A stretch of DNA of 40,869 bases, taken from IMG/VR virus record IMGVR_UViG_3300006641_000057, positions 1 to 40,869 of that record; one strand, given 5' to 3'. The position numbers and the translations under genes are program-made. Source of the DNA: a virus. Below the pieces are notes generated by a model. The model saw only the letters and a program-made list of their open reading frames with translations. It did no database searches and was not told the DNA's origin. Shown piece by piece: positions 1 to 40,869 of the stretch; positions within the stretch are counted from its first letter, which is position 1; every line of letters starts with the position of its first letter.

Positions 1-344
1 AGCGCGCGGATCGCGAAGTCAGCCAGCACCCCGACCAGCGAGATCAGGTTGGCCTGCCACGGGAGGCCCTGCAGGTCGAGCCCGAGGTGGGCGACGTCCG
101 ACACCTCGCGCCGGATGCGGAGGTCGAGCAGCCGCGCCGCCTCCTCCTCAGCGGCCCGGCGCTCCTCGTCGGTGGCGTCGGGCTCAAGCTTTGGGGCGAC
201 GGGCCGGTAGTCGCGGTCCAGCGCGGAGCCCCTTGCCGCGAGGGCATGCACGCCGTGCTGCCGCGCCCGGGCGAGCAGCGTGGTGGCGGTGTGCGGGCGC
301 ATCGTGGCGACGTTCGCCATCGCCCATGGGATCTCGTCGTTCAT
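1..344 (-). CDS. Unknown protein, N-terminal part of a gene that crosses the window ends
   Basis: The frame starts at ATG 344, behind a GGAGG site and promoter 364-392, and stays open to position 1 (114 codons plus 2 nt). Its first residues are MNDEIPWAMANVATMRPH. Joined to position 40869 it continues in frame to a TGA at 40716, giving 165 aa. The middle, around residues 60-85, is rich in Glu and Arg (DEERRAAEEEAARLL) and looks helical. I recognise no family. It is the first gene of an operon that continues into 40610-38183. Third codon positions are GC-rich in both halves, which supports one gene. Function unknown. Confidence 0.8.
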   Translation of the reverse strand, partial: MNDEIPWAMANVATMRPHTATTLLARARQHGVHALAARGSALDRDYRPVAPKLEPDATDEERRAAEEEAARLLDLRIRREVSDVAHLGLDLQGLPWQANLISLVGVLADFAIRA

Positions 345-363
345 GGATGACACCTCCACCCGC

Positions 364-392
364 AGCCTACCATGGCACGGAAACATGCGCAA
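364..392 (-). promoter_or_regulatory. Family promoter for the circle-spanning operon
   Basis: On the minus strand, -35 TTGCGC (387-392) and -10 TAGGCT (364-369) are 17 nt apart. The spacer carries GTTTCCG and ends in GG, as in the other copies. It lies about 20 nt before the ATG at 344 with a GGAGG site between. Confidence 0.8.
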
Positions 393-422
393 GGTTAGCG
401 GACGGGCAGCCAAGGAGGCTCC

Positions 423-803
423 ATGCTCGCTGCGTTCGTTCTGCTCACCATCACCTCGTCTCCCATCGCCGCGGAGGTCGACGCCGCGTTCACCGCCTGC
501 GAGAACGCCAGCGCGAACGCGATGGGGGTCACCGACCCGCCCACGATCGCCGCGCTGCGGGAGGAGTGCCGCGTGCCGTGCGTTGCGCTGGCACAGGCCA
601 TCGTCGACACCGGGATCGCCGATCCGGCCCCGTACGTCGGCCGCGTGCTCAGCGCGTGGCGGGTGCACGACGGCGCCATCGCCTCGGGTGGGGCGCTGGA
701 GGGGCTGGCGTTCGACCAGCCCGCCCTGATCGCCGCGCTCGCTGACCTGCGGGCGCTCCGGTTCGAGGTCGCCCATCAGGTCGCGTTCGAGGCGCTGCCC
801 TGA
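423..803 (+). CDS. Small secreted protein with signal peptide
   Basis: A 126-aa protein starting at ATG 423 behind AAGGAGG. The first 17 residues (MLAAFVLLTITSSPIAA) form a hydrophobic segment ending in an SPxAA-type signal peptidase site, so export through Sec is likely. The mature part is helical, Ala-rich and has three cysteines (TAC, EEC, VPC). I recognise no family. It stands alone on the plus strand between the circle-spanning operon and the fibre genes, and its stop abuts that of the fibre gene in the hexamer TGATCA. A periplasmic lysis helper or superinfection factor is possible but unproven. Confidence 0.75.
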   Translation: MLAAFVLLTITSSPIAAEVDAAFTACENASANAMGVTDPPTIAALREECRVPCVALAQAIVDTGIADPAPYVGRVLSAWRVHDGAIASGGALEGLAFDQPALIAALADLRALRFEVAHQVAFEALP

Positions 804-1715
804 TCAGGTCGTGAAGCGCCGGACGTAGCCAGTCCCGCCCGTGACGGTCGCAGAAGCCGCGATCTCCGGGCGGAACCAGAGCGTGAGCGTCCCGCTGCCC
901 GTGCAGACGTAGTGAGCGGTGATCACGGCTGGGACCGGCGTTCCGGATGAGCCGCCGTTCGGCGCGGGGCCCGTGCCGCAGGTGCTCCAGCCGCTCGCGC
1001 CCCCCGTGCTCACGACGCCCGTGCCGCCGCCCTCGAAGGCCGAGGCGGTCGGGTACATGCCGAAGGAGGTGCAGCTCGATGACGACGCACCGCCGCTCTC
1101 GACCAGGGCCCAACGCCATCCGTTCGTTGCGGCGCTGGTCGTGATCAGCGGAATGAACGTGATCATGTAGGTCTGACCGGCGGTCACGGACAGCGACAGC
1201 GTGGTGGACGCGCCCACCCCCGTGTTGTCACTCGTCGTCGGCGTGCCGGTGACGGCGGTGAGCGTGTAGTCGTCGGCCGTGGCGACGGCTCCGATCTGCG
1301 CCGCTGTCGGGGTGGTGAGGGTGCCGGCGCCGCTCAGCCAGGTGGTGGCAGACCCCGAGCCCCCGAGCGCCGTTCGGGCCGCGGACGTGAGCGCCGTCAA
1401 CGCCGCCGTGGACGCCCCGGTGAAGTAGGGCAGCCGATCCGCGGCCGGGGTGAGCGCACCCAGCGCCGTCAGCGACGCGGTCAGGGCCGTACCCAGCGAC
1501 ACCCAGGAGCCCGAGACCATCACCGTGACGGCGTCGGCCGAGGTTGCGGCGTCCGTCGCGATCCAGACGGCTCCGTCGGCGGCGGTCGTGGGGCGGGAGG
1601 CGAGGGTGCCAGCGCTCACCACCGCCAGCGCAGACGCCGCAGCGGTGATCGGGCCGAGGGCGAGCCCGACCACCCGGGGGACCAGCGAGGAGATGCGCGT
1701 CCCGATCTGGCTCAC
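804..1715 (-). CDS. Probable tail fibre or adhesin protein
   Basis: A 303-aa protein starting at GTG 1715, which overlaps the previous stop as GTGA. Residues 1 to about 170 are low-complexity Ala/Thr/Ser/Gly sequence with the character of a fibre shaft. The C-terminal third has a beta-rich head with cysteines (SSSSCTSF, STCGTG, HYVCTG) and ends YVRRFTT. Composition, length and position beside a second structural-looking gene and the lysis block suggest a receptor-binding fibre. This is inferred from composition, since I cannot name a fibre family. A longer frame begins at GTG 1739, but the 1715 start fits the coupling seen throughout this genome. Confidence 0.6.
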   Translation of the reverse strand: MSQIGTRISSLVPRVVGLALGPITAAASALAVVSAGTLASRPTTAADGAVWIATDAATSADAVTVMVSGSWVSLGTALTASLTALGALTPAADRLPYFTGASTAALTALTSAARTALGGSGSATTWLSGAGTLTTPTAAQIGAVATADDYTLTAVTGTPTTSDNTGVGASTTLSLSVTAGQTYMITFIPLITTSAATNGWRWALVESGGASSSSCTSFGMYPTASAFEGGGTGVVSTGGASGWSTCGTGPAPNGGSSGTPVPAVITAHYVCTGSGTLTLWFRPEIAASATVTGGTGYVRRFTT

Positions 1716-2500
1716 GGCACCACCCCCGGAGCGACCCACGCCACCGCAGCCGTGTAGGTGACCGTGACGCCTGAGCTGTTGCCGCCGTCGTCGGCGTGGC
1801 CTGCGGGCTCCAGGACGCGCCAGGCGAGCGCGTCGTAGATCTCGCAGGGGAGCGCCGAGCGGCTCCAGCCCTGGCCCGCCTGCAGCCCCAGCATGATGGG
1901 CTCGCCGGTGAGGTCGACCACGTTGTGCCAGGCCTCGATCGCGGTCTGGGCGGCGGTGGAATCCGTCGGGTCCGAGATGTTCACGCGGGCCGCCGCCCGC
2001 CCGTACAGGATCGCCGTCGCCGTCTCGTACTCCAGGGCCATCGCCAGGACGGCCGTAGCGCTGCGGGTGAGCGTGATCCCTGTGGCGAACGGGCTGCGCC
2101 AGTAGATCGTCAGCGTGTCCTCGACCTCGTCAGCGACCGCCAGGGCGAGCGCCTCAAACGCCCCGGCTGCGTTCAGGTCCGCTGCCCAGGCGGTGATCGA
2201 CGCCGGGTTGACCGTCGCCACCGTCACCGGGCCGATCCCGCGCGCTGTGTCCTCCAGCACCACCGTGTACGTGCAGACGGCGGAGAACGTGGAGACGTCG
2301 ATCACTGCGGCGCGGGCGCTGTCGTTGGCCCGAAGCGCCACGGCGGCGCCGCAGCGCAGCGCGTTCGTCACCGGGTAGCCGCCGCTGCCGTTGCTCAGCG
2401 GTACGGTGGGATCGATGAGCGTGGTCGTCAGCTCGATCGGGGAGCACGCTGCGAGCAGGGCGTAGCGGGTGGCTGTCGTCTGGGGGGCGGAGACGGTCAT
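1712..2500 (-). CDS. Probable structural or tail-tip protein, unknown family
   Basis: A 262-aa protein starting at ATG 2500 behind AAAGGAGG. It reads as an Ala/Thr/Val-rich beta protein, with stretches such as TYTVVLEDTARGIGPV and TLTIYWRSPF. It lacks catalytic motifs, transmembrane segments and a signal peptide. It is coupled by GTGA to the fibre-like gene downstream and is transcribed away from the endolysin, so the pair may form a host-recognition unit. It does not resemble baseplate J. I do not recognise it. Confidence 0.6.
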   Translation of the reverse strand: MTVSAPQTTATRYALLAACSPIELTTTLIDPTVPLSNGSGGYPVTNALRCGAAVALRANDSARAAVIDVSTFSAVCTYTVVLEDTARGIGPVTVATVNPASITAWAADLNAAGAFEALALAVADEVEDTLTIYWRSPFATGITLTRSATAVLAMALEYETATAILYGRAAARVNISDPTDSTAAQTAIEAWHNVVDLTGEPIMLGLQAGQGWSRSALPCEIYDALAWRVLEPAGHADDGGNSSGVTVTYTAAVAWVAPGVVP

Positions 2501-2523
2501 TCAGGCTCACCCTCCTTTCCGCG

Positions 2524-2556
2524 AGCCTACCTCTCGCGGGCGCGCTCGGCTACGAT
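2524..2556. promoter_or_regulatory. Overlapping divergent promoters between fibre and lysis genes
   Basis: Minus strand: TAGCCG (2547-2552), 17 nt, TAGGCT (2524-2529), spacer ending GG. Plus strand: -10 TACGAT (2551-2556) preceded by GG, with a weak -35 (TACCTC) 17 nt upstream. The two face each other and share bases, so only one could be occupied at a time. They lack the TTCCG core of the main family. Confidence 0.45.
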
Positions 2557-2574
2557 GGCGGCCAGGAGGTGGCC

Positions 2575-3105
2575 ATGGGGCGTACCCCGGTTGACGGCTC
2601 GCACGGGCCGACGGAGCACTTCGGGTGGATGGAGTTCTGCGCGGGCCAAGAGGCGCGCTACGGGTACCTCTGCGCGCACCCGGAGCTGTGGGCGGCGCCG
2701 GTGCGGGTGTGCGAGGTGGCGGAGGTCATCCGCGAGCTCGTCGGCAAGCCGGTGCGGGTGACGTCGGGGCTGCGGATGCCCTCGGGCTCGCCGACGTCGC
2801 AGCACGAGGTGGGGCAGGCGCTGGACATCCAGGTGGGCGGGATGACGCCCCGGCAGCTCCTGCGGGTCATCCGGACGGCGGCGGAACAGGGCGCGCTCCC
2901 GCACCGGCTGCGGCAGGTGATCGCGGAGTCGCTGCACGGCACGGCGGCGGACCTCGACCAGCCGATGGGCAAGGGGTCGGGGCGGTGGGTCCACGTTGCG
3001 GTGGAGGGCGTCGACGGGGAGCGGTGGAGCACGGGGGCGCGGCTGCCCTGGGCGCTGTCGTGGGACCCTCCGACCGCGCAGCGCGTGTACGTGGCGGCGA
3101 CGTGA
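2575..3105 (+). CDS. Endolysin, peptidase M15-type (VanY/peptidase M15A-like)
   Basis: A 176-aa protein starting at ATG 2575 with AGGAGG six nt upstream; an in-frame GTG at 2569 lies inside that site. Residues 75-84 read SQHEVGQALD, the zinc motif of M15 peptidases, following the conserved SGLR at 64-67. A second zinc histidine is in WVHVA at 138-142. M15 enzymes cut peptide bonds in peptidoglycan cross-links. There is no signal peptide, so release would need the holin-like protein encoded next, whose GTG overlaps this stop. Length is normal for a single-domain phage M15 endolysin. No separate wall-binding domain is visible. Confidence 0.85.
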   Translation: MGRTPVDGSHGPTEHFGWMEFCAGQEARYGYLCAHPELWAAPVRVCEVAEVIRELVGKPVRVTSGLRMPSGSPTSQHEVGQALDIQVGGMTPRQLLRVIRTAAEQGALPHRLRQVIAESLHGTAADLDQPMGKGSGRWVHVAVEGVDGERWSTGARLPWALSWDPPTAQRVYVAAT

Positions 3106-3530
3106 GCGCCCCGGGGGGCACGTGGATCGCGGCGGGCGGCGTGACCACGGTTGGGCTCGTTGCCGACGCTGCAGGGGCGGATCCGACGGTGATCGGCGTG
3201 GTCGTGGCCACGGTCGGGCTCGTGATGTCCGTGTTCCGCTTGACCGGCGCGCTGCAGGTCGGGCTCGCTCACCGGGTCGTGCTCGACCAGGAGTCCGCCA
3301 AGGCGATCGGCGTGGCGATGGGCTCCGCGATCGGGGAGGCGCTGGCCAAGCAGCGGCACGAGGGGCGCGAGCTCGCCGCGGCTGCGGACCGACTTCGGCG
3401 CGCGGTGCGGGCGCTGCCGGACGCGATGAAGGCGCAGGTCGCCGAGGAGCACCACGACCTCCGCGGCGCCATGGACGACACCCGGGAGGCGCTCGGGCCG
3501 TGGGAGGATAGCCCCTCGACCAGGGGGTGA
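3102..3530 (+). CDS. Holin-like membrane protein
   Basis: A 142-aa protein starting at GTG 3102, overlapping the endolysin stop by GTGA. Two hydrophobic segments lie near residues 7-22 and 28-46. They are followed by a long charged tail, residues 60-142, predicted helical and rich in Glu, Arg and Ala. A short hairpin in the membrane with a cytoplasmic helical tail suits a class II holin. Position directly after the endolysin is the main support, because holins share little sequence. An alternative is a membrane-anchored lysis regulator. Confidence 0.6.
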   Translation: MSAPGGTWIAAGGVTTVGLVADAAGADPTVIGVVVATVGLVMSVFRLTGALQVGLAHRVVLDQESAKAIGVAMGSAIGEALAKQRHEGRELAAAADRLRRAVRALPDAMKAQVAEEHHDLRGAMDDTREALGPWEDSPSTRG

Positions 3531-3534
3531 TCCC

Positions 3535-3843
3535 ATGGGGCAGGTGGAGAGCAACGTCGGGTGGGGCCGGGTGAACGCAGCGAGCGGCTGGGTGATCGAG
3601 GCGTGGTACGGCAACGGCTCGCAGGGGGTGCACACCGCGCACCGGTTCGGGCCGTTGACCGCGTCGAACGTCGCGGTTTACAGGAGCATCTGTGCGACCG
3701 CCTACAACGACGGGGAAGCGGCGTGGCTGACGGCGTGCGGGTCGGCGTTCGCCGCGTGGTACGCAGCGCTCCCGACGGACGCGATCCGGGTGCTGGTGTT
3801 CGAGGCGGCTCGGTTCGCGGGGGAGTTCGGGCTCGACCCCTGA
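3535..3843 (+). CDS. Unknown 102-aa protein in the lysis block
   Basis: ATG 3535 lies behind GGGGGTGATCCC. The protein is aromatic-rich, with motifs such as GWGRVNAASGWVIEAWYGNG near residues 9-28 and AAWYAALPTDAIRVLVFEAAR near 73-94. It has no signal peptide or clear membrane segment. It is the last gene of the lysis transcript and its stop (TGA 3841-3843) shares the hexamer TGATCA with the stop of the opposing early operon. I recognise no family. Confidence 0.65.
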   Translation: MGQVESNVGWGRVNAASGWVIEAWYGNGSQGVHTAHRFGPLTASNVAVYRSICATAYNDGEAAWLTACGSAFAAWYAALPTDAIRVLVFEAARFAGEFGLDP

Positions 3844-4203
3844 TCAGCGGCTGAGCATCTGCCGCAGATCGGCAGCGTCTGCGCGCATGTGCTCCGGGTC
3901 GTCACCCTCGTCGGGCTCGGCCGCGGCGACGTCGAGGTGGTCAGCCTCGGCACGGATGGCGACCCGCATCGCCTCCACGGCACCGCCCACGACCCAGGAG
4001 GAGCCGTTGTGGTCGAGCGGGCCCCAGCACAGCGCCGGGTCGCGCTCGTCTCCCGGCTCCCAGTGACACTCGATCGTGGGGCGGCCGTAGCCGAGCGCCG
4101 TGGTGACCGTGTCGTCCCGGCTCGTCTCGCCGAGGCTGAGGTCGGGCCACGTCGCCAGCACGAGCTGCTCTGCGGCGTCCACCGCGTCTGAGAGGGCGCT
4201 CAC
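3844..4203 (-). CDS. Unknown acidic 119-aa protein, last gene of early operon
   Basis: Starts at GTG 4203, overlapping the previous stop (GTGA). The N-terminal half contains ALGYGRPTIECHWEP. The C-terminal part is acidic (AAAEPDEGDDPEHMRADAADL). No membrane segment and no known domain. It is the tenth and final gene of the early operon that starts at 7790. Confidence 0.65.
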   Translation of the reverse strand: MSALSDAVDAAEQLVLATWPDLSLGETSRDDTVTTALGYGRPTIECHWEPGDERDPALCWGPLDHNGSSWVVGGAVEAMRVAIRAEADHLDVAAAEPDEGDDPEHMRADAADLRQMLSR

Positions 4204-4520
4204 CGGTTGAGCTCACGGATGATCACCGCCCGCGCCATGGACTCGCTGTGCACCTCCACGATCCCGCCGGGCGCGAGGATGAACATCGCGCCCCCAGGGT
4301 AGCGGCGGAGGGTGATCGTCCTGGTCTTCGAGCTCACCCGGAGCTCCTCCGCCCCGTCGGGCGCGGTGGTCTGGGTGACGGGGTAGCCCATGGCGGAGAA
4401 GCGGTCGGCCAGGCGCTGGGTGACCGTGGTGTGGTCGGCCAGAGCGGCGGGCGGGGACTTCCACCAAAACGCGAGGGCGGCTCCGGTGAGGGCGAGGGCG
4501 ATCCAGAGGTCGATGCTCAT
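4200..4520 (-). CDS. Small membrane-anchored protein, 106 aa
   Basis: Starts at ATG 4520 behind GGAGGGAGC. Residues 4-20 (DLWIALALTGAALAFWW) form one transmembrane segment. A soluble domain follows with beta-rich stretches (RTITLRRYPGGAMFILAPGGIVEVHSES, split over residues 68-95). The single N-terminal anchor without a cleavage site suggests an inner-membrane protein facing either side. It may act on the envelope early in infection, but I recognise no family. Overlaps its upstream neighbour by ATGA and the next gene by GTGA. Confidence 0.65.
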   Translation of the reverse strand: MSIDLWIALALTGAALAFWWKSPPAALADHTTVTQRLADRFSAMGYPVTQTTAPDGAEELRVSSKTRTITLRRYPGGAMFILAPGGIVEVHSESMARAVIIRELNR

Positions 4521-4690
4521 GCTCCCTCCATGGCGGCGGACGCCGCCGCGATCGTCGTCTGCAGCCACTCGGGGCGGTGACCGAGCGTGAGGAGGTAGGC
4601 AGCCCACGCGCGGTGAGCCTCCAGGTCCTCCAGCGTGCGGAGCGGGCGGAACGCGCAGGCCTCGACCAGGAGGCGGTGGGCGGCGGTCAT
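4517..4690 (-). CDS. Small 57-aa protein in early operon
   Basis: Starts at ATG 4690 behind GGGAGGGTGCC and ends at TGA 4517. The sequence begins MTAAHRLLVEACAFRPL and ends AASAAMEGA, with two predicted helices and an aromatic middle (HRAWAAYLLTLGHRPEWL). Both ends overlap neighbours by ATGA, and the 170-nt slot would otherwise be an unexplained gap, which supports its reality. Family unknown. Confidence 0.6.
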   Translation of the reverse strand: MTAAHRLLVEACAFRPLRTLEDLEAHRAWAAYLLTLGHRPEWLQTTIAAASAAMEGA

Positions 4691-5418
4691 GGCACCCTCC
4701 CGATCGCCAGCGCGTCCTGGGCAGCGGCTTGCAGGCGGTCGCGCTGAAGCCGCAGCGCCTCCACGCTGGCCGGGAGGTCGGCGAGGTCTTGGTCGGGCTG
4801 GCCGAGGGCGACGGCGACAGCGCGGAGGAGGGCGCTCGTCCGTGCGCCGTCGACCGACAGCACGTGTACGGCGTGCGCGTGGACGAGCACGCCCTGGGCG
4901 ACCAAGGCGAAGTCGCGCCGGTTGCGCTCCACGATCGACACGAGGCCGAGGTGGTCGATGTCGGCGGGGATGCCCATGTAGTCGCGAATGGCCTCCAGCG
5001 CGTCCCGGTAGGCGTCGCGCTCGGCGGCGACCGCGGCCACCTCGTCGACGTGGACGAAGCGGTCAAAGCCTTCCTCTTGTTCGGTGGGGTCGATCGTGAT
5101 CAGGCGGCGGCGCGCCATGAGGGCGTCCACCTCGCGCCGGTAGGCTGCGCGAAGATCTGCGCGGTCGTCGTCTGGCCCTGGCCCCTCGCCGAGACAAGCG
5201 GTCAGGACGTCGTCGATCTCCTCGTCGGTCTCGGGTGCACGGCCAAGATCGGCCACGACCTGCGAGACGGCCGCCAGGCTGTCGTCTTCAGGGAGGTCGC
5301 CCCCTGCGGCGTCGTACGCCGCCTGCCAGACCATCTCGGTCAGGCGGGCACGGTCCATCGCCGCCTCGCAGGCCACGGGGTCGATGTCGTCGTCAGGGGT
5401 ATCGTTGGGGTGGTTCAT
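4687..5418 (-). CDS. Unknown acidic 243-aa protein
   Basis: Starts at ATG 5418, overlapping the previous stop by ATGA. The N-terminal half is strongly acidic (NDTPDDDIDPV, PEDDSLAA, APETDEEIDDV, PGPDDDRADL). A helical heptad-like stretch follows at about residues 125-145 (VDEVAAVAAERDAYRDALEA), with another near the C-terminus (VEALRLQRDRLQAAAQDALA). The acidic surface could mimic DNA or bind basic host proteins, but that is speculation. No catalytic motif seen. Confidence 0.65.
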   Translation of the reverse strand: MNHPNDTPDDDIDPVACEAAMDRARLTEMVWQAAYDAAGGDLPEDDSLAAVSQVVADLGRAPETDEEIDDVLTACLGEGPGPDDDRADLRAAYRREVDALMARRRLITIDPTEQEEGFDRFVHVDEVAAVAAERDAYRDALEAIRDYMGIPADIDHLGLVSIVERNRRDFALVAQGVLVHAHAVHVLSVDGARTSALLRAVAVALGQPDQDLADLPASVEALRLQRDRLQAAAQDALAIGRVP

Positions 5419-5606
5419 GAGGCCACCACCCAGCCCTGCGCGCGCAGGGCAGCAACGGTCTTCGCCCAGCCCGCGACCGTGTCCGGGCTGGTGGTGTTGG
5501 CGACCTCGCGGCCGGAGACGCGCACGGTGACGCGGTCTCCGGTCTGGTCGGTGATCTCGATCCGGGCGTCGCCGGGTCGGCCTCGGGTCAGGGCTTGGGG
5601 GGTCAT
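5415..5606 (-). CDS. Small 63-aa protein in early operon
   Basis: Starts at ATG 5606 (MTPQALTRGRPGDARIEITD) and overlaps neighbours by four nt on both sides. It looks like a short beta-strand pair (RIEITDQTGDRVTVRVSG) followed by a helix (VAGWAKTVAALRAQGW). Family unknown. Confidence 0.6.
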   Translation of the reverse strand: MTPQALTRGRPGDARIEITDQTGDRVTVRVSGREVANTTSPDTVAGWAKTVAALRAQGWVVAS

Positions 5607-5803
5607 GGGTTCACCTCGTGCTTCGCCGCGAACGGGTGCGGCTGGGGTTGAATGCGGATCTTGTTGAGCCGGATCAGGTCCGCGAGCGCGTCCCGGATGG
5701 CCTTGGGCTCGATGGGCGCGGCTCGGCGCGCTTCGATGAACGTGAACGGGCGGTTGAGTTGGCGCGCCCACACCAGGAGGGCGTTGCGGTCGGCGTGGCT
5801 CAT
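5603..5803 (-). CDS. Small 66-aa protein, winged-helix-like
   Basis: Starts at ATG 5803, overlapping the exonuclease-linked gene by ATGA. The sequence FTFIEARRAAPIEPKAIRDA followed by LADLIRLNKIRIQP (residues 20-53) has the helix-turn-helix plus wing pattern of a small DNA-binding fold. A DNA-binding or regulatory role is an inference from this pattern only. Confidence 0.55.
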   Translation of the reverse strand: MSHADRNALLVWARQLNRPFTFIEARRAAPIEPKAIRDALADLIRLNKIRIQPQPHPFAAKHEVNP

Positions 5804-6429
5804 TCCTCGTCTCCGGGCGGCTCGGTGTCGGGGAGGGTCTGCTGCACGCCGCGGAGGCGCGCGAGGATCGCGGTGTGCTCGGCGGGGGGGACGTCTTGGG
5901 CTCTGCGCTGGCCGAGGGCCGTGTGGACCTGCTGCTTGGTGACGATGCCGCCGGTCACCAGCTCCATGAGCTGGTCGAAGAAGGACGGCGCGCCGAGCGG
6001 CTGGACCGTCCAGGGCGCCTTCTTCCCGCGCGTCACCGTGAGGTTCACGGTGAACGGGCGGTTGTTGGGCAGGTGCGACAGGTGGCTCACCCGGATCCCG
6101 CCGACCACGTCCTTGCCGAACCTCACGTCGGGGTCGAGGTACAGCGTCACCCGGCGGCCCCTCCACTCCTTCATCTTCGGGCCCCACGCAGCCACCAGGA
6201 GGCGGCGCATGGTCTTGCTGGGCTTCCACGGCTTCGCTCGCCCGTCGGCGAACGAGCAGCCGCTGAACTCGATCGACCAGGGCTGCTCGGCGCCCTTCCC
6301 GGCGCTGCGGGCGCGCTCGACCGTGACCGTGAACGGCGGCCGGCCGACCAGATCATCTGCGTTGAGTTGGTCCGTCTTCGGGGCCAGCGCTGCAAGGACC
6401 TCGTCCTCGCTGGGATCTTCGTCGCTCAT
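5800..6429 (-). CDS. Conserved-type phage recombination-associated protein, 209 aa
   Basis: Starts at ATG 6429, overlapping the exonuclease stop by ATGA. The core contains KPWKPSKTMRRLLVAAWG, WRGRRVTLYLDPDVRFG and VGGIRVSHLSHL (residues 68-118). I know this pattern from phage proteins of unknown function encoded beside RecE or Cas4-like nucleases. It is followed by a basic beta stretch (FTVNLTVTRGKKAPW) and a C-terminal helical region. Coupling to the RecE-like nuclease suggests a partner in recombination or single-strand DNA handling. No annealing-protein signature is clear. Confidence 0.7.
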   Translation of the reverse strand: MSDEDPSEDEVLAALAPKTDQLNADDLVGRPPFTVTVERARSAGKGAEQPWSIEFSGCSFADGRAKPWKPSKTMRRLLVAAWGPKMKEWRGRRVTLYLDPDVRFGKDVVGGIRVSHLSHLPNNRPFTVNLTVTRGKKAPWTVQPLGAPSFFDQLMELVTGGIVTKQQVHTALGQRRAQDVPPAEHTAILARLRGVQQTLPDTEPPGDEE

Positions 6430-7226
6430 GGAACCTCCTCTTGGTCTTCGTCATCGGACTCGACCCGATCGGGGTCGATCATCCAGTCGGGCAGCTCCAT
6501 CGAAGCCACCTCGGGGAACCTGCCGGGCCACCGGTCAGCATCCATGCAGGCGCGCAGGGTCTGCAGGAGCCCGGCCAGCTCCCGGTCGGCGTGGTCGAGC
6601 AGGGCCTCGGACAGCCGGAAGACCCCGACGTCGTGCGGCGCCTTGGCCTCCACCGCGATGAGGTGGCAGGCGACGTCGCGCCCGGTCGCGATGCGCTCGC
6701 CCCGTCGGTACCACGCGGCCTGCAGGTGGTAGCCGTCGCGGATCGCGAGGCGCTCGAACAGGCGCAGATCGCCGGTGCCCTTGAGGTCGGCGTGGTGGGC
6801 GAGGCCGCGCGCGTCGACGAGGCCCTTGCACGCGATCCCGGTGTCGGGGTCGGTCCAGGTGATGGCGCTCTCGGTGAGCGCGTCGGTCAGGAGGGCGAGG
6901 GCTTCGGGGTGGCGGAGGACGGCGTCGGCCTGCGCCTGGATGATGTCGCGCTCGGTGGCGCGCAGGATTTCGCCGGGGTGCGCGGCCTGGAAGTCCTTCC
7001 AGACGTTGCCGCGGCGGTCGCCCTCGAACACCGCGTACCGCTCGGCGAAGGCGTCGGGGCCCTCCAGGACCAGCGTGTGCAGCGCGCGGCCGGAGAGGCG
7101 GCTGGTGGTGTCGGCGTCCTGCTGCTCCAGGGCGTGGCGGTAGTGGAGCGGGGAGCCGCGCCAGAGGTGCTTGAGCGTGCTCCAGTTGACGCCGGGGAGG
7201 CCGATGTAGGCGTCGAAGGGGCTCAT
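6426..7226 (-). CDS. RecE-like 5'-3' exonuclease (PD-(D/E)XK, DUF3799 type)
   Basis: A 266-aa protein from ATG 7226 behind GGAGG. Visible nuclease features are GRALHTLVLE (47-55), GLVDAR with D138, DLK with D147 and K149, and the QAAWY motif (169-173) typical of the RecE/Cas4/AddB group. The N-terminus (PGVNWSTLKHL) also matches RecE C-terminal domains. The family degrades one strand from double-strand ends to feed annealing. It would serve phage recombination or concatemer formation together with the coupled 209-aa gene. The long host RecE N-terminal region is absent, as usual in phages. Confidence 0.85.
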   Translation of the reverse strand: MSPFDAYIGLPGVNWSTLKHLWRGSPLHYRHALEQQDADTTSRLSGRALHTLVLEGPDAFAERYAVFEGDRRGNVWKDFQAAHPGEILRATERDIIQAQADAVLRHPEALALLTDALTESAITWTDPDTGIACKGLVDARGLAHHADLKGTGDLRLFERLAIRDGYHLQAAWYRRGERIATGRDVACHLIAVEAKAPHDVGVFRLSEALLDHADRELAGLLQTLRACMDADRWPGRFPEVASMELPDWMIDPDRVESDDEDQEEVP

Positions 7227-7417
7227 GGCATCCTCCAGCCACCAGGGCCGGGATGGGGGTTGGCGGCCTTGATCGCGCGCCACTTGGCGGCGCTCGCTTC
7301 GTCTGCGGCGCGGTGGTCGGCCGCCCGCGCGTCGGAGCGCGCGAGGAGGAGCTGGTCGAAGGGCGTCCAGGGTGGGGCCCGGAGAAGGAGGAGGTCTTCG
7401 GGGTCGATGTCATCCAT
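7223..7417 (-). CDS. Small acidic-to-basic 64-aa protein
   Basis: Starts at ATG 7417 (MDDIDPEDLLLLRAPPWTPF) and overlaps the previous gene by eight nt (ATGGATGA) and the exonuclease by ATGA. The middle is helical (ARAADHRAADEASAAKWRAI). No family recognised. Coupling to the nuclease suggests co-expression. Confidence 0.6.
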   Translation of the reverse strand: MDDIDPEDLLLLRAPPWTPFDQLLLARSDARAADHRAADEASAAKWRAIKAANPHPGPGGWRMP

Positions 7418-7790
7418 GGGCGACCTCGTACAGCTCGCCGCCGGTCTCCACGACGCCGGGGGACTGCACGGGCTCGGGCAGTCCGAGCACGCGGCGGAGG
7501 TGGGGGTGTTCGGCAGCCAGGGCAACGGCGCTGGTCATAGTGGGCGCCGTGAAGGTGAGGTCTTTCGTGACCCTGATCGTGTAGATCTCGGCTCCGCTCG
7601 GGGTCGAGCGGAAGAACGGCGCCCCGTCGCCCTCGAAGTACCCGGCCACCTCGATCCAGCTGTAGACCGATGTGGCCTCCAGCTTTCCGATATCCGCGGT
7701 CACGCCCGCGGCTCGGAACTGGGCCACCACGTCCCGCGCGTGGTCGTGCGCCTGCTGCAGTAGGTCCAGGCGCTGCTTGTCGTCGGTCAT
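7410..7790 (-). CDS. Unknown 126-aa protein, first gene of early operon
   Basis: I take ATG 7790 with AGGAGGTG upstream. A longer frame starts at a GTG lying inside the ribosome site region and next to the -10, so it is rejected. The N-terminus is helical (KQRLDLLQQAHDHARDVVAQF). A beta-rich middle follows (SWIEVAGYFEGDGAPFFRS, IYTIRVTKDLTF). No known domain. It heads the ten-gene minus operon driven by the family promoter at 7809-7837. Confidence 0.65.
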   Translation of the reverse strand: MTDDKQRLDLLQQAHDHARDVVAQFRAAGVTADIGKLEATSVYSWIEVAGYFEGDGAPFFRSTPSGAEIYTIRVTKDLTFTAPTMTSAVALAAEHPHLRRVLGLPEPVQSPGVVETGGELYEVAHG

Positions 7791-7808
7791 GCTCACCTCC
7801 TGCTCCGT

Positions 7809-7837
7809 CACATACCGCGGGACGGAAGCAGGCGCAA
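7809..7837 (-). promoter_or_regulatory. Family promoter for the ten-gene early operon
   Basis: Minus strand -35 TTGCGC (7832-7837), 17-nt spacer containing GCTTCCG and ending GG, -10 TATGTG (7809-7814). It fills the 54-nt gap between the stop at 7845 and the start at 7790, the only real gap in this block. Confidence 0.8.
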
Positions 7838-7844
7838 GCGAGAA

Positions 7845-8474
7845 TCAGCGGGCGGAGGGGAAGGGGAGCACGTTCTGGCGTTCCTCGCCGGTCATCGCTC
7901 GGCGGGACACCACGCGGACCACGCCGCCATCGTAGCGGACCTGCAAGACCTCGCCGTCGCGGGGCAGGAGGATCTTGGCGTGGGGGACGGCGCGGGTGAT
8001 GCGGCGGCTGGAGACCATCTCGGTGTACATCGCCACGCGGGCGCGGATGCTGGCCCCCTTGGCGTTGAGGCGGGCCTTGACCTCGCCCGCCTCGATCTCC
8101 CACGAGTTGAGCTCGTGCTGGGCGCCGGCGAGCTGCTCCGCGGCGGCCAGGACCTCGGGGTCGGTGAGGTCGACGCTGGCCTCGCTCTCGTACAGGTTCT
8201 CGACGGCGCCGTCGGGGAAGGCAGCGGCGAGCAGGTAGACCGGGTGGTCCTGCTCCACCATGGCGAGCAGGCGGCGCACGACGTTCTCGCCCTCCGGCGT
8301 CTCAAAGTGGACCACACCGTCGGCGAGCATGCCGCGGAGGGTGTGGACCACCAGGGTCCGCTCGTTCGGGGCACCCTTGTTCTCGGGCTCGGGCAGCTCC
8401 TCGACGGTGCCGCCTGCCTCGGGCGGAAGCTCATCGCTGAAGGGGGTCTCGGCTGCTGGTTTCGGTCGCGGCAT
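7845..8474 (-). CDS. Unknown helical 209-aa early protein
   Basis: Starts at ATG 8474 with AGGAGG upstream. It has an acidic, proline-rich N-terminus (ETPFSDELPPEAGGTVEELP), then a domain near residues 45-90 containing LVVHTLRGMLADGVVHFETP. A long helix follows near residues 115-150 (AAAEQLAGAQHELNSWEIEA), and the C-terminus is beta-rich and basic. Divergently transcribed from the HTH regulator, with its own family promoter. The fold is unknown. A nuclease inhibitor or recombination helper would fit the place, but nothing in the sequence proves it. Confidence 0.65.
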   Translation of the reverse strand: MPRPKPAAETPFSDELPPEAGGTVEELPEPENKGAPNERTLVVHTLRGMLADGVVHFETPEGENVVRRLLAMVEQDHPVYLLAAAFPDGAVENLYESEASVDLTDPEVLAAAEQLAGAQHELNSWEIEAGEVKARLNAKGASIRARVAMYTEMVSSRRITRAVPHAKILLPRDGEVLQVRYDGGVVRVVSRRAMTGEERQNVLPFPSAR

Positions 8475-8495
8475 GTGCACCTCCTGTGCTCCGCT

Positions 8496-8524
8496 GCTAT
8501 ACCGAGATTCGGAAGCACGCGCTA
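8496..8524 (-). promoter_or_regulatory. Family promoter divergent from the HTH regulator
   Basis: Minus strand -35 TAGCGC (8519-8524), 17-nt spacer with GCTTCCG ending GG, -10 TATAGC (8496-8501). The spacer holds the inverted repeat CCGA-GAT-TCGG (8502-8512), a possible operator. It lies 20 nt from the regulator start at 8544, so regulator binding here could control both directions. I see no clear plus-strand promoter for the regulator itself. Confidence 0.7.
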
Positions 8525-8543
8525 CCACGACCACGGAGGGGGC

Positions 8544-9200
8544 ATGCGTGAGGTGATGGACCGGTTGAGGGCGGTTGTCGGCGGAGAACCGACGCATACC
8601 GAGGTGATGAAGCACCTCGACGCGCACGGGGTCAAGGTCGACCTGTCGAGCATTTCCTGTTGGATGGGCGGGACGCGCCGGATGTCGTCGTACTGGCTAC
8701 GCCGCATCGGCCCGCTGGCTGGCTACTCGGAGGAGGAGGTGGAGGCCTTGACGGGGTCGAGGGGCGGGGAGATTCGGCTGCCCGAAGGGGCGGGGCTGCT
8801 GCTCCGGCGCATCAAGGCGGCCATGGGGGACACGTCGGTCAGGAACTACGCCCGCCAGCTCACGCGGGGCGGGGTGCGCGTCGTCCACGCCAGCCTGTAC
8901 CGGTGGCTGACGGGGAACCGGCCGGTGCCGCCGGAGATGGCGCTGCCGCTCGCGCGGCACCTGGGCATCACCGGGGACGATCTCTGGCAGGTGTTCGCCG
9001 AGACCCACCGGCCGCCGATGCCTGTTGCGGCGGCGCGGCAGTTGCTGGCGGCCGTGCGCGCTGCGCCGGGCGCCTACACGGTGGAGGGGCGGGTCATCGA
9101 CGGGTGGGAGCGGTACCGGCCTTGGCTGGAGGTGTTGCCGGCCGAGGCCGCGCCGGTTGAGGCGCCGTCGGAGCCCGCCCGCTCGGTCCACCACTGGTGA
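8544..9200 (+). CDS. Tandem helix-turn-helix DNA-binding regulator
   Basis: A 218-aa protein from ATG 8544 behind GGAGGGGG. Two related segments are visible. Residues about 18-62 contain HLDAHGVKVDLSSISCWMGG and end WLRRIGPLAG. Residues about 98-144 contain GGVRVVHASLYRWLTGNRPV and end ARHLGIT. Both have the Cro/C1-type order of helices, with SSISCWMGG matching ASLYRWLTG at the recognition helix. The protein looks like two fused XRE-type domains with a C-terminal extension (VEGRVIDGWERYRPWLEVLP). It is the best candidate for a master regulator here. Targets are not shown by the sequence. Coupled by GTGA to the methylase. Confidence 0.75.
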   Translation: MREVMDRLRAVVGGEPTHTEVMKHLDAHGVKVDLSSISCWMGGTRRMSSYWLRRIGPLAGYSEEEVEALTGSRGGEIRLPEGAGLLLRRIKAAMGDTSVRNYARQLTRGGVRVVHASLYRWLTGNRPVPPEMALPLARHLGITGDDLWQVFAETHRPPMPVAAARQLLAAVRAAPGAYTVEGRVIDGWERYRPWLEVLPAEAAPVEAPSEPARSVHHW

Positions 9201-10054
9201 CCCCGCTGTGGCCCTACCCGGGCGGCAAGCGGACGGTGGCGCCTCAGGTGGTGGAGCTGCTGACGGCCAGGCCGTACCGTCGCTACGTGGAGCCCTGCCT
9301 CGGTGCGGGGGCTGTGGCGCTGGCTGTGCCTGCCGGGCCGATGCTGCTCGGGGAGACCGATCGGCACCTGCTGCGGCTGTGGCAGGCGGTGAGGGACACG
9401 CCGCACGAGCTTGTGGAGCTCGCGCGCACGATCGGCGACACGTACCCGCACCGCAAGGACGCCTGGGATGCGCTGCGGGAGGTGGAGCACAAGAGCCACG
9501 GCCTGGAGGCTGCCGCGGCGACGTGGCTCTTGTTGCTGGGCTGCTTCAACGGCCTCTACCGACGCAACCCCAACGGTCGCTTCAACGTCCCGTGGGGTGA
9601 CAAGGCCCGGGCGTTGCCGCCGGTCGAGGTCGTGGTCCAGGCAGCCCGGCAGCTCTCCGGCGCCGTCCTGGTCGGCGACGACGTCCACGCCACCCTCGCG
9701 CGCTGTGGCGACGGTGACGCGGTCTACGTTGACCCGCCGTACGTCGACACCCAGCCCTATGGCTCGGGCGCGTGGTGGCGCCTGGAGGACCTCCAGCGCC
9801 TTGTGGTGGCCTGCGACGCTGCGGCCCGGCGTGGGGCGTTGGTGGTGCTGAGCCACACCGACGACAGGGAGGACGCGGGGAGCCTGCTGCGCGCGCCTGG
9901 GCCGGTGCGGCGGGCCCTGGAGGGGTGGGACGTGCGGGCGGTGGAGGTGAGGGAGTCGATCACCTGCAAGGCCGAACGCGGGAGGCGTGGCGAAGTGCTG
10001 GCCGTCCTCGACTACCGACGCGCGGAGGTTGCGCCCGTTTCCGCCGCGCGGTAG
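9197..10054 (+). CDS. dam: Dam-type DNA adenine methyltransferase (predicted GATC N6-adenine)
   Basis: A 285-aa protein from GTG 9197 (GTGA overlap). Class D12/MT-A70-independent Dam motifs are clear: YPGGKR (7-12), VEPCLGAGAV (31-40, SAM binding), FNGLYRRNPNGRFNVPWG (117-134), which in Dam family proteins contacts DNA, and the catalytic DPPY (179-182). Length is typical. No restriction enzyme is encoded nearby, so it is an orphan methylase, perhaps protecting phage DNA or marking it for regulation. GATC as the target is family knowledge and not proven here. Its stop codon TAG is also the first part of the -10 of the next promoter. Confidence 0.9.
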   Translation: MTPLWPYPGGKRTVAPQVVELLTARPYRRYVEPCLGAGAVALAVPAGPMLLGETDRHLLRLWQAVRDTPHELVELARTIGDTYPHRKDAWDALREVEHKSHGLEAAAATWLLLLGCFNGLYRRNPNGRFNVPWGDKARALPPVEVVVQAARQLSGAVLVGDDVHATLARCGDGDAVYVDPPYVDTQPYGSGAWWRLEDLQRLVVACDAAARRGALVVLSHTDDREDAGSLLRAPGPVRRALEGWDVRAVEVRESITCKAERGRRGEVLAVLDYRRAEVAPVSAAR

Positions 10055-10057
10055 AGT
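10029..10057 (+). promoter_or_regulatory. Family promoter for the replication gene cluster
   Basis: -35 TTGCGC (10029-10034), 17-nt spacer with GTTTCCG ending GG, -10 TAGAGT (10052-10057). It sits inside the last codons and stop of the methylase gene. It precedes the GGAGG site and ATG of the gene at 10074. Confidence 0.8.
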
Positions 10058-10073
10058 TGCGTTGGAGGTGCTT

Positions 10074-10409
10074 ATGACGACACCCGACAAGGGGGCGTTC
10101 GACGAGCTACTGGAGCTGCTCGCCGACATGGTCAACCGCGACTGTGGCGGGCCCGTTCCGCCGGAAGGATGGAAGGGCCGCGCCGACCCATTCGACCTCG
10201 CCATCGGCGGCAAGGACAGCGACGAAGGCGCCTTCGTGTTGAAGGTCGTTCTCGGTGAGATGCTGGTCTTCATGCTGGACTACCGGACCGGGCAGTGCAT
10301 CAGCCTCGGCAGCAAGCCGGTCGAGGACTGCCTCGGTGAGGATCTGAATCCCGCGCTCCGTGCGGCGCTGGCCACGGGTGGCGGCACCCACGACGGGCTC
10401 CCGTCATGA
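10074..10409 (+). CDS. Small acidic 111-aa protein, unknown
   Basis: Starts at ATG 10074 with TTGGAGG upstream. Helical N-terminus (FDELLELLADMVNRDCGGPV) and a beta-type middle (GAFVLKVVLGEMLVFMLDYR). No known motif. First gene of the transcript leading to the DUF4406-like enzyme and the helicase, and coupled to the next gene by ATGA. Confidence 0.7.
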   Translation: MTTPDKGAFDELLELLADMVNRDCGGPVPPEGWKGRADPFDLAIGGKDSDEGAFVLKVVLGEMLVFMLDYRTGQCISLGSKPVEDCLGEDLNPALRAALATGGGTHDGLPS

Positions 10410-10843
10410 CCCGCACCCTCGTCTACATCGCCGCGCCCTACGGCGACCCGATCCCGGAGATCCGCCGCTGGAACGTCGCCCGCGCTGTAGCCCTTGGCAG
10501 GGTCTGGCAGGCGAAGGGCTACGCGCCGATCGTGGTCCACACCTCAGTCGAGTTCGGGGTCTACGGCTGCGACGAGTCGCCCGAGGAGCGGGCGGCGGGG
10601 CTGGAGTCGAGCCTCGCGATCGTGGAGATGGTGGTGCGGGCAGGCGGGACGGTTGCCGCGCTGCTCCGGGACAACGGCGAAGCGAGCGCGGGCGTCAAGG
10701 CGGAGATCATCCGGGCAGGCGTCGTCGACCCCATGTTCTGGTTCGATCCAGGGACTTGGGAGAAGAAGCGCTCGGCGTTCGTCGACACGGGCCTGCTCGA
10801 CCTGTGGGAGAGCCTGCGGGATCGGCCAGTGGTGCCCCGGTGA
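10406..10843 (+). CDS. DUF4406 / nucleoside deoxyribosyltransferase-like protein
   Basis: A 145-aa protein from ATG 10406. The start VYIAAPYGDP (6-15) and the pattern of a helix with RRWNVARAVALGRVWQAKGY (20-39) followed by a beta strand ending in VVHTS match the Rossmann-like fold shared by DUF4406 and nucleoside 2-deoxyribosyltransferases. The active-site Glu/Asp region may lie in the middle (CDESPEERAAGLESSLAIVE), but I cannot assign the catalytic residue. A nucleotide-salvage or base-exchange role would fit beside the HD phosphohydrolase encoded elsewhere. Family-level call only. Confidence 0.65.
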   Translation: MTRTLVYIAAPYGDPIPEIRRWNVARAVALGRVWQAKGYAPIVVHTSVEFGVYGCDESPEERAAGLESSLAIVEMVVRAGGTVAALLRDNGEASAGVKAEIIRAGVVDPMFWFDPGTWEKKRSAFVDTGLLDLWESLRDRPVVPR

Positions 10844-12402
10844 CCCTCCCCCACCCCTGGAACCTCTGGCCCGACCCGCCCCGACGCTGGCAGGAGGAGG
10901 CCCTCGACACGCTGTACCCGCTGATCCGGCAGCGCAAGCGGGTGGTGCTGCAGTCGGCGACGGGGACGGGCAAGACCCGGTTTCAGCTCGCCGTGTTGGA
11001 GAAGATCCGCACCACGCTCAACCCGGGCTGGATCCTGCTCAACACGGTCCCGAAGCAGGACCTCGTGGAGCAGACCGTCAAGGAGGCGCGCAAGGTGCTG
11101 GGCGCGCACCTCGTCGGCGCTTGGTACGGGAAGAAGAAGGAGCTGCGCCAGATCGTCGTCTGCTGCCACGACTCCATGGGCACGCTCGCGGATCGGCTTG
11201 ATGCCGACGGGCGTAAGGTGGCGTTCTGGCTGGCGGACGAAGGACACAAGGCCGACACTGAGGAGGTATTGTCAGCCATCGAACGGCTAAATCCAGTGAC
11301 GCGCCTCATGGTCACCGCCACGCCGTTCAAGACCGTGGACACCGACGCGCTGCGCGGGTGGGACGCGATCGGGTTCAGGCACACCATCGACACCGCCATG
11401 GAGCGCGGCGACCTCGTGCCCTGGAGGTTCGTCAACGGCTACGGCGACGGGACCGTCGACGTCAACGTCGCCACCGTGCAGATGATCCGCGACCACGCCC
11501 CCGCGGGTCCAGGCCTCGTCACGGCCACCGACTGCGCCGACGCCGACTGGTTCGCGGAGGTCCTACGGGCGAACGGCATCACCGCCGAGGCCATCCACAC
11601 GAAGGTCAAGGCCGACGAGCGCAGGGCGATCCTGCTGCGCCACGCTCGCGGCCAGACCCGTGTCCTTGTCCACGTCGACCTCCTCACCGAGGGCGTCGAC
11701 ATGCCGTACCTGCGGTGGCTCGCCTTCCGGGCGGCCATCAGCTCGTCGGTGAGGATCACCCAGCAGGCCGGGCGAGGCCTCCGGACGTGCGCCCCGGACC
11801 AGTGGGGGCAGAAGCGGGAGTTCGTCATCCTGCTGCCCCGCTTCGTGGCCGTCCTGGCCGCTGCGGGCACCCCGGCCAACCTCTCACCCTCCACGACGGC
11901 CCGAGAGCTGAGAGAGGCCGCTGAGCGCGAGCTGGCGGACGTGCCCAACGAGACATCGCTGGGGTGCGCGGTGGCGGCGGTCGAGGTGAGCTCGTGGGTG
12001 GAGCGGCTGGTGCTGCACGCGCGGGCGCACCAGGTTGAGCCCGAGGCCCCGCGGGTTGACCCGTCGGACATCCGGCAGGGGTGGCGGACTCGGGCGCCGA
12101 CGGATCGGCAGCTCCAGGAGCTCCGGAGCCTGGAGGCCATCAAGGGCAAGGGTCCGTTCAGCTACCTCCCTCCGGCTCACCGGGACGTCGCGCGGGCCGT
12201 GGTCCAGTGGCCCGAGACGTTGACCGCCGGCACCGCGTCGGACCTGCTCGGGCTGCTGTACGCGCTGCGACGGCGGGCGGCGGCGCATGTGCAGGCCCAT
12301 GCTCACCTGCCCGTGAACGCCGGGAAGTTCTGGAACGGGCTCCCTGCCTTGGACGGGGAGCCGCCGGCGGTCAAGGCACCACGGAAGAAGGCGAAGTCAT
12401 GA
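10840..12402 (+). CDS. Superfamily 2 DNA helicase (RecQ/UvrB/Ssl2-like fold)
   Basis: A 520-aa protein from GTG 10840 (GTGA). Motifs in order are the Q-like region WQEEAL (17-22), Walker A SATGTGKT (39-46), motif II DEGH (133-136), motif III TATPF (159-163), motif V TEGVDMP (283-289) and motif VI QQAGRGLR (308-315). DEGH replaces the common DEAH. Family members unwind DNA using ATP. The C-terminal 180 residues are specific and Ala/Arg-rich with a basic end (KAPRKKAKS). It is likely a replication or recombination helicase. No nuclease domain is visible, so it is not a restriction subunit by itself. Confidence 0.9.
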   Translation: MTLPHPWNLWPDPPRRWQEEALDTLYPLIRQRKRVVLQSATGTGKTRFQLAVLEKIRTTLNPGWILLNTVPKQDLVEQTVKEARKVLGAHLVGAWYGKKKELRQIVVCCHDSMGTLADRLDADGRKVAFWLADEGHKADTEEVLSAIERLNPVTRLMVTATPFKTVDTDALRGWDAIGFRHTIDTAMERGDLVPWRFVNGYGDGTVDVNVATVQMIRDHAPAGPGLVTATDCADADWFAEVLRANGITAEAIHTKVKADERRAILLRHARGQTRVLVHVDLLTEGVDMPYLRWLAFRAAISSSVRITQQAGRGLRTCAPDQWGQKREFVILLPRFVAVLAAAGTPANLSPSTTARELREAAERELADVPNETSLGCAVAAVEVSSWVERLVLHARAHQVEPEAPRVDPSDIRQGWRTRAPTDRQLQELRSLEAIKGKGPFSYLPPAHRDVARAVVQWPETLTAGTASDLLGLLYALRRRAAAHVQAHAHLPVNAGKFWNGLPALDGEPPAVKAPRKKAKS

Positions 12403-12839
12403 AGGCCCCACCCAACCCGACCATGCCCGATCTCGAGATCCCCCGCGCCTGGCTGGTCCTGGCGATGCTCGACACCGTGAGCGAGGCCGAGACCTCGCCG
12501 CTCATCGTCCACGCCCTCACCATGCAGGGGCTGGCGGAGGTCAAGGAGGGGCAGCTCGTGCCCACCCTCGACGCCGTCAGCTGGTTCCTGGGGCTCGGGC
12601 CGGACGAGATCACCCGGCTGTACGGGTGCGCGGTGGGCATCCGGTCCGCGCTCGTCAGCGGGTCGCACGTCCTGACCGCGACCCGGGGGCCGCTGGTGCT
12701 GGTGCGCGCGGAGCCGTGGCACAAGGGACCGGAGGCGCCGATCCCCTGGCACCGGCTCAAGGACCGCGCGTTGACACGGTGGACGAGAGTCCTGTACGAC
12801 GCGTGCCGCCCTGTTGTTCCGGGGCGGAACGAGGTATGA
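12399..12839 (+). CDS. Unknown 146-aa protein after the helicase
   Basis: ATG 12399 overlaps the helicase stop by ATGA. It is largely helical, with IPRAWLVLAMLDTVSEAETS (17-36) and VSWFLGLGPDEITRLYG (61-77), then a short strand region (VLTATRGPLVLVRAEPW). No known family. It may be a helicase partner. Its 3' end contains the promoter for the primase-helicase. Confidence 0.65.
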   Translation: MKAPPNPTMPDLEIPRAWLVLAMLDTVSEAETSPLIVHALTMQGLAEVKEGQLVPTLDAVSWFLGLGPDEITRLYGCAVGIRSALVSGSHVLTATRGPLVLVRAEPWHKGPEAPIPWHRLKDRALTRWTRVLYDACRPVVPGRNEV

Positions 12840-12840
12840 T
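12812..12840 (+). promoter_or_regulatory. Promoter for the structured leader and primase-helicase
   Basis: -10 TATGAT (12835-12840) preceded by GG, with TGTTGT (12812-12817) at 17 nt. The spacer holds TTCCGGGGCGGAA, a related inverted TTCCG/CGGAA arrangement. It lies in the end of the 12399 gene. The predicted start near 12847 is at the first hairpin of the leader. Confidence 0.6.
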
Positions 12841-12844
12841 CTCC

Positions 12845-12903
12845 CTGTCCTGTGTGGGGACAGCGGCCGGCGGGCCGCCGGTCCGGGGGTCGCGCCCCGG
12901 ACC
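12845..12903 (+). promoter_or_regulatory. Three-hairpin 5' leader RNA
   Basis: Three stems follow one another: CTGTCC/GGACAG (12845-12850 with 12858-12863), CGGCG/CGCCG (12869-12881) and GGTCCGGGG/CCCCGGACC with a 6-nt loop (12880-12903). The second and third share two bases, so they may compete. No T-run follows, so a simple intrinsic terminator is unlikely. Position before a coding start suggests a cis-acting leader or a block to run-through from upstream. I match it to no known riboswitch. Confidence 0.5.
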
Positions 12904-12946
12904 GTCTCCTCACCAGGAAGAACCCCACACACACAACGAGATCCCG

Positions 12947-12976
12947 ATGTACGCTGACCCGCGCGTGGCCGAATGA
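12947..12976 (+). CDS. Possible nine-residue leader ORF
   Basis: ATG 12947 starts MYADPRVAE and its TGA (12974-12976) overlaps the ATG of the primase-helicase as ATGA. There is a weak AACGAG upstream. The primase-helicase has no better ribosome site of its own, so reinitiation from this mini-ORF could set its level. It is too short for codon statistics. Confidence 0.4.
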   Translation: MYADPRVAE

Positions 12977-14913
12977 GTGCCACTGCTCGCGTTGATGCTC
13001 TCGCGCGCCTCCGGGCCGCCGTCGACACCGCCGACAAGGCCACGATCATCGCCTACCTCGACTCATGTTGGGACGAGGACAAGGGCGCCCTGTACGGGGT
13101 CCAGGAAGCGATCTCGCTGCTGCAGAAGCTCGGGCGCCGGGACAAGTTCGGCCGCTTCGTGGTCGGGCTGATCGCTGACATCCGACCGAACGGGAAGGCG
13201 AAGAAGGAGGCGGAGGTGGTGGGCATGGATGGCCTGCCCGTCGCTGACCAGCTCGTCTTCGACGTGAAGGGGATGCCGGAGGGGACCGCTCTTCCGCCCG
13301 GCTACCTGATCACGCCGGAGGGCCTGATCCGGAAGGGCACTGGGCTCAACGAGTACATCCTGATCTCGCACCTGCTGATCGTGCCGATCGGGATCTACAA
13401 GGACATGTCGTCGTCGAAGTACCACGTTGAGTTGACGTGGCAGACGGAGGACCACGAAGGGTGGACCACGCGCACGGTCCCCCGCGGCACGGTTGCCGAT
13501 GCCCGCGCGATCGTGAGCCTCGCGCACGACGGCGCCCCTGTCGACTCCACCAGCGCCAGCGAGATCGTGCGCTGGATCAGCGCCGTTCTCCAGCACTGCC
13601 AGTTGCCTACCACGTTCGCCTCTTCCGTCCTGGGCTGGCAGGACGGCGGCCGGCGCGGGTTCATGTGGGGCGCGACCTGCATCGGCGGCTCCACCCACCT
13701 GCTCCGAACGGGGGGCGCGGAGCAGCGCCTGTCCGCGTTCCGCAAGGAAGGCACGTTCGACGGGTGGAAGCGCATGTGGGAGGCCATCGAACCCCACCCC
13801 GCGGTCGGGCTCGCCGTCTACGCCTCGCTTGCCCCCGTCCTGGTCGGGATCATCCGAGCCGCGCCCACCTTCGCGGTGGACTGGTCCGGTCGGCAGCAGG
13901 GCGGCAAGACGATCCTGCTGCGGGTGGCTGCGTCGGTCTGGGGAGACCCCATGGGCCTGATCGCCCAGTGGCGAGGCTCCAGCGTCGGCATAGAGCGGAA
14001 CATGGAGTTCTTCACCCATCTTCCGTGTATCATGGATGACACAAAGCAGGCGCAACCGCCGGAGATCGTAACGGCGACGCTCTATCAGGTGAGCGGGGTG
14101 GTCGGCAGGCTCACCGGCGCCATCGAGGGCATGCGTCGCACGGCCAACCTGCGCACGGTCCTGCTGTCGACCGGCGAGCGAGCGGCCACCACGTTCTCGA
14201 AGGACGGCGGCGCGGCGTCTCGGTGCCTTGCGGTGGAGGGCCTGCCGTTCGGGCGGTCCGACGGGGCGAAGGTCACAGCCCAGCGCGTGCAGTCGATGGT
14301 CATGGACCACCACGGGCACCTCGGGCCGCTCTTCGTGGAGCACCTGCTCACCAAGCGCGACGAGTGGCCAGCCCTTGCCGAGCGCTGGGTGAAGCTCCGA
14401 GACGAGATCGCCGAGCGCACGATTGGCAGCGACGGGCGCGGCGCGGCGTACCTTGCCGTGCTGCTCCTGGCTGCGCTGACGATGGAGGAGGCCACCGGGA
14501 TCCCGGTGCGCCCGTCGGTCATGGCCGAGGCCGAGAAGTGGGCGGCCGTCGCAGTCCGGACCGCGGACCGCCCCCTGGAGGCCCTGCGCTGGGTGTGGTC
14601 GTGGCTCGACCAGCACACCGCCAACGTCTACCGCCCGCGCCTGGACGGGGAGCCGATGACCCTGCGCGGCGACTTCTACGCGGGCTGGCGGGCCGGCGAT
14701 CCTCCCTGCGTCCTCTGGTCGGCCCTCAAGCGGGACATGGCCCGAGACGGCTTTGCGATCGAGGACGTCGAAGGGGAGTGGATCAGCCGTGGCTGGCTTC
14801 ACCCCGAGCCCGCAGATCCGAAGAAACGGCATAGATTCTACATCTCGGAGCATCTCGGGCGCCCCTATGTCCGCCAGTTCACGGCCGCCGCGGTCGAGGC
14901 GGTGGGCGGGTGA
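12973..14913 (+). CDS. DUF927-type replicative primase-helicase
   Basis: A 646-aa protein from ATG 12973. The ATPase core shows Walker A GRQQGGKT (306-313) and Walker B CIMDD (352-356). The flanking features TFASSVLGWQDGGRRGFMWG (214-233), LSTGE and GAASRCLAVEGLPFG are those of DUF927 helicases found in phages and plasmids. The N-terminal 130 residues are helical. I see no zinc finger or TOPRIM primase motif, so primase activity is unconfirmed. The C-terminus (residues 560-646) looks like a small domain. It directly precedes the iteron region, as expected for an initiator-linked replicative helicase. Confidence 0.8.
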   Translation: MSATARVDALARLRAAVDTADKATIIAYLDSCWDEDKGALYGVQEAISLLQKLGRRDKFGRFVVGLIADIRPNGKAKKEAEVVGMDGLPVADQLVFDVKGMPEGTALPPGYLITPEGLIRKGTGLNEYILISHLLIVPIGIYKDMSSSKYHVELTWQTEDHEGWTTRTVPRGTVADARAIVSLAHDGAPVDSTSASEIVRWISAVLQHCQLPTTFASSVLGWQDGGRRGFMWGATCIGGSTHLLRTGGAEQRLSAFRKEGTFDGWKRMWEAIEPHPAVGLAVYASLAPVLVGIIRAAPTFAVDWSGRQQGGKTILLRVAASVWGDPMGLIAQWRGSSVGIERNMEFFTHLPCIMDDTKQAQPPEIVTATLYQVSGVVGRLTGAIEGMRRTANLRTVLLSTGERAATTFSKDGGAASRCLAVEGLPFGRSDGAKVTAQRVQSMVMDHHGHLGPLFVEHLLTKRDEWPALAERWVKLRDEIAERTIGSDGRGAAYLAVLLLAALTMEEATGIPVRPSVMAEAEKWAAVAVRTADRPLEALRWVWSWLDQHTANVYRPRLDGEPMTLRGDFYAGWRAGDPPCVLWSALKRDMARDGFAIEDVEGEWISRGWLHPEPADPKKRHRFYISEHLGRPYVRQFTAAAVEAVGG

Positions 14914-15210
14914 CTGGTTCATTTGAACCAGTCGTGAACCAGTCGTTGAACCAGTCAACGAGCCTTAGATATATAAGGGAGATCCCTCTCTTTCTCTTAT
15001 TGACGTCGCTCACTGGTTCACTGGTTCATCAAACACACCCACACATGCGCGACGCGCACGCACACCGCACAGGCCCGTGTGTGTGTGCGTCGACTCCCCA
15101 GACATGTGTGTGTGTTTTGGGAGATTTTGAGCCAATCGCGAGAAAGCTAGGAAGAAAGCACACCGACCCTGGTTCAAAGCTTGAACCAGTCGTGAACCAG
15201 TTGAACCAGT
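14912..15210 (+). other. Candidate replication origin with iterons and AT-rich element
   Basis: About ten copies of GAACCAGT or its complement lie here, in two clusters. Cluster 1 has a perfect inverted pair with 10-bp arms (14912-14933) and copies at 14936 and 14948. Cluster 2 has a near-perfect inverted pair around AAGCTT (15169-15189) and copies at 15194 and 15203. Two inverted copies lie at 15012 and 15020. Direct copies are spaced 9-12 nt, about one helical turn. Between them are TATATAAG (14971-14978) and a pyrimidine tract, rare in this GC-rich genome, and a GT-rich run near 15078-15118. The layout is that of an initiator-binding origin. Confidence 0.65.
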
Positions 15211-15245
15211 CGGAACGAACGAACGCCAACAACCAGGAGCACGCC

Positions 15246-15455
15246 ATGATGCCACCCAACAGGGGAATGCCCAGGACCACCTACGCCGACATCCTGACCG
15301 TCATCGAGACCCGGCTGCTCATGCTGGGTGTCGATCCGGGGGAAAGGCTGAAGGACGCGCAGGCAGAGATCCTCGAAAAGCTGCTTGGCACCGCCGAAAA
15401 CACCATCGGCCGCATGGATGACGAGGACTTCAGGACGTTCTGGGAGGCACGATGA
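15246..15455 (+). CDS. Small 69-aa protein after the origin
   Basis: Starts at ATG 15246 with AGGAG upstream. Helical throughout, with YADILTVIETRLLMLGVD near residues 13-30 and DAQAEILEKLLGTAENTIG. An in-frame upstream GTG at 14910 would give 181 aa translated through the iterons. I reject it because the AT-rich part reads as noise and the ribosome site is at 15235. Coupled by ATGA to the resolvase. Family unknown. Confidence 0.65.
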   Translation: MMPPNRGMPRTTYADILTVIETRLLMLGVDPGERLKDAQAEILEKLLGTAENTIGRMDDEDFRTFWEAR

Positions 15456-16105
15456 CCGCCCCCGTCATCCTCCCCTCGCGCGAGGTCCTCCACCTCCACG
15501 GCACCAGCACCAGCACCGTGATCGGCGTCGACGGTGGGGCAACGGGGGCGCTGGCCCTTGTCTCCGGCCGGCAGGTCGAGGTCATCGTGGAGTGGAAGCC
15601 GAACACCAAGGGCTTCCTGGTGACCACCACGCGCTGGACCAGCGCGCGAGCTCACCGAAGCCAGGCCCAGAAGGCGAACCTGTGGGAAGCCGTCTCCAGC
15701 GCGTGGCCTGACGGTTCCTGGTGTCGGGTGCCGATCGCCTTCGAGGCCACCTTCATCCGCGGCGACAAGCGGATCGCGCACCTGCCCGCCATGTGCGAGA
15801 ACGTGGGCATCTGCCGCGCGTGGGCGATGTCCAGGGGCCACCCGGAGATGCCACGCATCGACCCGAACGCCTGGCGCAAGGACACCCTCGGAGACGTCCA
15901 CGCCAGCAAGGACCAGGTGCTGGCCGCCCTGAACGGCACCGACGCCCCAGGAAGCCGCCGGCGCATCGTCTGGGGCCTCACCGGCGACTTCGAGGGCATC
16001 ACGGAGCACGGGGCGGATGCGGTGGCCATCGCCCTGCACGCGCAGGGGTTCAGGTTGCGGGCGTTGACGGGGGCTGGTACTGAGCAGGGGAGGGGAACGA
16101 CATGA
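15452..16105 (+). CDS. RuvC-like Holliday junction resolvase
   Basis: A 217-aa protein from ATG 15452. RNase H-fold motifs are visible: VIGVDGGATGALAL (23-36) with catalytic D27, FEATFIRG (97-104) with E98, and HGADAVAIAL (186-195) with the C-terminal Asp pair region around D189. This matches phage RuvC-like junction nucleases. It likely resolves recombination or replication intermediates before packaging. Position between the origin and the ParB-methyltransferase fits DNA metabolism. Confidence 0.8.
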   Translation: MTAPVILPSREVLHLHGTSTSTVIGVDGGATGALALVSGRQVEVIVEWKPNTKGFLVTTTRWTSARAHRSQAQKANLWEAVSSAWPDGSWCRVPIAFEATFIRGDKRIAHLPAMCENVGICRAWAMSRGHPEMPRIDPNAWRKDTLGDVHASKDQVLAALNGTDAPGSRRRIVWGLTGDFEGITEHGADAVAIALHAQGFRLRALTGAGTEQGRGTT

Positions 16106-17499
16106 AGGCCGCAGCGACGTGGGAGCACGTCTCGACGATCCGACCCGACCCGGACAACCCGGTCATCCACACGCCCGAGGAGGTGGAGGAGCTACGCGCG
16201 CTCATCGCCGACACCGTGTGGACCGACCCGATCGTCTGCAGGCGCGCGGACCGGCAGATCATCGCAGGGCACCGACGGCTGAGCGCGGCGTTGCTGGCGA
16301 TCGGTGAGGACCCGGCGTGGCAGCTCTCCGACGCGCCGAAGCCCGGGACCGTGCCCGTCCGCTTCGTCGACGTGACCCCGGAGCAGGCCCGGCGGTTGCT
16401 GCTCGCCGACAACGCGATGACGAAGCAGTCGGCGTGGGATGAGGAGGTCCTGGGGCGCCTCCTGCGCGAGATGGACGCCGCCGAGGTCGTGGGCATCGGC
16501 TTCGACGAGGACGAGCTACGGCGGCTCATCGACGCGGGGGACGCGCCGCCGAAGCCCCCCGCCAGCGACGACGCGCCCGAGGTGCAGCAGGGTCCGGCGG
16601 ACAGCCAGCCTGGGCAGGTGTACGAGCTGGGAGTGCACCGGCTGGTGTGTGGGGACTGCCGCGAACCCGAGGTGGTGAGGCTGCTGCTCGCAGGTCGGAG
16701 GGTCAATCTCGCGTTCACGAGCCCGCCCTACGCCAGCCAGCGGAAGTATGACGAGTCCAGCGGGTTCAAGCCGATCCCGCCAGACGAGTACGTGGCGTGG
16801 TTTGAGGCGGTGCAGGCGAACGTGAGGGAACACCTCGCACCGGATGGGTCGTGGTTCGTGAACATCAAGGCACACTCCGAGGACGGGCAGCGACACCTGT
16901 ACGTGATGGACCTCGCGATCGCTCATGTCCGTGCGTGGGGCTGGGGGCTCGTGGATGAGTTTTGCTGGCTCCGGCAGTCGCTACCGGGCGATCCGAACTC
17001 CATGCGGAAGTTCAAGAACGGATTTGAGCCTGTGTTTCACTTCGCCGGGAGCAACTCGTTCAAGTTCAGGCCCGACGATGTGCGACACGAGAGCGATCAT
17101 GCGTTCGCATACAAGGACCAGAAAAAGGCAGGAAGGTACATCAGTTCTTCGTCTCAGGGCAAGGGGAGCAACGCCCAAAGCCCGGTCGGGCAGGGCGAGG
17201 GGATGGCTTACCCGTCGAACGTGATCGAGGTGAAGCAGGGGGCCAACGTCGTCGGGCATTCCGCTGCGTTCCCTGTCGCCTTCCCCCTGTTCTTCGTCCA
17301 AGCGTTCACCGACCCCGACGACGTGGTCTATGACCCGTTCATGGGCAGCGGCACCACGCTCATGGCTGCAGCCCAGAACGGCCGCGTGGGCTTCGGCTGC
17401 GAGATCAGCCCGACCTACTGCGACTTGATCCGCCGCCGCTGGACCCGCTACGCCAGGGAGCGGAACCTCGACCCTGGCACGGGGGCGCTCGATGGCTGA
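16102..17499 (+). CDS. ParB-domain fused DNA methyltransferase (TSPPY type)
   Basis: A 465-aa protein from ATG 16102. Residues 1-110 hold a ParB/Srx-like domain, with NPVIHTPEEVEEL and the IAGHRRLSAA segment (54-63). The methylase follows, with LVCGDCRE (181-188), catalytic TSPPY (206-210) and SAM-binding DPFMGSGTT (411-419). SPPY then FxGxG order indicates the beta class, methylating N4-cytosine or N6-adenine. Phages often carry such fusions as orphan methylases without a nuclease. The target site cannot be read from the sequence. Together with the Dam homologue the genome carries two methylases. Confidence 0.9.
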   Translation: MKAAATWEHVSTIRPDPDNPVIHTPEEVEELRALIADTVWTDPIVCRRADRQIIAGHRRLSAALLAIGEDPAWQLSDAPKPGTVPVRFVDVTPEQARRLLLADNAMTKQSAWDEEVLGRLLREMDAAEVVGIGFDEDELRRLIDAGDAPPKPPASDDAPEVQQGPADSQPGQVYELGVHRLVCGDCREPEVVRLLLAGRRVNLAFTSPPYASQRKYDESSGFKPIPPDEYVAWFEAVQANVREHLAPDGSWFVNIKAHSEDGQRHLYVMDLAIAHVRAWGWGLVDEFCWLRQSLPGDPNSMRKFKNGFEPVFHFAGSNSFKFRPDDVRHESDHAFAYKDQKKAGRYISSSSQGKGSNAQSPVGQGEGMAYPSNVIEVKQGANVVGHSAAFPVAFPLFFVQAFTDPDDVVYDPFMGSGTTLMAAAQNGRVGFGCEISPTYCDLIRRRWTRYARERNLDPGTGALDG

Positions 17500-17947
17500 C
17501 CCCACCGGACCTGACCTTCCCGCGGGCCTGACCGAACGGGAGTACTTGATCGCGCAGGAGATGATCTTCGGCGCAAAGCCGACCCCGATCGCCGCAAAGC
17601 TCAACCTCACGCGCCAGACGGTGTGGGAGGTCATGCAGAAAGAGCACGTCAAGCGGTACGTCGCCGACAACATCGAGCACGTCCGGGTTGGCAACCTGCG
17701 GCTGATCACCTCCGCCGTCGGGACCGCGATCTCCACCCTGGTCGAGATCTGCGCGGACAAGTCGGCCGCGAAGCCGGTGCGGGTGAGCGCCGCTGGCCAC
17801 CTCGTCCGCGCTGGCATCACCCAACGCCACGAAGTCACCGGCCCGAACGGCGGCCCGGTCCAGTCGGTGCAGATCGACCCGGAGAAGCTCGCGGGCATGA
17901 GCGAGGCGGAGCTGCGCGTGCTCCGTGAGGCCCTGGTCAAGCTGTGA
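17492..17947 (+). CDS. terS: Terminase small subunit, probable
   Basis: A 151-aa protein from ATG 17492, overlapping the methylase end by 8 nt. Residues 16-60 form a helix-turn-helix (YLIAQEMIFGAKPTPIAAKL then LTRQTVWEVMQKEHVKRYV) as in small terminase DNA-binding domains. A helical oligomerisation region follows (ITSAVGTAISTLVEICAD). Immediate position before the large subunit, with GTGA coupling, supports the call. It recognises phage DNA to start packaging. Confidence 0.8.
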   Translation: MADPTGPDLPAGLTEREYLIAQEMIFGAKPTPIAAKLNLTRQTVWEVMQKEHVKRYVADNIEHVRVGNLRLITSAVGTAISTLVEICADKSAAKPVRVSAAGHLVRAGITQRHEVTGPNGGPVQSVQIDPEKLAGMSEAELRVLREALVKL

Positions 17948-19620
17948 ACGTTCCCGAGGCGCTGGCCTACGTCGACCAGCTGCTCGCCCAGCACGCCTTC
18001 GCGGGCGCCCGCGGGTGGTTCGCCGAGCTGGGGATCCACGTGCCGCCCGAGGTGACGGCGCCGGCGGACGTGATGACGACGCTGACGACGGAGCAGCTCG
18101 ACGCGGTGCTGGCGCGCGACGGACAGCCGCCGGAGATCCTCAACGCCGCGCTGTTGGAGCGGGCTCGACGTCCCCACGAGCGGGGCAGCTTCGCGGCGTG
18201 GTGCAGGATCGGACCCCCAGCGGATGACGGCCCCTACGTGCTTCAGCGCTGGCACCGCTGGTTCGCTGACGAGCTCCAGGCGTTCTCCTGGGCGATCGTC
18301 AACGGCGCCGACCCGCGCGAGGCCCTCAGCGTCCCCTCGCAGGAGGGCAAGACCTCGCTCCTGGGCCGCTGGATCGTCTGGCACATGGCCTCGTTCGACC
18401 AGTCTCTCGGGTATGGCACCTACAGCGGCCCGCGCGCGAAGGACTTCGGAGCCATGGCCCGTGAGATGGCCCGCTCCCGCCAAGCGCTTGCCGTCTGGCC
18501 CCACCTCGCCCGCTCGAAGGCCGACGCCGACGAAGAGGTGATCGACGGGAAGCGGCTCAAGGACGCGGACGACAACTTCAGCATCCCGACCCGTACCCCC
18601 GGCCGCGCCCGCAACCCCCGCCTGCTCTGCGTCGGTCGTGGTGGGGGCCTCTCCGGCTACCCGATGGCCGCCGTGGTCCTGGACGACGTGTACTCCGGCC
18701 CGGAGGACTATCGGTCGCGCGCGGCTCGGCGGGAGGTCCGCGCCTGGCACGGCGGCCCCGTCGCCGACCGCGTCCGCAAGCGCGGCGGCGGCCTGATCGG
18801 CGTGGGCACCCGCTACGGCCGCGCCGATCACCACGCGCTGATGGTCGAGGTGTCCGGCGCCCGGCTGGTCAACCTCCCGCTCCGCGCTCGCGAGAACGAC
18901 CCCGCCGGCCGCGCGCCGGGGGAGTACATCTCGTCGGGCTGGACCCCGAAGCGCGAAGCCGACGCACGCGCCGAGAAGGGCCGTGAGCTCTCCGCCGCCG
19001 CCCTGGACGGGGAGCCGATTCCCGAGGGCGGCGCGCTGTGGAAGCTGGCCGATCTGTCCCACACCTACGCCGGACGCCCCGAGGACGTGGCAGCCACCTG
19101 TCAGCGCACCTGGCTGTCGGTCGACGGCGCCGAGACCGCGGGCGGCGGGGACTGGTCCGTGATCGCGTGGTGGGGCGTGCGCGCGGGGAAGCTGCTCAAG
19201 CTCGGTCAGTGGCGCGTGCAGGTCGAGCTCCCTGAGCTCATCCACCTGGTCAAGGAGACGATCGCCCGGGTCAAGCCGTCGGGGACCCTGGTCGAGGTCA
19301 AGAGCAGCGGGAAGGGCTTGTACCAGACCCTGTCGCGCCTCATCCCCGGCCTGATCCCGGTCAACCCCGACAAGAGCAAGGCGATCCGCTACCGCGCCGT
19401 CCTGCCGTGGTGGGAGGGCGGGACCTGCCTGCTCCCCGAGCAGCAGCACGCGCCGTGGGTGGGCGGCTACCGCGATCGGATGCTGGAGATCACCGGGGAG
19501 GTGGAGGGCGAGGTGGACGACGAAGCCGACGCCGACGCGATGGTGGTGCTCCACGAGCAGACCGGCGCCAAGCCCCGCCCCAACTACGGCGCCGCCATCC
19601 GGGCCTTGCAGGGCGCGTGA
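17944..19620 (+). CDS. terL: Terminase large subunit
   Basis: A 558-aa protein from GTG 17944. ATPase motifs: Walker A-like SVPSQEGKTS (129-138) and Walker B AVVLDD (243-248). The nuclease domain begins WLSVDGAETAGGGDWS (390-405) with D394 and D403, and a later metal site likely lies in DDEADADAMVV near residue 525. The first 85 residues are an extension before the ATPase core. It pumps DNA into the prohead and cuts it. With a permuted genome end (see findings) headful cutting is likely, but the ATPase type alone does not prove it. Confidence 0.9.
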   Translation: MNVPEALAYVDQLLAQHAFAGARGWFAELGIHVPPEVTAPADVMTTLTTEQLDAVLARDGQPPEILNAALLERARRPHERGSFAAWCRIGPPADDGPYVLQRWHRWFADELQAFSWAIVNGADPREALSVPSQEGKTSLLGRWIVWHMASFDQSLGYGTYSGPRAKDFGAMAREMARSRQALAVWPHLARSKADADEEVIDGKRLKDADDNFSIPTRTPGRARNPRLLCVGRGGGLSGYPMAAVVLDDVYSGPEDYRSRAARREVRAWHGGPVADRVRKRGGGLIGVGTRYGRADHHALMVEVSGARLVNLPLRARENDPAGRAPGEYISSGWTPKREADARAEKGRELSAAALDGEPIPEGGALWKLADLSHTYAGRPEDVAATCQRTWLSVDGAETAGGGDWSVIAWWGVRAGKLLKLGQWRVQVELPELIHLVKETIARVKPSGTLVEVKSSGKGLYQTLSRLIPGLIPVNPDKSKAIRYRAVLPWWEGGTCLLPEQQHAPWVGGYRDRMLEITGEVEGEVDDEADADAMVVLHEQTGAKPRPNYGAAIRALQGA

Positions 19621-19634
19621 CGCGCAGGTACCCT
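19606..19634 (+). promoter_or_regulatory. Promoter for a probably leaderless portal mRNA
   Basis: -35 TTGCAG (19606-19611), 17 nt, -10 TACCCT (19629-19634) with GG before it. The expected start is at about 19641, the ATG itself. No ribosome site precedes that ATG. Confidence 0.55.
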
Positions 19635-19640
19635 CCGCCC

Positions 19641-20984
19641 ATGACCAACATCGTCCGCCGCATCGCCTCCACCGCCCGCCGCTACGCCGACTCCGTCCAG
19701 AGCCTCGTCACCGGCCTCGGTGTCGCAGGCGAGGACAAGGCGGTGGACAGCCGGCCCGCGCCGATCGCTTGGCTCCTTGCGCAGGAGCTCGACTGGTTGG
19801 CCGTCAATGACCCGATCATCGGCCGCATGATCCACGCGCTGCCCGAGGACGCCTTGGCTGAAGGGTGGCGGACCGACGTGGGCGGCGACACGGACGTCAG
19901 CCAGGAGCTCGACGAGGAGCTCGGCCTCGAAGCCATCGCGCTGGAAGCCGACTACGCCGCCCGGCAGTACGGGGGCTGCTACAGCCTCGTCATCCGCGAT
20001 GGCGTGCAGGACCTGTCGAAGCCGCTGGACCGACCAGCGAAGATCCTCCAGATCCACCCGCTGATGGCGATCGAGTGCATCGCCAACACCTGGGACTACG
20101 ACCTGCGCCGCGCGACCTGGGGCACCCCAATCATCTGGGACGTCTCGGTGAGCCGCCCCGGGTTCGCCATGTCCCGCACGGGCGTGCACCGGGACCACCT
20201 CGTGTACATGCCCGGCCTGCCCCTGCGCCCCACGCAGTCGCCGATCTTCCTCGGCTACCAGCTCTCCGTCGGCCAAGCAGCGTGGGAAGCAGCCCGGGAC
20301 CTTGGCCTCGCGCGCCGCTCCACCGCGCTGGCCGTCATGGAGCTGTCGATGCTCAACCTCAACCTGCGGGGCGGCCAGACCCTCGCGGCTGGGGACGGGG
20401 AGATGGAGATGCGCGACGCCCTGCGCCTGCTCTCCATCGCCCGCTCCACGAAGCGCACGAACGTCACCCTGGGCGACGACACCCTGAGCCTCAACGAGCG
20501 CTCCCTCTCCGGCCTTGCCCCCGCGGTGCAGGTGATGTACGCCAGCGTGGCGGCGCGCGAGGGCTGGCCGCTGACCACCCTCCTCGGCCAGCCCCCCGGC
20601 GGAATGACCTCGGACGACGCCAGCGCGCGGAAGCAGTACGCGGGCATGGTCCGCAAGCACCGGCGGACCCGGATCCAGCCGTGGCTCCGGCAGGTGTACG
20701 ACAAGGCCGGGCCGCCCCAGCCGTCCCGCGTCTACGTCTGGCCGAACCCCGACCCGGCGTCCGCGTTGGAGAAGGCCCAGGCGTCGGCCGCCCGCGCAAC
20801 CCGAGACGTCGCCCTCCTCACCGCCGGGGTGATCACCCTCGACGAGAGCCGCGCCCGCTTCGAAGGCGACGAGGAGATCGAGGAGCCGGTGCTGGACGAC
20901 AGCAACGGCGCCGACGTGCTGGACCTGTTCGGGACTGCGACGACGACTGCAACGCCCGCGCAGGAGCCCGAGGATGCTCCGTAG
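19641..20984 (+). CDS. Portal protein (DUF1073 family)
   Basis: A 447-aa protein from ATG 19641. The family signature is near residues 318-340: LLGQPPGGMTSDDASARKQY. The N-terminal half has the usual anti-parallel helices and NDPIIGRMIHALPEDAL, which portal proteins of this family share. It forms the ring through which DNA enters the head. Neighbours (terminase before, gpF-like after) agree. No Shine-Dalgarno is seen and the promoter -10 is 12 nt before the ATG, so the message may be leaderless. The C-terminal tail (DVLDLFGTATTTATP) is Ala/Thr-rich. Confidence 0.88.
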   Translation: MTNIVRRIASTARRYADSVQSLVTGLGVAGEDKAVDSRPAPIAWLLAQELDWLAVNDPIIGRMIHALPEDALAEGWRTDVGGDTDVSQELDEELGLEAIALEADYAARQYGGCYSLVIRDGVQDLSKPLDRPAKILQIHPLMAIECIANTWDYDLRRATWGTPIIWDVSVSRPGFAMSRTGVHRDHLVYMPGLPLRPTQSPIFLGYQLSVGQAAWEAARDLGLARRSTALAVMELSMLNLNLRGGQTLAAGDGEMEMRDALRLLSIARSTKRTNVTLGDDTLSLNERSLSGLAPAVQVMYASVAAREGWPLTTLLGQPPGGMTSDDASARKQYAGMVRKHRRTRIQPWLRQVYDKAGPPQPSRVYVWPNPDPASALEKAQASAARATRDVALLTAGVITLDESRARFEGDEEIEEPVLDDSNGADVLDLFGTATTTATPAQEPEDAP

Positions 20985-21840
20985 TCGAACCCGCCTTCCA
21001 CCCCGCAAGTTCGCCGACAGCACGGACAGCGGGCCGAACCGCTGGAAGATCGCCGAGCCGAACGCCCCTTCACCAAGAGGGTATTTGCAGCTCGTGAATC
21101 GCTGGATGCGCGAGGTGCGACGACAACTGCGACGGGCCTTCACCGGCTTCTTCGACGCCGCCGACCCCGAGCGCGACGACATGCGCGAGGCGGGCCGGAT
21201 CATCGGCCGCCTACAGCAGGTGCTGATCATTGCCCCGACCCCCCACGAGATCGAGGTGGCCTCGAAGGGCGCCACGTACACGGCGGTTCGGGGCGCGCGC
21301 CGCAAGGTGGTGGACGCCGGCGTCCCCGTCGACCGCCTGCGCCTCCGGTTGGGCATCACCGACGACGACCGGGTGCTGGGCGTGGACATCGCCCCGACCC
21401 TCACCGAGCAGCAGGCCCTGACGGCTTGGGCGCGCGAGGGGACCGACCTCATCCGCTCGACCGGGCAGGACTTGGTCAAGGGGCTCGACGCAAAGATCCT
21501 CGACGCCGCTCGACGTGGGCGGCTGACGGAGGAGCTGCGGGACATCGTGGTGGAGCAGCTCGGGGTGAGCGCGCGGCACGCGCAGTTCATCGCCCGGGAC
21601 CAGATCAGCAAGCTCAACGGGAAGATCACGGAGGCCACGCAGCAGGCCGCGGGCGTGACGAGCTACCGCTGGCGCTGCGCCAACGACGGCAGGGTCCGCC
21701 CCATGCACGACGCGCTGCGGGACTCGATCCAGCTCTGGTCCGACCCGCCGGTGGTGTCCGAGGACGGGCGGCGGGAGCATCCTGGGGGCGACTTCCAGTG
21801 CAGGTGCTGGGCTCAGCCGGTCATCGACGAAGGGGACTGA
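20974..21840 (+). CDS. Head morphogenesis protein (Mu gpF-like)
   Basis: A 288-aa protein from ATG 20974, overlapping the portal end by 11 nt. The C-terminal signature YRWRCANDGRVRPMHDALRD (227-246) followed by HPGGDFQCRCWAQPV is typical of gpF/SPP1 gp7 minor head proteins. A few copies attach to the portal and help prohead assembly or DNA exit. The N-terminal region (REVRRQLRRAFTGFFDAADP) is helical and basic. Confidence 0.88.
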   Translation: MLRSRTRLPPRKFADSTDSGPNRWKIAEPNAPSPRGYLQLVNRWMREVRRQLRRAFTGFFDAADPERDDMREAGRIIGRLQQVLIIAPTPHEIEVASKGATYTAVRGARRKVVDAGVPVDRLRLRLGITDDDRVLGVDIAPTLTEQQALTAWAREGTDLIRSTGQDLVKGLDAKILDAARRGRLTEELRDIVVEQLGVSARHAQFIARDQISKLNGKITEATQQAAGVTSYRWRCANDGRVRPMHDALRDSIQLWSDPPVVSEDGRREHPGGDFQCRCWAQPVIDEGD

Positions 21841-21852
21841 CCGCAACCGAGG

Positions 21853-21882
21853 TGGACGCCCCCCGCGTTCGTGTGGTACCTC
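21853..21882 (+). promoter_or_regulatory. Possible promoter for a leaderless protease mRNA
   Basis: -10 TACCTC (21877-21882) after GG, with TGGACG (21853-21858) 18 nt upstream. The ATG at 21890 starts 13 nt after the -10 start, with no ribosome site between. Weak on its own. Its value is in matching the portal case. Confidence 0.4.
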
Positions 21883-21889
21883 CCCGGTC

Positions 21890-22975
21890 ATGACGCTCGC
21901 CCACTTCCACGACCGCGGCTCCTTCCGGCTGGTGTCCGGCCTCCCTGCCCCCCGACAGCACGAGGGCACGGGCGCCTGGATCTACCCGGCGATCCTCGCC
22001 CAGCCCGGTGTCCACGCCTACACGACGCCGGTTCGCGGGCGGGTGTACACGCCGGCCTCGACCCTCGCTGACCCAGCGTGGCTCGACTCCCTGGCAGGGA
22101 TCCCGCTGGTCGATGACGACTACGTGCACGCCGACGGGGTGAGCCCGGAGTACCTCGCCCAGCACAGGATCGGGCACATCGTCCGCGCGTGGTGGAGCGA
22201 GCCGGAGCAATCCGTGCTCGCCGAGGTGCAGGTCGACACGCAGCGCGGACTTGATCAGATCGCCGCGGGAAAGACCGGCCTCTCCGTGGCATATGACGGA
22301 GACCCCAAAGCCCAGACCGGCGACTTCAACGGAGCCCCGTTCGACTTTGTGGTCGAGCGGCGGTACAACGCGAACAACGTGGAGCTGACCAGCTCCCCGC
22401 GACACCAGGGCGCCGCCCTCTTCGCCGACTCGGAGGATCCCGGTATGGACCCCAAGAAGCTCATGGAACTCCTTGCGAAGCTGGCGCCCGACGTCGCCAA
22501 GCGCTTCGCCGACAACGCGGGGGCCGACCCCATCTCCATCCTGCTCTCGATGCTCCTGGAGCAGTACGGCGGGCGGATGGCGGCGGACGCCAAGTGCGCG
22601 GACATGGAGGCCAAGATGGCCGACATGATCCCGCGCCCGCCCCCTGGTGACGAGGCTGAGGCTGAGGCCGAGGTGGAGGAGTCCGCGGGCGAAGACATGG
22701 CCGACGCGCCCGCCAAGCGGATGGCCGACAGCATCCGCCTCGCCGATCGACTCGGCATCGAGTTGGGCGAGATGACCCTGGCGCAGCTCCAGCGCGCCAT
22801 TCTCAAGAAGGCCGGCCACCGCATGGCCGACAGCCTCACCGGCGAGGCCCTGGCCGCATCCGTCGAGACGGTCCGCGCCTCGACTCCGGAGCCCGACGCC
22901 TGGAGCGGCTGGGAGCGCAAGCCCCTGAACCGCGAAACCACCACTCCGAGCGCTGACCCGCTCGACGCAGTCTGA
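21890..22975 (+). CDS. Prohead protease with scaffold tail (DUF2213)
   Basis: A 361-aa protein from ATG 21890. The N-terminal 190 residues match the DUF2213 type: HFHDRGSFRLVSG, GIPLVDDDYVH, and GLSVAYDGDP (130-139) with the conserved Ser. After that comes a charged helical region (EAEAEAEVEESAGEDMADAP) resembling a scaffold. In such phages the protease and scaffold are one polypeptide that is removed as the capsid matures. It lies between the gpF-like and the capsid genes as expected. Confidence 0.8.
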   Translation: MTLAHFHDRGSFRLVSGLPAPRQHEGTGAWIYPAILAQPGVHAYTTPVRGRVYTPASTLADPAWLDSLAGIPLVDDDYVHADGVSPEYLAQHRIGHIVRAWWSEPEQSVLAEVQVDTQRGLDQIAAGKTGLSVAYDGDPKAQTGDFNGAPFDFVVERRYNANNVELTSSPRHQGAALFADSEDPGMDPKKLMELLAKLAPDVAKRFADNAGADPISILLSMLLEQYGGRMAADAKCADMEAKMADMIPRPPPGDEAEAEAEVEESAGEDMADAPAKRMADSIRLADRLGIELGEMTLAQLQRAILKKAGHRMADSLTGEALAASVETVRASTPEPDAWSGWERKPLNRETTTPSADPLDAV

Positions 22976-22983
22976 GGTACACC

Positions 22984-24201
22984 ATGAGCGGATGGGCTCC
23001 ACTTATTCCGGTTTCCTCGCTCGCCGATGGCAGCGTGGGCCGGTTCGTCTTCGGCAACAAGGACGCGGCCACGATCCTCTCGGCGCTCAGCGCCACCGAG
23101 GGCGTGCCGCAGATCACCACGATCAACGTGACCGGAGCGACGAACAGCTCGCTGTACTCGGTCCGCGTGCAGACCACGGTCAGCCAGTTCGGCGGCTGGG
23201 GCTTCGCGATCGATCGCACCGTCGAGTTCACGACCGACGGATCGGCCACCCAGACCACGCTCCGGAACGGCCTGAAGCTCGCGCTGGAGGACGACGAGGT
23301 CATCGGCGCGGTCTTCAACGTCTCGGTCGGCAGCAACACGGTGATCCTCACGGGCACCCAGGGCGGCCAGTACTACACGGCCACCGTGAGCTTCCCGGAC
23401 AACCCGTCGACGCAGCTCACCCAGACCGCCACCCAGGCCGCCGCTGACGGCCCCTCCTGGACCATGGGCCGCTTCGTGGAGGACGCCGGCAGCGCCACCA
23501 CGAACAACCCGAGGATCCAGGACATCACCGCCATCGCGGTGGGCTCCAGCATCAGCTACGCGATCGGCCACGGCGCCTCGGCCACCTACTCCGGCCGGTT
23601 CTCCGCGCAGTCCACTGCGACGGGCGAGGTCATCAACGTGGTATGGGGCCCCGTCGCCGCGGGCGCCGACCTGGCCGCAGCCCTGGCCGCGATCGACGCC
23701 GCCCTGACCACCGCGGTGATCACCACTGCGGGCATCACCGGCGCGACGGTCGACACGAGCTCGCCGAACGTGGTGGTCAACCTCCCCGCCGGCTGGAACA
23801 GCCTCACCCAGGTCTCGACCAGCACCACGGCCGCAGGCGGCGCCACCATCGCCGGCACCGTCACCGAGGCCGCCACGCCGCCCCGGTACTACCTCATCCG
23901 CGACCCGCTCGACCGTGCGCCGATCCGGGGCATCGCCAGCAACCTCATCCCGCCCGTCGACGGAAAGGTCTCGCCGGTCCCGATCGTCTACCGCGGCGCC
24001 GACACCGTGTGGATGGCCGAGGTCGCCTCCGGCACGGTCACCGTGCAGGGTGGGCAGGTCTACGTGGAGACCGCCACCGGCGCCAACAAGGGCCGCGCCA
24101 CCGCGACCCCCTCGGCCACCGCCGCCCCCGTGGTGGGCGCGACGTGGCAGCGTTCTGAAACCGTCGCCGGGACCGCTGCTCCCGTGCGTCTGGCCTCGTA
24201 A
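22984..24201 (+). CDS. Capsid cement/decoration protein (Gp24-like), enlarged
   Basis: A 405-aa protein from ATG 22984 with GAGGT upstream. The C-terminal 60 residues (YVETATGANKGRATATPSAT then GATWQRSETVAG) match the end of Gp24-type structural cement proteins, usually near 200 aa. The middle 80-300 is Thr/Ala-rich beta sequence with a repeated character (ATVSFPDN, VINVVWGPV, NVVVNLPAGWN). This looks like an inserted fibre or Ig-like domain on the capsid surface. Position before the major capsid gene is the standard one. Confidence 0.7.
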   Translation: MSGWAPLIPVSSLADGSVGRFVFGNKDAATILSALSATEGVPQITTINVTGATNSSLYSVRVQTTVSQFGGWGFAIDRTVEFTTDGSATQTTLRNGLKLALEDDEVIGAVFNVSVGSNTVILTGTQGGQYYTATVSFPDNPSTQLTQTATQAAADGPSWTMGRFVEDAGSATTNNPRIQDITAIAVGSSISYAIGHGASATYSGRFSAQSTATGEVINVVWGPVAAGADLAAALAAIDAALTTAVITTAGITGATVDTSSPNVVVNLPAGWNSLTQVSTSTTAAGGATIAGTVTEAATPPRYYLIRDPLDRAPIRGIASNLIPPVDGKVSPVPIVYRGADTVWMAEVASGTVTVQGGQVYVETATGANKGRATATPSATAAPVVGATWQRSETVAGTAAPVRLAS

Positions 24202-24212
24202 GGAGCACGCAC

Positions 24213-25373
24213 ATGGACGGATTCATCCCGAGCCCCCGCGGACCCCGGTCCGTGAACATCTCCCAGAGCGCGGTGCGCAACGCCGTGCACGCCCAGATGC
24301 AGATCGGCGCCGAGGCCTTCCGCAAGGCCGGCGTCGGCGCGACCTTCGCCGACTGCACCCTGGCCGGTGGGATCCTGGTCGACCGGCGCGAGCACGCGCT
24401 CAAGGACCCGCGCCAGATCGCCGCGCACCGCGAGTCCTGGAAGCGCGGCCACGGCCGCCACTTCGCCGACGCCGCGAGCACGGTGCCCGAGGCGAACACC
24501 TGGGTGCCTGGCGCGCCGCTGGCGCCGCTGATCCGGCCCAGCGTGCTCATGCAGAACATGCCGAGCGTCGCGGTGCCGATCTGGACCGACGTCGTGAGGC
24601 TCGACTTCTTCGAGTTCGAGGGCTCCGTGTCCTGGGGCCGTGGCGGCGGGGAGAACGCCTTCGGGCGCGCCTCCTACACGGTCAACAGCCAGTGGCTGCT
24701 CACGCCGCACATCGTCTGGACGGTGGTGGAGCGGGACATGCGCCAGCAGCAGCTCGCCACGTCGCCGAACTACCTGTTCGACCCCGCGGCGATGAACATG
24801 GAAGCCGCCATGACGCTGCTCGATCTGGCCCTGGAAGACGCGATCGTCGACCAGCCTCCGGGCGTGCAGATGCCGACGCTGCGCACGACGTTCAAGCTCC
24901 AGCGGGCGTCCGACGTGGTCTATGGCGAGGACCCGGTCGAGACGGCGCTGAGCGACTTCATCAAGCAGCTCCAGACCATCTCCGAGCTGACCCTCGACAA
25001 GATCAAGCCGGACACGTGCTTCCTCACGTCGCGGATTCTCAACGGCATCTACCGGCAGCTCACCACGACGGGCGGCTTCCCGATCGACCCGATCGCGTGG
25101 CTGCAGTCGGCGCTGAAGCAGTACGGGATCACCCGCGTGATCGTCGCCCCGAAGCTGCAGGACTACGGCGGGACGAACATCGACGCGATGGTCCTGGTTG
25201 ACAGCGGGCCGAACGGCCTCAAGCGCTGGTTCGCCATGGAGCCCACCGTCGTGAAGACGGTCCAGGGCCTCACCGCCGACCAGACCCTCGTGGCCGCCAT
25301 GCCCGCCGGCCTGCTCGCCCGGTACCGCTCCTCGACGCTGGTGGTCGAGGTCGAGGTAGTCCCCGCCGCGTGA
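24213..25373 (+). CDS. Major capsid protein (DUF2184 family)
   Basis: A 386-aa protein from ATG 24213 with AAGGAG upstream. Sequence features of the DUF2184 capsid family are present: ANTWVPGAPLAPLIRPS (around 93-109), VSWGRGGGENAF, and the C-terminal LLARYRSSTLVVEVEVVPA. Typical HK97-fold capsid length. It follows the protease and cement genes in the order known for this group. Likely the most abundant virion protein. Confidence 0.82.
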   Translation: MDGFIPSPRGPRSVNISQSAVRNAVHAQMQIGAEAFRKAGVGATFADCTLAGGILVDRREHALKDPRQIAAHRESWKRGHGRHFADAASTVPEANTWVPGAPLAPLIRPSVLMQNMPSVAVPIWTDVVRLDFFEFEGSVSWGRGGGENAFGRASYTVNSQWLLTPHIVWTVVERDMRQQQLATSPNYLFDPAAMNMEAAMTLLDLALEDAIVDQPPGVQMPTLRTTFKLQRASDVVYGEDPVETALSDFIKQLQTISELTLDKIKPDTCFLTSRILNGIYRQLTTTGGFPIDPIAWLQSALKQYGITRVIVAPKLQDYGGTNIDAMVLVDSGPNGLKRWFAMEPTVVKTVQGLTADQTLVAAMPAGLLARYRSSTLVVEVEVVPAA

Positions 25374-25397
25374 CGCGTTGCCGTCGCGTGGTAGACT
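25369..25397 (+). promoter_or_regulatory. Degenerate family promoter after the capsid gene
   Basis: -10 TAGACT (25392-25397), 17-nt spacer containing GTTGCCG and ending GG, poor -35 CGTGAC. The GG-TANNNT end and the CCG position align with the strong copies. The predicted leader before ATG 25443 is about 40 nt with GGAGAG. Confidence 0.55.
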
Positions 25398-25442
25398 GAC
25401 AGGGCGGTCCAGGTGGGCCGCCCTTGCTGCTCTGGAGAGTCC

Positions 25443-25847
25443 ATGTCTGCTGTCGCGTTCGACGAGGTCATCCCTGCCGCCGTTCCCAGCCTCAACCGGC
25501 CGAAGCGGGAGCGGGCGCAGATCGTGCTCGACGGAAGGCCGGTCTACATTACCAACGCGCTGCCCCACACGCCCCTCGCGCTCGGCCCGGTCTTCCTGAT
25601 CCCGGGCGCCCACGCGCTGGTCAAGGGGCGCGTCCTGGAGATGGAGATCACCGTGAAGGGCCCCGACGGACAGCCGGCCAGGGAGCAGGTCGCGGTCGAG
25701 CTGCCCGACGCCGCGATCCGGCTCCTGCGCCGGTGGAAGCACAACGGCACGATCACCGCCACCGGCGGCACGGACCTCGACGGGCACGAGGAGGCCAAGC
25801 GCCCCGCCGGCTCGAAGCAGATCCTCTCCTGGGGCGCGAGCCAGTGA
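25443..25847 (+). CDS. Unknown 134-aa protein in the head cluster
   Basis: Starts at ATG 25443 with GGAGAG upstream. Small beta-rich protein, for example RAQIVLDGRPVYITNALPHT and GRVLEMEITVKGPDG. The position between capsid and DUF4054 suggests a head-tail or decoration role, but I recognise no family. Confidence 0.6.
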   Translation: MSAVAFDEVIPAAVPSLNRPKRERAQIVLDGRPVYITNALPHTPLALGPVFLIPGAHALVKGRVLEMEITVKGPDGQPAREQVAVELPDAAIRLLRRWKHNGTITATGGTDLDGHEEAKRPAGSKQILSWGASQ

Positions 25848-26263
25848 GCTTCACCGACGCCACGATCCGGGCGAAGGCGCGCGCCCTGGCTCCGGAGCTG
25901 GTCCCCGTCGCGGACGCCCTGCTGGACGCGCGGATCCCGTGGTGCAACGCGCACTCGTCCGCGCGGGTCTTCGGGGTCTACCTCCTGGATCGCCTCGGCT
26001 ACATGCTCGCCCACGCCGTGACCCGGGACCTCGCCGGGACACAGGGTGACGAGGACGCGGGTATCGGCGCCGGCGCGACGGCGGGCGCCATCGCCTCCAC
26101 GTCCGTCGGCGGGATGGCCATCGGCTACGGCTCCTCCGGCGCCATGTCCCCCGCCCAGCCGCTGGACGCCTCGGAGGCCGACCTCTCCCTGACCCCCTAC
26201 GGCCGCTCGGCGATGTCGCTCCTCAAGACGCGCCCCCTCGCCGTGCTGCCCGGGGCCTATTGA
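25844..26263 (+). CDS. Head-tail connector protein (DUF4054)
   Basis: A 139-aa protein from GTG 25844 (GTGA). The DUF4054 pattern is present: LGYMLAHAVTRDLAG (51-65), a Gly/Ala hinge (GAGATAGAIASTSVGG), MAIGYGSSGAM and SLTPYGRSAMSLLKTRPLA near 112-130. These adaptors sit under the portal. Position fits. Confidence 0.8.
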   Translation: MSFTDATIRAKARALAPELVPVADALLDARIPWCNAHSSARVFGVYLLDRLGYMLAHAVTRDLAGTQGDEDAGIGAGATAGAIASTSVGGMAIGYGSSGAMSPAQPLDASEADLSLTPYGRSAMSLLKTRPLAVLPGAY

Positions 26264-26266
26264 GGC

Positions 26267-26295
26267 TTGCGCACGTTTCCGGCCTGGGGTACCAT
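26267..26295 (+). promoter_or_regulatory. Family promoter in the head-tail region
   Basis: -35 TTGCGC (26267-26272), 17-nt spacer with GTTTCCG ending GG, -10 TACCAT (26290-26295). It starts directly after the DUF4054 stop and precedes the 177-nt leader of the tail-completion gene. Confidence 0.75.
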
Positions 26296-26472
26296 GGTGG
26301 TGGTGATCGGCTTCTGCGACACCTCCACCCGGCTGAGGGACCGGGATCCATGGCTCACCAGCGGTGTCGGGAAGCGTGGGACCGACGACGGCGTGCAGAT
26401 GGTGAGCTCCCCTTCGCTGACCCGCCGCCCCCAGCGAGACCCCGGGGCGGCACCTCTTCCCCTGGAGGCTGC
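26296..26472 (+). other. Long untranslated leader or missing small ORF
   Basis: This is the only gap near 180 nt inside the structural cluster. It might hold an upstream start for the next gene (ATG 26350, MAHQRCREAWDRRR), but third positions there are only about 60% GC against about 90% in neighbours. A second frame (ATG 26294) has GC-rich third positions but begins inside the -10. I see no clear gene or known RNA here. Confidence 0.35.
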
Positions 26473-26958
26473 TTGGCGCGCTTGCCCCCCAACCTCCCCG
26501 GCATGGAGGCCGCGTTCCAGCGCCTGGCCGGGCTCGACGGCGTGCTGGTCACCGCGGGCGTGCAGGGGGTCGATGCGCAGACAGCTGACGGCGAGGCCAC
26601 CCTGCTCACCGTCGCCGCCACCAACGAGTTCGGCGACGACGAGCAGAACATCCCCAGCAGGCCGTGGCTCCGGACCAGCCTCGACACGCACCGGGAGCGG
26701 TGGGGGAAGCTGGCCGGGCGGGTGATCAAGGCGCGGGGGAGCGGCGGGAGCGATGGCCTGCCGGAGATCCGGTTGCTGGGCGTGGCGATGGCCGGCGACG
26801 TGAAGGACGTCCTGAGCACCGGGCCGTGGGTTCCGAACGCCCCGCTGACCAAGGCGCTCAAGGGCTCCGACCAGCCCCTCGTGGACACGCAGCGGCTTCT
26901 TCAGTCCCAGCGCGCCATGGTGGAGATGCCCGACGGGTCGAGCTACCTCATCGGCTGA
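26473..26958 (+). CDS. Tail completion/virion morphogenesis protein (HK97 gp10- or gpG-like)
   Basis: A 161-aa protein. I choose TTG 26473 because GGAGG lies five nt before it. Features of the morphogenesis family are clear: LLTVAATNEFGDDEQNIPSR, PWLRTSLDTHRERWGKLA and the C-terminal APLTKALKGSDQPLVDTQRL. An earlier in-frame ATG (26350) is possible but poorly supported. Tail-completion proteins of this kind close the tail end before head joining. The promoter 26267-26295 lies upstream. Confidence 0.75.
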   Translation: MARLPPNLPGMEAAFQRLAGLDGVLVTAGVQGVDAQTADGEATLLTVAATNEFGDDEQNIPSRPWLRTSLDTHRERWGKLAGRVIKARGSGGSDGLPEIRLLGVAMAGDVKDVLSTGPWVPNAPLTKALKGSDQPLVDTQRLLQSQRAMVEMPDGSSYLIG

Positions 26959-26965
26959 GGTGAGC

Positions 26966-27367
26966 ATGCCCGGACCCTTCGCCAAGCTCATGACCGCGAG
27001 CCTGACCCGCCTGCGCTACGCCGTGCAGACCCAGGACGACGAAGGGTTCCCGGTCGAGCAGACGCCGGCCGAGATCGCGTTCAAGGGGTCGTGGCAGCCC
27101 GCCGACCTGAGCATGACCGTCGACGATCCGGGCTACGGCGGACAGGAGCGTCGCCGGGTGTGGTCCTTCGTGGAGCTCGTGAGCGTCCGTGAGGAGGGCG
27201 CCGGCTACCCGCCCGACGAGGTCCGCGACGAGGACACCGGCCTCGCGTGGAAGGTCTGGTGGGCTCACCCCTGGCCTGCCCTGGGACCGATCCGCCGGCA
27301 CTGGGAGGCGGAGGTCTACCTGCTCCAGCCGTTGCGGCCTCAAGTGGGTGTGCCGCCGGATCCGTGA
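26966..27367 (+). CDS. Unknown 133-aa neck-region protein
   Basis: ATG 26966 follows GAGGTGAGC. Beta-rich and acidic in the middle, with LRYAVQTQDDEGFPVEQTPA near residues 13-32 and DEDTGLAWKVWWAHPWPALG near 90-109. A head-tail stopper or neck role is suggested by position only. No family recognised. Confidence 0.6.
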   Translation: MPGPFAKLMTASLTRLRYAVQTQDDEGFPVEQTPAEIAFKGSWQPADLSMTVDDPGYGGQERRRVWSFVELVSVREEGAGYPPDEVRDEDTGLAWKVWWAHPWPALGPIRRHWEAEVYLLQPLRPQVGVPPDP

Positions 27368-27396
27368 GGCCGTGCTACGCTTCGGGCGGGGTGCCC

Positions 27397-27942
27397 ATGC
27401 CCATCACCGCCGCCCAAGCCCAAGCCGCCGTCCGCGCCTCCATCCTCGCCACGCCCGGGATCGGCTCCGTCACCGTCTGGCCGGGGCAGGTCGACGCTGC
27501 CCGGGGTGGGACGTCCTACATCGTTGTCACCCAGCTCAACGAAGAGGCGCTGGGCTTCCCGGACAGCTCCCTGGACGACGGGGTGATCACCGAGACCGAC
27601 GTGGTGCAGGTGCGCTACCAGATCACATCCTACGGCCTCGCTGCGGAGCCGGTGCTTCGGGCTTGGCGGACACTCGTCCGAAGCGCTGCGAACGCTCTGG
27701 GGGCCAACCTACGCGCCGCTGGGGTGGGTGTGGTCCGGGTCACGCCGCTGCTCGACGTGGCGAAGCTCTACAAGAGCGGCATGGAGCCCCGCCTGTCCTG
27801 CGACCTCATCGCCCAGTACGTCTTCGCGGTCGGTGACGACGCCGATGCTGGGGAGATGGAGGAGCTGATCGTCAACACGATCGGGCGCGGTCAGGCCGAG
27901 GGGATGGGCGAGGCTCCGGCGATCGTGTTGCCGGAGGGGTAG
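27397..27942 (+). CDS. Neck terminator protein (LIC_12616-like), probable
   Basis: A 181-aa protein from ATG 27397. It has the pattern of the LIC_12616 neck family: GTSYIVVTQLNEEALGFPDS (residues about 40-59), TDVVQVRYQITSYGLAA, and long helices around AWRTLVRSAANALGANLRAA. Position just before sheath and tube genes supports a role at the tail-neck junction. A -10-like TACGCT lies at 27376 without a good -35. Confidence 0.65.
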   Translation: MPITAAQAQAAVRASILATPGIGSVTVWPGQVDAARGGTSYIVVTQLNEEALGFPDSSLDDGVITETDVVQVRYQITSYGLAAEPVLRAWRTLVRSAANALGANLRAAGVGVVRVTPLLDVAKLYKSGMEPRLSCDLIAQYVFAVGDDADAGEMEELIVNTIGRGQAEGMGEAPAIVLPEG

Positions 27943-27943
27943 G

Positions 27944-30067
27944 TCAGGCGACGGTCAGCACGCCGCTCGTCGTGGTCGTCATCCGCCAGCACGCCCCGAG
28001 ATCCGGCCAGTCGATCCCGCCGACGCTCTGCGCCTCATCGACCACGATCGGCAGGGCATCAAGCCCGACCGCCCGCCGGAGGGCAGCACGAAGGATCGCA
28101 TCGGCCGCGATCCTCCGCCCCGTCGAGGCCACGCGCCACGGACGGCCATCGACCAGCACGGCGATCTCGTCGTCGGTGGCGGTGATCGTCACGGGGCCCA
28201 TGTCGCCGAGCTGCGCGAGCTTCCCGGCCAGCACGCGGCCGGGCGCCGAGCGGACCAGCTCCAGCACCTGCTCTGCGCGGGTGCGGGTGGCAGCCTTCGC
28301 GGCGGCGTGGGCTGCGGTTTCGGCTGCGCGCTGTGTGATGGCAGCGGCGCGCTCCTGGTGCGCGGCCAGGAGGCGCGGGTAGGCTTCGGCGTCGGCGAGG
28401 AGTTGCCGGTCGGTGGGGCTGAGGGTCAGCGCCTCCGGGGCGATCGGCTCCGGTCCGGGGTCGGGTGCGTCCTCGGGGCGGGTGCCGCGGTCGGCGACGC
28501 GCTGGCGGTAGGTGGCCCACGCTGCTGCTGCCTGGGTGAGCGTCTCGACGCGCTGACGGGCCGACGCCAGACCGCGCTTGGTGCCTGCGACCGCTTCCTC
28601 GACCGTCGCGCGGTCGGTGAACGCGCCGGGCGCGGGCAGCTCGGCGGGGCAGTCCCCGAGGGCTCGGAGGGCTGCGCGGTGGGTCTTCCACGCTGCCGTG
28701 AGCGCGGCAAGATCGGCCCGGTCTGCTTCTGCGAGACGGACGCGCCCAACCGCGTCCGTCAGATCCTGGTGAATCAGCGGAGCCGGATTCGGCAGGGGCT
28801 CGGGGCGCGGGCCCAGAGCCTCAACCGCCCGGTCATAGGTCGCCCGCGCGTCGCTCGCGCGCTGGCACTTCGAGACGGCGACGCCGGGGCAGCCATCCAC
28901 GGGCGGCTCGACCAGGGCGGCGCGCTGGCGGTCCCACGCGGCGATCTCCCGCTCGCGGGACTCCTGCGCCAGCACCTCCCCACGGTAGTACTCCCGGGCT
29001 GCTGCTGCCTCGGCTTCCCGGGCTGCGAGCGCTCCGCGGGCCAGGGCGACCTCCGCCTCCGCCGCCTCGATCTCGGTGGGCCCTGGCTCGCGTGCGGGCT
29101 CCGCAAGCGCCGCCCGCCTCGACGTCCACGCCGCACGCTCCTGCTCGCGCTGGGCGGAGGCAGCCGCCGCCCGCTCGTGCTCCGCCACCTCGGCGAGCGC
29201 TTGTGCCGCTGCGGTGACCTCGCGCTCCCACCGCGCGACAGCCTCACCAGCCGCGTCCTGCTCCCCGTCCAGCGGCTCAGCGACCGTGGGCTCCACCGGC
29301 TGCGTAGCGTCCCACCGGGCCTGCTCCGCCTGCCGTGCCGCGTGCTGGGCACCGGCTGCCTGCCACGCCACCACGAGCGGGGTGTGCGCGGCTACATCTG
29401 CGCGCGAGGCCTTGACCGCCTGCTGCGCCGTCCGTGCCGCGGCGAGCTGCTCAGCATCGGGCGCCACCGGCTCAGGTCCAGCCGACGCCCGCGCCGCCTC
29501 GTCAGCCTGCCCCTGCGCGTGAGCTGCCTCCTGCCGGGCCACGCGCACCCACTCCCCGGCCCGCTTCTCGTCTCGTGGCTCGCTCTCGGCCAGGTCGGCG
29601 GCGAGCAGCGCCGTCACGGTCGAGCCGGGCAGCACGCGCGCCAGGAACTCACGGAAGGCCCGGCCGCTGCCGGCACCCTCCGCCAGCTCGCGCCAGGCCA
29701 TCGGAACCAGGACCAGCCGACCCCGGTCCGCGTCGGTGAGCTCACCCAGGTAGGGAGCAAGCCCCGCCTGCGACGAGATCCGCACCGTCGCACCATCCGC
29801 CGTCTGGATGGAGATCGTCGGTGTCCCGCCGGGCGTCCGCTTCCTGGCGATCTGGACCCCGGACGCCAGCGAGACGATCACCAGCGCTGCTTCCCCGGCC
29901 CGCTGCAGGGCGCCATCCAGGGTCGAGCCCCAGAGGCACCACGCGATCGCTGCGATGAGCGTGCTCTTCCCGGACTCCGACGGCCCGGTGATCGACGCTG
30001 ACGCCGGCAGCGTCAGGTCTGTTGACTCGTGCGGGCCGATGCCCGACACGCGAACCCGTGTGATCAT
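27944..30067 (-). CDS. SMC/Rad50-like ATPase inserted in the late region
   Basis: A 707-aa protein from ATG 30067 with AGGAGG upstream. Walker A GPSESGKST (28-36) lies at the N-terminus and Walker B LPIVVDEAQS near residues 672-681 at the C-terminus. A long Ala/Glu/Arg helical coiled coil (about 190-600) lies between. The signature motif appears as STGRRIAADA rather than LSGGE. A C393-P394 and C401 pair sits in the middle of the coil, a possible metal hook like Rad50 but with wider spacing. No SbcD/gp47 nuclease partner was found. It runs against the structural genes with its own family promoter. A DNA-end, anti-defence or defence role is possible; the sequence decides none of these. Confidence 0.8.
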   Translation of the reverse strand: MITRVRVSGIGPHESTDLTLPASASITGPSESGKSTLIAAIAWCLWGSTLDGALQRAGEAALVIVSLASGVQIARKRTPGGTPTISIQTADGATVRISSQAGLAPYLGELTDADRGRLVLVPMAWRELAEGAGSGRAFREFLARVLPGSTVTALLAADLAESEPRDEKRAGEWVRVARQEAAHAQGQADEAARASAGPEPVAPDAEQLAAARTAQQAVKASRADVAAHTPLVVAWQAAGAQHAARQAEQARWDATQPVEPTVAEPLDGEQDAAGEAVARWEREVTAAAQALAEVAEHERAAAASAQREQERAAWTSRRAALAEPAREPGPTEIEAAEAEVALARGALAAREAEAAAAREYYRGEVLAQESREREIAAWDRQRAALVEPPVDGCPGVAVSKCQRASDARATYDRAVEALGPRPEPLPNPAPLIHQDLTDAVGRVRLAEADRADLAALTAAWKTHRAALRALGDCPAELPAPGAFTDRATVEEAVAGTKRGLASARQRVETLTQAAAAWATYRQRVADRGTRPEDAPDPGPEPIAPEALTLSPTDRQLLADAEAYPRLLAAHQERAAAITQRAAETAAHAAAKAATRTRAEQVLELVRSAPGRVLAGKLAQLGDMGPVTITATDDEIAVLVDGRPWRVASTGRRIAADAILRAALRRAVGLDALPIVVDEAQSVGGIDWPDLGACWRMTTTTSGVLTVA

Positions 30068-30084
30068 TCACACCTCCTACCCCA

Positions 30085-30113
30085 AACGTACCACGCCCCG
30101 GAAACACGCGCAA
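30085..30113 (-). promoter_or_regulatory. Family promoter for the SMC-like gene
   Basis: Minus strand -35 TTGCGC (30108-30113), 17-nt spacer with GTTTCCG ending GG, -10 TACGTT (30085-30090). It lies 18 nt before the ATG, with AGGAGG between. Confidence 0.82.
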
Positions 30114-30125
30114 CCCGGACCAGCG

Positions 30126-30154
30126 TAGCGCCACCATCTCCCGCGTGGTACCGT
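30126..30154 (+). promoter_or_regulatory. Promoter for the sheath gene
   Basis: -35 TAGCGC (30126-30131), 17 nt, GG then -10 TACCGT (30149-30154). It lies back to back with the promoter on the other strand. The spacer has CTCCCG in place of TTTCCG, so it is a diverged family member. Confidence 0.6.
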
Positions 30155-30178
30155 CGCTCCATCCAGGAGGCGCCATCC

Positions 30179-31240
30179 ATGACCGCGCTCGCGCGAAAGC
30201 TGGTCATCACCACCACGCTGCTCCCCCGGGCAGGCGTCGGGGTCACCCTGGGGACGCCGGTGATCCTCTCCGCCGACACGCTCGAAGGCGGCGGGGCCGG
30301 GTCGTTCATGACCTTCACCACGTCCACCGAGGTTGCTGCTGCCCTGGCGGCGTCGCAGATCACCAGCACGACCGCGACGAACCTCGACGCCGCGTTGGGG
30401 CAGGAGTTCGCGCCAGCGTCGGTGGTCGTCTGCACCTACGGCGTGGGGGCTCCAGCCGACGCGCTGGACCTCCTGATCGCCACCGGCAGCGTCAACGTGG
30501 GGATCATCTACCTGCAGACCGCCACCGAGACGGTGCTGGAGACCTTCGCCGCGTGGTGGACGGCCAGCGCCCAGCGACGGGCCCGCTACTTCTGGGCGGT
30601 GCAGTCGGCCGATACGGGGCTGTACGGCGGCTCCTTCCCCACCTCCCTGGACGCGCTCACGGCGCTCGACTGCTGCCGCCTGTTCTACTCCGACGACGCC
30701 CAGCCCACGGCCTGCGCGTGGATGGGCCTCGCCAGCGGGATCAACATGGCGCAGGGGCCACAGGGGGCGTTCGTCCGGCTGCTGAGCGTTGCCGTGCCGA
30801 CGCTCACCGAGTCGCAGAAGACGAACCTGACCACGAACAACGTCAGCTATGTGGACAAGCTCGACGAGGGTTCGGGCGCGTCGGAGCGGGTGGCGATGGG
30901 CATCACCGCCCCGAGCGGGAAGGACCTGTCCGCCCAGCTTCGGCTCATGTACGCCGCCCGGTCGATCCGCACGGTCGAGGCGGCGCTCCTGCTCCGACAG
31001 GCCACCCTCGGACGCCCCATCCTGCGCAACCTCAGCGGGATCTCGCAGGTCGAAGCGCCCGCCGAGGGCGTGATGAAGGCCCTGGCCGGCGTCGGCTACT
31101 GGACCCCGACCGAGACCTACCCCGACGGGTACCAGGTCGTGGGCGAGGTGTCCGACAACGACATCACGCTGAACGTCTACTGCGTCATCGCCGGTGAGGT
31201 CGAGACGATCACGGTTCCCATCACCGGCGAGGAGGTCTGA
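30179..31240 (+). CDS. Tail sheath protein (DUF3383 family)
   Basis: A 353-aa protein from ATG 30179 with AGGAGG upstream. DUF3383 features: TSTEVAAALAASQ near residues 43-55, LTTNNVSYVDKLDEGSGASE near 219-238, and a C-terminal beta domain (DITLNVYCVIAGEVETITV). Sheath presence shows a contractile tail, so the phage is a myovirus-type. It is followed by the DUF3277 tube gene, the standard pair. Confidence 0.82.
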   Translation: MTALARKLVITTTLLPRAGVGVTLGTPVILSADTLEGGGAGSFMTFTTSTEVAAALAASQITSTTATNLDAALGQEFAPASVVVCTYGVGAPADALDLLIATGSVNVGIIYLQTATETVLETFAAWWTASAQRRARYFWAVQSADTGLYGGSFPTSLDALTALDCCRLFYSDDAQPTACAWMGLASGINMAQGPQGAFVRLLSVAVPTLTESQKTNLTTNNVSYVDKLDEGSGASERVAMGITAPSGKDLSAQLRLMYAARSIRTVEAALLLRQATLGRPILRNLSGISQVEAPAEGVMKALAGVGYWTPTETYPDGYQVVGEVSDNDITLNVYCVIAGEVETITVPITGEEV

Positions 31241-31677
31241 TGCTCCAGCGCTTCGACGTCAGCAGCGACGTCATCACGATCCGCGGCGTCGTCATCCCTC
31301 CGGGCGGGACCACCACCCGGGCGACGCTCGTGCTGCCCCCGAAGGCGACGACCGCAGACAGCAACAACGGCGACCTCATCGCGCAGTTCTCCCCCGTGAG
31401 GAGCGGCACCCTCACGATCACCTGCTACGAGACGGACGCGGCCCACTTGGCGCTCTTGCAGCTCGCCGCTCAGCAGGACCTGGACCGCCTGTCCGCCACC
31501 CGCGAGGTCTGGGCTGGCAACGTCGCCAAGATGCCGATCCCCGGTGCGGCCCCCGTGCGCAAGGCGTCCTGGTCGGACGCGGTCATCACCGAGCAGCCCG
31601 GCGTGACCAGCGCCCGAGAGGCTGAGCTGCTGTCCTGGGTGCTGGCCGTCTCCGACGTCACCCGCATCGGGATCTGA
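31240..31677 (+). CDS. Tail tube protein (DUF3277 family)
   Basis: A 145-aa protein from ATG 31240 with GAGGAGG upstream, sharing one base with the sheath stop. DUF3277 pattern: an N-terminal strand region (FDVSSDVITIRGVVIPPG), GTLTITCYETDAAHLALL, and the C-terminal LSWVLAVSDVTRIGI. It forms the inner tube under the sheath. Confidence 0.8.
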   Translation: MLQRFDVSSDVITIRGVVIPPGGTTTRATLVLPPKATTADSNNGDLIAQFSPVRSGTLTITCYETDAAHLALLQLAAQQDLDRLSATREVWAGNVAKMPIPGAAPVRKASWSDAVITEQPGVTSAREAELLSWVLAVSDVTRIGI

Positions 31678-31678
31678 C

Positions 31679-32110
31679 GTGGCGACCCTCACCTGGAGCG
31701 GCCGGACCTACCGCGGCGAAGTCCCCGTCGGACACGAGGCCTGGGAGCTGTGGTGCGACCTCGCCCCAGCCGCCGAAGCCTCGGGCGCGTTCCGGCTGGG
31801 CTTCCTGTCGCCGAAGACCGAAGCCGAGCAGCAGGTGGTGGGCGCCACCGTCCTGCGGTGCCGCGCGAAGATCCTCGCCCACCCGACGCACCGCGACCTC
31901 GTCAAGCGCACGCTGCGCGGCTGGACCTGCGACGGCCAGGACGTGCTGGCCCACTGGTCCACCCTGTTCGCGGATCGGCCCGGCGAGCCTGCCGACATCG
32001 CCTGGGAGATCTGGTCCAGACACGGTTTTTTCTTCCCGCCGGGGGTCGAGCGCGGCGACGCGCCCTCGGCGAGCCCAGCCCAGCCCGACCCGGCAACGGA
32101 CGCCGTCTGA
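31679..32110 (+). CDS. Tail assembly chaperone, short form
   Basis: A 143-aa protein from GTG 31679, just after the tube stop. It contains LAHPTHRDLVKRTLRGWTCD and EIWSRHGFF (residues 111-119), then a low-complexity end. Position between tube and tape measure, and the slippery site in its last third, mark it as the gpG-type chaperone of the tape-measure assembly step. The ribosome site is poor, so translation may be coupled to the tube gene. Confidence 0.7.
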   Translation: MATLTWSGRTYRGEVPVGHEAWELWCDLAPAAEASGAFRLGFLSPKTEAEQQVVGATVLRCRAKILAHPTHRDLVKRTLRGWTCDGQDVLAHWSTLFADRPGEPADIAWEIWSRHGFFFPPGVERGDAPSASPAQPDPATDAV

Positions 32111-32340
32111 GCGGCGAGCTCGTCGACGGCCTGTACGTGACGGGCGTCGACGCGGACCTCTGGTCGATCGAGCTGTGCGAGCGGTTGCCCCCTCGGCTGC
32201 GTGACGTGGAGCGCTGCACGATCCGCGAGATCCTGCAGTCGCTGGCGAAGCTCGACGTCTTCGACTGGCAGCGCGAGCAGGGCGAGATCGACAGGGCGCA
32301 CGAGGCTGCGCTACGACGTGCAGGGGTGACCCATGGCTGA
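31679..32340 (+). CDS. Tail assembly chaperone, long form by -1 frameshift
   Basis: A 220-aa fusion: 118 codons of the short form to position 32032, then 102 residues in the -1 frame starting LPAGGRARRRALGEP and ending HEAALRRAGVTHG. The downstream frame has a coherent protein (ADLWSIELCERLPP, IREILQSLAKLDVFDWQREQ) but no good start of its own. That is the known gpG/gpGT arrangement of tailed phages, where a minority of ribosomes make the long form, which binds the tape measure. Confidence 0.7.
32026..32071 (+). promoter_or_regulatory. Programmed -1 frameshift signal
   Basis: Slippery heptamer T_TTT_TTC (32026-32032) in the correct frame (codons GGT TTT TTC). After a 4-nt gap comes a stem CGCCGGGG/CCTCGGCG (32037-32044 with 32064-32071, one G-T pair). 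It encloses a second stem GCGCG/CGCGC with a GCGA loop (32050-32063). Six T in a row is striking in this GC-rich genome. Confidence 0.75.
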
Positions 32341-33868
32341 CGACGCGGGGGTGATCGACCGGTTGGTGGTGGGCGTCAGCTACCTCTACGACAAGGCCGG
32401 CGAGGCTGCGGCGCGGTCGGGGTTGACGGGGGTGGCGACGGCTGCCGTGGGCGCTGGCCTGGCGCTGGCTGGGATGGCCTACGAGGCCGCCCTGGCCGCC
32501 GACGAGGCGAACGACCTGGGCATCCGGATGGGCCTCTCCGCCTCGGAGGTGACCGCCTGGAGCTACGCCGCCGAGCGGGCGGGTGCGTCTGTCGAGGTGC
32601 TGAGTCAGGGGCTGATCACGCTCCAGCGCAACCTCGGCGCGGCTCGCGAGGGCACCGGGCCTGCGGCCGAGGCGTTCGAGAAGCTCAGGATCGACCCACG
32701 CGAGATCCAGAGCGCCGACGACGCGCTCTTCCACATCGCCGACCGCCTGCAGACGATCGACGACGAAGGCGAGCGCGCGACGCTGCGCCTCACGCTTCTC
32801 GGCGAGGCCGGGCCACGGCTGGCGGAGCTGCTCGGTCAGGGGAGCGGGGGGATCGAGGAGCTCCTGACGCGCGCCGAGAGGCTGGGCGTCGTCATCTCCG
32901 ACGCGGACGCAGAGCTCAGCGGCGCCTTCCTCGACTCGCTCGGGGACCTCGGCGAGGTGGCGACCAGCACGGCGCGGCGGATCGGCTTCTCCGTCCTGCC
33001 CGCTCTGGAGCGCGTGACCACCGGGACACGGGACTGGTACCTCGCGAACAGCGATCTCATCGACCAGCGGCTCGACATCATCCTGGAGGGGATCGGGAAG
33101 GCCGCGGACCTCGCGACGACGCCGTTTGGGCGGCTGGTTGTCGCGGGCGTGGGGCTGGGCACGGCGTGGAAGGCGGCGGGCACCGCAGAGGCCCTCGCTA
33201 CCGCCGCTGCTGCCTCGGGAGGGCTCGGCGGCGCCCTGGCTAAGCCTGTGGCTGGCGCGCTCGCCCTGGCAAAGCGCGGCGGGCCGCTGGCCGCCGGCCT
33301 GCTGCTCGCCACGCTGGCGCTTGAGGACCTGTCCGTCGCTGCCGACGACGGGGACGCCGCGATCCTCCGCCTCGCCGAGACCCTGGGCGTCCGCGGCGAG
33401 ACCCAGGAGGGGATCGAAGCCGTCCGCGACCTGCTGTACGAGGCAGCAGCAGCGGGCGGGGTCATGGCGGACGTGATCGGGGTGGAGCTGGTCGACGCGA
33501 TGAACAAGCTCGCCGAGACCCTCCCTTCGCTGCAGCCCCTCGCGGACTTCCTGGCGAGCATCGATCTGGGCGGGATCATCGAAGCCGGCACAGAACGCGT
33601 CCAGAAGGCCCGCAAGGGCTTCGAGCTGACGCGTCGCTACTACTCCGGGGATCCGTCCGTGCGCGTCCGTGAGGGGCGCGAGGCGCTCTCTGGGGTGCTC
33701 TCCGCGGACCCCCGCAGCCTGGAGGCGCTGTCGGGCGCTGGAGGGATGCTCATCGCGCCGAGCGTCAACATCCAGGCCAACCTCGACCGCGGTGAGCTCG
33801 TGCGGGCGGCGAAGGAAGAGGTGGGGCGTCAGGTCGACAGCGCGCTCCAGGCCCAGGGGGTGGAGTGA
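32333..33868 (+). CDS. Tape measure protein
   Basis: A 511-aa protein from ATG 32333, overlapping the chaperone end. Long Ala-rich helices, with hydrophobic stretches near residues 30-55 (GVATAAVGAGLALAGMA) and about 310-330 (GGPLAAGLLLATLALEDL), are typical of tape measures. ASEVTAWSYAAERAG near 70-84 is a motif often seen in them. At about 0.15 nm per residue this length would predict a tail near 75 nm. That is an estimate from the general rule. Confidence 0.82.
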   Translation: MADDAGVIDRLVVGVSYLYDKAGEAAARSGLTGVATAAVGAGLALAGMAYEAALAADEANDLGIRMGLSASEVTAWSYAAERAGASVEVLSQGLITLQRNLGAAREGTGPAAEAFEKLRIDPREIQSADDALFHIADRLQTIDDEGERATLRLTLLGEAGPRLAELLGQGSGGIEELLTRAERLGVVISDADAELSGAFLDSLGDLGEVATSTARRIGFSVLPALERVTTGTRDWYLANSDLIDQRLDIILEGIGKAADLATTPFGRLVVAGVGLGTAWKAAGTAEALATAAAASGGLGGALAKPVAGALALAKRGGPLAAGLLLATLALEDLSVAADDGDAAILRLAETLGVRGETQEGIEAVRDLLYEAAAAGGVMADVIGVELVDAMNKLAETLPSLQPLADFLASIDLGGIIEAGTERVQKARKGFELTRRYYSGDPSVRVREGREALSGVLSADPRSLEALSGAGGMLIAPSVNIQANLDRGELVRAAKEEVGRQVDSALQAQGVE

Positions 33869-34437
33869 TGCCCGCCGTGCTTGTCCGACAGGATGGCAGC
33901 GAGGTCGACCTCGTGCTCGACGGCGTCATCCGGTACCGCGAGGTCCAGGAGACGCAGATCAGCCAGCACCCGGCGCAAACGAGGACCGTCTTCACGGACA
34001 ACCAAACCCGCCTGCAGATGCCGATCAGCTTCACCTGGATCGTGAGCGAGACGCCCATGATCGCCGGGCTCACCCGCGGCCAGGAGCGCCTCGACGAGGT
34101 CCGGGCGTGGCTGGACGGCAGCATCGGCCACTTCGTGACGTACTACGACCCCGACATGGCCGGGCAGATCCGGCCGAACCTGCTGCTGCAGGCGTGGCCG
34201 ATGGAGCGCGCGGGGACCTACGGGGTCACCTACGAGATCACCCTGATCGAGTCCCAGGTGGCCGACGTCCGCACCGTGGAGCTGGGGCCGGACCGGACGC
34301 CGCGGACGGGGCAGACGGCGCGCTCCGATGTGGCGGCAGGACGTGCGCCGGAGCAGGACCGGGGGGGCCAGCCGACGCGGAGGAAGTCGACGCTCGTCAT
34401 TGGCGGGGAAGCCGTTGGCGCCCTCGCACCGAGGTGA
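33868..34437 (+). CDS. Dit-like baseplate/tail-tip protein
   Basis: A 189-aa protein. I take ATG 33868, which overlaps the tape-measure stop; a GTG is one codon before. The N-terminal 100 residues (GVIRYREVQETQISQHPAQT, then FTDNQTRLQMPISFTWIVSE) resemble the Dit-like N-terminal domain found after tape measures in Pam3-type and related myophages. The C-terminus is basic and Gly/Arg-rich. It likely joins tail tube and hub. Confidence 0.65.
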   Translation: MPAVLVRQDGSEVDLVLDGVIRYREVQETQISQHPAQTRTVFTDNQTRLQMPISFTWIVSETPMIAGLTRGQERLDEVRAWLDGSIGHFVTYYDPDMAGQIRPNLLLQAWPMERAGTYGVTYEITLIESQVADVRTVELGPDRTPRTGQTARSDVAAGRAPEQDRGGQPTRRKSTLVIGGEAVGALAPR

Positions 34438-34440
34438 TTC

Positions 34441-34767
34441 ATGCTCCAGATCCCCCTCGACGCCCGCTATGACCGCTACACCCTCCAGGTCGACTTGGAG
34501 GGGGTCACCGTCGGCCTGCGGGTCTACTGGCTCCCCCGGGTCGCTGCGTGGTTCGTCGACGCCCTCAGCGCCGCCGGGGAGGACGTGGCGGTGGGTGCGC
34601 GGCTGACCCCTGGCGCGCCGCTTGCCCTGCCTGCTGCGTGGGAGGGAGGGCCGCCGGGGAGGTTCATCTGCACCGGGCCGGACGTCTACACCCACGACGA
34701 TCTGGGCGTGCAGGTCCAGGTGCTGTACGTGACGGCGGCGGAGATTGAGGCCGCTGCGGAGGGCTGA
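34441..34767 (+). CDS. Baseplate plug protein (Pam3 gp18-like)
   Basis: A 108-aa protein from ATG 34441. The sequence IPLDARYDRYTLQVDLEGV (4-22), then VGLRVYWLPRVAAWFVDALS and GARLTPGAPLALP follow the pattern of the Pam3 gp18 plug family, a small beta-barrel at the tube end. Small size and place before the hub gene agree. Confidence 0.7.
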   Translation: MLQIPLDARYDRYTLQVDLEGVTVGLRVYWLPRVAAWFVDALSAAGEDVAVGARLTPGAPLALPAAWEGGPPGRFICTGPDVYTHDDLGVQVQVLYVTAAEIEAAAEG

Positions 34768-34772
34768 CCGCG

Positions 34773-35285
34773 TCAGGGCGCGCCCTCGTTCGGAGGGATC
34801 CTGCGCCCGCAGTCGAGCGACCAGACCGCGCCGCCGTCCGTCACGAGCCCCCTGCTGGCCCCGTCGTACCTCGGCGCGTGCGCGCTCCACGTCCACCGCG
34901 GGCGCCACCGACCGCGAGGCGGGTAGAGCGGGTGCGGAACGTCGGGCTCGTCCGGGTCCGCCCTTCGCAGGCTCGGGACCGCAGCGACGTCCTCAGATGC
35001 CGACCGTGGCCGGTACGCTGGAGGATCCCAGCGCGCCGGAGCGACCGCATGCGCGAGCACCGACTCAGCCCACGCGCGGATCCCGACTCCCGGAGGCGGC
35101 TCCGAAGCTGGACCAAGCTCCACGCCGATCGGCTGCGTCCAGCGCTTGAGCGCCTTCCTCGCCTCGCGCGTGGCCATCGACCAGTTCTTGCGCGGCCACG
35201 CGAGCACACGCAGCCGATGCGGACCGATCACGCCGATCGCGATCCCGTCGTGGGTGACGAGGTGTACAGCCAGCGATCGGGCCAT
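34773..35285 (-). CDS. Unknown 170-aa early protein inside the baseplate cluster
   Basis: ATG 35285 has an AGGAG ten nt upstream and a family promoter behind it. N-terminal beta region (LAVHLVTHDGIAIGVIGPHR), then a Pro/Arg-rich middle and C-terminus (PPGVGIRAWAESVLAHAVAP, YPPRGRWRPRWTWSAHAPRY) with many Trp. No known motif. It runs against the baseplate genes and meets the plug gene stop to stop. An accessory gene, role unknown. Confidence 0.65.
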   Translation of the reverse strand: MARSLAVHLVTHDGIAIGVIGPHRLRVLAWPRKNWSMATREARKALKRWTQPIGVELGPASEPPPGVGIRAWAESVLAHAVAPARWDPPAYRPRSASEDVAAVPSLRRADPDEPDVPHPLYPPRGRWRPRWTWSAHAPRYDGASRGLVTDGGAVWSLDCGRRIPPNEGAP

Positions 35286-35306
35286 TGTGTCGCGACTCCT
35301 ACCCCA

Positions 35307-35335
35307 TCCCTACCACCGCGCGGAAACGCACGCAA
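35307..35335 (-). promoter_or_regulatory. Family promoter for the 170-aa accessory gene
   Basis: Minus strand -35 TTGCGT (35330-35335), 17-nt spacer with GTTTCCG ending GG, -10 TAGGGA (35307-35312). Confidence 0.78.
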
Positions 35336-35362
35336 CCAAGTTAGCCCCCGCGCGAGGTGCCC

Positions 35363-36169
35363 ATGTTCCAGCGCGTCGTCCGGCTCGCGATCGATCCCAC
35401 GAACGGCCAGGGCCAGGAGTTCGAGGGCCTCCGCCTGGAGTTCTCCACCCGCCGCACGAGCCAGGGCCTCGACGCCGCGAACCTCCGCGTCTGGGGCCTC
35501 GGCGAGGACTCCTACGGCCAGATCCAGCGCTCCGACACCCTGGTCCGGCTCATCGCTGGGCACCTCGACACGGGCACCGGGGTCCTCATGCAGGGGACCG
35601 TGGTCAAGGACTCGCTCCGGCGCCGGGTGGAGGCGGGGGAGGTCATCACCGAGTGGCAGGTGCACGAGGCCGGGGTGTCGCTGGCGTCGGTCCGGCTGTC
35701 GGCGTCGTGGCAGGGGCAGGTGACGGCGCGGGAGGTGGCGAACTACGTGGCGGACCAGCTCGGCGTGGGGCGGCTGCAGCAGGAGTTGCCCACCGAGGCC
35801 AGGTACGCGCGGGGATACGTCGTCTCGGGGGACGCACGGCAGGTGCTGCGAACGCTGGCGGCGGACTGCGGGTGCACCTACGCCATCCAGGGCGGGCGCC
35901 TGGTGTTCGTGCCGCGGGCGGGGACGCTGCGGACCCGGTCGCTGTCCTTCGGGCCGGACTCCGGGCTTGTTGGGTGGCCCGAGGCTGCGGATGGCGGGAA
36001 GGTGGTGGCGGAGGTCATGCTGGCGCCGTCGGTGCTGCCGGGGGACCTGTACCGGGTCGAGGGGGAGCTGCTGGCGGGGGACTACGTGGCGGAGGTGGTG
36101 GAGCACGATGGGGATTCGGGGTGGTCCAACCCCTACTATACGCGGATCACGGGGCGGCGGGCCTCGTGA
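35363..36169 (+). CDS. Baseplate hub protein
   Basis: A 268-aa protein from ATG 35363 with GAGGTG upstream. Beta-rich, containing VRLAIDPTNGQGQEFEGLRL, GHLDTGTGVLMQGTVVKDSL, and a phage tail-hub type domain around DARQVLRTLAADCGCTYAIQ (residues about 157-176). Place between plug and spike indicates the central hub. Its last 34 nt overlap the antisense zinc-ribbon gene. Confidence 0.7.
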   Translation: MFQRVVRLAIDPTNGQGQEFEGLRLEFSTRRTSQGLDAANLRVWGLGEDSYGQIQRSDTLVRLIAGHLDTGTGVLMQGTVVKDSLRRRVEAGEVITEWQVHEAGVSLASVRLSASWQGQVTAREVANYVADQLGVGRLQQELPTEARYARGYVVSGDARQVLRTLAADCGCTYAIQGGRLVFVPRAGTLRTRSLSFGPDSGLVGWPEAADGGKVVAEVMLAPSVLPGDLYRVEGELLAGDYVAEVVEHDGDSGWSNPYYTRITGRRAS

Positions 36170-36798
36170 CCAGCGGCGACTCGCCCCAGATCTTCCGCCA
36201 CGCCGCGCCGGAGCCAGTGGGTGCGGACGGGCGGCGCGGCGTCCTGCCGGTCGACCGCCTCCACCTCGTCGAACCAGCACTGAGCGAGCAGCCCCCGTGC
36301 CTCGCTGGTGCCCCAGTAGCGGGGCTCTGCGGCGCCGAGGGAGACGCCGAGGTCGTAGCCTTCCTCGTACGCGGCCTTCACGGCTGCGATGTGCTCGCGG
36401 ATGGTGGGGCGGCGGCCAAAGCTCTCCCGCAGCATCCGATCGGCCTCTCGGCCCTCCGGCGTCTGCAGGGTCAGCCGGTCGCTGTAGCCGCACTCCGGGG
36501 TGCAGAGGACGGCCGCGGTGGTGCCGCGCCAGTCGACGCGGAGGGGGAGGCCGCAGGCTGGGCAGGCGGGGTCGGCCCGCGAGGCGTCAGCGTCAGGGCA
36601 AACGACGCACGGAACGCCCCCTGTTCTCCAGTCGGTCAGCCGCCAGCGCGGGCCAGCATCACCGATGCTGGCAAACACAAACACCGGCTCGCCGTCGTCT
36701 ACGAACACCACGCGCCCGACGTGCGCTTCTCCCGGCGCGTCTGCGCGCGGAAAGAGGAAGACGTCGCCAACGCGGGGATCTTGCTTCGGGTCCCTCAT
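36136..36798 (-). CDS. Zinc-ribbon accessory protein, 220 aa
   Basis: ATG 36798 follows GGAGG and promoter 36815-36843. The N-terminal part is a small beta domain (VGDVFLFPRADAPGEAHVGR). Cysteines come in pairs: C64/C67, C79/C82, C99/C103, the pattern of one or two zinc ribbons. The C-terminal half has helices with a conserved-looking motif YEEGYDLGVSLG. It is transcribed against the hub and spike genes and overlaps the hub gene end. Nucleic-acid binding is plausible but unproven. Confidence 0.65.
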   Translation of the reverse strand: MRDPKQDPRVGDVFLFPRADAPGEAHVGRVVFVDDGEPVFVFASIGDAGPRWRLTDWRTGGVPCVVCPDADASRADPACPACGLPLRVDWRGTTAAVLCTPECGYSDRLTLQTPEGREADRMLRESFGRRPTIREHIAAVKAAYEEGYDLGVSLGAAEPRYWGTSEARGLLAQCWFDEVEAVDRQDAAPPVRTHWLRRGVAEDLGRVAAGHEARRPVIRV

Positions 36799-36814
36799 GA
36801 ACACCTCCACCCAC

Positions 36815-36843
36815 AACCTACCACCGCACGGAAACACGCGCAA
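36815..36843 (-). promoter_or_regulatory. Family promoter for the zinc-ribbon gene
   Basis: Minus strand -35 TTGCGC (36838-36843), 17-nt spacer with GTTTCCG ending GG, -10 TAGGTT (36815-36820). Closest to the consensus of all copies. Confidence 0.82.
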
Positions 36844-36858
36844 CCCCGCCACCCACGC

Positions 36859-36864
36859 TACGCT
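36859..36864 (+). promoter_or_regulatory. Possible -10 element of the spike gene
   Basis: TACGCT lies 12 nt before ATG 36871, the same distance as for the portal gene, with no ribosome site. I see no convincing -35, so this is weak. Confidence 0.3.
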
Positions 36865-36870
36865 CCCACC

Positions 36871-37596
36871 ATGTCCACCCCGACCCTCGCCGATCTCATC
36901 CTCCAGGCCGGACCCGCGATCCGTCGCGCCGTCCGTGTCGCCGTCGACGTGGAGGTCATCGCCTACTACCCGTCGACCCAGACCGCTGACGTCCGGCCGT
37001 GTGTGCCGGATGACCCGCGACAAGCCCCCGACGGCAGCATCACCGCCGCGACGCCCCCGGTGATCTACGCGGTGCCGGTCCGCTGGCAGGACGGGGGAGG
37101 TCGAGCGCTTCGGTGGGGCCTCGACCCAGGCGACAGGTGCGAGGGGATCGTGCGGCACAGGTCGCACGACCAAGTGGACTCGGGCGCCGCGGTGCCGGTG
37201 GAGCTGCTGTCGTTGAGGGAGTTCGACCTGTCGGACATGGTCCTCTACCCGGGCGCGCGGCCTTCCACCGACGAGCTCACCGCGGGGGAGTTCCGCAGCG
37301 ACGGACAGCCGGTGTTCGTGCTGCCGACGGGGGAGGCGCTGTTCGTCGGGGCCTCCACGGCTAGCCGCGCGCTCGCGCTGGCCCAGGAGACCGCCGCCCG
37401 GATCGAGCGGGTCGAGGCGTACCTGAACAGGGCGACCTACTCGACACCGGCCGGGGCCACGGTTGCGCCGTCACCCGCGCCCTTCACCGGCACCACGTCG
37501 CTGTTCCCAACGTGCGTTGCGTCGGTGGTGGTGGGCTCCGTTGCGGCCACCACAGAGGCCGCGCTACGAAGCACGCGGATCAAGGTCGACACCTGA
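36871..37596 (+). CDS. Baseplate puncturing spike (Gp138-N type)
   Basis: A 241-aa protein from ATG 36871. The N-terminal OB-like domain shows VDVEVIAYYPSTQTADVRPC and a following PPVIYAVPVRWQDGGGRALRWG and GDRCEGIVRHRS, the pattern of Gp138 N-terminal OB domains in contractile spikes. The C-terminus is Thr/Ala-rich. It likely forms the trimeric needle that pierces the outer envelope. No ribosome site is seen. Confidence 0.72.
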   Translation: MSTPTLADLILQAGPAIRRAVRVAVDVEVIAYYPSTQTADVRPCVPDDPRQAPDGSITAATPPVIYAVPVRWQDGGGRALRWGLDPGDRCEGIVRHRSHDQVDSGAAVPVELLSLREFDLSDMVLYPGARPSTDELTAGEFRSDGQPVFVLPTGEALFVGASTASRALALAQETAARIERVEAYLNRATYSTPAGATVAPSPAPFTGTTSLFPTCVASVVVGSVAATTEAALRSTRIKVDT

Positions 37597-37606
37597 GAGG
37601 GCCCCC

Positions 37607-37795
37607 ATGCGCACCTTCACCCGCCACCACCTCCTGCAGTCCGCCGCCGCCCTGCTCACCGTGGGCTGCGCGGAGGAGGCGCCCCGGCTCACGCGCGAGA
37701 CCTTCCTGGAGCGCCGCGCCAAGGCCCAGGTCCTCCTCCGGGTGTGCATGTTCGACGTCGCGGGCCGCGGGTTCGGCCAGGGCGTGTTCGCGTGA
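37607..37795 (+). CDS. Small putative lipoprotein, 62 aa
   Basis: ATG 37607 with GAGAGG upstream. MRTFTRHHLLQSAAALLTVG is followed by Cys 21, an N-region, H-region and lipobox-like TVGC typical of lipoproteins. The rest (RETFLERRAKAQVLLRVCMF) is basic and helical with a second Cys. Such a lipoprotein in a baseplate cluster is unexpected. It may act in the host envelope, for example superinfection exclusion or spanin function. The lipobox is not perfect, so this is tentative. Confidence 0.5.
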   Translation: MRTFTRHHLLQSAAALLTVGCAEEAPRLTRETFLERRAKAQVLLRVCMFDVAGRGFGQGVFA

Positions 37796-38199
37796 CCGCA
37801 CCCACCTACGCCAGGCGCGCGGACGGCTCCGTCGACCTCCCCATGCGGCTCGTGACGGGGCTCGCAGCGATCCGGGTCCACATCCTGCACCGGATGCGGA
37901 CCAGCCTCGGGAGCGCGCTGGAGGACACCGCCCGGGGGCTGCCCTGGTACAGCTGGTTCAACCGGCCCGCGATCCCGCTGGTGGAGATCCAGGCGGCCGT
38001 GCGGCGGCAGCTCCTCCTCGTCGACGGGGTGGTCGGGGTCGAGTCAGTGGTGGCGTCGCGAGTGGCTGGGGCGCTGTCGATCGCCTGCCGGGTCCGGGTG
38101 AGCGTGGGTGGGCAGGCGCTGTCGACGGAGCTGGTGATCGCCGATCCCTACCAGACCTCCGGGCCGCTGCCTTGGTTCCAGATCACGCAGGTGGCGTGA
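37792..38199 (+). CDS. Baseplate wedge protein (gp25/W-like), probable
   Basis: A 135-aa protein from GTG 37792 (GTGA). MRLVTGLAAIRVHILHRMRT (18-37) and a GLPWYSWFN segment are followed by a helix and a long C-terminal beta hairpin pattern (GALSIACRVRVSVGGQALST). This matches small gp25-type wedge proteins in length and place. The usual next gene, baseplate J, is not seen here. Its last 17 nt overlap the opposing gene. Confidence 0.6.
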   Translation: MTAPTYARRADGSVDLPMRLVTGLAAIRVHILHRMRTSLGSALEDTARGLPWYSWFNRPAIPLVEIQAAVRRQLLLVDGVVGVESVVASRVAGALSIACRVRVSVGGQALSTELVIADPYQTSGPLPWFQITQVA

Positions 38200-38887
38200 A
38201 CACCTGCGCGGCCACGATCGCCAGAGCCTTGATGTCCACCTCCAGGGCGCCGTCGTTGGTTCGGGTGTCGTCGGTGGGGTCGAGGTCGGCGAGGGCGGGC
38301 AGGATCGACGCATCGCCATCCTCCGTTGGGGACCACGTTCCTGGCTGGCCCCCGTTCCCGTCGAGCATCCACGTGCGCCGTGCGAACATGCGGAACCAGA
38401 GCACGCCCTCGCTCACGTCGGCGCCCACCCTTGCGCCGAGCCTCGCCATCACCTCCAGCCGCGTCATGCGGTGGGTGAGGTCGAGCGTGAGGGCCGCTGC
38501 AGCGGGCAGGATCATCGCCGCAGGCTGAATGGTGGTGGGCACGAGCCACACATACGCCGTATCGCGGACGCCCCCAACCACGATCCCAGGGCGGCCCCAC
38601 ACGAAGACCCGCGCCCCCTCCCACACGCCGATCCCGGTGGCGGGGAGGGTTGTTCCGGTGGGGCTCATGACCGCATCGCCCGGGGCACCCAGGAACGACA
38701 CCGGAAGGCCAGAGCTGGCCCACAGGTAGACAACCCGGTAGCTCTCGGAGCCACCTGGCGAGAAGTGACAGGCCGATCGAGCCTCCACCACCCGGCCGTC
38801 GCTCGCGGTCCAGCGCGACCCGATCTCTCGGGAGAAGCTCCAGGTCACGCCAGGGTAGGCCCGCCGAAGCCGATCGATCACCCTCAC
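38183..38887 (-). CDS. Unknown 234-aa protein, end of the circle-spanning operon
   Basis: GTG 38887 overlaps the HD gene stop by GTGA. Strand-rich, with YPGVTWSFSREIGSRW, SYRVVYLWASSGLPVSFLGA and VWLVPTTIQPAAMILPAA, and a C-terminal helix set (LTHRMTRLEVMARLGARVGA). No motif known to me. It converges with the wedge gene. Coupling to the HD gene suggests an early function rather than a virion part. Confidence 0.65.
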   Translation of the reverse strand: MRVIDRLRRAYPGVTWSFSREIGSRWTASDGRVVEARSACHFSPGGSESYRVVYLWASSGLPVSFLGAPGDAVMSPTGTTLPATGIGVWEGARVFVWGRPGIVVGGVRDTAYVWLVPTTIQPAAMILPAAAALTLDLTHRMTRLEVMARLGARVGADVSEGVLWFRMFARRTWMLDGNGGQPGTWSPTEDGDASILPALADLDPTDDTRTNDGALEVDIKALAIVAAQVFTPPA

Positions 38888-40002
38888 GGCCTCACCCCAA
38901 GGCGCTTCGCGCCGTCCCAGCCCGAGGTCGGCCCCGTGCCGATGAAGGCCGCGCCCTCCATCGTCCGCAGGTTCGCGCTGCGGTCGTAGCTGCCCTGCAC
39001 CTCGCCGCGCCCTCCGCACACGTTGCAGGCCCCCATGTCGAGCACCTGGCCCCGACACGAGCACCCGCCGGCACCGCTGCAGCACTCCGTCTCCCAGCTC
39101 CCCGAGCCGTTGCAGCCGGGGCAGGTGGTCACCGGGTCGAAGCGCCCGGCGCGGATCGCCTCGCCGGCGGCCACCAGCGCGTCCTCGCGCGTCGGTCCGG
39201 CGAGCGCGTGGTCGTGCCCGTCGTCGTCGGTCCAGCGCACCGGCGCGAGCACGGGGCGGCGGAGCTCGTCCTCCTCCCAGCGGTGGACCGCCCACCACAC
39301 GGCGGGAACGAGGTCGGTGCCCGGCCCGTCGGGCTGATCGTGCGTCTGGTAGGGCGCAAGGTGGGCGTGCTGCTCCCCCAGGGCGAGCGCCACCTCCTCG
39401 ATCGTGGGGGCGGTGGCGATCCGGTAGGTCCGCACCATCTCCGCTCGGGCGGCGTCGAAGAGCTCGGTGAGCTCGGGCAGATCCGGGCTCTTCGCGGTGA
39501 GCCGCTGTCCCTGCTCGCTCACTGGGTCCATGCCGACCCCCAGCTCGAGCAGGGTTCGGCCGCCGTTCAGGGCGTGGGTGAGCTTCGGGACGATCTTGTC
39601 CGCGTAGTTGACCAACCGCGCCTCGATCGTGTCCTGGCGCTCGTAGGCCTCGATCGTCTGCACGATCCAGGCCTCGGGCCCGAACTCCGACCGCAGGCGG
39701 GCGAGGGCCTCGGCCTCGCGGGCGGCCTTGGCGCGGCGCTCCTCGGCGGTGAGGGCGATCGAGACCGTGTCCCCGGCGTAGGCCTCCACCACGTCGTGAA
39801 CAATGGCGAACGCGAGGAGCTTCCCGAGGTCCACCCGGTCGCGCAGCGTCGGGAGCTGGGCGAGGTCGGCGACGAGAAGGCAGAGCATCACCGTGTGGTC
39901 GGTGTCGGTCTCCCGGCGCGTGCCGTCCTCGTGGTAGGTCGCGCGGTCCACCCGCCCCAGGGCGAGGGCAAGGCGGGCGGTGAGCAGGGCTCGGGCGATC
40001 AC
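38884..40002 (-). CDS. HD phosphohydrolase fused to DnaJ-like cysteine motifs
   Basis: A 372-aa protein from GTG 40002. The HD metal site is complete: DTDHTV (33-38, H36), IVHDVVEAYAGD (67-78, H69-D70) and NYADKIV (132-138, D135). This matches YfbR/5'-deoxynucleotidase-type HD domains, suggesting action on dNMPs or similar phosphates. After about residue 290 come CPGCNGSG (294-301), C307/C308, C314/C316 and CNVCGGRG (326-333), repeated CxxCxGxG motifs like a DnaJ zinc domain. Fusion of an HD domain with such a zinc region is unusual. Substrate unknown. Confidence 0.8.
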   Translation of the reverse strand: MIARALLTARLALALGRVDRATYHEDGTRRETDTDHTVMLCLLVADLAQLPTLRDRVDLGKLLAFAIVHDVVEAYAGDTVSIALTAEERRAKAAREAEALARLRSEFGPEAWIVQTIEAYERQDTIEARLVNYADKIVPKLTHALNGGRTLLELGVGMDPVSEQGQRLTAKSPDLPELTELFDAARAEMVRTYRIATAPTIEEVALALGEQHAHLAPYQTHDQPDGPGTDLVPAVWWAVHRWEEDELRRPVLAPVRWTDDDGHDHALAGPTREDALVAAGEAIRAGRFDPVTTCPGCNGSGSWETECCSGAGGCSCRGQVLDMGACNVCGGRGEVQGSYDRSANLRTMEGAAFIGTGPTSGWDGAKRLGVRP

Positions 40003-40610
40003 CGGCCACCCCCGTCGGTGTCCAGGTCTGGCAGGTCCGCACCGTCTAGCAGCTCGGCCTGACGATCCCAGGCCTCCTGGGCGGCGCTCTCGCGCCCGGT
40101 GACGCGGTTCGGAGCCCCGCAGTCCTCGAAGGGGGTGGCGAGGCCGGATCCGTTGCAGGTGGGGCACGGGCCGTTGTCGTGCTCGCCGCCCTGCATGGTG
40201 TCGGGCCCGTGTCCGAAGCCCCCGCAGTCCGCGCAGGGTCGGGGGCCGTCGTCCTCGTCGTCCACGTCCTCCACGGTGCCACCGTCGTCCAGGTCGCTGA
40301 TCGCCAGCTCGGCATGGTCGATCGCCTCTTCGATCTCGCGAGCCGCGAGGAGCGTGGCCGGTGTCACCGCGAGCGCGGCGCGGAGCAGGAGCGCCGCCTC
40401 GACCGCGGCGACCGCAAGCGCCGCGTCTGCGGAGTCGAGCGGCCACTCGTAGGCCGACGCCACCGAGCCAATCCGGGGCTCGCGGAAGTCGCCGATGTGG
40501 CGGCCGTCAAGAGCGTGGACGGTAGCACCGTCCAGCGTGAGGAGCACAAGGCAGCCACGGTGCTGCTCGTAGCCGAGGGCGGCGAGGTCGGGGGTGAGGA
40601 CGTCGGACAT
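39999..40610 (-). CDS. DnaJ-type zinc-finger protein, 203 aa
   Basis: ATG 40610 follows AAGGAG. The helical N-terminal 105 residues (VAAVEAALLLRAALAVTPAT) and an acidic linker (DLDDGGTVEDVDDEDD) precede CADCGGFGHG (126-135) and CPTCNGSG (149-156) with C164. These motifs resemble the DnaJ cysteine-rich region, but the J domain (HPD) is absent, so this is not a true DnaJ. It is coupled to the HD gene carrying the same motif type. Role unknown; a shared metal or nucleic-acid platform is possible. Confidence 0.75.
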   Translation of the reverse strand: MSDVLTPDLAALGYEQHRGCLVLLTLDGATVHALDGRHIGDFREPRIGSVASAYEWPLDSADAALAVAAVEAALLLRAALAVTPATLLAAREIEEAIDHAELAISDLDDGGTVEDVDDEDDGPRPCADCGGFGHGPDTMQGGEHDNGPCPTCNGSGLATPFEDCGAPNRVTGRESAAQEAWDRQAELLDGADLPDLDTDGGGR

Positions 40611-40643
40611 GGGGCTCTCCTTCGTGGGTGGTTGCTCTCGGAG

Positions 40644-40705
40644 GGCCGCCACACGCCCACCAGGGATGGGGCGGCCTTCGGAGAGGCGGACCGGTGAGGG
40701 TCCGC
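40644..40705 (-). repeat. Two hairpins in the operon gap
   Basis: Arms GGCCGCC/GGCGGCC (40644-40650 with 40670-40676) and GCGGACC/GGTCCGC with a 6-nt loop (40686-40705). They fill the 105-nt gap between the 165-aa gene and the zinc-finger gene. No T-run, so they may be an attenuator or an RNA-processing site. An ATG at 40719 opens an Arg-rich frame here that looks like noise. Confidence 0.45.
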
Positions 40706-40715
40706 GGGTGAGTGG

Positions 40716-40869
40716 TCATGCGCCGAGTAGCTCGCGGAACAAGGCAAGGGGCGCGCCCACCGGGGTGGAGTCGGTGCAGCGGAACGGCGTCCCGCGCAAC
40801 GCGCGGACCAGCCCGCGCGCTGCCGTGTGCTCGGCGACAAGCGCCCTCCCGCCACGACTCAGGGTGTCT
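40716..40869 (-). CDS. Unknown protein, C-terminal part of the gene at 1-344
   Basis: Reading from 40869 in the frame left open at position 1 gives 51 further codons to TGA 40716, beginning LDTLSRGGRALVAEH and ending LALFRELLGA. The junction codon is CTA. Third positions are about 84% GC, in line with real genes. With 1-344 the full protein is 165 aa. Function unknown. Confidence 0.7.
   Translation of the reverse strand, partial: DTLSRGGRALVAEHTAARGLVRALRGTPFRCTDSTPVGAPLALFRELLGA

Follow-up and report, generated by a model that had tools for sequence, protein, structure and literature searches.

In phage P1, with its C1 operators, and in phage phiC31, with its conserved inverted repeats, one repressor acts on many operators that overlap intergenic promoters. 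The CII promoters of phage lambda carry a direct repeat, TTGC-N6-TTGC, the repeats of which flank the -35 element. The repressor of cluster A mycobacteriophages, e.g., L5 and TipsytheTRex, is a monomer whose two DNA-binding domains occupy successive major grooves of an asymmetric site (PMC9283540). In the middle promoters of phage T4, an excellent -10 is preceded by a MotA box at a distance of 12 +/- 1 bp, and TGn is present in about half of them (PMC2988021).

The window analyzed here corresponds to the whole of the phage record IMGVR_UViG_3300006641_000057 in IMG/VR (40,869 bp, 71% GC). It represents an unclassified phage which encodes a Phage_portal_3 portal protein, a terminase, neck and tail proteins, a helicase and a primase-helicase, and 7.8% of it is noncoding. 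The window contains eight copies of the arrangement TTGCGCNNGYTTCCG-N6-GGTANNNT, located at positions 364, 7809, 8496, 30085, 35307 and 36815 on the minus strand and at 10029 and 26267 on the plus strand.

These copies resemble the P1 C1 and phiC31 systems in that a single repressor, as proposed below, would serve many promoter-overlapping sites in gaps between genes; the phiC31 sites are palindromic, however, and the distances between operators and promoters vary in both systems, unlike here. Compared to the lambda CII repeat, the present sites read TTGC-N6-TTCC, the first repeat being the -35 itself, and hence have another register. The operators and stoperators of cluster A phages (PMC9283540) are, like the present copies, short, asymmetric, numerous across the genome, oriented with transcription and in some cases located in promoters, yet they are 13 bp long and of a different sequence, whereas here each copy holds the same promoter register. 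Cluster A stoperators also occur in short intergenic spaces away from promoters, whereas no such copies were seen in the window, where nothing outside the eight sites scores above 14.1 bits. The start-associated sequences (SAS) of cluster K mycobacteriophages (PMC3203893) are likewise asymmetric repeats situated just upstream of gene starts, near the SD and in one orientation, but the SAS, GGGATAGGAGCCC, covers the SD, whereas the fixed part here ends at the -10 and the SD follows 6-11 nt further on. As in T4 middle promoters, a phage box around the -35 is combined with a host-type -10 and, in about half of the cases, TGn; in place of the MotA spacing, however, the box ends 8 bp before a poor TANNNT. 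Neither MotA nor AsiA was recognised by Pfam or PHROGs among the proteins scanned, several of which lack a family, and a CII relative was not recognised among them either.

Sequence and setting of the eight sites

All eight sites fit the 25-base pattern TTGCGCNNGYTTCCGN6GGTA with at most one mismatch, the chance expectation with up to two mismatches being 0.01 according to dinucleotide shuffles of the window. Their matrix scores range from 27.5 to 40.6 bits, while the best non-site in the window, a partial match at 16055+ that lies 18 nt before the ATG at 16102 and is devoid of TTCCG, reaches 14.1 bits; across 40 Markov simulations the maximum score averaged 11.1 bits, with a top value of 16.0 bits. 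When each site was left out of the matrix in turn, it still ranked in the top nine.

The initial annotation had described these copies as a promoter family defined by TTGCGC (or one change), a spacer of exactly 17 nt and TANNNT, and its positions and spacing hold for all eight, while TANNNT is found in only five, the others being TATGTG (7809), TATAGC (8496) and TAGGGA (35307). The -35 is indeed TTGCGC in six sites and differs by one base in TAGCGC (8496) and TTGCGT (35307), and the spacer begins with NNGYTTCCG and ends in GG in every copy, as had been reported. The spacing thus falls in the 16-18 nt range of primary sigma factors (sigma-70/HrdB type), with TA in 8/8 sites and TTG in 7/8; T is found at position -15, forming the extended -10 TGn, in four. 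Both hexamers are weak by E. coli standards.

Conserved columns are confined to the stretch from -37 to -11 plus a handful of positions ahead of the SD, and the flanks look random. All eight sites are oriented towards the gene that they precede, and in seven of them GGAGG or AGGAG occurs 6-11 nt past the -10, with an ATG 16-21 nt past it. The earlier statement that each copy sits directly before a gene start therefore stands for these seven and fails for site 26267, which has no SD. A matrix scan finding the motif equally often inside genes had been named as grounds for discarding the family; instead, seven sites are wholly noncoding in a window with little noncoding DNA, while that at 10029 shares bases with the 3' end of the methylase gene preceding it.

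The heptamer GYTTCCG is rare outside the sites, since only two of its ten occurrences in the window lie elsewhere, as compared to 11.4 overall in dinucleotide shuffles, and all six occurrences of GTTTCCG are within the sites. Within the box, two GNTT(G/C)CG units spaced at 10 bp may be taken as a direct repeat. This arrangement scored best of all those tested, including inverted-repeat readings, which were rejected; the direct repeat is nevertheless weak (p = 0.035 for 10 bp and 0.23 over all arrangements).

Genes behind the putative promoters

The first putative promoter (364-392, minus strand, 38.7 bits) comprises TTGCGC at 387-392, GTTTCCG at 378-384 and the -10 TAGGCT at 364-369, with a GGAGG SD 6 nt on and an ATG at 344, from which the gene at the left end of the window (3-344, minus strand; 114 aa, no family) would be read. 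The second (7809-7837, minus strand, 33.9 bits; TTGCGC, GCTTCCG, SD GGAGG, ATG 7790) heads a leftward and probably early operon (3844-7790, minus strand), as judged from gene spacing, which includes a DUF3799 PDDEXK nuclease (6426-7226). The third and most deviant copy (8496-8524, minus strand, 27.5 bits), with GCTTCCG, an SD GGAGG and an ATG at 8474, precedes a gene for a 209-residue protein without a family or an INPHARED match (7845-8474, minus strand), and sits in a divergent gap with the HTH gene 8544-9200. The fourth (10029-10057, plus strand, 33.4 bits; TTGCGC, GTTTCCG, -10 TAGAGT, SD GGAGG, ATG 10074) faces a rightward replication operon (10074-14913, plus strand), again delimited by gene spacing, which encodes a DUF7768 protein, a ResIII/DEAD helicase and a primase-helicase.

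Three further copies precede genes that run antisense among the tail genes. The sixth promoter (30085-30113, minus strand, 38.3 bits; TTGCGC, GTTTCCG, extended -10 TGGTACGTT, SD GGAGG, ATG 30067) serves an SbcC-like AAA ATPase gene (27944-30067, minus strand). The seventh (35307-35335, minus strand, 32.8 bits; GTTTCCG, SD AGGAG, ATG 35285) serves a gene of 170 codons without a family (34773-35285, minus strand), while the eighth and best match (36815-36843, minus strand, 40.6 bits; TTGCGC, GTTTCCG, extended -10 TGGTAGGTT, SD GGAGG, ATG 36798) serves a gene whose 220-residue product has neither a family nor an INPHARED match (36136-36798, minus strand). These antisense genes look like inserted extras (morons) provided with an early-type promoter, and gene content suggests early timing for the box-headed genes as a whole.

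The fifth copy (26267-26295, plus strand, 30.9 bits; TTGCGC, GTTTCCG, -10 TACCAT) is followed by neck1, for which ATG 26353 and TTG 26473 are candidate starts. Lacking an SD and serving a structural gene, it counts against a single early regulon. An open frame in another phase (26294-26725), the ATG of which overlaps the -10 of this site and which itself overlaps neck1, probably does not represent a gene.

A relative with the same promoter layout

Terminase, capsid or primase used as single queries returned no close relatives, and a search for related prophages among sampled Myxococcota, Pseudomonadota, Actinomycetota and Acidobacteriota gave distant terminases only, or nothing. A terminase alignment scan yielded IMGVR_UViG_3300010885_041437 (41.4 kb; hereafter G602), and a capsid alignment scan returned G602 again and nothing else. 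G602 and the window have about 28 proteins in common, at roughly 30-54% identity, in a largely conserved structural order. A partial homolog of the SbcC-like ATPase is located in G602 between terS and terL in the sense orientation; the genes that flank it in the window abut in G602, indicating that this gene was moved in one of the two lineages.

No box promoter was found in G602, which has one three-mismatch match, inside a stretch homologous to 34441-34767, and eight occurrences of GYTTCCG, none of them upstream of a gene start. A scan for TTG[AC][CG] followed by TA, covering all spacers of 13-21 nt and retaining start-proximal pairs, identified six pairs in G602, five of which are spaced by exactly 17 nt (1567+, 40287+, 14395-, 39086- and 40298-). 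These five have TAAAC-like -10s, and three are followed by GGAGG and an ATG 18-19 nt on. The layout in G602, i.e., TTGAC or TTGCGC, 17 nt, a TAAAC-like -10, a short leader, an SD and ATG, matches that of the window, and at 40298- TTGCGC itself serves as the -35 without a box.

The positions correspond as well. G602 39086- is the counterpart of window 10029 (methylase, small gene, helicase), and 14395-, in a variable cassette flanked by the homologs of 34441 and 35363, is that of 35307, while the gap between site 8496 and the HTH gene is matched by the divergent pair 40287+/40298-; G602 r39868, HTH-like by eye, lies upstream of the methylase in the position of 8544-9200. Box promoters were not significantly enriched on genes absent from G602 (Fisher p = 0.14).

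Taken at the level of sequence, the -35, 17-nt spacer, -10 and short leader make up a grammar common to both phages, presumably that of the host: since G602 has the same layout without the box, these elements can be read as ordinary host-sigma signals. By the same comparison, as G602 has both the layout and a TTGCGC -35 but no box, the internal GYTTCCG box would be the window phage's own addition and the part that needs a reader. The proposal of a promoter family with a possible operator for a phage or host factor is accordingly retained as regards the box, which is special to this phage relative to G602, and reduced by two weak copies and by the start at 26267.

Those two copies, with scores of 11.0 bits (25369) and 9.3 bits (30126), are in the range of chance and have in common with the family only the extended -10 TGGTANNNT. 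Of the six instances of that element in the window, five lie no more than 60 nt ahead of a gene start, although such positions account for 4%. The two instances concerned, TGGTAGACT (25389-25397, plus strand) and TGGTACCGT (30146-30154, plus strand), lie without a box upstream of the structural-region genes 25443 and 30179, respectively, and in G602 TGGTACGCT precedes both the M15 peptidase gene and the homolog of 32333-33868. Judged by their sequence context, the box-free extended -10 sites look like promoters of structural and lysis genes and form a separate class.

The box itself was also sought elsewhere, and these scans revealed no box-bearing relative. The exact motif matched six IMG/VR contigs once each without RBS context, which was taken as chance, and adding an SD requirement left two single matches.

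The two phages differ in a further region. Just past the primase-helicase gene, the window has about nine copies of TGAACCAGTC/GACTGGTTCA around a noncoding, locally AT-rich stretch (14911-15210), predicted from sequence to be a replication origin of the iteron-like kind. At the corresponding location in the relative (L194, about 14685-14970), another repeat, AGCGGTCCA, is found.

A putative regulator and competing explanations

In the mechanism that we propose, the primary-sigma polymerase of the host would recognise TTGCGC as the -35 and TANNNT as the -10 across the 17-nt spacer, giving a very short leader that begins at about the SD (7/8 sites). Neither a sigma factor nor an RNA polymerase was recognised among the phage proteins scanned, some of which have no family. 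The asymmetric box TTGCGCNNGYTTCCG (-35 to -21) takes in the -35 element together with the upstream half of the spacer, and a regulator bound at -37 to -21 would block polymerase, which is ordinary repressor geometry. We infer that the sites act as promoters in the cell and that one phage protein on the box would switch all eight units together, i.e., the operons presumed to be early and the antisense genes among the tail genes, along with a single site located in the structural operon. That the eight sites represent the promoters of one early regulon, under one phage DNA-binding regulator that most likely represses, is the reading to which we assign about half of our confidence. The regulator might be a repressor of the immunity type, or it might act in early shut-off; a role as lysogeny repressor is not indicated, because no integrase was recognised by Pfam/PHROGs among the proteins scanned (some without a family).

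The same box could serve an activator which, in the manner of MotA in T4 or CII in lambda, takes the place of the usual sigma contact at the -35 and brings in host polymerase; we regard this as somewhat unlikely. Weak hexamers would suit it too: the early-operon promoters look feeble unaided, because T occupies -15 in only half of the sites, and the -35 is never TTGAC. The orientation of the box and its distance to the -10 are fixed in all eight copies, the box permits a direct-repeat reading with a period of 10 bp, and in T4 middle promoters a phage box similarly stands in for the -35 (PMC2988021). A fixed register does not need an activator, however, since G602 keeps both 17 nt and TTGCGC without a box, and the constant spacer was for this reason dropped as proof of activation. 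Furthermore, TTCCG at -25 to -21, within a spacer of normal length, would be an unusual place for activator contact, and the direct repeat is weak.

Alternatively, no regulator may be involved, the family simply representing a favoured promoter for a primary or alternative sigma factor of the host, the spacer sequence being one for which host polymerase happens to have a preference. The sites clearly have the layout of a promoter, the window phage and G602 have a promoter family each, and the sigma factor at work may be an alternative one. Against this, just one copy of the 25-mer, allowing for a single mismatch, was present in each of five out of ten cellular genomes (~64 Mb), all ten of which had been chosen for holding a match to a looser form of the pattern. 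Similarly, the degenerate motif with GGAG gave 81 scattered single matches in unrelated taxa among GTDB genomes and no locus with two good sites. Seven conserved spacer bases correspond to no known need of a primary sigma factor, and G602 has the same layout without them, rendering this explanation unlikely.

It could also be argued that the antisense genes brought with them a mobile piece of promoter DNA, so that the likeness of the sites reflects recent copying instead of selection for a common regulator. All three antisense genes do have a box promoter, and the closest resemblance is seen among the sites of genes 27944, 36136, 34773 and 3-344. Since the flanks are unrelated, the sites do not appear to be recent copies; the N6 and NN positions vary between sites along with the flanks while the box stays constant, and three further sites head other operons, which makes this account very improbable. 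Least credible of all is a translation-start RNA element akin to the cluster K sequences, because, even though seven sites end 16-21 nt before ATG and run into a strong SD, any leader transcribed from the promoter would begin downstream of the fixed part, folding is no better than that of shuffled sequence (z -0.6 to 0.9), 26267 has no SD, and the motif-to-SD distance is variable, in contrast to the constant -35/-10 spacing.

To return to the repressor-type regulator favoured above, the first candidate is the HTH-like protein of 218 aa encoded by 8544-9200 (plus strand), which has a sub-threshold HTH_31 match in its second half. Its gene adjoins site 8496, which fills the gap upstream of it, and binding of the box by this protein is plausible by position. 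The two halves of the protein are weakly alike (with two gap settings, 8/2000 and 47/5000 shuffles score as high), and this internal repeat suggests two HTH units, which would allow a two-domain monomer of the cluster A kind. No homology to the cluster A repressor was found, nor any INPHARED phage match at E 0.01 or meaningful PDB match, and structure models were poor (mean pLDDT 44-45, none usable). A more specific and rather doubtful proposal is that 8544-9200 encodes a single-chain tandem-HTH protein, unrelated in sequence to known phage repressors, that reads the non-palindromic 10-bp direct repeat GNTT(G/C)CG-N3-GYTTCCG in a promoter of standard spacing, and that G602, having matching promoter positions with another regulator and box, is a sister phage whose immunity differs.

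The sites provide a putative regulon map for a phage group for which these searches found no cultured close relative, while the diverged relative allows host promoter grammar to be told from a phage-specific element. Antisense genes inserted among the tail genes are linked, through their promoter family, to the replication operons, and the HTH protein, if it is the regulator, would be another example of an asymmetric operator recognised by a single chain.

Two smaller observations concern other genes. TACGCT or TAGTCT is found 5-6 nt before ATG at window 36859-36871 (ATG 36871+) and at G602 r10621_11424 and r19076_19606, a placement predicted to give leaderless transcripts. Finally, the product of 5603-5803 (66 aa), winged helix-like by eye and without a family match, represents a second candidate DNA-binding protein.
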